A stretch of DNA of 64,000 nt. Source: Sacculina carcini. Its lineage: Eukaryota > Arthropoda > Thecostraca > Sacculinidae. The notes below the pieces were generated by a model. That model worked only from the letters and a program-made list of their open reading frames with translations. It was not told where the DNA came from and searched no databases. The stretch spans positions 3,741,550 through 3,805,549 of the forward strand of contig OU696597.1 of the NCBI GenBank assembly GCA_916048095.2. The letters are read 5' to 3'. The position numbers and the translations under genes are program-made. Each line of letters begins with the position of its first letter. The stretch's first letter is position 1. Shown here one piece after another: positions 1 to 64,000 of the stretch.

Positions 1-25
1 GTGTGTTACTTTGTGTATGGGTGAA

Positions 26-48
26 AGAAAAGAAAGAAAGAAAGAAAC
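26..48. repeat. (GAAA)n microsatellite
   Basis: Short GAAA-type simple repeat. It lies beyond the 3' side of the minus-strand LINE fragment that follows, so on that strand it is a TTTC tract that could be the element's simple-sequence tail. Confidence 0.7.
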
Positions 49-237
49 ATGTATTGGCGCTCAGACTGTTAGTATGGAGCGCTGCTCCAATTCACAATAC
101 ATAATAAACTATATACATCTCAAATATATACACAATAACAATATATAACAGTATTAGTCTGAAAATTCACAAAATGTCCTTATCAGCAGTGCATACGATC
201 ATATAAAAGACCATGCAAGGTCCATTGCAATTGGTTA

Positions 238-827
238 TCATGCAACGCACATTTTGAAGCATTCATCGACAAATTTTGCAAGGCTGTTCATAACATCAAT
301 GTTTTTGCACTTCATCAATTTGACAAATTTGTATTGCGCTTGCACTTGCCAGTATTGTTGCGGTAAATATTTTGTCCTCAGTTGTACTATAGTCGGGTTC
401 TGACACTGTATCATCATGTGGTACTCGTCTCCAATTCTGTTATCATTGCACAAGTCACAGTATCGTTGATGTCGTGGTGTCCCACTGTAGCGGCCTCTAG
501 TCACCGCCAGCCGGTGATTACCTGTCCTTATTTTTGTTAAGTATATCCAATCTTGTTTATTGAGTTTAATTAGGTATTCTTCCAACTCGTAAGTCGTCAT
601 ATATAGTCTATAATTAGAGCACAACGTTTTACTTGCCATATTCGAATACCATTGGTTAATCCATATATATTTGAGTTTTCTTTTAACCATATGCATTGTC
701 CTAACGGGATTATATATATTCTGTAGTGTCCATAAGCTGCACAGCCCGCACTCATTACAAATGTTGCGTATATACAATAACCACGGTGCAACGTAGGTTC
801 CGTCGTTGAACATCTTAAGTAGGCCAT
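238..827 (-). pseudogene. LINE ORF2 C-terminal fragment
   Basis: This 191-residue open frame shows the C-terminal domain of a non-LTR retrotransposon ORF2: a Trp-rich region, then a Cys/His motif (RYCDLCNDN, then DEYHMMIQC) followed by QLRTKYLP. The motif pattern C-x2-C-x7-8-H-x4-C after an RT is common in animal LINEs. There is no RT domain upstream, because the frame runs into the 5' region of a plus-strand LINE at about position 830. It could be the missing tail of the same family as that plus-strand element, which loses its own C terminus near 3870. A frame without stops over this length suggests recent insertion or rearrangement. The 237 bases to its left hold its 3' untranslated region and nothing else that I recognise. 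Confidence 0.7.
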
Positions 828-926
828 ACTTAATGTTTGTGACCTGATACAGTGCGTACGTGTGATTCGGTGATTGTGGGCCCGTGTGATCCAGTGACCT
901 TGATTGTGTTGTGAATACTTTGCGAC

Positions 927-1681
927 ATGAGCGGGAAATCTAACCTAACTGAACTAGTGAATAATACTGTGAGATCGATTGTGGACAATATGAGTGAGGA
1001 CGGAGGACTGGAAGGAGGCAGAGGTTTCTCAAAGGCGGCCAGAGATGTGTTCTCAACTATACTACCGGTGATAATACAGGTCATCACGGCAGCGGTTACA
1101 ACGGCTGTTGAGGCAACAGTTAAGCCAATGACAGAAAAAGTATATGAGAACTCGTCAAAGATTACAAATCTGTAGAGAATCATCGAACATCAAAATGACA
1201 TGCTTGAGCAGCTCTCAAGAAAAGATGATCTCAGACTGACTGGATTGGAAGAGAAAGAAAATGAGACGGAGGAAGCAATGGAAAGGAATGTGATTGAAGT
1301 TGCTCGCGATATTGGAGTGGAGTTGACGCATGACGACATTGCATGCGTATACAGAGCAGGCCGCAGGAAATCTGGTGCAAATACCAACAGACCTGTAATT
1401 GTGAGAATCTGCCGGCCTAAGAAAAGAGTCCAGATTCTTCGGAATAAGAAGCAGCTAAGCTGAGAAACAAGAAAATATATGTGAACGAGGAACTGACTCC
1501 AGCAAGGGTAGCTATGATGAGAGCTATTAAGAAGAAAGACAACGTGCAAAACGTTTCAACGCACGACGGCAAACTCGTCATTTGGTACGCCAACAGAAAG
1601 TCGCCTGTGGTGGTGAACGGTTTAGCAGATCTGCATAAGGCCGATGTCACCTACGACGAGCTCGAGGCAGCAAAGACTTAA
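927..1681 (+). pseudogene. LINE ORF1 (coiled-coil plus RRM-like), broken
   Basis: The frame opens with MSGKSNLTELVNN and continues to a TAG at 1173-1175. It stays in the same frame through MLEQLSRKDDLRLTGLEEKE to 1463, then shifts frame and ends at 1681. The middle part (DDLRLTGLEE, then VARDIGVELTHDDIACVYRAGR, then RPVIVRI) has the form of the RRM-like domain of L1-type ORF1 proteins. The part after the frameshift (KKIYVNEELTP, then KLVIWYANRKS) fits the C-terminal domain. Such proteins bind and chaperone the element RNA. The stop and the frameshift make it a pseudogene. ORF2 begins 60 bases downstream, the usual two-ORF arrangement. Confidence 0.72.
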
Positions 1682-1741
1682 CGCAGCCAATAGGGATTCG
1701 CTGGCGCCAGACGTGCGATAAACACAGCAGCGACACAAAGT

Positions 1742-3880
1742 ATGGTAACACTTAAAATACTCAGTCTTAATGTATGTGGTCTCCGATCTAAGCTGTTAGT
1801 CGAAGAATTTGCTGATACTGTCAAGGAATATGATGAATATGATATCTGGATTCAGAGTACTTGGTTTTGATCCTTTGATTTCTGATGTGCACTGTGGGGT
1901 CACAGTTTCGATTAATGTGAAATGGAAGATTAAAACGTCAGTGGATGATCAATACCAGGAATCTGAATCAAACACATATGAACTATAAAACGTCAGACCA
2001 GGCAGGTGGACAGCTGATAAAGTAGAAATGTACAGACAGAATGTACTTGCTGAATCTGTCAACAATATATTTGCTAACATGTCTTCTCTGACAAAAGATG
2101 AGATGAATAATTCAATACAAAAACTGCATCTCGAACCGGCTAGAAAAACATTTCCCGTCAAATCAATGAGGAAACACACAAAACAGAGCAACGGTGCATG
2201 CATATATGGATATGATGATAGATGTGTGATACATAGAAAAAATACCATAGTGCTAAAAATAGACACAATAAATTAAAGACCAATGATACACTAGAACAAT
2301 TGAAGCTGATGAGTAGAAAATATAAGCAAGAAATTTACAGAGTCAAGGAACAAAGGTCCATCCAAATCGTCTCGCGATTAAGAAATGCCGAAAAGGAAAA
2401 CCCTAAGGACTATTGGAGAATACTGAGAAATTCGAGACCAAAGGAGGAATGCGCGGTATCATTGATGGAGTTTTATGAACATTTTAAGGACTTGCTGACA
2501 GGGGAAAATTTAGGAGATGATTATCATGACGATGTCAATTCTCACATAGCTGATGATTGCGAAAATTCTCTTCTAGACGAGCGAATAACCCCAGAGGAGG
2601 TAATTGCTTGTATTAATAAGTTAAAAAATGGTAAATCACCGGCAATCGACAACATTACTAACGAGTACATAAAGAATACAAAAGATATGTTTTGTTCATT
2701 GTATGCTGGCGTTTTCAACAAGATACTGGATGATGGTGTGTTCCCGTCATACTGGTCCACTGGAATAATTATCCCAATATACAAGAACAAAGGCAACATT
2801 AGCAACCCAAACAATTGTCGAGGAATTACTCTACTGAGCTGTCTTGGCAAATTGTTCACGTCAATAATCAATGATAGACTGTGCAAATATGCAGAAGAAT
2901 GTGCCCTGATAGGAGAAACACAAACTGGCTTCAGAAGAGGATAATCAACGCTGGATCACATTTTTATCCTTAACAATGTAATAGAACTCTTCAAAATAAA
3001 AAAATAAAAAACTGTTCTGCCTTTTTGTTGATTATCATAAAGCATTTGGCACAGAGTGGAGGAATGGTTTGTGGTATAAGCTAGTGCAAGCTAATGTGAA
3101 AGGTAAAATTTTTAATATTGTTCATAGTATGTACAAAAATGTGGAATCATGTGTGTCGTTGGACAAAGGGTTGTCAAAATGTTTCCGTGTTAATATGGGT
3201 ATTCGACAAGGTGAAAATCTTTCCCCATTATTATTTGCATTATATGTAAGAGATATGGAGGATAAATTGCTCGAAGACGGTTGTACTTTCATCTACTTTG
3301 ACGATGAAATGCTAGACGGATGTCTTAAAGTCATGATACTGATGTACGCGGATGACACTGTAATTTTGGCTGAAGATGAACAACAAATGAAAAAAGCAAT
3401 GAGTTCACTACAAGATTACTTTGACAAATGGAAACTGAAAATAAATACTAATAAGACTAAAATAGTTGTTTTCAGTAAGGCCAAGACTCAACCAGACTGG
3501 CTCGATTTCAGACTGAATGGCGAGACAATAGAAGTGTTCGATGAATATAAGTACCTGGGAATTATATTCAATTATAATGAAAAATTCAGGAAAGGTCAAT
3601 TGGATCTTACAGAAAGAGCCACAAAGGCCATGTATAGTGTTATCGGAACAATTCGTAAACACAGTTTACCTGTAGATATACAGTTACAAATGTACAAAAG
3701 TATGATCATGCCGATACTGACATATGGGTGCCAAGTGTGGGCAAGCGAGGCAATAAGAGAAATCGAGCTGCTACAAACCAAGTTTCTGAAGCACGTTTTA
3801 TTTGTTCATAAGAGGGCATGTAATGATATGGTATATGGCGATAGAGATCTATATAAAAAGTATGGCAAGTATGGGTGTGT
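1742..3880 (+). pseudogene. LINE ORF2: endonuclease start and reverse transcriptase, broken
   Basis: ORF2 starts with MVTLKILSLNVCGLRSKL, the N terminus of an APE-type endonuclease. It hits a stop by 1870, and most of the endonuclease is missing or scrambled to about 2300. The RT then reads 2300-2944 (LKNGKSPAIDNITNEYIKN, later GETQTGFRRG), is cut by a TAA, and resumes at about 3023 (VDYHKAFGTEW) through 3917. Motifs seen are MGIRQGENLSPLLFALYV and the catalytic MYADDTVIL near 3340, followed by a YKYLGI thumb motif. The tail dissolves into TG-rich DNA. Copying its own RNA into DNA would be the original role; at least three lesions rule that out now. Confidence 0.82.
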
Positions 3881-4230
3881 TTGTATGTATGTGTGTGCGC
3901 ATTATACACGCATATGACATGCATGTGGGGTTCATTGAACTCGCAAACTGCTCCTTTCTTCGATCATCAAATGTACATGCACGGTCTTGAATGGACTATG
4001 TGACTGTGACACACAAGTCAGTGGGTATGTATGTGTGTGTGTAATGTCCTGGGGCAAGTCAGCTTGTATGTTTGCGCGTATGTTTGTTCAGCTGAGCTCT
4101 GCAGTGAACAATCCTTGTGCATACACACACACGTGCTGGCATGCGTGTGCGTGTGTATGTATTCACTGTCTATATATTGGTGTGTATGTATGTGTGTGTG
4201 TATTAGTGTATGTGTGCTGTATGTGCTGGT
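3870..4230. repeat. TG-rich degenerate microsatellite tract
   Basis: Interrupted TG/TATG repeats follow the broken LINE end. Long open frames made only of Cys/Val or His/Thr here are repeat artefacts. Confidence 0.85.
3917..3994 (+). repeat. Dispersed repeat R1, copy 1
   Basis: About 78 bases starting at TGACATGCATGTGGGGTTC recur almost unchanged in the same orientation at 8731-8812. Both copies sit beside TG-rich tracts. Confidence 0.9.
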
Positions 4231-4303
4231 GTGTCCCCCTTCCTCCCTCCTCACCGGGGGCACCTACAGTCACGCACGTGCATCAATGCGTACACAGCCA
4301 CCT
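4003..4303 (+). repeat. Dispersed repeat R2, copy 1
   Basis: About 300 bases, TG-rich on the left and ending in a non-repetitive stretch around CCCCCTTCCTCC, are repeated in direct orientation at 16141-16450 with scattered substitutions. The unique-sequence part excludes simple microsatellite similarity. Confidence 0.9.
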
Positions 4304-4307
4304 AGAC

Positions 4308-4617
4308 CAGTGCTTCTCAAACTATCTGATGTGGCGGACCGGCAGGGTTATTTTTCAATGTGTCAGGGACCGGCAAGTGAAGCAATATTCAGTAAATAGT
4401 AATAGTAATATTCATATATTAATAATAATAGTAGAATAATAGTAATATTCATATATACAGGAAAAATATAATGAATACATAATAAAAGTAAGTTGACATT
4501 TCACCGTGGCATGGAGTTTGACTACTGTTTCTTTCTTTTCTGGAAAATCTCCACGTACCGGTAGACGATGGCTCGCGTACCGTCACCGGTACGCGTACCA
4601 CACTTTGAGTAGCACTG
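4308..4617. mobile_element. hAT-type MITE
   Basis: The element opens with CAGTGCTTCTCAAAC and closes with TTTGAGTAGCACTG, an imperfect terminal inverted repeat of the classical hAT form. The flanking 8-mers (ACCTAGAC and CTCTAGGC) share a CTAG core, typical of hAT target sites, but match at only 5 of 8 positions, so the duplication is eroded. There is no coding capacity; the interior is AT-rich with a GTACCGGTAC-containing segment. Confidence 0.65.
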
Positions 4618-5763
4618 CTCTAGGCTACTCTAGACACCTAGACACCTAGACTGTTCTATATAGTTATATGGCTGCAAATGTGTAAATAGAATGCGTCTAT
4701 CTCAACATTTACACCGTTCTTGTCTTTATGTTGATGTAATAATCATTATGTTGTCAAGATTCATGTTGTTGTATATTTGTTGCTGTTCTGATAACATATT
4801 TGTCCATGAATGAATGTTAGTTTAATGTTAATTCAATGCAAACAGCATTTTCTCCATACATGGATGCCTTCATATCTCGCTGTGCCTGTATGAAAACCTG
4901 GACGGCATCATTGCAGACAATTACATCATGTTAAATTGTATATCAAATTTTATTTACTATCAAATCAAGAGAAGCCGTGGAAGTGTTAGCATTTAGACTT
5001 GGGAGATGCAGACAAAATGCTAGCCGATGACAGGATAAATATTGTGCTTGCAGTGTGGTTTTCATGCGTAAAGTTTGCAGGTCGCGGAACGAGGGTGTCT
5101 TAATGGGAGGATAGCATAGTGTGTGTGCGCGTGCATATGACGCATTTCAAGCAGAGGCGCGCCATTTGGCTGTATTTGAATGAGTGATGCAGCCAACGGT
5201 CGAACGCTGAAGTGGTTCATGTTTCGGGGCAGTTGGTGAATGGTGTTCGTGCAGTTGGTTTGTGTCGTGACGTAGCGTCGTCTTATTCACGTGTTTATTG
5301 TGAGTATCTTTGTTTTTTTTTAATTCATTAACACACTGCATATTGGGCTTGCGGTGGCAGGTTTGTTGCTAAACACGAATTTATCCTGTTATCTACTTGA
5401 GCTTACATCAATTAATTACCGCAAATATTCTATAGAGTTTATTTGATTGTTAACCTTGAATCGTAGCTAAGCACAATCACCTAAAAGATCATTTTGATGC
5501 AAATATAATGGACTTCCTAAAAAATATAAATATATTAAATAAATATAAATATAAATATAATCCTAAATTATATATATTCTTAAACATAAAAAACATTAAT
5601 TGATATCATTTGCATGAGTATAATAATATAATAATATAATTTAAGAATATAATAAATTTAAGAATATGATAATGTAATAAATTTAAGAATATAATATAAG
5701 AATAAAAGAATATAATAAATTTGTTACTAAAACACTAATAGATAATATGATTATGCATTATCA
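4618..5763. other. No gene recognised; AT-rich at right
   Basis: No coding similarity was seen in this stretch. The last 250 bases (about 5510-5760) are low-complexity AT DNA with AAATAT and AAGAATATAAT motifs. Confidence 0.6.
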
Positions 5764-5940
5764 ATGCGACTACCAGCTCAAGTTGTAAGAATTTGTTGTC
5801 GTACAAAACAATTCCAACGTTGCTTTCTTCCGGCCACTGTGTCTACTTGGAACACGTTGAAGGAGGAGGCTTTCTCGCAGAACAATTTGAACAAATTCAA
5901 GGCCAAAGTAAATGAAATGCTACTGAAAGAGCGGAATTGA
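5764..5940 (+). pseudogene. LINE ORF2 extreme C terminus
   Basis: A 58-residue frame starts MRLPAQVVRICC and ends EMLLKERN before a stop. It shows the pattern R-x-FLPATVSTWNTL followed by LNKFKAKVNEML. This Trp-Asn-x-Leu then FK motif closes ORF2 of CR1/Rex-type LINEs lacking RNase H. No RT remains upstream, so it is a 5'-truncated insertion. (ATTT)n-rich DNA follows, as expected of a LINE 3' end. Confidence 0.6.
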
Positions 5941-5959
5941 CTGTTGAGTCTTATTAATT

Positions 5960-6110
5960 GTATATTTATTCATATTTATTGTTATTTATTCATGCTTATT
6001 GTTATTTATTTTCTATTTATTTATATTTATTCCTATTTTATTCTCTATTTATTACTATTTATTATTGGTTGTTGTTATTTATTAAATTATACTTTTACTT
6101 AGTGTTGGCT
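5960..6110. repeat. (ATTT)n-rich low-complexity tract
   Basis: Degenerate TTATTTAT repeats follow the LINE tail without a clear boundary. Confidence 0.75.
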
Positions 6111-6112
6111 GT

Positions 6113-6330
6113 TGTTGCTTATTGAATCATATTTATTGTTGTTGCTGTTTATTGAATCATATTTATTGTTGTTGTTGTTTATTGAATCATATTTATTGTT
6201 GTTGCTGTTTATTGAATCATATTTATTGTTGTTGTTTATTGAATCATATTTATTGGTGATATTGTTTATTGAATCATATTTATTTGTGTTGTTGTTACTT
6301 TTTGAATCATATTTATATTTATTGTTGGAT
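6113..6330 (+). repeat. 30-bp minisatellite
   Basis: About seven tandem units share the core TTGAATCATATTTATTG followed by a variable TTG/CTG spacer. Unit lengths are mostly 30, with variants of 27 and 33, so length changes come in steps of three. The translated form is repetitive and is not a gene. Confidence 0.9.
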
Positions 6331-6589
6331 TTTTCTTATTTGAATCATATGTATTGTTCTTGATTGTTATTTATTACTTATTTATTAATATTTATTCTTA
6401 TTTATTGATGGCTGATTTTTTATGAATCACATATTTATTGTTGATTGTTATTATTTATTGAGGAACGTGGGCGGAGTGACATTATGGATTGTTATCGGAT
6501 GATGGTTTATTATTTATTGTTATTTATTTATTATTTTCTTTCCAACACTCTTTCTAGACTTTTTTCTCTTCGAACTCTCTTTCTCTCTG

Positions 6590-6700
6590 AATCTTTTGGG
6601 CGCTTCCGGTACATGGGGCCACCTTAGGGTGGTAATAGTGCTTGCACTCTTCCCATGCTACTGGATTTGCCTGTAATTAATAAGAATAATAATAATTACC
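6590..6700 (+). other. Possible LINE 3' UTR segment
   Basis: The segment around ACATGGGGCCACCT and the following GGTAATA motif recurs at about 14770. Both end in AT-rich trinucleotide tails (AATAATAAT), as expected of LINE 3' ends. No protein is encoded. Confidence 0.4.
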
Positions 6701-6781
6701 AAATTGATTTTCACTTTTGCCAAATTGACTTGTAAATGGTATAGAGTCACTGTTCTCGGAGAGCACTCGCGAGCAAATCGT

Positions 6782-6881
<100 letters not shown>

Positions 6882-7106
6882 CTACAGAAACATCACACTT
6901 TCAGAGACGGTACACTCCATCTTATGGCAAGTGTTCAGGCATCACGTGCGAATAACGCTTGTCGTTGCTAGCCATCTGTACTATGTTTAATATAGTACGG
7001 TATATATGTTTGTATATGGTGTATATTTGTGTGTGCGAGGTAGTGTGAGTGTATGTATGTTGTATGCACGTGCTATGAGCGAGCAGGGGGATGCAGGGGG
7101 TTGGGC

Positions 7107-7150
7107 AGTGCGCGCCATAAGTAGTGCGCGCCATAAGTAGTGCGCGCCAT
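7107..7150 (+). repeat. 16-bp tandem repeat
   Basis: GTGCGCGCCATAAGTA occurs twice in tandem, followed by a partial third copy (TGCGCGCCAT). Confidence 0.85.
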
Positions 7151-7720
7151 GGGGCAGTTGTTTGCGCAGAACTTTCGTGAGTGTTTGTTAGTGAAGGTGT
7201 TTTAGTGGGCCATGTTGCGTTGTGATTGTGTTGAGTTGTGATATCTTGCCTTGTTGCTAGAATTTAAGTACACGCGCTGGTGGTATATACGCCGACATTG
7301 ATATATTGGCTGATAGAGTTCCTCATAAAGTAAGTACATACGGTACATATCTGCATTGTAATTGTAGTACATACCATAGCACATAATTGTATAGTATATA
7401 GTAAGTAGTACATGTGTTTTACGACTAATGCTAATTTTTTCATGTGAAATAGAATATAATGTACTGATAACAATTAAGTTTGATATTAAATGTAAAATCA
7501 ATAACATACATTGTGGTTCTAGCTGGGACAATTTTGATTTCAGTTTTATTTTAGCATATCTATGCATATCGGAATTGGGTTAATGTGACAATGTAAGGGA
7601 TGATTACTGCTAGCTACGAGTCCTACTGTCATTACTTTCTGATCATCACTCGTAACTGACAAATTATTTGTCCTTAGCCGCGTACAACCATGTCAGTCTG
7701 TTGATTTCAGTCATAACTAG
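7151..7720. other. No gene recognised
   Basis: AT-rich unique DNA. A 121-residue minus-strand open frame here has no domain features, so I do not call it. Confidence 0.5.
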
Positions 7721-7726
7721 GGTGAC

Positions 7727-8200
7727 TTTTTGGTGCGCTAAAAATAAAGAAAAGTTGCGCTAAAAAATCCCAAAAGTTGCGCTAAAAAGTTGCACTTAAA
7801 ATTTTGTAGAAACTCCACTAAAACCTATAAAAGACTTGTGAAAATTATGTAATTATGAAAAACATACTTGTGAAAAAAGGTTGTACTTTTTACATTCGAT
7901 AAATATTACCACAATACGTTTTGATAATTCGCGGTTGTGCTAGGATTGCATGCTTCATGATCTTCAACTGTGACCTCACTGGCGATAAGGGTGACATTTG
8001 GATGCGCTAAAACTTCAAATAGTTGCACTAATAAGTTGAGCTCAATGTTTCGCTAAAATATTACCAATTTAAATAATAGGGTAATACAATTTTAACACTG
8101 AAATCACTCCTTAACATTACACTTTGGGAGTTTCACGTTTTTGTTTCTAGTTAATTATACATTTTGAGCACTCGCGGTTGCGTTAAGATTGTGGTTCACA
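7727..8200 (+). repeat. Diverged tandem duplication, about 250-bp unit
   Basis: Two stretches, about 7727-7960 and 7987-8200, begin with AGGGTGAC followed by a TGCGCTAAAA motif. They share in order TTGCRCTAA, an A/T-rich middle, and CGCGGTTG then a RAGATTG-like segment. Within the first copy TTGCGCTAAAAA is itself repeated. Confidence 0.6.
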
Positions 8201-8576
8201 TGCTTGTCGAGTCTGTCGAGTCTGTCGCACTGATGTCTGGTAGTCAGGACCGGATTAACGTATAGGCAAAGTAGGCAGTTGCCTAGGACCCCGCGCTTTT
8301 GGGGCCCTATAGGTAGTGGGGTGCTGCGACTCAAATATTTTAGGGGCCTATCTCATTATTTTCTCAACTTCTCATAGTCTGCCCTCATTGTTAAATATTT
8401 TGAAACATTGTGCCGCTAATTCACGTTGTAGTTTTGCACCAGTCAGGAGGTAACCTGATAAAACATAGCACGTGTATAGCCAGCTCACTGAGGTCCAGCT
8501 CACTCGCACACTTACATCCACACACGCATACATACACATTGTTTACGCACAGCGAGAGCAATATTCGTGTGTTCCT

Positions 8577-8687
<111 letters not shown>

Positions 8688-8730
8688 GGCATTGTATATG
8701 ACATGCATTGCATGTGACATTGCATTGCAT

Positions 8731-8812
8731 ATGACATGCATGTGGGGTTCATTGAACTCGCAAACTGCCCCTTTCGTCGATCATCAAATGTACATGCACG
8801 GTCTTGAATGGA
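8731..8812 (+). repeat. Dispersed repeat R1, copy 2
   Basis: Near-identical to 3917-3994, same orientation. Confidence 0.9.
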
Positions 8813-9882
8813 CAAAGTTGTGGCAGTGTAGTTAGTTACAGTGTATTGCCGAATTGTTCTGCAGTTTCATCGCATACAGGTTTTAACATTGAATTGAGAA
8901 TTATAGCATGTTTTTTTGGCTTTCAGAGCCGTATCGACAGCCCCTCGGCCGTGGGCCCCACGATGTTCAGGGGCAGCTTTAGAAGGAAGGGGAAGGGGCT
9001 CCCAGAGTGAACGTGTGGCTAAAATCTTCACTAGCTTTTTTTGTACAAGGTGTTCATAATTTTATCAACAATTTTCCTTTCAAGAGCCCCCAAATATCTC
9101 TATACGGCTCTGTATGCTTTCATTTACAACTTTTACGTGAGTTAAAAAAATATGAGGGTAACATGTGATAAGAGACGGTTGAGTTTACGGTTCATACACA
9201 CATGGTAGACAAATCATCTTGGTTGTGTGAAGTGATTATCATCAGTGACAGCGCCAAGAATTTTCCGGATGCAGGGGGGGATTATGGAAAAATGATAGGG
9301 GGCATGGCAAGCACAGTGGTCAGGCCAAATATATCCGGGATTAAGTTATTGGGGCTGCTTTGGCGGCCTCGGTCGTTTTTTTGCGGGAACTTCAGCTTTC
9401 CAGGCCAACCCACTTATTTGACGCTGTCCCTGATTACCATGAGCTATAGGGTACAATTATATAGAAAATTAAAAACAATTGAAAGTGGAATGTTGAAACT
9501 GGTATGATTGCTGAAGTTGGCGTTGTACAATATGCCATCTCGCGATCGTGATGTTGGGAGGTTTTATGCGAGTGGATCTCAAAGACGAAAAAAAAACTTC
9601 AAGAAGTAATTAAAATTTAAGACACATCAAATTGTAGGAAGATCACAGATATGCTGACGAAGAGTTTCTGAGGCCATAAGCACAGCCGAATTCCCAAATG
9701 GGTCAGGAGATCCTGAAAGCTCTTGCATAATTTCAGAGCCAACTTCTCCTACCAATATGACAGACATTTCATCGCCAGACTTTGTCCTGGAAAATCCAGC
9801 CTCATGGCCAAATATAGTCCCCGATTCTCTCCGAGATGACTTTGTAGAATAAAATTTAAGTCAGCCTCTTAACATTGACTTT

Positions 9883-10708
9883 GTGAAGTCAGCGAGGATT
9901 TATGATGATGGAAGTCGTCGCTACTTGACAGCATCTACGTTCTATAGGAAGCTGGCGAATTCCGAAACAGTTAAGATATCATGTATGGTGTATTCAGAAA
10001 CATCAGGAAAGGTCTATTGTTCAGCATGCAGACTGCTTTCTCCGAAAGGAAATGCTTTTACGCAGGGTTTCAACAACTGGAAGAACTCGAAATGATTTGA
10101 GCAACATTAAAACAGTGCCTCTCACAGGAGTGCAATTTTGGCCAGTGTGGTCTGTGCACAGGAAAAAAATTAATGGACATACATTTAGAAAATCAGACTG
10201 AAAAAGAGCGGACATACTGGAGAAGAGTTCTAGAAAGAGCTGTTGCTGTGATAAAGTTCATATCTTTAAGAGATATAACTGCACAGAAAAAAGGATTCTC
10301 TAAAGTTCTAGTTAACGTGCACATAAAAAAGATTCTCTAAAGTTCATATCTGTAAGAGGAGCTGCTTTTCGTGGAGACAATGTTATTTTTGGTTCGGAAA
10401 ACAATGGCAACTTCTTAGGGATCATAGAACCTTTAACACAATTCGGTACATTTTTGGCAAATCATGTGTCACGCTTTGGAAATGCTGGAAGAGGCACTGT
10501 TTCCTACATGTCTTCTACTACTTGTAATGAATTTGCAGGGTTCATGACTGCAAAGGTCCTCAATAGCATCATTTCAGCCGTGACATATGTAAAGTATTTT
10601 GCAATAAATGTGGATTCGACACCAGATATTGCATACACAGATCAATTGACATTCATTGTTCGCTTCGTCGATCCCATTCATAAGCCAGTGGAACACTTCA
10701 TTGAATAA
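9883..10708 (+). pseudogene. hAT transposase N-terminal half (TTF zinc finger, ZMYM1-like)
   Basis: Two frames of a hAT transposase of the family that gave rise to ZMYM1-like proteins are recognisable. The first, 9883-10095, has the zinc-finger signature KVYCSACRLL then GFNNWK. The second, 10454-10708, has GNAGRGTVSYM, VDSTPDIAYTDQLTFIVRF and a VDPIHKPVEHF ending. Between them the coding segment at about 10160-10330 (ERTYWRRVLERAVAVIKF) is interrupted by an approximately 100-bp insertion flanked by repeated AAAGTTCATATCT. The catalytic C-terminal half and the dimerisation domain are absent, so even undamaged it would be non-autonomous. Confidence 0.75.
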
Positions 10709-10794
10709 ATTTGTCTTCTGGGCCATGATGAAGATCATGGGGGCCCCGCGGATATGAACTGCCTTGGGCCCCGCGAAGTCTTAATCCGGCCCTG

Positions 10795-11030
10795 TGCGTG
10801 AGTATATGTGTGTGTGTCTTTGTGTATGTTTGTATTTGTGCGTATGTGTGTGTGTGCCTCTGTGTGTCTTTGTGTATGTGTGTGTCTTTGTGTGTGTGTG
10901 TGTGTGTGGGTTTGTGCGTGTGTGCGTGTATGTGTGTGTTCTTATGTGTGTGCGTTTTTGTGTTTGTGTGTGTGTTTGTGTGTGCCTTTGTGTTTGTGTC
11001 TTTGTGTGTGTGTGTGTGTGTGTGTGTGTT
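10795..11030. repeat. TG-rich degenerate microsatellite
   Basis: Interrupted TG/TTTG repeats begin exactly at the right end of the plus-strand hAT copy. Open frames here are repeat artefacts. Confidence 0.9.
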
Positions 11031-11208
11031 GGCTGGTTTTCATTTAGGACACAGATTCTCATCGGAATTCGATCGGCCCTCGAAATATTCTTCAATTATG
11101 AATGTTCTTTATAGACGTTTGTCGAGGCCTGTCGTTCTCAAATAGATATTTGTCGCATGATGTAATGGGCTTCTTGCGTCTGTGTCGCCCCTCCGAGAAG
11201 TGTTACTG

Positions 11209-12010
11209 TGTTCACCGTTTCGATGGAGCGATGTTGTAGTCGTTGAAGAAGTCGTCTTTTTGATCCATATATTTCCAGCAGTCAAAGAGAGCGTGGTGGA
11301 CCGTTTCATCGACGCCATCGCAATGTGGACATGAGGATGCTGCTGAGAGTCCCAGTCTGGCCAGGTGTTGGTTGAGGCGTGTGTGTCCCGAGCGAAGTCG
11401 GAATAAACTGACGGCTAGTTCTCGGTTGCTGGTGAGTGACCAGATGTTCTCGGTTGATTGGACGTGATAAATGTTCTGCAGCAGTTCTGGTAGGGATTGA
11501 AGGTTGCGCTGACAGCAGGCCTTTGTCGGTCTTCTCCTATATTCATCTTGTATGCTCTCCCATGTGGTGATCGTGGAAATATTTTGTGCTGCCGTCAATG
11601 CTCGTTTGGCGGCTCTATCAACCATTTCGTTTCCGGCTATACCTCTATGAGCTGGGACGTATTGGTCATTTATTGGTCTATTTGTTGGCCACTGTTATTT
11701 ATTTTGTGGAGGTCATGGATCTGGAATATCAAACCTCGTATATATCTTGGGTCTCTATATTATATGAGATATTGACCACTCTTGCAGTCTGTATATTTGA
11801 CAAATCGGTCGTATTGTGAATTTTGACTATGTATGAGTTTTATTGCTTGGTATATGGCGAAATTTTCCACATGGGTTATCGATGATCCTGCAGGGAGTCT
11901 CCAAGTATCAGTTTGGTTAATGGTTTGGGCGAAAATAGCTGCTGATGTTAGCTTGCGTTTAGGATCATGTGAGCCATCTGTGAAAAATTATAAATGGCTA
12001 CGGTACATTG
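11209..12010 (-). pseudogene. LINE RNase H and C-terminal zinc-knuckle fragment
   Basis: On the minus strand an RNase H domain reads from about 11995 (FTDGSHDP, then VENFAIYQAIK, then KYTDCKSG), giving the catalytic D, E and D. After frame breaks it resumes with HRGIAGNEMVDRAAKRA, carrying the final D. The last 137 residues (11625-11212) are open and include FRLRSGHTRLN and the Cys/His motif SCPHCDGVDETVHHALFDC typical of RNase H-bearing LINEs of arthropods. RNase H would remove template RNA during integration. Stops between the two halves make it a remnant. Confidence 0.75.
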
Positions 12011-12158
12011 TATCGTTCATGCGGTTGAAAGCCTGTTCTAGTTCGAAATCTGTGAATCTTATATTTTCTCTATATGTTTCACTTTGTGTGGAGACCAAAC
12101 ACAGCTGCGTATACGATTCTTGGCCTAATTAGAGCTATCATGATTTTCCTGAACATTC

Positions 12159-12597
12159 TCATCCATGTAGTTGAATACTCCTCGTTTTTGAAATACGTGC
12201 ATACGACTTGGTGAAAAGGTGATCAATGTGCGCCTGCGGTGACAGGTCATTCTGGATAATCACATCAAGATCGCGCTTCTTGTCCACCTCTCGCAGCGTG
12301 ACACATCCCAGTGTATAGTCCATAGATGTCTCTTCCCGCTTTTGCCAAAATTCATGACATGACATTTTGTTTCGTTGAGGCTCACTAACCATTTTTGACA
12401 CCATTCGTGAATATTGTCGATGTCACGTTGCAATTGTTCAGAGTCACTCGTACTCGTTATAACTCTCATCAATTTGGCATCGTCGGCAAAAAGGTGAACA
12501 GTGCTGTCCAGATCGTTCGTTATATCATTGATATATATTAAAAACATTATTGGTTCGAGAACAGAACCTTGTGGCACACCACTTTTCACGCGTTTCC
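12159..12597 (-). pseudogene. LINE reverse transcriptase fragment (CR1/jockey style)
   Basis: The minus strand reads SGVPQGSVLEPIMFLIYIND, then VHLFADDAKLM with the catalytic ADD, then WLVSLNETKCHVMNFGK. A frameshift near 12345 moves to a second frame with YTLGCVTLREVDKKRDLDV, the thumb motif, ending at a stop at 12159. Its 5' side joins the truncated hAT copy at about 12597, producing a chimeric open frame that runs between the two. It is a different LINE from the RNase H fragment to its left. Confidence 0.8.
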
Positions 12598-14395
12598 ACG
12601 AAGAAGCCAATCCCCTCCGCCATGAATTTAATGAAGTGATCCACTGGCTTACCAGTGGGGTCGACGAAGCGAACAATGAATGTCAATTGATCTGTGTGTG
12701 AAATATCTGGTGTCGAATCAACCTTTATTGCAAAGTACTTTGCAGTTTTCACGACTGAAATGATGCTATTGAGGACCTTTGCAGTCATGAGCCCTAAAAA
12801 TTTATCACATGTAGTAGAATACATGTAGGAAACAGTGCCTCTTCCAGCATTTCCCAAGCGTAACACGTGATTTGCCAAAAATGGATCGAATTGTGCTAAA
12901 AGTTCTATGATTCCTAAAAAGTTGTCATTGTTTTCCGAACCAAAAATTGCATTGTCTCCATGAAAAGTAAGTCCTCTTACAGATATGAACTTTATCATAG
13001 CCACAACTCTTTCTAGAACTCTTCTCCAGTATGTCCGCTCTTTTTCAGTCTGATTTTCTAAATCTGTGTCCATCAATCCATTTTTCTGTGCACGGATCAC
13101 ACTGGCCAAAATTGCACTTCTGTGAGAGGCACTGTTTTAATGTTGCTCAAATCATTTCGAGTTTTTCCAGTCGTTGAAACCCTGCTTAAATGCATTTTCT
13201 TTCGGAGAAAACAGCTTGCATGCTGAGTAATAGACCTTTCCTGAGGTTTCAGAATACACCATCTATGATCCCTAGATACACCTAGATACTAGGTGGCGTT
13301 GGGTGAGCGCAGGTGTCGTGATGCATAATGATTTATACTGACAAATCCTTTGCAAATTGATCCTTTAAATCCAAAAAATCCTTTGATATATACTGACAAA
13401 TTATGACAAATCCTGTGCAAAGCTAAAAACTATACTGTTCCACTGTGAGATTAACAATATGCAAGGTTTGCACGTTTTTTGCGAAGAGTCATATATATGA
13501 ACACAAACCCTCTTTTTGTGGGCATTTGTAGATATCATTTCACGAATTCTCAGCTGGTTTCTTGGGGGTATAATTGCATATTCATCCCCCGGCCAATTTG
13601 TCTGGGGGTATATATACCCCCAGACCCCTAGGATTTACGCCCATGTCTGTCATATTGGAAGGAGAAGTTGGCTCTGAAATTATGCAAGAGTTTTCAGGAG
13701 TTCCTGTCCCACTTGGGAATTCTACTGGGTTTATGGCCTCAGGAACTCGTCGGCATGTCTGTGATCTTCCTACAATTTGATGTGTCTTTGATTTTATTTT
13801 CTTGTTCTTGAAGTTTCTTTTTTCGTTTTTGAGATCCACTCGCATAAAACCCCCCAGCATCACGATCGCGAGATGGCATATTGTACAACGCCAATATCTG
13901 CAATCATACCAGTATAAACATTCCACTTTCAATTGTTTTTAATTTTCTATATAATTGTACCCTATAGCTCATGGTAATCAGGGACAGCGTCAAATAAGTG
14001 GGTGGGCTTGCAGGGTTGAAGTTCCACGCAAAAACGGCCAAGACCGCCCTCCAATAACTTAATCCCGGATATACAAGGATCATGTATATACTTGTATTTG
14101 GCGTGACCACTGTGCTGTGTGGATGTAAGTGTGCGAGTGAGCTGGATCTCAGTGAGCTGGCTATACACGTGCTATGTTTTATCAGGTTACCTCCTAACTG
14201 ATGCAAAAATACAACGTGAATTAGCGGGAGAATGTTTCAAAATATTTGACAATGAGGGCAGACTATGAGAAGTTGAGAAAATAATGAGAAGGTCCCCTAA
14301 GATATTTGAGTCGCAGCACCCCACTACCTATAGGGCCCCAAAAGCGCGGGGGCCTAGACAGCTGCCTACTTTGCTTATACGTTAATCCGGTCCTG
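12598..14395 (-). mobile_element. hAT transposon, minus-strand copy, 3'-truncated
   Basis: This is the inverted counterpart of 8245-10794. Its outer end (CAGGACCGGATTAAC on the minus strand) is at 14395 and its inner end is cut off at about 12597 by LINE sequence. Relative to the plus copy it lacks the 0.78 kb TG-containing insertion. The segment 13261-13640 replaces about 215 bases of the other copy. Confidence 0.75.
12600..13250 (-). pseudogene. hAT transposase fragment (ZMYM1-like)
   Basis: The open frame from 13109 reads TEKERTYWRRVLERVVAMIKF, then FGSENNDNFLGIIELLAQFD, then GNAGRGTVSYMYSTTC, then VDSTPDISHTDQLTFIVRFVD, then PVDHFIKFM. It is longer and cleaner than the plus-strand copy because it lacks the 100-bp insertion. 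The zinc-finger part lies upstream at about 13140-13250 in another frame. After FIKFM the frame crosses into LINE sequence, so the C-terminal tail of the predicted protein is chimeric. The catalytic C-terminal half and the dimerisation domain are missing. Confidence 0.75.
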
Positions 14396-16080
14396 AGGCC
14401 ATATACTGGTTCCAGTGACAGTTTTAGCCTAGTTTAGTTCATTTTCATTGTGAAAAATAGTTTGTATGTTTTTAATATTTGATCCAAGTAAAGGTACTTA
14501 TCATATATCGCTCTTAATATCGCAAGTTGAATAAATTTTATCGCTATCGTTTTATTGTTTGTCGCTTACCGCAGGTCGAGTTATTATTATTTTTTCGTTT
14601 ATCGCTTATTGCAGGATGGGGAAGAACTATTGTTCTATTGTTATCGCAAATTTAAAAAGGTGTCGCAGAAAACACTGTAATTAATTATGCAATGATGTAT
14701 AAATGATAGTCGGAAAACACAACTTTTCTTTGCTGAACAAAGTATACACGAGCTTTTGGGCGGTTCTTGAACATGGGGCCACCTCATGGTAATAATAATG
14801 TTTGCTTGGGTGTAATAATGCTTGGTAATAACAATGTTTACTTGCACTGGGTTTGCTTGTTATTTTTGTTGTTTGGCAAAAAAGTGTATATAGATGGCGC
14901 TGAAACAACTTGTCATCAATGCAATGACGTTATAATGCATATCAGCGCTTGCAATGTACGACTTTGGACGTGCCAACTGTTTTTCCAAATAGTTGTGAAA
15001 GTGCACTGCTTTTATTCGCTCTGGTTTTGTGCGTCTTTGTTGAGTGAAATCGACATATTTCGAAGTGTTTTGTGTATTAGACGGTTTGTTTTTTGGAAGC
15101 GAATGAAATTTATTGAGTGAATCAATGTATTGCATTTGGCTGCTTGATCATTATATTGCAATGCACTTCTAATCTACCTGACAAATCTACTTGACATCAA
15201 TAAAAAATCCACCTGTCCTACTGTCCAGTTGGTACATAAAAAGACTTGTGAGAAACAACAGACTGGAGGAGCCATGGTTGTTATGTCGCGTGCTTTCAAA
15301 TTCCGCTCAACGGATCAGTTACTCAACGCGATTGCCTGGCCTTTCATACCAAGCAACTAATGGCGGACATTACTTGCATTGTGTGAAATGAGCCTAACAT
15401 TGCTGAATGGATCTGGTAAGTCCGTTTCTATTCATATTAACTAATTCAAAACAATTTGGAATATTATTCATACTTTTTTGTGTTTGGAAACAGTCAAACG
15501 AATGTTTCCAGTAGCAAATTAGATCAAGTAGATTATTGTATCTAGAAATACAAGCAGTGCATATGTGAGCTTGTTCTATAAACAATGGTTTCATTTACAA
15601 ATACTCACTCTTATGATAATAATATGGCTCTTATGATGGTATTAGATATTAGCTATTAGTGAGAACTATACTATTTCAAACAAGATAAATCGCATGTTTG
15701 TCGAGGGATGCATATTGAATTATTATCACAAATTATCAAATTATTATCACAGCCTCAATACTTGCTCATCACCAAACAACTGGTGGAAATTGTCCATTTT
15801 CTCACAGTTATTAGGTGAAATTAAGCCTGTTTATTACTGATTAAAGCTACGACAAGCAGCTTGTCTACTACTTGAGATTAAATATAGCCAAATGAACTGA
15901 ACTGTTTATGCTTATATATCATATTTGATTTTTAATCTGTTTCTTGTTTTTGTTTGTTCAATTCTGGCTTAAATATTGCATTTGGAGTTGGGTTATAAGT
16001 GTTTAATGCTTCAATCGACACATGACAACATCTTATCTGTTTTTATGATGCATCTGCTTATTGTGTAGAAATGCATGAGT
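14396..16080. other. No gene recognised; possible LINE 3' UTR at 14760-14860
   Basis: A motif shared with about 6610 (ACATGGGGCCACCT followed by GGTAATAATAAT) suggests a LINE 3' end. Otherwise I see AT-rich unique DNA. Open frames of about 117 residues have no recognisable domain. Confidence 0.4.
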
Positions 16081-16140
16081 TGAGTTGAGACGCACGTCTT
16101 GTGTTTGCGTGCCTGAATGTATGTGTGTGTGTGCGTATGT

Positions 16141-16450
16141 GACTGTGGCTCACAAGTCAGTGGGTATGTATGTCTGTATGTATTTGTGTGTACGTTTGTC
16201 CCGGGGCAAGTCAGCTTGTATGTTTGCGCGTATGTTTGTTCAGCTGAGCTCTGCAGTGAACAGTCCTCGTGCATACACACACACGTGCTGGCATGCGTGT
16301 GCGTGTGTATGCATTCACTGTCTATATATTGGTGTGTATGTATGTGTGTGTGTATTAGTGTATGTGTGTTGTATGTGCTGATGTGTCCCCCTTCCTCCCC
16401 CCTCACCGGGGGCACCTACAGTCACGCACGTGCGTCAATGCGTACACAGC
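16141..16450 (+). repeat. Dispersed repeat R2, copy 2
   Basis: Direct repeat of 4003-4303. The copies diverge abruptly at the right, after CGTACACAGCC. Confidence 0.9.
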
Positions 16451-17073
16451 CTGAGTAGCAGCTATATTTAGCATGATCTAGTGCAGGCGTTCTCAACCTT
16501 TCCATGCTTTCTTAGGCTCAATTAATTGTAGTGTTTCCGCAAAAAGGTATTGAAATAATCGCAATATATAATGCATATTTTCTAAATTTACTCAAAAACT
16601 GCATCTACCGTAACTTGACACTAATATTAATTGAAAAAATCGACCCAGTCTAGTGGTGATGTCGACATATTTAAAGCCGATCTCCGGGATTGAAGAGTAG
16701 ATTCATGATAGCCTGGTATTCTAGTCGGCCATTGTAGATCACAAATGCACGGAATGATACACAACAATGTGTTTATTTCTCATCCATTTGCCAAGCATAT
16801 AATTTGTTTATGTGATACACGCGATCTTGCACATAATATTTCATATTTCTGATTGAAAATGGAGAAATAAATTGCTTTGATTATCATTTAAATCTATAAA
16901 CATATGCTTCTATTTTCCAGGCTGTCTAAAACACTTCAATGAGCCTTAGAGATGTTTAGAAAAAGCCCAAACAATCATATAAATAAGACAAGAACAATTT
17001 CAAGGTTACTTTGCGCCTTGAAATTCACTCAATTCTAAGCAACGTGCAGCGAAATTGAAGTGTTGCACTAATC
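16451..17073. other. No gene; isolated hAT-like end at 16484
   Basis: CAGGCGTTCTCAACCTTTCC at 16484 resembles a hAT terminal repeat, but I find no partner end, so only a fragment is supported. The rest is AT-rich. Confidence 0.4.
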
Positions 17074-17316
17074 CAGTGCTTCTTAACCTTTTATATCTGA
17101 TTCTCCACTTCTTAATGAGCCATCTTTTCATTTTCCACAGCACAGTGCTGATAAATTAAATAAATTTAGTTGTTACATCAAATATAATATCAAGAGGTTA
17201 TTAGAAACAAAAATAAACGATTTTGAATTGAGAAAACTGTCCGACCTTTAGTTTCCCACTTGGCAATTCATTTATTCCCAACTAGTGGGGAATTTTCCAC
17301 AGGTTGAGAACCACTG
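17074..17316. mobile_element. hAT-type MITE with target-site duplication
   Basis: A 243-bp element begins CAGTGCTTCTTAACCTTTT and ends AGGTTGAGAACCACTG, imperfect inverted ends of hAT type. The 8 bases before it are CACTAATC and the 8 after it CACTAAAC, a 7-of-8 match of the length hAT elements generate. No coding capacity. Confidence 0.8.
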
Positions 17317-17324
17317 CACTAAAC

Positions 17325-17704
17325 ATCTGCGATGACGGCTCACAAACCCTTTCCTGCCACACTGGACCGAGCTCCATTCCTCTTTCTCGTGCCTGTACTA
17401 GCTAAGTGGGCGGCACGTGTTTGTTACAAGCTCGCTGATTGGTCGACGAGTTGAATTTGTACTGTACATTTGTCTTCATGGTAAAGTATGATGCAAGGTT
17501 AATGTGAGATGTGTCAGTACGCGGGTGATCAGTGCTGTAATGTAGTTCATTGTGCTAGTGTGTGTGTGTATTGTATATGATGCACGGGTGTATGCGTATG
17601 TGAGTATGCTGTAACGTCGTGTTGTGATATTTCTGTTTTAAACGTATTTTGCTACATTAATTATATTATTACTGTGAGTTTCTACCATTAAGTCCATGTC
17701 ACCT
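17325..17704. other. No feature recognised
   Basis: Unique sequence without a convincing coding or repeat signal. Confidence 0.5.
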
Positions 17705-19119
17705 TTCATGCCTGAAATACTAGGTTTTTAGTAGCTCGGTCCTATAAACCCACCCTAAACTTGACCGATACTGCGGTAATATTTGTCAAATATCATGTTT
17801 GTTCTATATATTGAACAAAACCGGACTTGCTCATCATTTACGTGTTAATGTACATTTTTACCAAGTTATTTCATATATTTGTATTTTATTACAATTGATA
17901 TAAATCATACTATAAGGAAGCTTGTTCTTTTAAATTAAATTTGGCAGACGGAATTTTTGTGCTCTGAAATAGCTATTTCTGTTAAGGCCACCATGGGTAA
18001 TATGATTATTATTTTGTATTATAATATGGGCTTAATTGTCTGTAATTGCATGAACATGTGTGTGCTTGTGTGGGTCGTGTGGTGTCGTATATTGTGAGTC
18101 ATACACATGTGTGTATGTATGTGCTTATTTGCTGACCTGTTATGCGCAATGTTCGATTAGCATGTGTGTGTGTATGCGCGCGTATGTATGTGTGTATGTG
18201 TGTGCGCGACTACGTGTGTGTGTTTGTACAATATGCTGAGAGGAGTTCGGTGCGGTGGCACTGAAGCAGCCGGAAGCCTGGTAGAAGGGTGGCAGTGCTG
18301 ATGTGGGTGTATCGCAGGGTTACAGGGTTGCTGGTGGTGTATGTTGTGGCGAGCGCAGGAGATGGAGAGTTGAACTGGTGTGATGTTGTGACATTTATTT
18401 CCCCTGTCTTTTCAACCTTACGTTGCCAATTTGTGTTTTTTTACAACCACATTGTCACGACAGCTACGATATCACTGAAATTGTAATTGTTGTCACAAGT
18501 CAACAAGTGAGTGTTATTTTTGGCAGTGATTGTGTGTCGTGTCGCAGTTGACAATGTGCAAGATTTGACGTCAATCATCCTTATACATATATATCTTTAT
18601 GCCTGTGTTTGTGTGCATATTTGTAGTTGTGCGGCGGTTTGTCCAGTTGTACGTTTTCGGAGACAACGTTTGGTACAAGCACGGTGGTGGTTAACTGGCC
18701 TGACACACAGAATCATCGAACCACACCACTTCTCTGCTTAAAACAATGGCCGGTCTGTGACCACGCTTGTGTGTCAGTGTATGTGTGTTTATGTGTGTGT
18801 TATCACCGAGTTGTTTCCGTAGAAATGAGTCATAGACTCGTGGCTCCCGCCTTCCAGAGATCATATTTCTGTTTATCATTTGTTTTGTGTTTGGTTGACA
18901 ATTTCATCTGACAATTTGTTCCAATTTTGTATCGCCCTGTTTGAAAGGCTATATTTTTGCATATCCATGTTGATTTTGCATTTTGGAGATAGCAACTATT
19001 ATACCTATTTTACTATAAGTACGTGTGTATATGTATCTGTGTATTTGCTGTATTGATTGGTTCGTATATGTGTGTGTGCTTGAACAAACATGTTTGTGTG
19101 TGTGTCGCATCAGAGAGAA

Positions 19120-19800
19120 GACTGAGAGGCGCTCCGTACACCAGCTCGGCCGGCGACGTATGCAGGTCGGCCTTGTCGCTCGTGCGTACACCGAGAAGAA
19201 CCGCGGGCAATGTGCTCGTCCACTTGGTGTTTTGATGCGCACGGAGACCCGCCTTGAGCTGCCGGTGAAAGCGCACCACTAGACCGTTGCTGGCCGCATG
19301 GTAGCTGTTCATAGTCGAGTGTTTGCAGCCCAGGACGTCGAAGAGTTGTCGCCATTGAGCGCTGGTGAACTGCGCTCCTCTGTCGGTTGTGACGATATCC
19401 GGCACTCGGAAACACGCGATCCAGCTGGAGACGAAAGCGTCGCACACTGTTTCGGCTCCAACATCGGGTATCGGCGTCGCTCCTGCCCATCTGGTGTAAC
19501 GACATATACATGTGAATATGTTTAGGTGACCATTCGATGGCGGCAACGGACCCACGAAGTCGGCATGTACATGCTGGAAACACTCGCTGGGCAGTTTGAA
19601 CTAGGCTGGCGGAGTGCGGATAAGCCGGTGCACCTTCGTCCTCTGCCGGGGTTTGCACGCTCATGTCCATCGTGCAATGTCGCGGTGCATGTCTGGCCAC
19701 ATACAGCCGAGCGTGATGAGATCGTGTTTCGCTCGAACGCCGGGGTGTGGGATGTTATGCCAGAGATCGAAGCATCGAGCCGTAGTGCAGTTGGTATCAC
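19120..19800 (-). pseudogene. gypsy integrase with lost catalytic Glu, copy 1
   Basis: The minus strand shows the zinc-binding region (LWHNIPHPGV, then CMWPDMHRDIARW) and the DDE core: HVHADFVGPLPPSNGHLN, then VTTDRGAQFTSAQW, then NSYHAASNGLVVRFHRQL. From the second Asp, the residue after a 35-residue spacer, where family members have Glu in a GLVERFH context, is Val (codon GTG). The partner Cys of the zinc motif is also replaced (ACKPRQ instead of a C-x2-C). The core is otherwise open for about 150 residues. It ends in CA-repeat-encoded residues that are not integrase. Confidence 0.85.
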
Positions 19801-19904
19801 TGGGCGTGACCTCCCGTCGTCTCATCGCGGAGCAGTTTTACACCGCTGGGCAGCTTAATGTGGCGGAGCTGCAGCGAGTGTGGCTGGTCAACGAAAGCCG
19901 TTAG

Positions 19905-20570
19905 CTCAGTGTCAGCCTGCTGCACGTCTGCCAGAGCATCTCAGTCGTGCAGCGGCGGGTGCGACATCTGCAGCATGTTGACGACGCGAGACAATGTGTC
20001 GGCGACAACATTCTCGGCTCCAGGCACATGACACACATCCGTAGTAAATTGAGCCACAAAGTCGAGGTGGCGAACTTCACGGGGCGAGTAGCGATCAGGT
20101 GGTGAGTTGACCGCTCCCACCAGTGGTACGTGAAGACGATGAAATGCCGGCCCTCCACAGAGTAGCGGAACCAGCGGATGGTCAGGCACACCGCAAGCAG
20201 CTCGCGACCAAAGGCGCTGTAACGGCGTTCAGCAGGGCGCAGTGGTTTGGAGGAAAAGCACAGCGGCTGCCACTGCTGGTCGACGAACTGCTGCAGTACG
20301 GCGCCGACGGCTGTGTCTGAGGCATCAACATGAAGACTGATGGGAGCCTACTTGACGGGGTAAGCCAGGCGAACAGCGTTGGTCTTCTGCAGTTTCGCTG
20401 CGGAGAATGTGTCTTCTGCTTGCGTCGTCCACTTGACCGGCAGACGAAACCGCTTTCCTGCGGAAAGGAGCAGTGCATGTAGCGGCTAGAGTTGAGATGT
20501 AGCTGCTGGCAGGAACCGGTGATATAATGCTAGCATGCCGAGGAAGGGTGTAGCTGAGCTTGCGTCTGCG
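19905..20570 (-). pseudogene. gypsy RT thumb and RNase H remnant, copy 1
   Basis: Across frames the minus strand gives LYHRFLPAATSQL, then WTTQAEDTFSAAKLQKTNAV, then ISLHVDASDTAVGAVLQQF, then PAERRYSAFGRELLAV, then VEGRHFIVFT, then RYSPREVRHLDFVAQFTTD and PGAENVVADTLSRV. This is the connection and RNase H of a gypsy pol. In this copy the Asp of the FTDH motif is changed (FTYH), whereas copy 2 keeps FTDH. Two shared TAG codons interrupt it. Confidence 0.8.
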
Positions 20571-20589
20571 GCGTCTCGCGGATGCTAGT

Positions 20590-21153
20590 TTCCCGGCTGC
20601 GCCTAGGACCTGTGCAGTGCTTTGCATCACTGCCGGAGCGACGGGAGTACCAACAGATGTTCCCGGTGTCGGCGCGTGTTATTTCGACCGGTCGGTGATT
20701 CCGCGAGCGGGAGCGAGATCGCGATCGTGGCTTGACGGGAGATGGGCGCCGAAACTCAGACAGATGGAGCCCACTGTGACCTGTGTGTCGGTCAGCGGCT
20801 CGAGACAGCTAGAGCGCCCTCACCAGACTGGCAACGGCTGCTACCAAAGTGCTTATATTTTCTCCATCGGCTGCGGCATTGGCGGCTGGCGTGTCGCGCG
20901 GTAGATTTGACCCATCTCCGGAGGCGATGGCACTCACTGGCCATGCACTAGATGACTGCTGAGCAGAGGCGGCGACGAACTGGTCAGCCGCGAGCGCCAG
21001 GTCGTCCAGCTGGGTGTTCTCCGACAACAGCGACAGGGCCACCGGCAGGTACTGAGGCAGGCGCTACAGGAAAATAGTCCGCAGCAGGTCAGTGTCGCTC
21101 GAGTCCATACTGTCTTCGGACACTGCAATAATGGAAGATGACAGTGATGCCAT
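20590..21153 (-). pseudogene. gypsy gag remnant, copy 1
   Basis: The minus strand starts with an ATG at 21153 (MASLSSSIIAVSEDSMDSSD) and proceeds through DLLRTIFL, a TAG, then RLPQYLPVALSLLSEN and LDDLALAADQFVAAS. A later part carries an Arg/Ser stretch (PRSRSRSRSRNHRPVE) and an ICWY motif like the nucleocapsid tail of arthropod gypsy gags. The gag then joins RT thumb sequence directly, marking the internal deletion. Confidence 0.7.
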
Positions 21154-21409
21154 GGTAACCCCTGCGCTACACTCATTTTGTCATGACACATTAACATAAT
21201 ACACTGGATACAAACTCAACGGAAGATACAACAATGTACAAGCAAAACAAGTGACACACCATTAAAAGAGTTTGCAATAATAATTACAAGACTAACACCG
21301 GCGCAATACATGCTATACATATTAAACAACAAAAACAATGTATATGTACGTCGACCTCACCGCCACCTATTGGCAGAATTTTCGTCTACACTGGCTGCCG
21401 CTACAACCC

Positions 21410-24400
21410 TTCATGCCTGAAATACTAGGTTTTTAGTAGCTCGGTCCAATAAACCCACCCTAAACTTGACCGATACTGCGGTAATATTTGTCAAATATCA
21501 TGTTTGTTCTATATATTGAACAAAACCGGCCTTGCTCATCATTTACGTGATAATGTACCTTTTTACCAAGTTATTTCATATATTTGTATTTTATTACAAT
21601 TGATATAAATCATACTATAAGGAAGCTTGTTCTTTTAAATTAAATTTGGCAGACGGAATTTTTGTGCTCTGAAATAGCTGTTTCTGTTAAGGCCACCATG
21701 GGAAATATGATTATTATTTTGTATTATAATATGGGCTTAATTGTCTGTAATTGCATGAACACGTGTGTGGGTCGTGTGGTGTCGTATATTGTGAGTCATA
21801 CACATGTGTGTATGTATGTGCTTATTTGCTGACCTGTTATGCGGAATGTTCGATTAGCATGTGTGTGTGTGTGCGCGCGTATGTATGTGTGTATGTGTGT
21901 GCGCGACTACGTGTGTGTGTTTGTACAATATGCTGAGAGGAGTTCGGTGCGGTGGCACTGAAGCAGCCGGAAGCCTGGTAGAAGGGTGGCAGTGCTGATG
22001 TGAGTGTATCGCAGGGTTACAGGGTTGCTGGTGGTGTTTGTTGTGGCGAGCGCAGGAGATGGAGAGTTGAACTGGTGTGATGTTGTGACATTTATTTCCC
22101 TTGTCTTTTCAACCTTACGTTGCCAATTTGTGTTTTTTTACAACCACATTGTCACGACAGCTACGGTATCACTGAAATTGTAATTGTTGTCACAAGTCAA
22201 CAAGTGAGTGTTATTTTTGGCAGTGATTGTGTGTCGTGTCGCAGTTGACAATGTGCAATATTTGACTTCAAACATCCTTATACATATATATCTTTATGCC
22301 TGTGTTTGTGTGCATGTTTGTAGTTGTGCGGCGGTTTGTCCAGTTGTACGTTTTCGGAGACAACGTTTGGTACAAGCACGGTGGTGGTTAGCTGGCCTGA
22401 CACACAGAATCATCGAGCCACACCACTTCTCTGCTTAAAACACTGGCCGGTCTGTGACCACGCTTGTGTGTCAGTGTATGTGTGTTTATGTATGTGTTAT
22501 CACCGAGTTGTTTCCGTAGAAATGAGTCATATACTCGTGGCTCCTGCCTTCCAAAGATCATATTTGTGTTTAACATTTGTTTTGTGTTTGGTTGACAATT
22601 TCATCTGACAGTTTGTTCCAATCGTCTATCGTCTTGTTTGAAAGGCTATATTTTTGCATATCCATGTTGATTTTGCATTTTGGAGATAGCAACTATTATA
22701 CCTGTATTACTCTAAGTACGTGTGTATATGTATCTGTGTATTTGCTGTATTGATTGGTTCGTATATGTGCGTGTGCTTGAACAAACATGTTTGTGTGTGT
22801 GTCGCATCAGAGAGAAGACTGAGAGGCGCTCCGTACACCAGCTCGGCCGGCGACGTATGCAGGTCGGCCTTGTCGCTCGTGTGTACATCGAGAAGAACCG
22901 CGGGCAATGTGCTCGTCCACTTGGTGTTTTGATGCGCACGGAGACCCGCCTTGAGCTGCCGGTGAAAGCGCACCACTAGACCGTTGCTGGCCGCATGGTA
23001 GCTGTTCATAGTCGAGTGTTTGCAGCCCAGGACGTCGAAGAGTTGTCGCCATTGAGCGCTGGTGAACTGCGCTCCTCTGTCGGTTGTGACGATATCCGGC
23101 ACTCGGAAACACGCGATCCAGCTGGAGACGAAAGCGTCGCACACTGTTTCGGCTCCAACATCGGGTATCGGCGTCGCTCCTGCCCATCTGGTGTAACGAC
23201 ATATACATGTGAATATGTTTAGGTGACCATTCGACGGCGGCAACTGACTCACGAAGTCGGCATGTACATGCTGGAAACACTCGCTGGGCAGTTTGAACTA
23301 GGCTGGCGGAGTGCGGATAAGCCGGTGCACCTTCGTCCTCTGCCGGGGTTTGCACGCTCGTGTCCATCGTGCAATGTCGCGGTGCATGTCTGGCCACATA
23401 CAGCCGAGCGTGATGAGATCGCGTGTCGCTGGAACGCCGGGGTGTGGGATGTTATGCCAGAGATCGAAGCATCGAGCCGTAGTGCAGTTGGTATCACTGG
23501 GCGTGACCTCCCGTCGTCTCATCGCGGAGCAGTTTTACACCGCTGGACAGCTTAATGTGGCGGAGCTGCAGCGAGTGTGGCTGGTCAACGAAAGCCGTTA
23601 GCTCAGTGTCAGCCTGCTGCACGTCTGCCAGAGCATCTCAGTCGTGCAGCGGCGGGTGTGACATCTGCAGCATGTTGACGACTCGAGACATTGTGTCGGC
23701 GACAACATTCTCGGCTCCAGGCACATGACGCACATCCGTAGTAAATTGAGCCACAAAGTCGAGGTGGCGAACTTCACGGGGCGAGTAGCGATCAGGTGGT
23801 GAGTTGACCGCTCCCACCAGTGGTCCGTGAAGACGATGAAATGCCGGCCCTCCACAGAGTACCGGAACCAGCGGATGGTCAGGTACACCGCAAGCAGCTC
23901 GCGACCGAAGGCGCTGTAACGGCGTTCAGCAGGGCGCAGTGCTTTGGAGGAAAAGCACAGCGGCTGCCTCTGCTGGTCGACGAACTGCTGCAGTACGGCG
24001 CCGACGGCTGTGTCTGAGGCATCAACCTGAAGACTGATGGGAGCCTACTTGACGGGGTAAGCCAGGCGAACAGCGTTGGTCTTCTGCAGTTTCGCTGCGG
24101 AGAATGTGTCTTCTGCTTGCGTCGTCCACTTGACCGGCAGACGAAACCGCTTTCCTGCGGAAAGGAGCAGTGCATGTAGCGGCTAGAGTTGAGATGCAGC
24201 TGCTGGCGGGAACCGGTGATATAATGCTAGCATGCCGAGGAAGGGCGTAGCTGAGCTTGCATCTGCGGCGTCTCGCGGATGCTAGTTTCCCGGCTGCGCC
24301 TGGAACCTGTGCAGTGTTCTGCATCACTGCCGGAGCGACGGGGGTACCAACAGATGTTCCCGGTGTCGGCGCGCGTTACTTCGACCGGTCGGTGATTCCG

Positions 24401-25106
24401 CGAGCGGGAGCGAGATCGCGATCGTGGCTTGACGGGAGATGGGCGCCGAAACTCAGACAGATGGAGCCCGCTGTGACCTGTGTGTCGGTCAGCGGCTCGA
24501 GACAACTAGAGCGCCCTCACCAGGCTGGCAACGGTTGCTACCAAAGTGCTTAAGTTTTCTCCATCGGCGGCGGCATTGGCGGCTGGCGTGTCGCGCGGTA
24601 GATTTGACCCATCTCCGGAGGCGATGGCACTCACTGGTCATGCACTAGATGACTGCTGAGCAGAGGCGGCGACGAACTGGTCAGCCGCGAGCGCCAGGTC
24701 GTCCAGCTGGGTGTCCTCCGACAACAGCGACAGGGCCACCGGCAGGTACTGAGGCAGGCGCTACAGGAAAATAGTCCGCAGCAGGTCAGTGTCGCTCGAG
24801 TCCATACTGTCTTCGGACACTGCAATAATGGAAGATGACAGTGATGCCATGGTAACCCCTGCGCTACACTCATTTTGTCATGACACATTAACATAATACA
24901 CTGGATACAAACTCAACGGAAGATACAACAATGTACAAGCAAAACAAGTGACACACCATTAAAAGAGTTTGCAATAATAATTACAAGAGTAACACCGGCG
25001 CAATACATGCTATACATATTAAACAACAAAAACAATGTATATGTACGTCAACCTCACCGCCACCTATCGGCAGAATTTTCGTCTACACTGGCTGCCGCTA
25101 CAACCC
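21410..25106. repeat. 3.7-kb direct repeat, copy A2
   Basis: Second full copy, 3697 bases, same order and orientation as A1, directly abutting it and the partial third copy. Confidence 0.95.
22811..24850 (-). mobile_element. Ty3/gypsy element, internally deleted, copy 2
   Basis: Same structure, deletion and stop codons as copy 1, including the Glu-to-Val change in the integrase core (22823-23497). RNase H retains FTDH (23598-23888). The gag start is at 24850. Shared lesions show the duplication copied an already dead element. Confidence 0.85.
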
Positions 25107-25535
25107 TTCATGCCTGAAATACTAGGTTTTTAGTAGCTCGGTCCAATAAACCCACCCTAAACGTTACTCCTTATATATTAAATACTTATATATTGAACAA
25201 AACCCGCCTTGCTCATCATTTAATATACCTTTTTACCAAGTAATTTCATATATTTGTATTTTATTAACATTTATATAAATAATACTATCAGAAAACTTGT
25301 TATTTTAAATAAAATTTGGCAGACGGAATTTTGTGCTCTGAAATAGCTGTTTCTGTTAAGGCCACCATGGAAAATATGGAGTATTATTTTGTATTATAAT
25401 ATGGTCTTAATTGTCACGACAGCTACGGTATCACTGAAATTGTAATTGTTGTCACAAGTCAACAAGTGAGTGTTATTTTTGGCAGTGATTGTGTGTCGTG
25501 TCGCAGTTGACAATGTGCAATATTTGACGTCAAAC
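25107..25535. repeat. 3.7-kb repeat, partial copy A3 (left part)
   Basis: Begins like A1 and A2, but carries internal deletions (after CCACCCTAAAC and after TTAATTGTC). Its homology to A2 ends at CAAAC, two bases before the first base of the ATIC-like exon. It resumes at 28004. Confidence 0.85.
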
Positions 25536-25537
25536 AG

Positions 25538-25641
25538 CTACACACTGATTCAACTGGTGCTGTGTAACTTGTACTCGTTCCAGCACACTGTCGCCGCGCC
25601 ACACGTCTCTGTTGAGAAAACTCCTGATTACATCGACATTG
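25538..25641 (+). pseudogene. ATIC: ATIC/PurH-like exon fragment, upstream
   Basis: A 104-base segment preceded by CAAACAG and followed by GTATGT translates without stops to a peptide containing LVLCNLYSFQHTVAAP and HVSVEKTPDYIDIG. This matches the N-terminal (IMP cyclohydrolase) domain of the bifunctional purine enzyme ATIC, where family members read VVCNLYPF-x-TVA followed by EEA-x-x-IDIGG. The splice signals at both ends are canonical, so the copy kept introns rather than being retroposed. The next exon, carrying the GVTLLRAAAKNH region in the family, was not found nearby. The second ATIC-like exon at 28406 is on the same strand and is clearly broken, so I treat the locus as a pseudogene, though this exon alone is intact. 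Confidence 0.72.
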
Positions 25642-25787
25642 GTATGTATGCGTGTCTGTCACTATGTGTTTTTGTTCTTTATTGTGTCCATATCTACTAT
25701 GGTTTTATTTTCCGTATATTTATACGTTTCACAAATGTATTTTCGATATTTAAGTCAATTAGTAGTTTCAAAGTGCTATTTTTATTT

Positions 25788-26500
25788 CAGTGGTTCTCAA
25801 CTCCCTTGTTGCGACTAAATTTTGTGTTACGAAGTTATTCTATTGAGTCGCTAAGCGTGCGTGGAAAATATATATATATTATCCCTCTGTTTAATAAACA
25901 TACTGATTTTTATCACTAAATCTTATTACAGTCTTAATAATTATGTATATATTACTAGTTATCATAAGATCTGATAGTTTCCTAATTTTGTCTGCATGTG
26001 TGTATGTGTATATATGTTTCATGTGTGTTTTCTGGTAGTGTTTGTTTGTTTCCCATTATATGATGTCTGTGTGTTGTGTTCAGTTCTTATGTGTGTGTGT
26101 TGTGGTGTGTTCTTTGTCAGCTTGTTTGAATGTTTGTGCTTGTGTGTCTGCTGTGCTGTATATGTTGTCTTGTCTGTATGCAAGAATGTATGTGTTTCGC
26201 TTCGATCTATCGAGGCGAAATTTATTTTATTGTGGGTTGCGTATATGTATGCATATATGTATATATGCGTATATGTATGCATATATGTATGCATATGCGT
26301 TCATATTTGTATGCATGCGCGTGTGTATGCATGTGCATGCTCTTGGAAGAGTGTTTGCACATCGTTGTATGCGCGTATGCACTTTGTGTACACGGAGACG
26401 CGTGCCCGTGTGTATGTACGTCTGCACTTGTGTGCACGGGGATGCGTGCCTGTATGTATGCGCGTATGTATGCTTCTTGTAAGATGACTCTTTGTCTCGA
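25788..26500. repeat. TG/TATG-rich region with an isolated hAT-like end
   Basis: CAGTGGTTCTCAA at 25788 looks like a hAT end without a detectable partner. From about 25990 the DNA is TG-rich, with a purer TATGCATA-type tract at 26235-26330. No gene recognised. Confidence 0.7.
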
Positions 26501-27160
26501 TCGGGTGTGAATGACCTCGAGGCAAAGTGAACCAGTGGTAGCCATTGTGTATAATGTGTAGGGCTCAGTACTCGGTGTGTATGCTCAGCTCGTGCTGAAC
26601 GATTCTGTTTCTCGGCTAAGCCGAAAGATTGGCGACGCTCGGAACGCGTGAGTGCATGTCAATAATATTATATGTTTTTCTTGTGTTTCTACTTGCTGCT
26701 AGCATGTAACGTTCTGGATCGTGGATATTTATTATTGTATAAACAGAAATACGTTGTGTGTGTTTAGCCTTGCTATTTTTGTATTTTGCACGCAGGTTTA
26801 AACCTTCTACCTTCTACCTCCTACGTTCTTCCTCCTCACTCTGCCCGTTGTTGGATGTCGAGGATAATTTCCTTCGTCTGATTTGCTTCGTCTGATTTCA
26901 CATGCACGTGTGTGTATGTATGTGGAGCAAGTCAATAAAGGTTGAAACCCCGAGTCTCTAGCGCCAATATGCTGGACGCTTGAAAGCGTCAGTTCTACAC
27001 GCGCGGAGCGTGACAGTATGGCTGAATGCTGCGTGTTCAATATGTATATGTGTGTTTGGTGTGCTTTTGTGATTATGTATTTGTGCGTATGTAAATGTGC
27101 ATGTTTGTTTTGTGCTTGTGTTAGTGTGTGTGAGTGAGAGAGGGTGTGTGTTCTTCACTG
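26501..27160. other. No gene recognised
   Basis: Mixed unique sequence and short TG-rich tracts. A small CTTCTACCTTCTACC pyrimidine repeat lies at about 26805. Confidence 0.5.
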
Positions 27161-27164
27161 CCCT

Positions 27165-27733
27165 CATAATTACTTTAAATATTTTTTCTATATGTTTATC
27201 CGGCCATATGTCTTCACTCACGGTGACTCCTAAATCATTTTCCTCATTCACCTTTTTCAATATATGCTCTCCTAATTTATATGTTACAGATGGTCTATTC
27301 CTACTTTTCCCTACCTCCATTACCCGACATGTTTATTCATTAAAGCTAATACCCCAGTCCACACTCCATTTAAACACTCTGTCTATGTCTCTTTGAATCT
27401 CTTCACCGCTTTGCTCATCTGCAATTATTTTCAACATTTTTGCATCGTCCGCAAACATGTTCATATTACACTGAACTCTTTCTGTGATTCTTTTTATATA
27501 CAGTATGAGTATCACCGGTCCAAGCACTGAGTCTTAGGGAAGCCCACTTGTAACCTCTCTCCATGTTGATTTGCGTTTCTTCACAATTATCCTCATTGTG
27601 CGCCCACACAAATATCCTTTCATCCATTCAAGCAACTTTCCATGCATCTCCTTCGTGCTGTATTTTCCATATCAGCTTACCATGTGGGACCTTATCAAAC
27701 GCTTTCCTCAAGTCAAATGCTGATTCATTACCT
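27165..27733 (-). pseudogene. LINE reverse transcriptase fragment (CR1/jockey style)
   Basis: The minus strand reads DLRKAFDKVPHGKLIWK near 27720, then after a frame change LLEWMKGYLCGRTMRIIVKK, REVTSGLP, a stop in place of Gln, DSVLGPVILILYI, and MNMFADDAKMLKII with the catalytic ADD. It continues through a TAA after GISFNE to VTYKLGEHILKKVNEENDLGV, the thumb. The strand and motif style match the RT fragment at 12159-12597, possibly the same family. Lesions: at least one frameshift and two stops. Confidence 0.8.
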
Positions 27734-28003
27734 ATGTGTGTGTGTTTTCTGTACTGCGTTTGGGGTTAAGATAGTTTGGGTGGTTAAATTCGATCAATTT
27801 GATGTTACCTCTGCGAGTGGATGAAGTTTTGGTCCGTGACTAAAACGTCAGTCAGAACATTTGTTATTGTTTGATAAAAATGTCAAATTTGCAATAAAAA
27901 CGCCAATTTTGCTAGTGCACCAGTGTTCTCATTTTGTCATCATTCGCCAAGTCCCGCATCTTTCTCTCAGTTCTTCTCAACAATCCAGCGGAGAAATAAT
28001 CCA

Positions 28004-28405
28004 CAGAACCATCGAGCCACACCACTTCTCTGCTTAAAACACTGGCCGGTCTGTGACCACGCTTGTGTGTCAGTGTATGTGTGTTTATGTGTGTGTTATC
28101 ACCGAGTTGTTTCCGTAGAAATAAGTCATAGACTCGTGGCTCCTGCCTTCCAGAGATCATATTTCTGTTTAACATTTGTGTTGTGTTCGGTTGACAACTT
28201 CATCTGACAATTTGTTCCAATTGTCTATCGCCCTGTTTGAAAGGCTATATTTTTGCATATCCGTGTTGATTTTGCATTTGGAAATAGCAACTATTATACC
28301 TGTACTTTAAGTACGTGTGTATATGTATGTGTGTATTTGCTGTATTTATTAGTTCGTATATGTGTATGTGCTTGAACAAGCATGTTTATGTGTGTTTCGC
28401 ATCAG
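28004..28405. repeat. 3.7-kb repeat, partial copy A3 (right part)
   Basis: About 400 bases match 22405-22810 of copy A2, from CAGAA(C/T)CATCGAGCC to CGCATCAG. In A1 and A2 this is followed by gypsy integrase; here it is followed directly by an ATIC-like exon, with AG as the shared final dinucleotide. Confidence 0.88.
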
Positions 28406-28766
28406 ATAACTGCTGTTTTGAAGGCATTACTTCACACGTCGTTTTACGACGACACAATGTCCGCATATCTCAGTCAACATGTTGATTCACTGGCTCTCAC
28501 CCCGGCATCATCGCCGACTACTGCGCTGAAGCTTCGTTACGGCATGAAGCCGCACTAATACTCTACATGTCTGCTCGCGTCCTCCAGTGGTTCTGTCACT
28601 GCGTGTGATGGCCGGTGCAGCAGGCTTCATCAACCTGCTGGACGCGCTCAATACGTGACAGCTGGTGGCCGAGCTGCGTGTCGCCACCGGCCTGCCTGCT
28701 GTCGCATCGTTCAAGCACGTCAGTCAGGCGGGTGTGGTCTTAGATGTGACTCTCACCCACACCGAG
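28406..28766 (+). pseudogene. ATIC: ATIC/PurH-like exon, downstream, broken
   Basis: After an acceptor (TTTCGCATCAG) the plus strand reads VLKALLHTSFYDDTMSAYLS and LKLRYGMKPH, then a TAA where family members have Gln. After a frame change it continues AGAAGFINLLDALNT, a TGA where family members have Trp, QLVAELRVATGLPAVASFKH and VSQAGVVLDV, ending at ACCGAG followed by GTCAGT. This corresponds to the linker and start of the AICAR transformylase domain (LRYGMNPHQ and ASFKHVSPAG landmarks). Two stops and a frameshift inside one exon show it is non-functional. Splice sites at both ends look intact, so it is an unprocessed gene fragment. Confidence 0.8.
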
Positions 28767-28960
28767 GTCAGTGATCTCGACCTTGATGTTGACCTCGACC
28801 GGGTTTTCAACTTGGTCCGTGTCGGTGACATCAACAATGAGTTTGACCTCCACACTACAATTGACCTTGATCCTAGGTGTTTTTGACATTAACTGAGATT
28901 TTAATATCGACAACGACTTTAACCTCAAATGTGACCTTGGTCTATACAGTGACTTTCATT
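28767..28960 (+). repeat. Degenerate GACCT/GATGTT-type repeat
   Basis: Imperfect repetition of TTGACCTCGA/CTTGATGTTGAC-like units follows the ATIC exon donor site. It yields a low-complexity Asp/Leu/Val peptide and is not a gene. Confidence 0.6.
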
Positions 28961-29444
28961 TTGCTCGTGATTTCGCCAAGTGCATCGCGAGAGATACAAT
29001 CCTCGTGATATTTGCTGAATTGCGTATGCTATTTTTATTTATGTTTACATTTTGCGCGTTTTATTTTTTGACAAATTAACTTTTCTTATCTAGTTGTCTG
29101 CTTTTTGTTATAAGTTGATGTATTTGTATCCGCTTTTACCAATCGTCGCGTTTCACCTATTAATCCGCTACACAATCTCGGTTGATGATAATCTCGGATT
29201 GCGTGTCGATTGATGATAGTGCCTGCTGTTAGATGTAGTTTCCATGCGTTCACGCGCCAATTTTGTGTGAGATTGTGAACGCACGATAGGACGGATGAGA
29301 ATCGTAAAAATTGATACTCTTGGTTCCGTATCCGTGGAGCTGAGAACCGGTCGGAACCGGTTCCATTTGCATGAACAGTGGAATCTGTATTCCCTGGTGG
29401 TTGACCTCGATGTTTCGGGGGCATTCATAGAGAAGTGACTAAAC
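28961..29444. other. No gene recognised
   Basis: A 112-residue minus-strand open frame at 29086-29424 has no domain I recognise. The base composition is ordinary. Confidence 0.4.
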
Positions 29445-29760
29445 CAGTGGTTTACAATCTGTGGTAAGCGAGGATGTTCTAAGTGGTACACGAGCACTTG
29501 AGGTCATGAACAATGAAATCAAGGCATGATTTTTGATATGTTGTGAGCAAAAGTATGCATCTCATTGACCAGCTGGTGGAGGAGAAACAGTTACAGGCCT
29601 CGCATTGAAATCTTTTCCAGCCGATTCTTGTGTTCGCCTTGAACAATTATTTGAGTAGAGTGATATGTGATTTAACTGAATTCCTATGGAACCAGGTGGT
29701 TCGCGGCGTTTGTGCGGTATCTTCAAGTGGTACTCGATTGCAAAAAGTTGGCAGCGACTG
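29445..29760. mobile_element. Candidate hAT MITE
   Basis: CAGTGGTTTACAATCTGTGG at the left and AAAGTTGGCAGCGACTG at the right form a weak inverted pair of hAT style. The flanking 8-mers (GACTAAAC, AGCTAAGG) share only the CTAA core. Confidence 0.4.
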
Positions 29761-30700
29761 AGCTAAGGAAACGTGTGCTTGAGGAAACGTTATCATTTTT
29801 ATGTGAAATACTAATTTTATTGTTTTAATTTTGAGAGTATTGTCGTATAGTTTTTTCCATAAACAAAACACTGTAATTTGATGGTGATCAAATAATGCAG
29901 ACTGATTTGAAGCTTGGGCGAGATGGTCCGTGCACATTTTGCTAATAATCTCAAGCCTGTAACATCCGAGACCGCTTCTGAGAGCACTGGTTGGGAGGCG
30001 GGAAATTGCGGTTGGGTCCCAGCGACTACTGGGGCAGGGTCGGATGTCACATGTGCGGCAGCTGTCGGGACAAGTTGAAGCAGTCCTTGTCCGATTTGCC
30101 TCGGTCTTATCTCAGGACAGTACTCTAGGAAGGCATTTGAAAGCATGAAGCCGAGCTGGCCGGATACGTAGAGTCGATCCTACACAGTGCCCACCAGAAG
30201 GGACCGAAGAGAGCGTTCTAATGATGCCTGAGTTATCCCTGCACACTTCTCCGGTTCAACGTTTGAGCACACTCGCTCACTGTAAGAGACAATGTTCTTT
30301 AAATGTGTCAAATTTTTATATTTTTCGGCTTCGTGAGTCTGTGAATGTGACGAAGCTTGCGAAATCACTTGTTTCTACTGCGTTTACGCCAGCAATGACA
30401 GTGATGTCTACCTTCATGGTCTAGTCAGAGGCCGTGCGCTTCCCCATCATCGCCCATACAAATGCGCGACGTGCAACTAGTTGCAAACTGACAAAGTCTA
30501 TCTCTGCCCATCCGTATAATATGCTCCTGCGGTTGGTTAGAAACGCGTTCATTAGTTGCAGTTGAATTGATTGGTGTTTGTTATTTTTGGATTAAAACCC
30601 AGTGTAGGAACAGCCAAGAAGTGCGAAGTATCTGATTGTCGGGAGAGTTTTTTTACATTTCGAACAAATTTGTTACATTCAACATTTTCCTTTACAACGG
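29761..30700. other. No gene recognised
   Basis: Unique sequence. Open frames of about 100 residues on the minus strand show no known motif. Confidence 0.5.
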
Positions 30701-30705
30701 CGTTA

Positions 30706-31236
30706 TCAATCCTCAATATAATCTCCATCACTCTCGATCACCCTCTGCCAGCGTGTGCGCAAGGAGCGGATGCTTGGCGTGTAGAAGTCTAGGCGCTGGC
30801 CCTCGAGGAAGTTCGTCAGGTGAGCTTTCAGGTCGTCCTTGTCGGCGAACTCCTTCCCAGCCATGGAACGGTCGAGGGCGGCGAAAAGGTGGTAGTCGGT
30901 TGGCGCTAGGTCTGAGCTGTAGGGTGGGTGGGGTAAAACTTCCCATCCCAGATCGAGCAGCTTTTGGTGGGTCGACTTCGCCTTGTGCGCCGGCGCGTTG
31001 TCGTGCAGCAGGATTACCCGGCGACGTTCGGGGCGGACTTCGGCCAGCTGCTGCTGCAGGCGTTCGAGCTGCTGCTGGTAGAAGGCAGCGTCGATGCACT
31101 TGTTCTTAGGCAGCAGCTCCCATATGACTATTCCCCTTGTGCCCCAGAAGACGGAGAGCATGGCCTTCTTGGGGTGCAGATCACCCTTGGCCTCTCGCTC
31201 AGACTTCGCATCGGCATCGACCCACTGTATCGACAT
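30706..31236 (-). pseudogene. mariner transposase catalytic half
   Basis: A 176-residue open frame contains LHPKKAMLSVFWGTRGIV, ELLPKNK, then RVILLHDNAPAHKA with the second catalytic Asp and PYSSDLAPTDYHLF with the third. There are exactly 34 residues between the Asp of HDNA and the Asp of APTD, the mariner D34D signature. The frame ends at a stop after SDGDYIED. The helix-turn-helix region lies upstream in another frame, and the segment with the first catalytic Asp is deleted, so the protein cannot be active. The long intact frame suggests a fairly young loss. Confidence 0.88.
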
Positions 31237-31399
31237 CTCCGTCCTTGAATCGCTTGAACCAGTTGTTTTCCGTTAGACGGGTGAGGGTCCCGACGCCGAA
31301 TGCAGCGTTGATGTCGGAGGCCGATTGGCTCGCATTCTTGCCGGAGCTGAAGTCGTAGAGGAGCAACAGGCGCTGCTGGTCTTTCGAAAGCCACCCATC
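30706..31399 (-). mobile_element. mariner transposon remnant, internally deleted
   Basis: On the minus strand an N-terminal helix-turn-helix part (SKDQQRLLLLYDF, NASQSASDINAAFG, NNWFKRFKDGD) at 31399-31215 is followed, after loss of the region holding the first catalytic Asp and a frame change, by the second half of a mariner transposase (31236-30706). I could not identify the terminal repeats with confidence. Confidence 0.85.
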
Positions 31400-31484
31400 C
31401 TACAACATTTTGGATTATAATATGGGCTCAACAGGCCGGCATATACGGTAGATTTAACTGGAGATAATGAATAAATGAACTCAC

Positions 31485-31640
31485 GTGCATGCTGGTTGTC
31501 TGCACCTGCTCCCAGGTTGAGGGCCCACGAGAAAAACCTTTTGTTTTGACAATGTAAAAAACTTTTCCGACAATCTGATTGAGGCAAATCTTGCTGCCGT
31601 CGACCTTCAGACCCTTCTCGTACCGGGGAGAAGCGGTTTT
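31485..31640 (-). pseudogene. Chromodomain-like exon fragment
   Basis: A minus-strand open frame includes SKICLNQIVGKVFYIVKTKG and FSRGPSTWEQVQ. The order GK-x-x-Y-x-VK-x-KGFS-x(4)-TWE is the chromodomain core (HP1/chromobox style). The Trp that normally precedes KG in the aromatic cage is Thr here, so methyl-lysine binding would be impaired. The frame continues to MH, where GTGAGT forms a good donor site, so this may be a gene fragment with an intron rather than a retrocopy. No partner exon was seen. It could also be a chromodomain from a retrotransposon integrase. Identification is tentative. Confidence 0.42.
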
Positions 31641-31959
31641 TAAAACATTGTATGTGTTGCGCCAATTACATACATATAAATACTTTCCAACTCGGCGGGT
31701 AAATCGCACCACGTCGTCTTCTACATGCCGTCTCCCATGGCATCATCTGCATACTGGTTTCAATCCTCAATCACTGTCATTTGTCTCTCCCATGATACTG
31801 TCTGCATGGCTGGAATCGACATACCGGCTTGAAGGTCGTCTAGATAGATGCTTGATACATGCTTGAGGATATTTTCCTTGGTTTATTTTGATTTTGTCAG
31901 CATTGCTCTTGCGATTGCTTGATATGTTATAATATTTTGTAGTCATATTATTGACCACA

Positions 31960-32025
31960 ACAGCTGATGCTCTCCAAACACAAACACACACACACATATA
32001 CACACACATACATACATTTCCACAA
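31960..32025. repeat. Short CA-rich tract
   Basis: Interrupted CACA/CATA repeats near 31980-32015. Confidence 0.7.
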
Positions 32026-32069
32026 CCACTTTCTTTTCTTAGACGGCGTTCAGCATGTGCTATACCAAT

Positions 32070-32263
32070 GCCACCTAGATACAAGGCCGTTTCACGAATT
32101 GGTGACGTCACAGCGTTCGGCCTACGTCGGTGTAGTTTGTATGTGCTGCGGTGCACTGTTAGTTGATATTATGCGCACGCCGGTGCATTATTCTCACAAA
32201 TACTCCCAGTTTTAGATGAAACCTTGCATTTAGAAGCTGTATCTAGGTGTGTATCTAGGTGGC
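32070..32263. mobile_element. Candidate short inverted-repeat element
   Basis: TGCCACCTAGATACA at the left and TGTATCTAGGTGGC at the right form a near-perfect inverted pair about 190 bp apart. The same CTAGATAC/CTAGGTGGCGTTGG words occur at 13270-13300 inside the segment that interrupts the minus-strand hAT copy, suggesting a dispersed family. Confidence 0.5.
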
Positions 32264-32450
32264 GTTGGCTATACCCGGAGCGATTGCGCCCCGAGCGGCG
32301 GACGAACTCGGTCAGATCCTCTGGTGTTGGTCGTTCAGTCGCAGGAATCAAATCCAAGCGGTCTCGTGCGTGCGCTGGGCAGTGATAAATATAATATTCG
32401 CTCGTGTCGTCGTCCGCACCGCAGTGGTGATTGGATGGCCACACGCTGAT
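32230..32450 (-). pseudogene. LINE C-terminal zinc-knuckle fragment
   Basis: The minus strand reads HHCGADDDTSEYYIYHCPAHA, then ARDRLDLI and PEDLTEFVRRSGRNRSGYS. A Cys/His knuckle followed by a DL-x-x-FV helix is the typical end of an RNase H-bearing LINE ORF2. No RNase H precedes it here. Confidence 0.55.
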
Positions 32451-32469
32451 GCCGACATTGTGGTCGACC

Positions 32470-33230
32470 ATAGCGTCGGCGAGCGGCCGCTTTTACTGAT
32501 AGGCTAGTGACACACTGGGCGTTTTTGTGTCGAGTGTTTTTTTGCTGTCACCGTCATATCAGTAGTGGCGTGTATGAAGCTATTGCGCCGTACACATGGA
32601 TTTGCCGATTTGTTTGTTTTTAGGCGGTGCGCTGGAGCGTGCTCTGATTTTATGAGCAGCGGGTCGTCGTCTGGTAGCCGCAGGGCACGTTGGTAATTTT
32701 GGGCTGATAGCTGACTTCCACATAGGCAGATGGAGGCAAATGCTGGTTGTAGATGGAGGCAGATGCAGGCAGGCAGATGCCGGTTGTACGTCAGTCGGGG
32801 TTGAAGCCAAATGTGTCAGGAATCAAGAACATTACATTTGGAAAATTTGTTTTAACGAATTATTTTTAGTCCTAACTTAACCTAACTAGCTAAACATAAC
32901 CTAACCTAAAATCTATGAAAAATATAGAAACGTTTTTGTGCGTTTTAAGCGTTTTTAATAAATTAGGGTTTTTAATTTTCTTGAATTCTTACGCATTTAA
33001 CCTAGACCCGTCAGTCGGTGATAAAAGTTGACACCCAAAAACTTGGTGGGGTGACAGTAGCGTAGAGGGCAACCGCATAAGGACACAGGTGGTTGTTCAG
33101 CACATGCGGAATCGCTGACCAGGTAGACCGTTGTCAGCTCTGATTTTTTACCGTTGTCAGCTCTGATACTGCTGTCAGGTTTGGTTGCATGGAATGACTG
33201 GCCTGTGTTATGGTGCTGCCAATTATCTAT
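32470..33230. other. No gene; CCTAA-like tract at 32870-32915
   Basis: Imperfect CCTAACTTAACCTAACT-type words resemble the arthropod telomere unit TTAGG on the opposite strand, but form no regular array. A direct repeat of ACCGTTGTCAGCTCTGAT occurs at about 33127 and 33151. Confidence 0.5.
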
Positions 33231-33231
33231 G

Positions 33232-33352
33232 GTACCAGGTCGTCCGCGTACATGCCGGTTGCGTCTTCGTTCGGTAGGTGGTTCGTGATGTCATTAACGT
33301 ACACCAGGAAGAGCAGTTAAGACAGCACGGCGCCCTGAGGGACTCCCGTGCG
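33232..33352 (-). pseudogene. LINE reverse transcriptase core fragment
   Basis: A short minus-strand frame reads GVPQGAVLS, a stop, then LLFLVYVNDITNHL and MYADDLV, covering RT motifs from the GVPQG loop to the catalytic YADD. It is cut at both ends. Confidence 0.75.
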
Positions 33353-33459
33353 GAAAAGTATGAATTGATTATGATGATACGATACGGGGAACGAAAAGAC
33401 ACACTTGACATCCTTCATTTGCGGTCAGTCGAGTACGACTGTGACTCCTCTCATCTCCG

Positions 33460-34179
33460 GTTCTCTGAGGGTTGAGCGTAGGCCAATCCGGTATCCACAT
33501 TGATTGGCGCAGATAGGACAGGTGTGAATTTATTGTTGGGTCTGCGTCGGTGGCAGCTGTTATGATCGTGATTGATGTGCTATTCGAGCTCGTCAATTGC
33601 TCGCCTCGGTGTTGCGCGCTTTTTGGAGTGTGGCGACACCATCGCGGATAGACCCCCCGCCAGTCTGATCGATCAGTAACGAATTCATCGCATGAGTTCT
33701 CGGGAATGTTGTTCGAGCACAATGTGGTTCGGAGGTCATCGACAAATATTTTGTTTGATCCACTAGCTTTTCTTGTTCCATGGCGAAGCTGGGAATACAA
33801 ATAGACCTTTGGTATTCTGTCGTTCGCCATGCGATAGATGAAGCGCACCCAGCGGAGTTTAGCTTGTGCTTTTGTGGCCTCTACGCTCTTGCTGCTTGCA
33901 CGTTCCGCCGCTGGCTGTTGGCACAATTACCTCCTAGTTTGTCACTTTGTCGTAGCATTTTACATTCAAGATCTGACGCAGTTTACGTTGGTGGAACGCA
34001 TCCAGTTGTAATCTGTGCAGTCTATGCATGGTCCAGGTATCACAGTTGTAGAGCAGAGGTGGCAAACAACAGCTTTTTAAACAGCCATGTAAACAGCTTG
34101 GTAATCGCATGATGTCATTCCCAGATACCAGATTCTGTTGTTGAAGCCATTCATTTTTTCCACCTAATACTGTATGCAC
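33460..34179 (-). pseudogene. LINE ORF2 C-terminal region
   Basis: Two adjacent minus-strand frames give SCCLPPLLYNCDTWTMHR and FHQRKLRQILNVKCYDKVTN (34179-33934). After a frame change follow LRWVRFIYRMANDRIPKVYL and LRHGTRKASGSNKIFVDDLR and TDRSDWRGVY (33926-33540). The words YGCETW, FHQR-x-LR, W-x-x-H-x-x-RM-x-DRIPK and TDRS-x-WR mark the C-terminal half of a large LINE family common in invertebrates. The RT core fragment at 33232 lies on the wrong side for a collinear element, so they are separate insertions or rearranged. Confidence 0.8.
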
Positions 34180-34234
34180 CCATTGCTATATCTCTACTGT
34201 CCCTATACGAAATTCGTGAATTTTGTGAAAATAA

Positions 34235-34345
34235 GATACCCAGATAAGATAACACACACACACGCACACACACACACATACAAGTAGGACCCCAACACTA
34301 TCCCAACAATATCCCTAACACTACCATTATAAATTTCACCTAATT
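34235..34345 (+). repeat. Dispersed repeat R3, copy 1
   Basis: A (CA)n tract followed by ACAAGTAGGACCCCAACACT and CCCAACAATATCCCTAACA recurs at 35372-35467. Confidence 0.88.
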
Positions 34346-34379
34346 CGACCAATAACACCAAATTCGTCCAAATATTTTG

Positions 34380-35371
34380 TGTCGGAAATATTTTGCGCTG
34401 CAAATGATGCATGGTACAGTTTGTGCTCTAATACAGTATATAGTTATATACATGTTTTGAATTTGAAGAAAAAAGGTACATTTTATTTTTCCAACTACGA
34501 AGAGCTCGATGAATTCATTTATACGGAACTTGTGTGGTTCAGTACCTCCAACATGTTCTCTTGTTGGTGCGGTCGGGTTACACAAACCATCAAGCCGTTC
34601 TGCATAAAACATGTAATAACCCGCAGTGAGAGGAAACGAGGTATTTATTTAATGAATAACAATGAAAACAACCAATGAGTAATAAAACAATCGTTCACGA
34701 CACTTGCAAACACAACATAACCACCAACACACACACAATCAACATGAGCATACACAACTAGTCAAACACACTAACGTTGACCAATTACCGCTCGAATTTG
34801 AAAGCACACACACGCACACACATGTACGTTGAGCTTTATCATCATAGATGTGTTGTGAGAAGGGTTGTGTTACAAGGGTCCTTGGTAATTAGACCGCCCG
34901 ATGATGCAAGGTTTCATCTGTCAGCGTGTGCGGCTATATTTGCAGCAGTGTGGAGTGAGGACTGGACGTGGAACTGTGAGCTTTGCGGGGAAGTTGTGAG
35001 AGTGATTGTGTTTGCGTGTGTGAGGTGTGAGAGTAATGGTGAGTGGTGTTAATAGTGTCAATTGCGAGGGTTTATGCGTGCAAGTGCTTCTATCGTTTTC
35101 CATTTCCTTATTTGTATTTACTTCAGAATGCAAATAAGGACGACGTATCTCATTTTTCTTGTGTTGGCTGAAATCACAATAATAATAATAAGAAGACCGA
35201 GGTGAAAAACAAGATGGAGAAAGGAGGACTGATTTCAGTCGACTATACAGCGGTGACATAGCGAGGAGAAACAGCACTCCACAGCGGTGAAAAAATATTA
35301 TGCTCTTGTTGGTGCGGTTGGGTTACACATACCATCGTATTGATATTGGTATTGATTTCCCCTCTGTTCTG
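34380..35371. other. No gene recognised; repeat R4 at both ends
   Basis: The words around TGTTGGTGCGGTCGGGTTAC at 34563 recur at 35305 as TGTTGGTGCGGTTGGGTTAC. With R3 this suggests two copies of one larger, diverged element in shuffled order. Otherwise unique DNA with short CACA tracts. Confidence 0.55.
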
Positions 35372-35467
35372 AAAGCACACACACACGCACATACACACAC
35401 ACACACACATACACAAGTATGACCCCAATACTATCCCAACAATATCCCTAACACTATCATTATTATT
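35372..35467 (+). repeat. Dispersed repeat R3, copy 2
   Basis: Same orientation as 34235-34345. Ends where the broken GC-rich gene begins. Confidence 0.88.
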
Positions 35468-37000
35468 TAAACGCCTGCCGCCTGGCAGGACCACATGCGG
35501 CTGTTATCGCTACCATCCTGCGCCAGGAACACCGCTTCCAAATCTTCATCGGCGAGTCCCCACGGCCAGGCTGGATCCTGCCGACCGAGACAGTCGGCAC
35601 ACGTACACCTCTCAGCATTTCTATCGCGCCCGGTAGCGCGACCACACCCACCTCCATCTGACTGTCAGCCTCCTCGATGTTGTTACATTTTGCAGCCCAT
35701 GGTGCCAAAGGCATGAATCCTGGTTATCCTTTCCCTCTCTCGGCTATGCCCCATGGTACCCCGGAAGGTTGCACGAAGCTTTTGTCTGTTTGGGCAGTAT
35801 ACAGGGACGCCTTCAAGGCCCGACCCCTGTAATCTGCTTTGTAGTCTCGCACGGTGTTATGTGCAAAGATCCGCAGCTCGGGCGCGGCTGCTAGGATGAG
35901 ACTAGAGTCCTTGCCAGGTCGTATATTCATATACATCGAGCTAAGCTCGACAGGAGAATCGTCTAATTTCGAAATGAATCGAGTTTTTGTCTCGCTCTCC
36001 ACAGATCTGTCATGGTGGAAGAGATTATTGATATTGACTCCGAGCCAGACAGGTAGCTCGTTGACGTGACAGAAAGGAGTCTCCCGGGGCGTAATCACGC
36101 CACCCGGGTCGGGTCCCCCGTCCACGTCGATCCGCACATACGGGGTCCCCGCTAATCCGTAAAAGTCCGAGGTCACATGCTCGTTTTGCTTGCAGTTCAC
36201 CCCTTTCACGGCAGCGTTGGCCTCGGTACAAGAGCCGGTCTCGCCGGGTGCATTAAAGTAATCCAGCCCCTTCCCACAAGATGGTTTCGGCCTCGTCCAT
36301 ATACTCGCCTTGCCGGGCCGTATCCATATACGGCACCAGCGTCCCGTTGCCATGGGTGGCGTGCTGCTCTTGGCGCAGCATTATTGTGCGCAGCTGCACA
36401 GGCTTGTAGCCACCCGTTGTCGCCGGTGCTGGCATCAAGACAGGGGCTCTCAAATCGGGTCATTTCTTCAGTGGCGTCAAGACAACTGGCAAGCCCGGCC
36501 ATGAAGCAACAGATGCACCCTGACCTGCCAGAAAGGATGTCGTGTACGTCGTCCTTGAGTCCCTCCGGAATGGAGGGGACGGTTTTTACGACGCGCTCGA
36601 CAGCCTTAGTGAACAGATCGAGGGGTGGCACAGATGTGCTGATGACGGTGGCAGATGAGGTTGTTACCTTCTTCCCTTCGCGACACACTAGCCTCTCAGT
36701 GAGTACGGTGTCCGCTAGTGTGTGCGAGGTAGGCATGTTGCTGCTCAGGGCGATCCACCGGGGGTCGTCCTTTATGATCGGATCATCGACCTGCAGACGT
36801 TTGTCAGTTCTCAGAAGCTTCACGACGAGCGACGCGAAAGCCGGTACCGTCCTCGGTGAGTCCAGGAACGCAAAGATCCTGTCGGCTGAGTGCCGTATGG
36901 CCCCGGCCACCCGGCGCGACGGTAGCGCATGCTGCGTTGGGCTTGATTCCTCTGCCTCGCGCTTCGCTGGAGCTGTCTCTTTGGCACCGGACAACAGTAT
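35468..37000 (-). pseudogene. Broken GC-rich gene, possible endogenous viral capsid-like element
   Basis: About 1.5 kb of minus-strand protein-like sequence is spread over three frames: 37066 to about 36480, then 36453-36253, then about 36270-35727. An in-frame TAA at 35724 follows, and further frame changes lead to the TAA at 35468. The segments abut or overlap and keep coding character (AETILWEGAGL, YFNAPGETGSCTEAN, YVRIDVDGGPDPGG, MNIRPGKDSSLI, ELRIFAHNTVRDYKADYRGR), so it was one intron-less gene of roughly 500 or more residues. I do not recognise a host family. Intron-less structure, absence of transposon enzymes and the look of a structural protein suggest a double-stranded RNA virus capsid (totivirus-like), but this is a guess. 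GC content is visibly higher than that of its neighbours. Confidence 0.4.
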
Positions 37001-37009
37001 AGCCCCAAT

Positions 37010-37085
37010 GTAATGCAATTTGCAAAAACATTGCAATGCATTGCAATGCATTGCAATGCATTGCAATGCATTTGCAATGTTTTCT
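37010..37085. repeat. Tandem TGCAATGCAT array, self-complementary
   Basis: About five head-to-tail units of the decamer TGCAATGCAT. The stretch TGCATTGCAATGCA equals its own reverse complement, so the array can fold on either strand. Flanking TTTGCAATG/TTTGCAAA words extend it imperfectly to 37110. Confidence 0.92.
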
Positions 37086-37409
37086 GAAACATTGCAAATG
37101 TTTTGTGCAACATTTTTCGAAAGCTTTTGGCAGAAATTGTGTTACACATTCATTTTTATTTCATTTTGATGTAGTTATTTGTGTTCAAATACCTCTCATC
37201 GGGAGAAGCACCTAACGGCCAGTGAAATTATCATCGACGTGACGACAATGCCGCCGACGAAGCTGCGAGAAATTATGCTTCGGCCGGTGTCGGCCATTTC
37301 GCGCTGTACCACTTCCTCGTTTATTTCCTGCTGTATTGACGTAATACAAACACACTATTATTATTATTGCACGTCCCGCTGAAGCTCAGAAAACTTGTTG
37401 CACCTCCCA

Positions 37410-38291
37410 TTAAAGCTTTGCAAACAAATCTATATCATAAAGGTACTTGAGTATTAGTCGAATCGCGTTCGGGTGGTCAGGATGTAAAATATTGATGAGA
37501 TTAAAATGGATGCTTGTGGAGTGGCAGTAGGACCGTAAGGGTTGCCGCGAGACCTCATACAACTCGCATTCCGTGATTATATGACTACACATGAGAGGAG
37601 TTCGACAGTGTGAGCATATAGGTGGCGATGTCTTCTCCAATGAATAATTGTGTGTTATCCTAGTGCATCCCAGTCTTAGTCTCGCGATTACTCGCTGCGC
37701 TTTCCTTGGTAAATTGTCATCCAGCCATGGAGTGACTGATTTTTTTATGGCCCCAAGTGCATAATTATGCCTCTGACTGGTCCACTTTTGTTGGAAAGAC
37801 TCGCATGTAGCCGTATTCACAAGCTGTCTTATTGTCTGCTTACACGCTGGATACTTGTTAATATCGCTCGATTCCAACGCAGCTTTTGCTTCTGCATCTG
37901 CCCTCTCATTGCCCTTCAGGCCACAATGCCCTGGTATCCACACCAGTATACAGTCGTAGTTCGATGTTATACGATGTAAAACATTTAAAATTGATAAAAG
38001 TATAAAATCCGATGAAAGACTATTGGAAATGTAGACTAGTGCAGATCTCGAATCACTCAGAATTAAAGTTTTTTGTACCCGATGTTCTTCCACGTATCTC
38101 AAAGCTCTGTATATTGCGTACAGCTCAGTATTGAAAACCGTGACATATGAAGGCAGACGGAACCTTGATATGCACGCACTACCCAGCTGTTTGGTGTATA
38201 TTGCGCATCCTGACTTTCCTTTGCACTTTGATCCATCCGTATATATTTGGGCATAGTCGCTATAATGCGAAATGTACTCCGCAAACGCCAT
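37410..38291 (-). CDS. LINE RNase H and C-terminal zinc knuckle, unit 1
   Basis: A 293-residue open frame. The RNase H catalytic set is visible: AQIYTDGSK (Asp), FNTELYAIYRAL (Glu), LILSDSRSALVYI (Asp) and GLKGNERADAEAKAA (Asp), with the usual VWIPGHCG before the last. A Trp-rich linker (TPWLDDNLPRKAQRVIARLR) leads to the Cys/His motif SHCRTPLMCSHIITEC. Coding sequence of this domain extends upstream to about 38400 in the same frame (PPWYKTAPKIHF). Enzymatically it could degrade RNA in the RNA-DNA hybrid, but the RT upstream is in other frames. Unit 1 is the only copy with this frame intact, because units 2 and 3 lack one T at 37740-37746. Confidence 0.88.
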   Translation of the reverse strand: MAFAEYISHYSDYAQIYTDGSKCKGKSGCAIYTKQLGSACISRFRLPSYVTVFNTELYAIYRALRYVEEHRVQKTLILSDSRSALVYISNSLSSDFILLSILNVLHRITSNYDCILVWIPGHCGLKGNERADAEAKAALESSDINKYPACKQTIRQLVNTATCESFQQKWTSQRHNYALGAIKKSVTPWLDDNLPRKAQRVIARLRLGCTRITHNYSLEKTSPPICSHCRTPLMCSHIITECELYEVSRQPLRSYCHSTSIHFNLINILHPDHPNAIRLILKYLYDIDLFAKL

Positions 38292-38719
38292 TGAGACCTC
38301 AGTATCTGATACCTGCGCTTTGGTCGCATCCGGTAGGAAATGGATTTTTGGAGCTGTCTTGTACCAGGGCGGTATGTCGTTGTGTGAGTGAGCGCAGTTC
38401 GATGAGTCATCGCATTTGCGGGGTCGATGAACCCGTTGAACCGAAGCTCGTGAACCATTGATCCAATTTTACTGTATTGTACAGTCACTTCATCCTTCTG
38501 AAGGCTGACACCAGTTGAGGTCCTGCTAGTGAAGTCATCTGGTAGAAGGACCTTGAAGGTTACTGATTGTGAGATTTCACCGACCGTCTCTGCAGAGGCC
38601 TCTATGTCTGGAGTGCATGATATGGCAGCATGATAGCATCGCGGAGCTGGGATGCCAAGCTCCCCTCCTTTCTTTCGAAATTTCGGCATTACCCCAGTTG
38701 AACACCGGAACAATAGTGA

Positions 38720-39063
38720 GTATTGAACTTGACAACTATGATAGATGTGGAAGGTCTATGTGAATGATATCATCCACGCATCGCGCTCACTCACACAGTC
38801 GTAGACTAGGCCATTTCGGTGAGGTACTGCCACATTGAGCTCCTGAATATACTCCCTCGCTCGTCTATTAGGCACCCGCTTGGATAACTGCTTTCTGGAG
38901 GAAAAATTGGGCATGTTATCTCCGATATTTGTATAAGGATGAGCGATGTGGTTATAGCTGGTGTGTACTTTCAACGTGTAACGTAGCACGATATTCTTGC
39001 GTCGTATGCTCAGTTCTGGAAAGCCGGTATACACTCGCAGGGCCTCGACTGGTATCGTTCCTG
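38720..39063 (-). pseudogene. LINE RT connection region, unit 1
   Basis: After the RT frame ends at 39064, the minus strand continues one frame over with ALRVYTGFPELSIRRKNIVL and QLSKRVPNRRAREYI, the region between RT thumb and RNase H in I-type LINEs. The shift is explained by a local duplication of an AACAGGAACG-like word at 39060-39085. A further frame change near 38400 leads into the RNase H. Confidence 0.65.
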
Positions 39064-39678
39064 TTATTCGTTCCTGTTCCTGGCACCTGTTATCAGCCGA
39101 AGAGCCTCGTTTTGGATTGGTTCTAAAAGACTAAGAATGGAAGTGCTCGCCGATGAGTATGACTGTAGTCCATAGTCTAAAATCGATAAAATCAATGTTT
39201 TAAAAATCTTATGGAGAACGGAAACGCTCGCACCGGCGTGTTTATTCCCAGCTATAATACGTAATATGTTTAATCGCTTCTGACAGCGCACCTTCAAGTC
39301 TATTATATGTTCCCGCATTATGAGTCTTTTATCCAACACGATACCTAGAAACTTTTGTGATTGTCGGTACGGAATGATTTCGCCACCCAACCTCAATGTT
39401 TCCTGAATTTTATAACTGTCTATTGAGTATAGCACGGCCGACGACTTCAGACCAGAAAACTTCATGTGGTTTGCTTTGGCCCATAGTGCTAAAACATCTA
39501 GAGCTTCTTGAAGTTGATCGCTCATGATAGCCACGTTTTCACCTTGAATCCAAATGGCGCTGTCATCGGCGTAAATCGCATATTGGATATTTGCTGGCAT
39601 ATCGCTGAACATATCATTCACCATCAAGTTGAATAGGATTGGCGACAGACAACTTCCTTGTGGTAACCCAATATCCAT
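39064..39678 (-). CDS. LINE reverse transcriptase, C-terminal part, unit 1
   Basis: A 204-residue frame with DIGLPQGSCLSPILFNLMVN, QYAIYADDSAIWIQ carrying the catalytic YADD, then NHMKFSGLKSSAV, SQKFLGIVLDKRL and LDYGLQSYSSAS, ending LRLITGARNRNE. It is collinear and in frame with the upstream RT part (39745-40839), separated only by a TAA at 39745, so originally one polypeptide. It supplies the polymerase active site. Confidence 0.9.
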   Translation of the reverse strand: MDIGLPQGSCLSPILFNLMVNDMFSDMPANIQYAIYADDSAIWIQGENVAIMSDQLQEALDVLALWAKANHMKFSGLKSSAVLYSIDSYKIQETLRLGGEIIPYRQSQKFLGIVLDKRLIMREHIIDLKVRCQKRLNILRIIAGNKHAGASVSVLHKIFKTLILSILDYGLQSYSSASTSILSLLEPIQNEALRLITGARNRNE

Positions 39679-39744
39679 GCTATACTGGTCCGAATATATG
39701 CCTGCGAGTCGCGTTCTAAAAAATCTCCTACCTGGCAGAAAGTT

Positions 39745-40839
39745 TTATATATATTCCGCCATATTACCCCTCAAGCCCATGTCGTGTATTTTTCGCAACA
39801 ATATTCCCGGTATAACTGTATCATAAGCGTTGGTCAGATCCAGATATACGACCAGTGTACACTGCTTGTTGACAAAGCCCGTTCTTATTATATTTTCCAG
39901 CCTGACTACCGAGTCTACTGCCGATCGACTGGGACGAAATCCACTCTGATAGTGATCGAGCACATTGTTTGTCTCAAGAATGTAAGAAACTCTGGCTGTC
40001 ACCATCCTCTCAAGAAGTTTTCCCATACAACTGGTCAAGGATATTGGTCGGTATGACTTGGGAGAATCGCGGGGTTTTCCCTTCTTCAGAAGTGGTACAA
40101 TTGTTGAGTGTTTCCATGATGCAGGATAAGAATGTGTTCTCCACAAGGAATTAAAAAATGCTAAGACGTGATAAAAGGATTCAGATGATATATGTCTTAA
40201 AAAATCGTAATGTATGTTGTCTGGTCCAACCGCCGTATGGCCTGATCGGTTGATCGCTCTTTTTAATTCCAGAGGTGTAAAATCGAGATTATATTCGTAC
40301 ATGGTGGGATGATCGAAAGCGTTGTCTGGCAATTCAATCTCTAGCATTGCCGATGGTTCAATGCCGTGATATGCCTGAATACAACTTGTTCTAGCCATAT
40401 GTTCTGCCATTTTGTTGGCGACAACTTTTGGCTCGCTGATACGACTGCCCTCTATATTCAGGATTGGCGAAGCTACTGACGTCCAGCTGCCATTGAGTGC
40501 TCTGATCCCTCTCCAGATCGCTGATATAGGTGTCGATGGGGTAAAAGAGTCAATAAAATTATGCCATGCTAAAATCTTATTTCTCCTAATCACCCTCCTA
40601 GTGACGGCTCGCTCCCTACACAAGGCTATTTTCGCAGCTATCGTTTTAGTTCGCAGATAAAACCTAATTGCTCTCTTTCGTTTTGCAACCGCACAACGGC
40701 ATTCATTGTTGAACCATGGAACAGGTGTCTTTTTGGGTGGACGGCGTTTCCAAGGAATGGAGAGTCGAGCAGCAGAGATGATTTGAGTTGTTATGCTGTC
40801 GGTGCTATTGTCGACGTCTATACCATCTACTCCATCCAA
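39745..40839 (-). CDS. LINE reverse transcriptase, N-terminal part, unit 1
   Basis: A 364-residue frame. It opens with the linker after the endonuclease (KTPVPWFNNECRCAVAKRKR). RT motifs follow: ELKRAINRSGHTAVGPDNIHY, SYPASWKHSTIVPLLKKGKP, KSYRPISLTSCMGKLLERMV, DHYQSGFRPSRSAVDSVVRL and VVYLDLTNAYDTV with the first catalytic Asp. It stops at a TAA after NMAEYI, in frame with the next RT part. On the other side a TGA at 40843 separates it from the endonuclease, also in frame. Confidence 0.9.
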   Translation of the reverse strand: MDGVDGIDVDNSTDSITTQIISAARLSIPWKRRPPKKTPVPWFNNECRCAVAKRKRAIRFYLRTKTIAAKIALCRERAVTRRVIRRNKILAWHNFIDSFTPSTPISAIWRGIRALNGSWTSVASPILNIEGSRISEPKVVANKMAEHMARTSCIQAYHGIEPSAMLEIELPDNAFDHPTMYEYNLDFTPLELKRAINRSGHTAVGPDNIHYDFLRHISSESFYHVLAFFNSLWRTHSYPASWKHSTIVPLLKKGKPRDSPKSYRPISLTSCMGKLLERMVTARVSYILETNNVLDHYQSGFRPSRSAVDSVVRLENIIRTGFVNKQCTLVVYLDLTNAYDTVIPGILLRKIHDMGLRGNMAEYI

Positions 40840-40842
40840 AAC

Positions 40843-41290
40843 TCAGCATTGCCTGAAAAGAGACCAGTTTGCCTTGGCCATGTTCCATGTTGGTAGCCAT
40901 TGTTGCTGAGCAGACCTATCACCAGCTGACATTAAAATGGGGTAGTGGTCTGAATCTTGCGTATCTACGTGTACGGACCAATTCAACCACTGCGCTACTT
41001 CTGGTGAACAAATAGATAGGTCGATTGATGATGTATTAGCCGTAGAGATGTTAAAAAACGTGGAAGATCCGTCATTCAAGAGAGTCAGTGAGAAATTGGA
41101 GAAAAAATTCTCTATTGACCTGCCCTTACATGTTGTACAGTTCGATCCCCAGGTAATACTTTGCGCGTTAAAATCTCCTAAAATAAGCATCCTGTTATTC
41201 AAAGACGCCTGAACTGTTTCAAGATGTCGTGTTATTGTTTCAGCTGTAGTATCTGGTGGCAGATACGTGCTTACTACATCGTCTCGTCGT
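40843..41290 (-). pseudogene. LINE APE-type endonuclease, C-terminal part, unit 1
   Basis: In frame with the RT across a TGA. Visible: VVSTYLPPDTTAETI, RMLILGDFNAQSITWGS (the GDFNA motif), SSIDLSICSPEVA and DTQDSDHYPILMSA (the SDH catalytic motif). The N-terminal half is missing. The open frame extends upstream to 41346 through sequence belonging to the transporter exon, in a different frame from it. Confidence 0.88.
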
Positions 41291-41710
41291 CTCGTCGTCC
41301 TTTTTATCACTCTGCTCGCTACACACATCCTGCACCACAACGCCATTCATGACTTCTCGTTTTTTTTCGTCGCAACCATCAATTGCCTCGGTTTTGCTGC
41401 TGAACATGTGCTGAATTTCTTCGAGCGACTTGCCTTCAATATCGGGCACAACTGCCACCGAGAATATTGCCATCAGCGCGTGCAGCACAGCGAATACCAG
41501 AAACACACCGGCCATTCCCAGTTGCCGCAGCTGCCACTGGAACGAGTACTGCATGAGAAACGTGAACACACTGTTGAACTGGCATCATCACTACGCTGTC
41601 AGCTGGGGAACGCACACTGCTCGGCAGAATTTCGCTCGGTAAAATTGCCAACAGCGGACTGATACCCAGCGACATTAAGCTTAAATGTGTATTTTTGACC
41701 TAAGGTCAAA
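41281..41710 (-). pseudogene. Sugar transporter (MFS, Tret1-like) last exon, unit 1
   Basis: The minus strand reads MSLGISPLLAILPSEILP then SSVRSPADSV in one frame, the TM10 loop signature of SLC2-type transporters (SEI-x-P-x-x-VR). After a one-base shift near 41585 it reads FLMQYSFQWQLRQLGMAGVF, LMAIFSVAVVPDIEGKSLEE and IQHMFSS, the last membrane segments and the PE-T-KGKSLEEI signature at the start of the cytoplasmic tail. An upstream CCTTAG could be the acceptor. The tail runs into the truncated LINE. Only this exon is present, so the protein cannot function. It is oriented like every other piece of the unit. Confidence 0.78.
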
Positions 41711-41722
41711 ATCATGTTTACC
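41690..41722. other. Short palindrome near transporter exon
   Basis: TTTTGACCT-A-AGGTCAAAA, 9-bp arms with a one-base centre. It contains an everted pair of the nuclear-receptor half-site AGGTCA. Repeated in each unit. Confidence 0.6.
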
Positions 41723-41878
41723 CTCATAATGACCAAATCTCCATTTGCCCAAAATGACTATACTCTAGGGTGTGACAGTGGGCCTGTGACAGTGGGCTGT
41801 AATGAGCTGTGTAGACGCAAGAGAACCGTAATGGCTTATTATAAACGATTACGTCTACGATTACGGCTATGAGGCGGA

Positions 41879-43298
41879 CTATAGATAATTGAGAAGACGG
41901 CTGAGCTCCGAGAGAAGGCGAAGTAACCTGCGGATCACTCCAGCTTCAATCCGCGAAATCGCAGTCCCTCCCTTTCGGTTGGTCACCTCCAGCAATGGGT
42001 GCTTCAACCCACTCATCACTTCTGCGCGTGCAAATTGGAACATAGGCGAGTCCTCTCCTGCAAATGATGCAAGGCGGCTCACCAACCCCACAGCTCGGGA
42101 TATCACCAACTTGCTCAATCAAATAGAGAGCCATGGCATGAATGCATGTGTCAAGGTCGGTCAACGACATCTCTGTTAGGTTAACAAAACCAGGTAGCGT
42201 AGATGCATGTGGTGTTCCTAAGTCCACACTCTGCAAGTGCCGGGATTCCCACTGCAGCATGTGTGTAGCCCACTTATCAGCTGCGTAGTAGGCTAGACCC
42301 ACAGAGGCATCCACAATCTCTCGTGTCTCAGTGTTTTCTGCCCCGTTTACAGCTATTTCCGTAATCTGCATGCCCAACGGGAAACCGCTGTATGCTGGCT
42401 CGTCGGGGAGGTCAAAGCTAGATCGTCCTACTTCAACAGTGCATTCTTGACAGTTGAAAGATAACGCCCATTTGCCTGATATTGTTACACCATCTGCTTC
42501 CATTATGCATAGACGTGACAGCCCGCAAATATTTGACGCCTGAAAACATAGCGTGTAATCCGTCGACTGCTTTGCGAACTGAAAGGCAGTGTTTGTTATT
42601 ACAGTGCAGTGCGTGCAATAGTTGTATAGGGAGTTGATCATGGCTCCGTGCGAGGATGAGTTGTCTAGCAAGCGATGCTGGATAGATTCGCCTACAACTT
42701 TGCGCGTCACCTTGATCAAGTCTTCGACTGATACCGTTGTCTTTTCTGAGCACATCCGGAGTAAGAGAGTAGCTAGATTTGAGCTATCCCCGACCACCCA
42801 TGACAGCATGTCCGTGATTTGTTTCAAGGACGAAACCATTGATGTGCTGTCGATTATTGCTAAATTGGAGCGACGTGTGCGCATAGAAGTCAGTGATTCC
42901 ACGTAAGGCTTGTGCGGACCTCGTGTGCTGAGCTTGTTGCTCGCATCATTCACAGTGATCAGAATGGACCGACTGGGGTCTATTTGATCTGAGTCCCAGC
43001 GAGAAAGGACACATTGATCTGTTGTGCAAGGCATCGTGACGCCTTCCATGGTTATTCCCCAATACTGTTCTCAAAGTGCCTGCGCTATTGAGTTGCTGCA
43101 GGCAAACGTCGGATTCAGCAAGACAGTATCGATGCTACGTGACTCCTCATAGGACAGTCGCGCCTTCAGGTGAGCCAACAATCCATCATCCATTGTTTGC
43201 ACCATATGTCTAAAATCGGTTTCGGAAATGTCAGTCCCCTCACTTCTCTCCAGCGTCTGCCTCACCGTTCGAGAATGTATTGTTTTATGAAACAACAC
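41879..43298 (-). pseudogene. Endogenous viral element: L polymerase fragment of a non-segmented negative-strand RNA virus, unit 1
   Basis: The minus-strand frame 43298-43071 continues in frame, after one TGA at 43071-43073, into a 367-residue frame (43049-41946). A one-base shift near 42120 leads to a further 79 residues ending at 41879. Landmarks match the capping (PRNTase) region of mononegavirus L proteins: a YWGITMEGVT-x-P segment after the stop, LSWVVGDSSNLATLLLR, then the HR dipeptide in GESIQHRLLDN with a following SHGAMIN, a TH-x-x-x-x-T motif, and YTLCFQASN. The HR dipeptide is the catalytic motif of the RNA 5'-capping activity. About 470 of some 2,000 residues remain; the RdRp catalytic domain is absent, so it cannot make viral products. 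Chuvirus-like or rhabdovirus-like origin cannot be decided by eye. Confidence 0.8.
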
Positions 43299-43481
43299 GG
43301 AAATTGCAATTTTCGAATATATATATTATTCAACAAACGCTTACACCAATAAGAAATATTAGAATTCTCTCACCACACCAAAACACTCACAAGTACCACA
43401 CTACTCAAATCACTTGTCACCTTGTCGCTAACGCGCAGCGTATGACGTTTCAATTATTATTTACAATGATGCCACCTCACA
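43299..43481 (-). repeat. gypsy 3' LTR-like segment, unit 1
   Basis: On the minus strand the integrase ends within a polypurine tract (GAGGGGGAGG, 43482-43491). The DNA then starts TGTGAGGTGGCATC, as expected of a 3' LTR following a PPT. It runs about 180 bases and then meets the L-protein remnant. No matching 5' LTR is present upstream of gag, so identity as an LTR rests on position only. Confidence 0.55.
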
Positions 43482-44394
43482 CCTCCCCCTCAGTCACGAA
43501 CATAATCCGACAGGTATCGTGGAGGACGCCGTTCACGACTGCTACGACGTGGAGCTGGTGTGAGCCGCTCCACTTCAGTTTGCTGCCGGTCGTTGCTGAT
43601 GGACGGACTGATCGCTTCGCATCGCTTTCCATCTGGTTCGGTTGTTCACGTACAGATGCCTCCAGCAAAAGATGTCTTCTGTTACGCGTTGTGATGCGTC
43701 CACTTGGTGTGCGGAGTACATAGCTGCGTGGGCCTTTTATTCCCACGACGGTCCCAGTACAGTCCCACCTTTTGCTCGATTGACTTTGAATGACCACTGC
43801 ATCTCCCGCCCTCAGTCGCGGCAACGGATGCGATCCTTGATTATAAGTCAGCTGAGCTTGAACGCGACGTGGTGCATCGATGGCGTCCGCAGTACTCCTC
43901 CACTTCGGTGCAAAAGCACTACGATGCATTGGAATGGTTGATCGGATAGGGTGGCCGAATAAAATTTCCGCTGGTGATTGCCCATTTGCGCCCGGAGTGT
44001 TCCGCAATTCCAGCAAGCCTTCGGTGAAAGCGTCATCGTCGAGTTCCCCGTTAGACGTCACCTTCTGCACTAAGCGCTTGATGCGCTTGACCGCTGATTC
44101 CGCAAGACCATTCCCCTGCGGATATTCGACACTGCTCACATCATGCTGCACTTTCCAGCGCATAAGGAAGTCTCTCGTTCGGCGAGAGGTGTATTGTGGT
44201 CCACCGTCGCTGCGAAGACGGTTGGGTACGCCGAACGTTGCGAACAACTGACGCAGCGTCCGGATGAGATGTCGTGATGTGGCGTCTGACCGTGGGCATT
44301 CGGCGACACAAGGCCAGTTGTTATATCTGTCCACATATATGAGGTAAGTGCGGCCGGCGTGCTGAAAGTAGTCCGTGGCAACACTTTCAAACAC
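43477..44394 (-). CDS. Ty3/gypsy integrase core and C-terminal domain, unit 1
   Basis: A 305-residue frame, in frame with the upstream pol across a TAA at 44419-44421. The DDE core is complete: ESVATDYFQHAGRTYLIYVD (first Asp), NRLRSDGGPQYTSRRTRDF (second Asp) and SSVEYPQGNGLAESAVKRIK (Glu). After LRNTPGANGQSPAEILFGHP come a basic tail and a GDAVVIQ/RWDCTGTVV segment typical of the DNA-binding C terminus. Unlike the gypsy copies at 19-24 kb, the catalytic Glu is kept. It stops inside the polypurine tract. Confidence 0.92.
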   Translation of the reverse strand: MFESVATDYFQHAGRTYLIYVDRYNNWPCVAECPRSDATSRHLIRTLRQLFATFGVPNRLRSDGGPQYTSRRTRDFLMRWKVQHDVSSVEYPQGNGLAESAVKRIKRLVQKVTSNGELDDDAFTEGLLELRNTPGANGQSPAEILFGHPIRSTIPMHRSAFAPKWRSTADAIDAPRRVQAQLTYNQGSHPLPRLRAGDAVVIQSQSSKRWDCTGTVVGIKGPRSYVLRTPSGRITTRNRRHLLLEASVREQPNQMESDAKRSVRPSATTGSKLKWSGSHQLHVVAVVNGVLHDTCRIMFVTEGEV

Positions 44395-44418
44395 TCTGGT
44401 AGGTTGATCGTCACAATA

Positions 44419-46170
44419 TTATGGCTCTTTCGGTTGACTGTTGCGATAATGACGACATGAAGAGCATGACGATACAGCCATTTTGACATCATTTTGTATT
44501 GTCGGCCAGAATACCGACTGCCGTGCTCGACCTATAGTGCGATTCATGCCCTGGTGTCCACTATGAAGTCGGCGGATGATATCTCGTCGCATTTTACGAG
44601 GAACTACAAGACGTTTTCCGTAGAGTATCAAATTTCCGTCTACATATAATGAACTTCTGATGTTCCAGTAAGGTTTTATCTCATCTCGACAGGCGTGACG
44701 ATCATCTGGAAAGCCATGTCGAATAGCTTCTTTGAGGCAAATGCACTCCGGATCACTCATTATCGCATCTTCGATTTCAACTAGCAGGCCATCGTCAGTT
44801 ATATAGCTCTCTTCGTCGCTCTCATGCGTTAAGTGAGCCACTGCTGCAACACCAATTTCAGGAACCGGATCCAGAGTTATTTCGTCTTCTTCGCCGTCGA
44901 GCGGAGCTCGGGAGAGACAATCGGCAGCTGCGTGCTTCTTGCCAGGGCACCATGCAGCCGTAAATTGGAGATGAGCCAGCTTCGCTCGTAGCCGCTGCAA
45001 ACGAATATTGGCGATATCCGCTAGACCTTTTGAATTCAGGATTGGAAGAAGAGGTTTATGATCAGTAATGATCGTGAAATTATTCAGACCAGCGAGGTAG
45101 TTGTTAGCTTTACTGCAGGCCCATACTACAGCCAATAGCTCTTGTTCAACAGCGGCGTAGCGAGTTTCTGTATCTGAAAGTCGCCGCGAACCGCACTGGA
45201 TGAGACGCCATTTCTTGCTCTCATCTAGCTGACGTACCACAAATCCGAGTCCCTTTAGACGAGATGCATCTGTCTCCACGACAGTCTCTCGTGACGGCCG
45301 GAAGAAATCCAGTATTGGGGGAGAAGTCAGTATCTTTTTCGTTGCTTCGAAAGCGCGTGTATGAACGCTCTCCTCCCAATGCCATTCCACATCTTTCTTC
45401 AAAAGTTCGTATAATGATGCGGCGGTACCAGCAATTTCGGTCGAAAATTGTCCCAGCTGATTGGCTAACCCTAAGAATGAGCGAAGTTCGGTTAGATTAT
45501 TCGGCCTAGGAAATTCCTTGATAGCGCGAATTTTCTTTTGGTCATCCGAATATCCGTTTGGTCCCACGTCAAAACCACAAAAATGCACTTGCGATTGCGC
45601 GAAGTCAAACTTATCACCATTCAACGTTATGCCAGCAGAATCACAGCGCATTAACAACTGCCAAATGTCTTCCAGGTGACTGTCGTAGTCTTCACTGTAC
45701 ACAATCATATCATCAACCACTTTGCCAACATTCATCACACCAGCAAGAGCAGCATCGCATCTCGTGTTGTATACATCGCCGCTTGAAGCCAATCCCATGG
45801 GTGCTCTTTTTAGTCTGAAGCGACCCCATGGTGTGAGAAAACATGTTAGATCTCTATCATCTTCGTGGATGGAGATTTGAAAATAACCATTTTTAGCATC
45901 CAGTGTGCTAAAATATTTTGCTCCTGGTTTTATACTAGAGACTACATCCATGCCAGCTCTCACAGGATGAGTTGGTCGTTTCAAATACTTGTTCAGTGGT
46001 ATTAGATCGATAGTGAGTCTACAATCAACAATGGACCCTTCTCTACGCTTTGGCACGGGCACAACAGCATGACACCATTCGGTCGGGTGAGTCACAGCCT
46101 CGATGACGTCCTGTTGAAGCAGTTCATCGATGTGACGCTTCATGTATTCCCGATACGCTAGCGGTATCAC
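44419..46170 (-). CDS. pol: Ty3/gypsy pol: RT, RNase H and integrase zinc domain, unit 1
   Basis: A 583-residue frame. RT: EWCHAVVPVPKRREG, CRLTIDLIPLNKYL, YFSTLDAKNGYFQI (catalytic Asp) and GKVVDDMIVYSED (VVDD box), then FLGLANQLGQFS in the thumb. RNase H: VETDASRLKGLGFV, RYAAVEQELLAVVWA, FTIITDHKPLLPIL and CPGKKHAAADCLSR. Integrase zinc: RLHSGHQGMNRTIGRARQ, WPTIQND and SSCSSCRHY, an H-x-H-x-C-x2-C arrangement. An in-frame TAG (46195) separates it from protease and a TAA (44419) from the integrase core, so it was one polyprotein with two stops. The conserved domains show no visible missing catalytic residue. Confidence 0.93.
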   Translation of the reverse strand: MIPLAYREYMKRHIDELLQQDVIEAVTHPTEWCHAVVPVPKRREGSIVDCRLTIDLIPLNKYLKRPTHPVRAGMDVVSSIKPGAKYFSTLDAKNGYFQISIHEDDRDLTCFLTPWGRFRLKRAPMGLASSGDVYNTRCDAALAGVMNVGKVVDDMIVYSEDYDSHLEDIWQLLMRCDSAGITLNGDKFDFAQSQVHFCGFDVGPNGYSDDQKKIRAIKEFPRPNNLTELRSFLGLANQLGQFSTEIAGTAASLYELLKKDVEWHWEESVHTRAFEATKKILTSPPILDFFRPSRETVVETDASRLKGLGFVVRQLDESKKWRLIQCGSRRLSDTETRYAAVEQELLAVVWACSKANNYLAGLNNFTIITDHKPLLPILNSKGLADIANIRLQRLRAKLAHLQFTAAWCPGKKHAAADCLSRAPLDGEEDEITLDPVPEIGVAAVAHLTHESDEESYITDDGLLVEIEDAIMSDPECICLKEAIRHGFPDDRHACRDEIKPYWNIRSSLYVDGNLILYGKRLVVPRKMRRDIIRRLHSGHQGMNRTIGRARQSVFWPTIQNDVKMAVSSCSSCRHYRNSQPKEP

Positions 46171-46194
46171 TCTGGGAGCAGAAATGTGCTTGGG

Positions 46195-47403
46195 CTACGC
46201 ATCAGATGAAAGCAATATCCGCATAGGAGGTCCATCCATGGTTCGCAGTGGACCACTCGTTGAAAATACTCTCGGAAAGGCTGCTTTCAGTTCTGCAAGA
46301 TGTTGTGATCGTTCATCAAGCGTTGGGCTGCGCGTTTGCTTCCAGGTCGGACGTTTCAGGTCGATCTGGTTGTTGATTGCAGGAAGTGACTTGCGTTCGG
46401 CTTGTGCGGTTGCTTTTAGCACGATGGTCGAGTCCTCCCTTCTTTGCGTAGTTACATTCTGCACTGGAATTTGCTGTGGAAACGCTCGGTGGATGATGCG
46501 CAGGTCAACCGCGTCCACCCACGACAAAAGCGCGTCGTTCGCCGCTGGCACCACATACAATGTAGTGCTGCACGACGCATCACCGAGCTCAAGAGTGGCG
46601 GTGCAGGTGCCTATGCAGTACAGGTGCCCACCGTTGGCTGACCGGAGTCTCTCACTGCACGGGGCCAGTTCAGATTGTTTGATGCCAAGTTTTTTGGCAA
46701 CGCAAGCGTTGATAACGGATACCTCGGCGCCGGTGTCGGCGACCCACGACACTTCTGTCGATGCGCCTTTCGATGGTCTGACACGAATTTTTACGGGTGG
46801 CACTTTGCGTCGCTTCTTTTTGCCGTGGCTGATGTCACTAATCGTGATACGCCTGAGATTTGTCCCTCGACGTTTTGGTGAACGCGAAGATTTATTTTTG
46901 TTCGATCTGTTGTGTCTGCTAGAACTCCGGCACACCGCTGCAAAGTGGTTCGGTTTGCCACATACCGTGCACGTTTTGCCGGCTGCAGGACATTTGTGGG
47001 TTTGTGCTTCCACCAAACGACCGCATCTTGAACACAGTGACTTCTCAGTGGCGTGAGATGATTTGCCGCGAACATTTGACACATAAATATGTTTTTCCGG
47101 CTGCTTTATCGCCGACGAATTGACAGCAGCGGTTTCTGATGATCGACAAATAGCGACAGATTTTTCGAGAGTCAAATCCTTTTCTTGGAGCATTTGATGT
47201 AACGCATTGTCGTCAGATGTACCCATTAGAATTTTGTCGCGCAGTCTGTTGCTGTTGCATGATGTGCAGAAATCGCAGAACGACATGATTTCTTTGACAG
47301 CGCACAAAAAATCATCAAAATTCTCACCGGCTTGTTGACTACGCAGATAAAAATCACGACGGTCGAGAATTATGTTCCGCTGAGAGCGCAAGAATGACTC
47401 CAT
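46195..47403 (-). CDS. gag: Ty3/gypsy gag C-terminal part and protease, unit 1
   Basis: A 402-residue frame. It begins within what looks like the end of the capsid (NIILDRRDFYLRSQQAGENF, DDFLCAVKEI); the N-terminal half of gag is missing, so the ATG at 47403 is an internal Met. A double knuckle follows: SLCSRCGRLVEA and CTVCGKPNHFAAVC (C-x2-C-x4-H-x4-C), then a basic stretch. The protease active site is SWVADTGAEVSVI (DTGA) with the downstream VVPAANDALLSWVDAVDL flap-like part. It ends at a TAG four residues before the APR-x-IPLAYREYMK segment that opens RT, in the same frame. An importin-7-like exon replaces the missing 5' part on its right. Confidence 0.9.
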   Translation of the reverse strand: MESFLRSQRNIILDRRDFYLRSQQAGENFDDFLCAVKEIMSFCDFCTSCNSNRLRDKILMGTSDDNALHQMLQEKDLTLEKSVAICRSSETAAVNSSAIKQPEKHIYVSNVRGKSSHATEKSLCSRCGRLVEAQTHKCPAAGKTCTVCGKPNHFAAVCRSSSRHNRSNKNKSSRSPKRRGTNLRRITISDISHGKKKRRKVPPVKIRVRPSKGASTEVSWVADTGAEVSVINACVAKKLGIKQSELAPCSERLRSANGGHLYCIGTCTATLELGDASCSTTLYVVPAANDALLSWVDAVDLRIIHRAFPQQIPVQNVTTQRREDSTIVLKATAQAERKSLPAINNQIDLKRPTWKQTRSPTLDERSQHLAELKAAFPRVFSTSGPLRTMDGPPMRILLSSDA

Positions 47404-47469
47404 TTTCGAAATACATTCGGTCAGTGGAACATCCTCCTATCGCCCTGACCAAGCAACGATCAGTGCACC

Positions 47470-47663
47470 CGCCTGATTACATCGGGCGCGTGCACGGTGA
47501 CATCAATAATGGCGTGGCGGATGATGGCGCGATCTTGCTCGTGAATGCTGAATGCTGAATCGACCGCGCCGCCGCTCGTCACCGCCGTCTTCTCGGCCGG
47601 GGCCGTCCAGCTTTTGGTGATCATATTTTTTAGATAGACGGCGCCCGAGTGGCGTGTGGCAGT
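47470..47663 (-). pseudogene. IPO7: Importin-7-like exon fragment, unit 1/2 junction
   Basis: The minus strand reads TATRHSGAVYLKNMITKSWT, then VDSAFSIHEQDRAIIRHAII and DVTVHAPDVIR before a TGA at 47460. In importin-7/8 nuclear transport receptors the N-terminal HEAT repeats carry RQAG-x-IYLKNMIT-x-x-W, then I-x-E-x-DR-x-x-IR-x-x-IV-x-A-x-x-HAPE-x-IR, a close match. The exon would start after CTGAG at about 47664; the donor side is unclear. Only this exon is present. It lies 57 bases upstream of the truncated gag on the same strand, and just inside the repeat boundary at 47674. Confidence 0.8.
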
Positions 47664-47806
47664 CTCAGTCAGCGCTTCGGCCGGTGTCGGCCATTTCGCG
47701 CTGTACCACTTCCTCGTTTATTTCCTGCTGTATTGACGTAATACAAACACACTATTATTATTATTGCACGTCCCGCTGAAGCTCAGAAAACTTGTTGCAC
47801 CTCCCA

Positions 47807-48687
47807 TTAAAGCTTTGCAAACAAATCTATATCATAAAGGTACTTGAGTATTAGTCGAATCGCGTTCGGGTGGTCAGGATGTAAAATATTGATGAGATTA
47901 AAATGGATGCTTGTGGAGTGGCAGTAGGACCGTAAGGGTTGCCGCGAGACCTCATACAACTCGCATTCCGTGATTATATGGCTACACATGAGAGGAGTTC
48001 GACAGTGTGAGCATATAGGTGGCGATGTCTTCTCCAATGAATAATTGTGTGTTATCCTAGTGCATCCCAGTCTTAGTCTCGCGATTACTCGCTGCGCTTT
48101 CCTTGGTAAATTGTCATCCAGCCATGGAGTGACTGATTTTTTATGGCCCCAAGTGCATAATTATGCCTCTGACTGGTCCACTTTTGTTGGAAAGACTCGC
48201 ATGTAGCCGTATTCACAAGCTGTCTTATTGTCTGCTTACACGCTGGATACTTGTTAATATCGCTCGATTCCAACGCAGCTTTTGCTTCTGCATCTGCCCT
48301 CTCATTGCCCTTCAGGCCACAATGCCCTGGTATCCACACCAGTATACAGTCGTAGTTCGATGTTATACGATGTAAAACATTTAAAATTGATAAAAGTATA
48401 AAATCCGATGAAAGACTATTGGAAATGTAGACTAGTGCAGATCTCGAATCACTCAGAATTAAAGTTTTTTGTACCCGATGTTCTTCCACGTATCTCAAAG
48501 CTCTGTATATTGCGTACAGCTCAGTATTGAAAACCGTGACATATGAAGGCAGACGGAACCTTGATATGCACGCACTACCCAGCTGTTTGGTGTATATTGC
48601 GCATCCTGACTTTCCTTTGCACTTTGATCCATCCGTATATATTTGGGCATAGTCGCTATAATGCGAAATGTACTCCGCAAACGCCAT
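47807..48687 (-). pseudogene. LINE RNase H, frameshifted, unit 2
   Basis: Identical to the unit 1 domain, but the six-T run near 48140 shifts the frame. The RNase H part (48687-48085) then ends in about 15 unrelated residues, and the zinc-knuckle part (48037-47807) is in another frame. All four catalytic acidic residues lie before the shift. Confidence 0.9.
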
Positions 48688-49459
48688 TGAGACCTCAGTA
48701 TCTGATACCTGCGCTTTGGTCGCATCCGGTAGGAAATGGATTTTTGGAGCTGTCTTGTACCAGGGCGGTATGTCGTTGTGTGAGTGAGCGCAGTTCGATG
48801 AGTCATCGCATTTGCGGGGTCGATGAACCCGTTGAACCGAAGCTCGTGAACCATTGATCCAATTTTACTGTATTGTACAGTCACTTCATCCTTCTGAAGG
48901 CTGACACCAGTTGAGGTCCTGCTAGTGAAGTCATCTGGTAGAAGGACCTTGAAGGTTACTGATTGTGAGATTTCACCGACCGTCTCTGCAGAGGCCTCTA
49001 TGTCTGGAGTGCATGATATGGCAGCATGATAGCATCGCGGAGCTGGGATGCCAAGCTCCCCTCCTTTCTTTCGAAATTTCGGCATTACCCCAGTTGAACA
49101 CCGGAACAATAGTGAGTATTGAACTTGACAACTATGATAGATGTGGAAGGTCTATGTGAATGATATCATCCACGCATCGCGCTCACTCACACAGTCGTAG
49201 ACTAGGCCATTTCGGTGAGGTACTGCCACATTGAGCTCCTGAATATACTCCCTCGCTCGTCTATTAGGCACCCGCTTGGATAACTGCTTTCTGGAGGAAA
49301 AATTGGGCATGTTATCTCCGATATTTGTATAAGGATGAGCGATGTGGTTATAGCTGGTGTGTACTTTCAACGTGTAACGTAGCACGATATTCTTGCGTCG
49401 TATGCTCAGTTCTGGAAAGCCGGTATACACTCGCAGGGCCTCGACTGGTATCGTTCCTG

Positions 49460-50074
49460 TTATTCGTTCCTGTTCCTGGCACCTGTTATCAGCCGAAGAG
49501 CCTCGTTTTGGATTGGTTCTAAAAGACTAAGAATGGAAGTGCTCGCCGATGAGTATGACTGTAGTCCATAGTCTAAAATCGATAAAATCAATGTTTTAAA
49601 AATCTTATGGAGAACGGAAACGCTCGCACCGGCGTGTTTATTCCCAGCTATAATACGTAATATGTTTAATCGCTTCTGACAGCGCACCTTCAAGTCTATT
49701 ATATGTTCCCGCATTATGAGTCTTTTATCCAACACGATACCTAGAAACTTTTGTGATTGTCGGTACGGAATGATTTCGCCACCCAACCTCAATGTTTCCT
49801 GAATTTTATAACTGTCTATTGAGTATAGCACGGCCGACGACTTCAGACCAGAAAACGTCATGTGGTTTGCTTTGGCCCATAGTGCTAAAACATCTAGAGC
49901 TTCTTGAAGTTGATCGCTCATGATAGCCACGTTTTCACCTTGAATCCAAATGGCGCTGTCATCGGCGTAAATCGCATATTGGATATTTGCTGGCATATCG
50001 CTGAACATATCATTCACCATCAAGTTGAATAGGATTGGCGACAGACAACTTCCTTGTGGTAACCCAATATCCAT
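49460..50074 (-). CDS. LINE reverse transcriptase, C-terminal part, unit 2
   Basis: As 39064-39678, with YADD intact. One residue differs (Thr for Lys in the MKFSG motif). Confidence 0.9.
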   Translation of the reverse strand: MDIGLPQGSCLSPILFNLMVNDMFSDMPANIQYAIYADDSAIWIQGENVAIMSDQLQEALDVLALWAKANHMTFSGLKSSAVLYSIDSYKIQETLRLGGEIIPYRQSQKFLGIVLDKRLIMREHIIDLKVRCQKRLNILRIIAGNKHAGASVSVLHKIFKTLILSILDYGLQSYSSASTSILSLLEPIQNEALRLITGARNRNE

Positions 50075-50140
50075 GCTATACTGGTCCGAATATATGCCTG
50101 CGAGTCGCGTTCTAAAAAATCTCCTACCTGGCAGAAAGTT

Positions 50141-51235
50141 TTATATATATTCCGCCATATTACCCCTCAAGCCCATGTCGTGTATTTTTCGCAACAATAT
50201 TCCCGGTATAACTGTATCATAAGCGTTGGTCAGATCCAGATATACGACCAGTGTACACTGCTTGTTGACAAAGCCCGTTCTTATTATATTTTCCAGCCTG
50301 ACTACCGAGTCTACTGCCGATCGACTGGGACGAAATCCACTCTGATAGTGATCGAGCACATTGTTTGTCTCAAGAATGTAAGAAACTCTGGCTGTCACCA
50401 TCCTCTCAAGAAGTTTTCCCATACAACTGGTCAAGGATATTGGTCGGTATGACTTGGGAGAATCGCGGGGTTTTCCCTTCTTCAGAAGTGGTACAATTGT
50501 TGAGTGTTTCCATGATGCAGGATAAGAATGTGTTCTCCACAAGGAATTAAAAAATGCTAAGACGTGATAAAAGGATTCAGATGATATATGTCTTAAAAAA
50601 TCGTAATGTATGTTGTCTGGTCCAACCGCCGTATGGCCTGATCGGTTGATCGCTCTTTTTAATTCCAGAGGTGTAAAATCGAGATTATATTCGTACATGG
50701 TGGGATGATCGAAAGCGTTGTCTGGCAATTCAATCTCTAGCATTGCCGATGGTTCAATGCCGTGATATGCCTGAATACAACTTGTTCTAGCCATATGTTC
50801 TGCCATTTTGTTGGCGACAACTTTTGGCTCGCTGATACGACTGCCCTCTATATTCAGGATTGGCGAAGCTACTGACGTCCAGCTGCCATTGAGTGCTCTG
50901 ATCCCTCTCCAGATCGCTGATATAGGTGTCGATGGGGTAAAAGAGTCAATAAAATTATGCCATGCTAAAATCTTATTTCTCCTAATCACCCTCCTAGTGA
51001 CGGCTCGCTCCCTACACAAGGCTATTTTCGCAGCTATCGTTTTAGTTCGCAGATAAAACCTAATTGCTCTCTTTCGTTTTGCAACCGCACAACGGCATTC
51101 ATTGTTGAACCATGGAACAGGTGTCTTTTTGGGTGGACGGCGTTTCCAAGGAATGGAGAGTCGAGCAGCAGAGATGATTTGAGTTGTTATGCTGTCGGTG
51201 CTATTGTCGACGTCTATACCATCTACTCCATCCAA
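50141..51235 (-). CDS. LINE reverse transcriptase, N-terminal part, unit 2
   Basis: Protein identical to 39745-40839, with the same flanking TAA and TGA. Confidence 0.9.
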   Translation of the reverse strand: MDGVDGIDVDNSTDSITTQIISAARLSIPWKRRPPKKTPVPWFNNECRCAVAKRKRAIRFYLRTKTIAAKIALCRERAVTRRVIRRNKILAWHNFIDSFTPSTPISAIWRGIRALNGSWTSVASPILNIEGSRISEPKVVANKMAEHMARTSCIQAYHGIEPSAMLEIELPDNAFDHPTMYEYNLDFTPLELKRAINRSGHTAVGPDNIHYDFLRHISSESFYHVLAFFNSLWRTHSYPASWKHSTIVPLLKKGKPRDSPKSYRPISLTSCMGKLLERMVTARVSYILETNNVLDHYQSGFRPSRSAVDSVVRLENIIRTGFVNKQCTLVVYLDLTNAYDTVIPGILLRKIHDMGLRGNMAEYI

Positions 51236-51238
51236 AAC

Positions 51239-51686
51239 TCAGCATTGCCTGAAAAGAGACCAGTTTGCCTTGGCCATGTTCCATGTTGGTAGCCATTGTT
51301 GCTGAGCAGACCTATCACCAGCTGACATTAAAATGGGGTAGTGGTCTGAATCTTGCGTATCTACGTGTACGGACCAATTCAACCACTGCGCTACTTCTGG
51401 TGAACAAATAGATAGGTCGATTGATGATGTATTAGCCGTAGAGATGTTAAAAAACGTGGAAGATCCGTCATTCAAGAGAGTCAGTGAGAAATTGGAGAAA
51501 AAATTCTCTATTGACCTGCCCTTACATGTTGTACAGTTCGATCCCCAGGTAATACTTTGCGCGTTAAAATCTCCTAAAATAAGCATCCTGTTATTCAAAG
51601 ACGCCTGAACTGTTTCAAGATGTCGTGTTATTGTTTCAGCTGTAGTATCTGGTGGCAGATACGTGCTTACTACATCGTCTCGTCGT
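51239..51686 (-). pseudogene. LINE endonuclease C-terminal part, unit 2
   Basis: Protein identical to the unit 1 copy at 40843-41290. Confidence 0.88.
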
Positions 51687-52106
51687 CTCGTCGTCCTTTT
51701 TATCACTCTGCTCGCTACACACATCCTGCACCACAACGCCATTCATGACTTCTCGTTTTTTTTCGTCGCAACCATCAATTGCCTCGGTTTTGCTGCTGAA
51801 CATGTGCTGAATTTCTTCGAGCGACTTGCCTTCAATATCGGGCACAACTGCCACCGAGAATATTGCCATCAGCGCGTGCAGCACAGCGAATACCAGAAAC
51901 ACACCGGCCATTCCCAGTTGCCGCAGCTGCCACTGGAACGAGTACTGCATGAGAAACGTGAACACACTGTTGAACTGGCATCATCACTACGCTGTCAGCT
52001 GGGGAACGCACACTGCTCGGCAGAATTTCGCTCGGTAAAATTGCCAACAGCGGACTGATACCCAGCGACATTAAGCTTAAATGTGTATTTTTGACCTAAG
52101 GTCAAA
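51677..52106 (-). pseudogene. Sugar transporter last exon, unit 2
   Basis: Same sequence and same one-base frameshift as 41281-41710. Confidence 0.78.
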
Positions 52107-52274
52107 ATCATGTTTACCCTCATAATGACCAAATCTCCATTTGCCCAAAATGACTATACTCTAGGGTGTGACAGTGGGCCTGTGACAGTGGGCTGTAATG
52201 AGCTGTGTAGACGCAAGAGAACCGTAATGGCTTATTATAAACGATTACGTCTACGATTACGGCTATGAGGCGGA

Positions 52275-53694
52275 CTATAGATAATTGAGAAGACGGCTGA
52301 GCTCCGAGAGAAGGCGAAGTAACCTGCGGATCACTCCAGCTTCAATCCGCGAAATCGCAGTCCCTCCCTTTCGGTTGGTCACCTCCAGCAATGGGTGCTT
52401 CAACCCACTCATCACTTCTGCGCGTGCAAATTGGAACATAGGCGAGTCCTCTCCTGCAAATGATGCAAGGCGGCTCACCAACCCCACAGCTCGGGATATC
52501 ACCAACTTGCTCAATCAAATAGAGAGCCATGGCATGAATGCATGTGTCAAGGTCGGTCAACGACATCTCTGTTAGGTTAACAAAACCAGGTAGCGTAGAT
52601 GCATGTGGTGTTCCTAAGTCCACACTCTGCAAGTGCCGGGATTCCCACTGCAGCATGTGTGTAGCCCACTTATCAGCTGCGTAGTAGGCTAGACCCACAG
52701 AGGCATCCACAATCTCTCGTGTCTCAGTGTTTTCTGCCCCGTTTACAGCTATTTCCGTAATCTGCATGCCCAACGGGAAACCGCTGTATGCTGGCTCGTC
52801 GGGGAGGTCAAAGCTAGATCGTCCTACTTCAACAGTGCATTCTTGACAGTTGAAAGATAACGCCCATTTGCCTGATATTGTTACACCATCTGCTTCCATT
52901 ATGCATAGACGTGACAGCCCGCAAATATTTGACGCCTGAAAACATAGCGTGTAATCCGTCGACTGCTTTGCGAACTGAAAGGCAGTGTTTGTTATTACAG
53001 TGCAGTGCGTGCAATAGTTGTATAGGGAGTTGATCATGGCTCCGTGCGAGGATGAGTTGTCTAGCAAGCGATGCTGGATAGATTCGCCTACAACTTTGCG
53101 CGTCACCTTGATCAAGTCTTCGACTGATACCGTTGTCTTTTCTGAGCACATCCGGAGTAAGAGAGTAGCTAGATTTGAGCTATCCCCGACCACCCATGAC
53201 AGCATGTCCGTGATTTGTTTCAAGGACGAAACCATTGATGTGCTGTCGATTATTGCTAAATTGGAGCGACGTGTGCGCATAGAAGTCAGTGATTCCACGT
53301 AAGGCTTGTGCGGACCTCGTGTGCTGAGCTTGTTGCTCGCATCATTCACAGTGATCAGAATGGACCGACTGGGGTCTATTTGATCTGAGTCCCAGCGAGA
53401 AAGGACACATTGATCTGTTGTGCAAGGCATCGTGACGCCTTCCATGGTTATTCCCCAATACTGTTCTCAAAGTGCCTGCGCTATTGAGTTGCTGCAGGCA
53501 AACGTCGGATTCAGCAAGACAGTATCGATGCTACGTGACTCCTCATAGGACAGTCGCGCCTTCAGGTGAGCCAACAATCCATCATCCATTGTTTGCACCA
53601 TATGTCTAAAATCGGTTTCGGAAATGTCAGTCCCCTCACTTCTCTCCAGCGTCTGCCTCACCGTTCGAGAATGTATTGTTTTATGAAACAACAC
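52275..53694 (-). pseudogene. Endogenous viral L polymerase fragment, unit 2
   Basis: Same as 41879-43298, including the TGA (53467-53469) and the frameshift near 52515. Shared lesions date them before amplification of the array. Confidence 0.8.
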
Positions 53695-53877
53695 GGAAAT
53701 TGCAATTTTCGAATATATATATTATTCAACAAACGCTTACACCAATAAGAAATATTAGAATTCTCTCACCACACCAAAACACTCACAAGTACCACACTAC
53801 TCAAATCACTTGTCACCTTGTCGCTAACGCGCAGCGTATGACGTTTCAATTATTATTTACAATGATGCCACCTCACA
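53695..53877 (-). repeat. gypsy 3' LTR-like segment, unit 2
   Basis: Copy of 43299-43481. Confidence 0.55.
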
Positions 53878-54790
53878 CCTCCCCCTCAGTCACGAACATA
53901 ATCCGACAGGTATCGTGGAGGACGCCGTTCACGACTGCTACGACGTGGAGCTGGTGTGAGCCGCTCCACTTCAGTTTGCTGCCGGTCGTTGCTGATGGAC
54001 GGACTGATCGCTTCGCATCGCTTTCCATCTGGTTCGGTTGTTCACGTACAGATGCCTCCAGCAAAAGATGTCTTCTGTTACGCGTTGTGATGCGTCCACT
54101 TGGTGTGCGGAGTACATAGCTGCGTGGGCCTTTTATTCCCACGACGGTCCCAGTACAGTCCCACCTTTTGCTCGATTGACTTTGAATGACCACTGCATCT
54201 CCCGCCCTCAGTCGCGGCAACGGATGCGATCCTTGATTATAAGTCAGCTGAGCTTGAACGCGACGTGGTGCATCGATGGCGTCCGCAGTACTCCTCCACT
54301 TCGGTGCAAAAGCACTACGATGCATTGGAATGGTTGATCGGATAGGGTGGCCGAATAAAATTTCCGCTGGTGATTGCCCATTTGCGCCCGGAGTGTTCCG
54401 CAATTCCAGCAAGCCTTCGGTGAAAGCGTCATCGTCGAGTTCCCCGTTAGACGTCACCTTCTGCACTAAGCGCTTGATGCGCTTGACCGCTGATTCCGCA
54501 AGACCATTCCCCTGCGGATATTCGACACTGCTCACATCATGCTGCACTTTCCAGCGCATAAGGAAGTCTCTCGTTCGGCGAGAGGTGTATTGTGGTCCAC
54601 CGTCGCTGCGAAGACGGTTGGGTACGCCGAACGTTGCGAACAACTGACGCAGCGTCCGGATGAGATGTCGTGATGTGGCGTCTGACCGTGGGCATTCGGC
54701 GACACAAGGCCAGTTGTTATATCTGTCCACATATATGAGGTAAGTGCGGCCGGCGTGCTGAAAGTAGTCCGTGGCAACACTTTCAAACAC
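53873..54790 (-). CDS. Ty3/gypsy integrase core, unit 2
   Basis: Protein identical to 43477-44394, DDE residues retained. Confidence 0.92.
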   Translation of the reverse strand: MFESVATDYFQHAGRTYLIYVDRYNNWPCVAECPRSDATSRHLIRTLRQLFATFGVPNRLRSDGGPQYTSRRTRDFLMRWKVQHDVSSVEYPQGNGLAESAVKRIKRLVQKVTSNGELDDDAFTEGLLELRNTPGANGQSPAEILFGHPIRSTIPMHRSAFAPKWRSTADAIDAPRRVQAQLTYNQGSHPLPRLRAGDAVVIQSQSSKRWDCTGTVVGIKGPRSYVLRTPSGRITTRNRRHLLLEASVREQPNQMESDAKRSVRPSATTGSKLKWSGSHQLHVVAVVNGVLHDTCRIMFVTEGEV

Positions 54791-54814
54791 TCTGGTAGGT
54801 TGATCGTCACAATA

Positions 54815-56566
54815 TTATGGCTCTTTCGGTTGACTGTTGCGATAATGACGACATGAAGAGCATGACGATACAGCCATTTTGACATCATTTTGTATTGTCG
54901 GCCAGAATACCGACTGCCGTGCTCGACCTATAGTGCGATTCATGCCCTGGTGTCCACTATGAAGTCGGCGGATGATATCTCGTCGCATTTTACGAGGAAC
55001 TACAAGACGTTTTCCGTAGAGTATCAAATTTCCGTCTACATATAATGAACTTCTGATGTTCCAGTAAGGTTTTATCTCATCTCGACAGGCGTGACGATCA
55101 TCTGGAAAGCCATGTCGAATAGCTTCTTTGAGGCAAATGCACTCCGGATCACTCATTATCGCATCTTCGATTTCAACTAGCAGGCCATCGTCAGTTATAT
55201 AGCTCTCTTCGTCGCTCTCATGCGTTAAGTGAGCCACTGCTGCAACACCAATTTCAGGAACCGGATCCAGAGTTATTTCGTCTTCTTCGCCGTCGAGCGG
55301 AGCTCGGGAGAGACAATCGGCAGCTGCGTGCTTCTTGCCAGGGCACCATGCAGCCGTAAATTGGAGATGAGCCAGCTTCGCTCGTAGCCGCTGCAAACGA
55401 ATATTGGCGATATCCGCTAGACCTTTTGAATTCAGGATTGGAAGAAGAGGTTTATGATCAGTAATGATCGTGAAATTATTCAGACCAGCGAGGTAGTTGT
55501 TAGCTTTACTGCAGGCCCATACTACAGCCAATAGCTCTTGTTCAACAGCGGCGTAGCGAGTTTCTGTATCTGAAAGTCGCCGCGAACCGCACTGGATGAG
55601 ACGCCATTTCTTGCTCTCATCTAGCTGACGTACCACAAATCCGAGTCCCTTTAGACGAGATGCATCTGTCTCCACGACAGTCTCTCGTGACGGCCGGAAG
55701 AAATCCAGTATTGGGGGAGAAGTCAGTATCTTTTTCGTTGCTTCGAAAGCGCGTGTATGAACGCTCTCCTCCCAATGCCATTCCACATCTTTCTTCAAAA
55801 GTTCGTATAATGATGCGGCGGTACCAGCAATTTCGGTCGAAAATTGTCCCAGCTGATTGGCTAACCCTAAGAATGAGCGAAGTTCGGTTAGATTATTCGG
55901 CCTAGGAAATTCCTTGATAGCGCGAATTTTCTTTTGGTCATCCGAATATCCGTTTGGTCCCACGTCAAAACCACAAAAATGCACTTGCGATTGCGCGAAG
56001 TCAAACTTATCACCATTCAACGTTATGCCAGCAGAATCACAGCGCATTAACAACTGCCAAATGTCTTCCAGGTGACTGTCGTAGTCTTCACTGTACACAA
56101 TCATATCATCAACCACTTTGCCAACATTCATCACACCAGCAAGAGCAGCATCGCATCTCGTGTTGTATACATCGCCGCTTGAAGCCAATCCCATGGGTGC
56201 TCTTTTTAGTCTGAAGCGACCCCATGGTGTGAGAAAACATGTTAGATCTCTATCATCTTCGTGGATGGAGATTTGAAAATAACCATTTTTAGCATCCAGT
56301 GTGCTAAAATATTTTGCTCCTGGTTTTATACTAGAGACTACATCCATGCCAGCTCTCACAGGATGAGTTGGTCGTTTCAAATACTTGTTCAGTGGTATTA
56401 GATCGATAGTGAGTCTACAATCAACAATGGACCCTTCTCTACGCTTTGGCACGGGCACAACAGCATGACACCATTCGGTCGGGTGAGTCACAGCCTCGAT
56501 GACGTCCTGTTGAAGCAGTTCATCGATGTGACGCTTCATGTATTCCCGATACGCTAGCGGTATCAC
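54815..56566 (-). CDS. pol: Ty3/gypsy pol (RT, RNase H, integrase zinc), unit 2
   Basis: Protein identical to 44419-46170, with the same TAA and TAG at its ends. Confidence 0.93.
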   Translation of the reverse strand: MIPLAYREYMKRHIDELLQQDVIEAVTHPTEWCHAVVPVPKRREGSIVDCRLTIDLIPLNKYLKRPTHPVRAGMDVVSSIKPGAKYFSTLDAKNGYFQISIHEDDRDLTCFLTPWGRFRLKRAPMGLASSGDVYNTRCDAALAGVMNVGKVVDDMIVYSEDYDSHLEDIWQLLMRCDSAGITLNGDKFDFAQSQVHFCGFDVGPNGYSDDQKKIRAIKEFPRPNNLTELRSFLGLANQLGQFSTEIAGTAASLYELLKKDVEWHWEESVHTRAFEATKKILTSPPILDFFRPSRETVVETDASRLKGLGFVVRQLDESKKWRLIQCGSRRLSDTETRYAAVEQELLAVVWACSKANNYLAGLNNFTIITDHKPLLPILNSKGLADIANIRLQRLRAKLAHLQFTAAWCPGKKHAAADCLSRAPLDGEEDEITLDPVPEIGVAAVAHLTHESDEESYITDDGLLVEIEDAIMSDPECICLKEAIRHGFPDDRHACRDEIKPYWNIRSSLYVDGNLILYGKRLVVPRKMRRDIIRRLHSGHQGMNRTIGRARQSVFWPTIQNDVKMAVSSCSSCRHYRNSQPKEP

Positions 56567-56590
56567 TCTGGGAGCAGAAATGTGCTTGGG

Positions 56591-57799
56591 CTACGCATCA
56601 GATGAAAGCAATATCCGCATAGGAGGTCCATCCATGGTTCGCAGTGGACCACTCGTTGAAAATACTCTCGGAAAGGCTGCTTTCAGTTCTGCAAGATGTT
56701 GTGATCGTTCATCAAGCGTTGGGCTGCGCGTTTGCTTCCAGGTCGGACGTTTCAGGTCGATCTGGTTGTTGATTGCAGGAAGTGACTTGCGTTCGGCTTG
56801 TGCGGTTGCTTTTAGCACGATGGTCGAGTCCTCCCTTCTTTGCGTAGTTACATTCTGCACTGGAATTTGCTGTGGAAACGCTCGGTGGATGATGCGCAGG
56901 TCAACCGCGTCCACCCACGACAAAAGCGCGTCGTTCGCCGCTGGCACCACATACAATGTAGTGCTGCACGACGCATCACCGAGCTCAAGAGTGGCGGTGC
57001 AGGTGCCTATGCAGTACAGGTGCCCACCGTTGGCTGACCGGAGTCTCTCACTGCACGGGGCCAGTTCAGATTGTTTGATGCCAAGTTTTTTGGCAACGCA
57101 AGCGTTGATAACGGATACCTCGGCGCCGGTGTCGGCGACCCACGACACTTCTGTCGATGCGCCTTTCGATGGTCTGACACGAATTTTTACGGGTGGCACT
57201 TTGCGTCGCTTCTTTTTGCCGTGGCTGATGTCACTAATCGTGATACGCCTGAGATTTGTCCCTCGACGTTTTGGTGAACGCGAAGATTTATTTTTGTTCG
57301 ATCTGTTGTGTCTGCTAGAACTCCGGCACACCGCTGCAAAGTGGTTCGGTTTGCCACATACCGTGCACGTTTTGCCGGCTGCAGGACATTTGTGGGTTTG
57401 TGCTTCCACCAAACGACCGCATCTTGAACACAGTGACTTCTCAGTGGCGTGAGATGATTTGCCGCGAACATTTGACACATAAATATGTTTTTCCGGCTGC
57501 TTTATCGCCGACGAATTGACAGCAGCGGTTTCTGATGATCGACAAATAGCGACAGATTTTTCGAGAGTCAAATCCTTTTCTTGGAGCATTTGATGTAACG
57601 CATTGTCGTCAGATGTACCCATTAGAATTTTGTCGCGCAGTCTGTTGCTGTTGCATGATGTGCAGAAATCGCAGAACGACATGATTTCTTTGACAGCGCA
57701 CAAAAAATCATCAAAATTCTCACCGGCTTGTTGACTACGCAGATAAAAATCACGACGGTCGAGAATTATGTTCCGCTGAGAGCGCAAGAATGACTCCAT
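56591..57799 (-). CDS. gag: Ty3/gypsy gag C-terminal part and protease, unit 2
   Basis: Protein identical to 46195-47403. The 69-bp deletion lies just upstream of its first Met, so gag is only 7 bases from the importin-like exon here. Confidence 0.9.
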   Translation of the reverse strand: MESFLRSQRNIILDRRDFYLRSQQAGENFDDFLCAVKEIMSFCDFCTSCNSNRLRDKILMGTSDDNALHQMLQEKDLTLEKSVAICRSSETAAVNSSAIKQPEKHIYVSNVRGKSSHATEKSLCSRCGRLVEAQTHKCPAAGKTCTVCGKPNHFAAVCRSSSRHNRSNKNKSSRSPKRRGTNLRRITISDISHGKKKRRKVPPVKIRVRPSKGASTEVSWVADTGAEVSVINACVAKKLGIKQSELAPCSERLRSANGGHLYCIGTCTATLELGDASCSTTLYVVPAANDALLSWVDAVDLRIIHRAFPQQIPVQNVTTQRREDSTIVLKATAQAERKSLPAINNQIDLKRPTWKQTRSPTLDERSQHLAELKAAFPRVFSTSGPLRTMDGPPMRILLSSDA

Positions 57800-57806
57800 T
57801 TTCGAA

Positions 57807-57990
57807 CATCGGGCGCGTGCACGGTGACATCAATAATGGCGTGGCGGATGATGGCGCGATCTTGCTCGTGAATGCTGAATGCTGAATCGACCGCGCCGCC
57901 GCTCGTCACCGCCGTCTTCTCGGCCGGGGCCGTCCAGCTTTTGGTGATCATATTTTTTAGATAGACGGCGCCCGAGTGGCGTGTGGCAGT
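57807..57990 (-). pseudogene. IPO7: Importin-7-like exon fragment, unit 2/3 junction
   Basis: As 47470-47663, but the 69-bp deletion removes the bases after VHAPDV, and the frame continues into non-importin sequence (RKWSHSCALSGT) before a stop. Confidence 0.78.
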
Positions 57991-58133
57991 CTCAGTCAGC
58001 GCTTCGGCCGGTGTCGGCCATTTCGCGCTGTACCACTTCCTCGTTTATTTCCTGCTGTATTGACGTAATACAAACACACTATTATTATTATTGCACGTCC
58101 CGCTGAAGCTCAGAAAACTTGTTGCACCTCCCA

Positions 58134-59014
58134 TTAAAGCTTTGCAAACAAATCTATATCATAAAGGTACTTGAGTATTAGTCGAATCGCGTTCGGGTGG
58201 TCAGGATGTAAAATATTGATGAGATTAAAATGGATGCTTGTGGAGTGGCAGTAGGACCGTAAGGGTTGCCGCGAGACCTCATACAACTCGCATTCCGTGA
58301 TTATATGGCTACACATGAGAGGAGTTCGACAGTGTGAGCATATAGGTGGCGATGTCTTCTCCAATGAATAATTGTGTGTTATCCTAGTGCATCCCAGTCT
58401 TAGTCTCGCGATTACTCGCTGCGCTTTCCTTGGTAAATTGTCATCCAGCCATGGAGTGACTGATTTTTTATGGCCCCAAGTGCATAATTATGCCTCTGAC
58501 TGGTCCACTTTTGTTGGAAAGACTCGCATGTAGCCGTATTCACAAGCTGTCTTATTGTCTGCTTACACGCTGGATACTTGTTAATATCGCTCGATTCCAA
58601 CGCAGCTTTTGCTTCTGCATCTGCCCTCTCATTGCCCTTCAGGCCACAATGCCCTGGTATCCACACCAGTATACAGTCGTAGTTCGATGTTATACGATGT
58701 AAAACATTTAAAATTGATAAAAGTATAAAATCCGATGAAAGACTATTGGAAATGTAGACTAGTGCAGATCTCGAATCACTCAGAATTAAAGTTTTTTGTA
58801 CCCGATGTTCTTCCACGTATCTCAAAGCTCTGTATATTGCGTACAGCTCAGTATTGAAAACCGTGACATATGAAGGCAGACGGAACCTTGATATGCACGC
58901 ACTACCCAGCTGTTTGGTGTATATTGCGCATCCTGACTTTCCTTTGCACTTTGATCCATCCGTATATATTTGGGCATAGTCGCTATAATGCGAAATGTAC
59001 TCCGCAAACGCCAT
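58134..59014 (-). pseudogene. LINE RNase H, frameshifted, unit 3
   Basis: Same frameshift as in unit 2. Catalytic residues lie in the first part (59014-58412). Confidence 0.9.
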
Positions 59015-59786
59015 TGAGACCTCAGTATCTGATACCTGCGCTTTGGTCGCATCCGGTAGGAAATGGATTTTTGGAGCTGTCTTGTACCAGGGCGGTATGT
59101 CGTTGTGTGAGTGAGCGCAGTTCGATGAGTCATCGCATTTGCGGGGTCGATGAACCCGTTGAACCGAAGCTCGTGAACCATTGATCCAATTTTACTGTAT
59201 TGTACAGTCACTTCATCCTTCTGAAGGCTGACACCAGTTGAGGTCCTGCTAGTGAAGTCATCTGGTAGAAGGACCTTGAAGGTTACTGATTGTGAGATTT
59301 CACCGACCGTCTCTGCAGAGGCCTCTATGTCTGGAGTGCATGATATGGCAGCATGATAGCATCGCGGAGCTGGGATGCCAAGCTCCCCTCCTTTCTTTCG
59401 AAATTTCGGCATTACCCCAGTTGAACACCGGAACAATAGTGAGTATTGAACTTGACAACTATGATAGATGTGGAAGGTCTATGTGAATGATATCATCCAC
59501 GCATCGCGCTCACTCACACAGTCGTAGACTAGGCCATTTCGGTGAGGTACTGCCACATTGAGCTCCTGAATATACTCCCTCGCTCGTCTATTAGGCACCC
59601 GCTTGGATAACTGCTTTCTGGAGGAAAAATTGGGCATGTTATCTCCGATATTTGTATAAGGATGAGCGATGTGGTTATAGCTGGTGTGTACTTTCAACGT
59701 GTAACGTAGCACGATATTCTTGCGTCGTATGCTCAGTTCTGGAAAGCCGGTATACACTCGCAGGGCCTCGACTGGTATCGTTCCTG

Positions 59787-60401
59787 TTATTCGTTCCTGT
59801 TCCTGGCACCTGTTATCAGCCGAAGAGCCTCGTTTTGGATTGGTTCTAAAAGACTAAGAATGGAAGTGCTCGCCGATGAGTATGACTGTAGTCCATAGTC
59901 TAAAATCGATAAAATCAATGTTTTAAAAATCTTATGGAGAACGGAAACGCTCGCACCGGCGTGTTTATTCCCAGCTATAATACGTAATATGTTTAATCGC
60001 TTCTGACAGCGCACCTTCAAGTCTATTATATGTTCCCGCATTATGAGTCTTTTATCCAACACGATACCTAGAAACTTTTGTGATTGTCGGTACGGAATGA
60101 TTTCGCCACCCAACCTCAATGTTTCCTGAATTTTATAACTGTCTATTGAGTATAGCACGGCCGACGACTTCAGACCAGAAAACTTCATGTGGTTTGCTTT
60201 GGCCCATAGTGCTAAAACATCTAGAGCTTCTTGAAGTTGATCGCTCATGATAGCCACGTTTTCACCTTGAATCCAAATGGCGCTGTCATCGGCGTAAATC
60301 GCATATTGGATATTTGCTGGCATATCGCTGAACATATCATTCACCATCAAGTTGAATAGGATTGGCGACAGACAACTTCCTTGTGGTAACCCAATATCCA
60401 T
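59787..60401 (-). CDS. LINE reverse transcriptase, C-terminal part, unit 3
   Basis: Protein identical to the unit 1 copy, with YADD. Confidence 0.9.
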   Translation of the reverse strand: MDIGLPQGSCLSPILFNLMVNDMFSDMPANIQYAIYADDSAIWIQGENVAIMSDQLQEALDVLALWAKANHMKFSGLKSSAVLYSIDSYKIQETLRLGGEIIPYRQSQKFLGIVLDKRLIMREHIIDLKVRCQKRLNILRIIAGNKHAGASVSVLHKIFKTLILSILDYGLQSYSSASTSILSLLEPIQNEALRLITGARNRNE

Positions 60402-60467
60402 GCTATACTGGTCCGAATATATGCCTGCGAGTCGCGTTCTAAAAAATCTCCTACCTGGCAGAAAGTT

Positions 60468-61562
60468 TTATATATATTCCGCCATATTACCCCTCAAGCC
60501 CATGTCGTGTATTTTTCGCAACAATATTCCCGGTATAACTGTATCATAAGCGTTGGTCAGATCCAGATATACGACCAGTGTACACTGCTTGTTGACAAAG
60601 CCCGTTCTTATTATATTTTCCAGCCTGACTACCGAGTCTACTGCCGATCGACTGGGACGAAATCCACTCTGATAGTGATCGAGCACATTGTTTGTCTCAA
60701 GAATGTAAGAAACTCTGGCTGTCACCATCCTCTCAAGAAGTTTTCCCATACAACTGGTCAAGGATATTGGTCGGTATGACTTGGGAGAATCGCGGGGTTT
60801 TCCCTTCTTCAGAAGTGGTACAATTGTTGAGTGTTTCCATGATGCAGGATAAGAATGTGTTCTCCACAAGGAATTAAAAAATGCTAAGACGTGATAAAAG
60901 GATTCAGATGATATATGTCTTAAAAAATCGTAATGTATGTTGTCTGGTCCAACCGCCGTATGGCCTGATCGGTTGATCGCTCTTTTTAATTCCAGAGGTG
61001 TAAAATCGAGATTATATTCGTACATGGTGGGATGATCGAAAGCGTTGTCTGGCAATTCAATCTCTAGCATTGCCGATGGTTCAATGCCGTGATATGCCTG
61101 AATACAACTTGTTCTAGCCATATGTTCTGCCATTTTGTTGGCGACAACTTTTGGCTCGCTGATACGACTGCCCTCTATATTCAGGATTGGCGAAGCTACT
61201 GACGTCCAGCTGCCATTGAGTGCTCTGATCCCTCTCCAGATCGCTGATATAGGTGTCGATGGGGTAAAAGAGTCAATAAAATTATGCCATGCTAAAATCT
61301 TATTTCTCCTAATCACCCTCCTAGTGACGGCTCGCTCCCTACACAAGGCTATTTTCGCAGCTATCGTTTTAGTTCGCAGATAAAACCTAATTGCTCTCTT
61401 TCGTTTTGCAACCGCACAACGGCATTCATTGTTGAACCATGGAACAGGTGTCTTTTTGGGTGGACGGCGTTTCCAAGGAATGGAGAGTCGAGCAGCAGAG
61501 ATGATTTGAGTTGTTATGCTGTCGGTGCTATTGTCGACGTCTATACCATCTACTCCATCCAA
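60468..61562 (-). CDS. LINE reverse transcriptase, N-terminal part, unit 3
   Basis: Protein identical to the unit 1 copy. Confidence 0.9.
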   Translation of the reverse strand: MDGVDGIDVDNSTDSITTQIISAARLSIPWKRRPPKKTPVPWFNNECRCAVAKRKRAIRFYLRTKTIAAKIALCRERAVTRRVIRRNKILAWHNFIDSFTPSTPISAIWRGIRALNGSWTSVASPILNIEGSRISEPKVVANKMAEHMARTSCIQAYHGIEPSAMLEIELPDNAFDHPTMYEYNLDFTPLELKRAINRSGHTAVGPDNIHYDFLRHISSESFYHVLAFFNSLWRTHSYPASWKHSTIVPLLKKGKPRDSPKSYRPISLTSCMGKLLERMVTARVSYILETNNVLDHYQSGFRPSRSAVDSVVRLENIIRTGFVNKQCTLVVYLDLTNAYDTVIPGILLRKIHDMGLRGNMAEYI

Positions 61563-61565
61563 AAC

Positions 61566-62013
61566 TCAGCATTGCCTGAAAAGAGACCAGTTTGCCTTGG
61601 CCATGTTCCATGTTGGTAGCCATTGTTGCTGAGCAGACCTATCACCAGCTGACATTAAAATGGGGTAGTGGTCTGAATCTTGCGTATCTACGTGTACGGA
61701 CCAATTCAACCACTGCGCTACTTCTGGTGAACAAATAGATAGGTCGATTGATGATGTATTAGCCGTAGAGATGTTAAAAAACGTGGAAGATCCGTCATTC
61801 AAGAGAGTCAGTGAGAAATTGGAGAAAAAATTCTCTATTGACCTGCCCTTACATGTTGTACAGTTCGATCCCCAGGTAATACTTTGCGCGTTAAAATCTC
61901 CTAAAATAAGCATCCTGTTATTCAAAGACGCCTGAACTGTTTCAAGATGTCGTGTTATTGTTTCAGCTGTAGTATCTGGTGGCAGATACGTGCTTACTAC
62001 ATCGTCTCGTCGT
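61566..62013 (-). pseudogene. LINE endonuclease C-terminal part, unit 3
   Basis: Protein identical to the unit 1 copy. Confidence 0.88.
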
Positions 62014-62433
62014 CTCGTCGTCCTTTTTATCACTCTGCTCGCTACACACATCCTGCACCACAACGCCATTCATGACTTCTCGTTTTTTTTCGTCGCAACC
62101 ATCAATTGCCTCGGTTTTGCTGCTGAACATGTGCTGAATTTCTTCGAGCGACTTGCCTTCAATATCGGGCACAACTGCCACCGAGAATATTGCCATCAGC
62201 GCGTGCAGCACAGCGAATACCAGAAACACACCGGCCATTCCCAGTTGCCGCAGCTGCCACTGGAACGAGTACTGCATGAGAAACGTGAACACACTGTTGA
62301 ACTGGCATCATCACTACGCTGTCAGCTGGGGAACGCACACTGCTCGGCAGAATTTCGCTCGGTAAAATTGCCAACAGCGGACTGATACCCAGCGACATTA
62401 AGCTTAAATGTGTATTTTTGACCTAAGGTCAAA
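62004..62433 (-). pseudogene. Sugar transporter last exon, unit 3
   Basis: Same as 41281-41710, including the frameshift. Confidence 0.78.
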
Positions 62434-62601
62434 ATCATGTTTACCCTCATAATGACCAAATCTCCATTTGCCCAAAATGACTATACTCTAGGGTGTGACA
62501 GTGGGCCTGTGACAGTGGGCTGTAATGAGCTGTGTAGACGCAAGAGAACCGTAATGGCTTATTATAAACGATTACGTCTACGATTACGGCTATGAGGCGG
62601 A

Positions 62602-64000
62602 CTATAGATAATTGAGAAGACGGCTGAGCTCCGAGAGAAGGCGAAGTAACCTGCGGATCACTCCAGCTTCAATCCGCGAAATCGCAGTCCCTCCCTTTCG
62701 GTTGGTCACCTCCAGCAATGGGTGCTTCAACCCACTCATCACTTCTGCGCGTGCAAATTGGAACATAGGCGAGTCCTCTCCTGCAAATGATGCAAGGCGG
62801 CTCACCAACCCCACAGCTCGGGATATCACCAACTTGCTCAATCAAATAGAGAGCCATGGCATGAATGCATGTGTCAAGGTCGGTCAACGACATCTCTGTT
62901 AGGTTAACAAAACCAGGTAGCGTAGATGCATGTGGTGTTCCTAAGTCCACACTCTGCAAGTGCCGGGATTCCCACTGCAGCATGTGTGTAGCCCACTTAT
63001 CAGCTGCGTAGTAGGCTAGACCCACAGAGGCATCCACAATCTCTCGTGTCTCAGTGTTTTCTGCCCCGTTTACAGCTATTTCCGTAATCTGCATGCCCAA
63101 CGGGAAACCGCTGTATGCTGGCTCGTCGGGGAGGTCAAAGCTAGATCGTCCTACTTCAACAGTGCATTCTTGACAGTTGAAAGATAACGCCCATTTGCCT
63201 GATATTGTTACACCATCTGCTTCCATTATGCATAGACGTGACAGCCCGCAAATATTTGACGCCTGAAAACATAGCGTGTAATCCGTCGACTGCTTTGCGA
63301 ACTGAAAGGCAGTGTTTGTTATTACAGTGCAGTGCGTGCAATAGTTGTATAGGGAGTTGATCATGGCTCCGTGCGAGGATGAGTTGTCTAGCAAGCGATG
63401 CTGGATAGATTCGCCTACAACTTTGCGCGTCACCTTGATCAAGTCTTCGACTGATACCGTTGTCTTTTCTGAGCACATCCGGAGTAAGAGAGTAGCTAGA
63501 TTTGAGCTATCCCCGACCACCCATGACAGCATGTCCGTGATTTGTTTCAAGGACGAAACCATTGATGTGCTGTCGATTATTGCTAAATTGGAGCGACGTG
63601 TGCGCATAGAAGTCAGTGATTCCACGTAAGGCTTGTGCGGACCTCGTGTGCTGAGCTTGTTGCTCGCATCATTCACAGTGATCAGAATGGACCGACTGGG
63701 GTCTATTTGATCTGAGTCCCAGCGAGAAAGGACACATTGATCTGTTGTGCAAGGCATCGTGACGCCTTCCATGGTTATTCCCCAATACTGTTCTCAAAGT
63801 GCCTGCGCTATTGAGTTGCTGCAGGCAAACGTCGGATTCAGCAAGACAGTATCGATGCTACGTGACTCCTCATAGGACAGTCGCGCCTTCAGGTGAGCCA
63901 ACAATCCATCATCCATTGTTTGCACCATATGTCTAAAATCGGTTTCGGAAATGTCAGTCCCCTCACTTCTCTCCAGCGTCTGCCTCACCGTTCGAGAATG
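62602..64000 (-). pseudogene. Endogenous viral L polymerase fragment, unit 3 (cut by window end)
   Basis: Same as 41879-43298, with the TGA at 63794-63796. The upstream end is outside the window. Confidence 0.8.

Follow-up and report, generated by a model that had tools for sequence, protein, structure and literature searches.

Tandem arrays of endogenous viral elements (EVEs), and centromeric EVEs, are known in plants, as described for endogenous caulimovirids (PMC10377300). In Drosophila melanogaster, the Sdic family is present as six copies that occupy about 46 kb of the reference (PMC7475035), and the Suppressor of Stellate repeats of the Drosophila Y chromosome form a composite tandem unit that combines host-gene homology with a transposon insertion (PMC9031259). 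The array described here, array A, is built from a composite unit of the same kind, although Suppressor of Stellate is presented in that report as a piRNA source of over 500 copies. It lies in the window, the whole stretch of 64,000 nucleotides that was analysed (C31:3741550-3805549), on C31, the contig that carries it in an assembly of 264 Mb and 43 contigs.

Within the window, array A has two 10.4-kb units in full, followed by 6.0 kb from the start of a third (Table 1). It continues past the window and stops at equivalent position 71657 (7.7 kb beyond), giving 3.3 units in 34.4 kb, or three full units and one partial unit. The units stand head to tail at more than 99% identity in a constant order, which on the plus strand reads LINE, transporter fragment, 157-bp repeat, viral L, gypsy and importin exon; all coding parts read on the minus strand. 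Repeats of ten kb at over 99.9% identity cannot be chance. The initial annotation had described three successive units, two of them complete, with a sharp start and the same internal order, differing by a few substitutions, a T-run and a 69-bp deletion, and all of this is borne out. Two substitutions separate A1 from A2 (in 10327 bp), A1 from A3 (10391 bp) and A2 from A3 (10322 bp). Unit A1 carries one extra T in the T-run at 37740. A deletion of 69 bp in A2, at the equivalent of about 47410-47478, spans the gypsy/importin joint, and A3 lacks 5 bp at equivalent position 45372. These private differences, along with 6-7 substitutions in the partial unit A4, argue against an assembler having repeated one real copy, a reading that the annotation had allowed for and that the near-identity of A1 to A3 would suit. 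A search of the assembly for further units also recovered a separate, inverted array with indels of its own, array B, on the same contig. Judged from the sequence evidence, assembly duplication is highly improbable; array A looks real in the assembly, and appears to be young and satellite-like. It is larger than first described, since it runs past the window and is accompanied by a second array.

Table 1. Features of array A and its surroundings. Positions are those of the window; equivalent positions continue beyond its end.
Feature	Position	Strand	Remarks
Left flank of array A	8576..33587	.	inverted beside array B at C31:3256290-3235758
Part of tandem repeat X	34163..37265	.	interrupted by array A, resumes at equivalent 71659
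Unit A1	37277..47673	-	complete, 10397 bp
LINE in A1, 5'-truncated	37277..41289 (upper border approximate)	-	endonuclease, RT and RNaseH domains (Pfam)
417-bp insertion inside LINE	38381..38797	.	15-bp perfect terminal inverted repeats, GTCGT target duplication
Sugar-transporter gene fragment	41290..41683	-	Sugar_tr 4.4e-8 (Pfam)
157-bp repeat	41699..41855	.	also in neighbouring tandem repeats of C31 (97%)
Mononegavirus L fragment, broken	41901..43275 (lower border approximate)	-	mRNA-capping region, Mononeg_mRNAcap 6.9e-25 (Pfam)
Gypsy element, truncated at 5' side	43276..47437	-	protease, RT, RNaseH, integrase (Pfam)
Importin-7-like exon fragment	47438..47673	-	IBN_N 9.9e-9 (Pfam)
Unit A2	47674..58000	-	complete, 10327 bp; 69-bp deletion
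Unit A3, first 6000 bp	58001..64000	-	full unit 10391 bp; runs on outside window to equivalent 68391
Partial unit A4	equivalent 68392-71657, outside window		3266 bp

Pfam domains confirm the multi-source composition first read from the letters, an importin-7-like exon, a gypsy element, a viral L fragment, a transporter fragment and a LINE, all on the minus strand. The 3' end of the LINE falls exactly at 37277, and a LINE copy on contig C2 begins at the same point. The same point is the left edge of array A, a coincidence that the mechanism favoured below leaves unexplained. The 417-bp insertion is an array-specific variant, present in all four A units, in none of the three informative B units, and absent from the one C2 LINE copy read. 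Searched with 412 of its 417 bases, it gave only 68-bp partial matches elsewhere among 40 scored of 70 candidates; on these matches and its 15-bp inverted ends, a solo LTR is no more than one candidate for its class. At C35:7193191, an open frame of 617 codons has 94% identity to the transporter fragment across 394 bp. A shared stretch at the LINE/transporter joint was not kept as microhomology, because it is the start of the transporter match. The gypsy element has 13 copies on 11 other contigs that, at 96-99%, span 4160 or more of its 4162 bases (40 of 123 candidates scored), and the scored matches include more diverged and partial copies as well. Of 20 matches to the importin fragment, 19, some of them partial, are on C31, and the remaining one, at 85%, is on C9; C31 also carries 12 of the 21 IBN_N domain matches of the genome. 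No match was found in the window by Rfam (gathering threshold) or by a tRNA scan. Whole-unit copies dispersed at unrelated sites were absent from the scored matches, where the whole unit, like the transporter-L and importin-L neighbourhoods, was seen only in arrays A and B. On the matches scored, a new composite transposon is therefore rejected, in keeping with the earlier remark that the cassette is no known transposon type.

The viral component is an endogenous mononegavirus L fragment, with L domain homology inside host DNA. Its best match to PDB L proteins is at 3.8e-7, and the piece carried by the unit itself matches residues 1006-1233 of a 1711-residue L (4.9e-7). When 40 of 66 candidates in the assembly were scored, 23 proved to be L and the other 17 gypsy ends only. 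Nine of the 23 are on C31 (seven of them in arrays A and B), and 14 lie elsewhere at 66-83%; two L pieces on C31 near 4.06 Mb are 99-100% identical. At C10:8766295-8774982, a diverged (83%) L copy is found whose 306-bp end is present three times there, and this EVE seems to have been locally duplicated as well. A protein search with the L piece yielded 2523 word-sharing candidates, none at E <= 0.001, and a search of viral contigs gave three pattern hits, none of them a relative.

Array B consists of the same unit, inverted on the same contig about 0.54 Mb from array A (C31:3235760-3200678), and holds two complete units of 9967 bp each. It begins inside the transporter fragment, where the flank at equivalent 33587 joins directly to 41491. 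By eye, CGA is common to both sides of this left joint, which is consistent with a deletion. Unit B2 is shorter than A1 by 422 bp, made up of the 417-bp insertion and its 5-bp target duplication, and by a further 8 bp in small indels. The gypsy element is present in all three informative A units and in three of the four informative B units. In the last, edge unit of array B it is missing, and 877 bp of further L stand in its place; an open reading frame across this part matches residues 794-968 of the 1711-residue L (2.9e-5), adjoining the match at 1006-1233. The gypsy thus probably preceded the separation of the arrays, and it probably did not reach, or was lost from, the B edge unit. The 417-bp insertion, by its distribution over the A units, the informative B units and the C2 copy, would have come after the separation and spread through array A. 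Outside the arrays, the shared flanks align in five pieces at 94.4-99.2%, while the arrays themselves are about 99.4% identical. Since the flanks are less alike than the arrays, the two arrays may have exchanged sequence after the flanks separated, and a single inverted duplication would be insufficient without such later exchange.

Full units differ by 2 substitutions per about 10.3 kb within array A and by 3 in 9967 between B2 and B3, against 50-53 per about 9.9 kb between full A and B units. Counted part by part, A1 and B2 are 0.36-0.83% apart, except in the importin fragment, at 2.1% (5/236). Of the four edge units tested, three stand out from the inner units by higher divergence: A4 with 6-7 substitutions in 3266 bp, B1 with 6-9 in 6176 (9 in 1785 against B4) and B4 with 9-10 in 5563. 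A1 does not. Pooled over these non-independent comparisons, the lowest edge counts give 21/15005 against 5/20294 for inner units when A1 is taken as inner (Fisher p = 8.9e-5), and p = 0.004, again from non-independent comparisons, when A1 is taken as an edge. Unit B5, which was misaligned and showed 138-147 mismatches against most units, was excluded from every divergence count; its pieces are 97.5-99.3% identical by BLAST.

The initial annotation had suggested that a multi-source cassette was amplified recently and in satellite-like fashion, through either unequal exchange or rolling-circle capture of a circular DNA, and such an amplification is supported. The site of array A bears on the second of these. 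An uninterrupted copy of repeat X (C31:2565300-2572800) aligns with the window as far as 37263 and once more from equivalent 71659 onward, so that array A replaces about 1.7 kb of X, with about 11 bp of other sequence between X and the LINE end. A concatemer of the unit, formed by rolling-circle replication or from an extrachromosomal circle and inserted into X in a single event, would leave just such a discrete block of almost identical units A1 to A3, and would also fit the lack of an edge effect in A1. Such a burst would not lead one to expect the diverged A4, B1 and B4, or an edge unit without the gypsy, and the array-wide 417-bp insertion would require a second burst. An origin of the arrays in one such event is unlikely, although a rolling circle could have supplied the first few copies. 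Of the two routes, unequal exchange is favoured, because insertions have spread per array, the gypsy is missing from one edge unit and divergence is raised in three of the four edges tested.

Exchange or conversion within each array would account most simply for the markers and the divergence, and the locus probably formed by tandem duplication, with unequal exchange and/or gene conversion acting later within each array. From the observed units, markers, second array and interrupted target repeat, we infer the following order. Fragments of an importin-7 exon, of viral L and of a transporter gene would have come together with a LINE by chance as a chimera in a repeat-rich zone, and the chimera would then have been tandemly duplicated. 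A local deletion would have accompanied the entry of a gypsy element into one copy, and the arrays would have grown and become homogeneous through unequal exchange and/or gene conversion. The array-bearing segment would have been copied in inverted orientation about 0.54 Mb away, after which each array would have been homogenised on its own. The insertions can serve as time layers, with the gypsy before and the 417-bp insertion after array separation, and from them one may trace, unit by unit, how a variant moves through a tandem array.

The surroundings of the arrays are themselves rich in repeats. Local duplicates (at least 1 kb, 95% identity) make up 78457 of 164000 bases around array A and 33846 of 80000 around array B. 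When 40 of 925 candidates for block 18200-19700 were scored, 20 were full-length (12 plus, 8 minus), all on C31 between 2.2 and 4.64 Mb; the others were three partial matches on C31 and 17 elsewhere that cover only the last 0.6 kb. A 3.7-kb tandem duplication at window 17701-25415 (96.6%) is part of this block of at least 20 copies on C31. For a piece beside an importin copy at 2.8 Mb, 40 of 361 candidates were scored, and all 67 matches fall on C31; among the matches scored, sequence adjoining the importin fragments at 2.8 Mb is found in 19 copies with a 2.3-kb period at C31:2597042-2639451. Importin-fragment copies in the zone are spaced 7-9.6 kb apart. The composite arrays of this zone of about 2.4 Mb look specific to C31 among the matches scored. 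TTAGG repeats are abundant in the assembly, with 9572 and 10209 hits where the reversed control gives 2 and 0, a pattern that would suit an insect; neither 200-bp end of C31 is telomeric TTAGG. The window also carries a transposase fragment at 30709-31272 (Transposase_1, 1.4e-22). Outside it, at about 3.706-3.716 Mb of C31 (L026:4672-9999, L025:965-4224), separate open reading frames encode DNA polymerase B, poxvirus A32-like ATPase, integrase and adenovirus-type protease domains, and presumably belong to a Polinton/Maverick-like element.

A function has to be weighed for these arrays, namely that arrays of viral and host-gene fragments give rise to small RNAs as a piRNA cluster, with copy number selected upward. 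The viral L and the putatively virus-like X are both amplified on C31; for X part 36200-37000, 18 of 24 matches are there (all on the plus strand, 97-100%), the other six, at 67-76%, being on C15, C4, C26 and C19. All five unit parts share one strand, for which chance would give 1 in 16, and the transporter fragment has a 115-bp exact run in common with its C35 relative. The viral identity of X is without database support, however: three X open reading frames, including window 36206-37141 and downstream X, matched no Pfam family over the cut-off, and are only possibly virus-derived. The strand bias, moreover, fails across the contig, array B being inverted. A functional cluster of this kind is very unlikely. 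A broader conjecture, that C31 from about 2.2 to 4.64 Mb might be a piRNA-producing or centromeric domain that actively amplifies RNA-virus fragments in composite tandem units, the antiviral or silencing dose following copy number, is also unlikely, if slightly less so.

Within-array recombination aside, several described systems share features with this locus. Expanding tandem arrays tied to transposable elements and complex recombination are reported for rye heterochromatin, where satellite monomers take the place of the long composite units seen here (PMC4857426). The predicted centromeres on chromosome 3 of Formica selysi are likewise megabase zones dense in self-alignments, transposable elements and tandem repeats (PMC13251583), and the zone on C31 resembles them in its repeat density. 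Ant EVEs include polymerase-type Mono-Chu elements comparable to the L fragment, although the word 'tandem' is absent from the main text of that paper (PMC6540820). The literature covered, which took in few subscription papers, describes plant EVE arrays; no composite tandem array with an insect RNA-virus fragment turned up in it. The caulimovirids are plant pararetroviruses (PMC10377300), unlike the RNA-virus gene fragment joined here to host exons and transposable elements. In Sdic, a chimera made from parts of two host genes recurs in a short tandem array shaped by unequal exchange, gene conversion and differential insertion of transposable elements; annotated Sdic copies keep protein-coding potential (PMC7475035), whereas the parts of the present unit are truncated or broken and include a viral fragment. 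The locus is best explained by known processes, and what is unusual is that the unit includes a viral fragment and that such arrays are so dense on a single contig. A non-retroviral RNA-virus fragment that became part of a satellite-like unit offers one route by which related EVE copies may accumulate in a species. The array joins features of EVE arrays, chimeric host-gene arrays and host-plus-transposon arrays with a fragment of an RNA virus.
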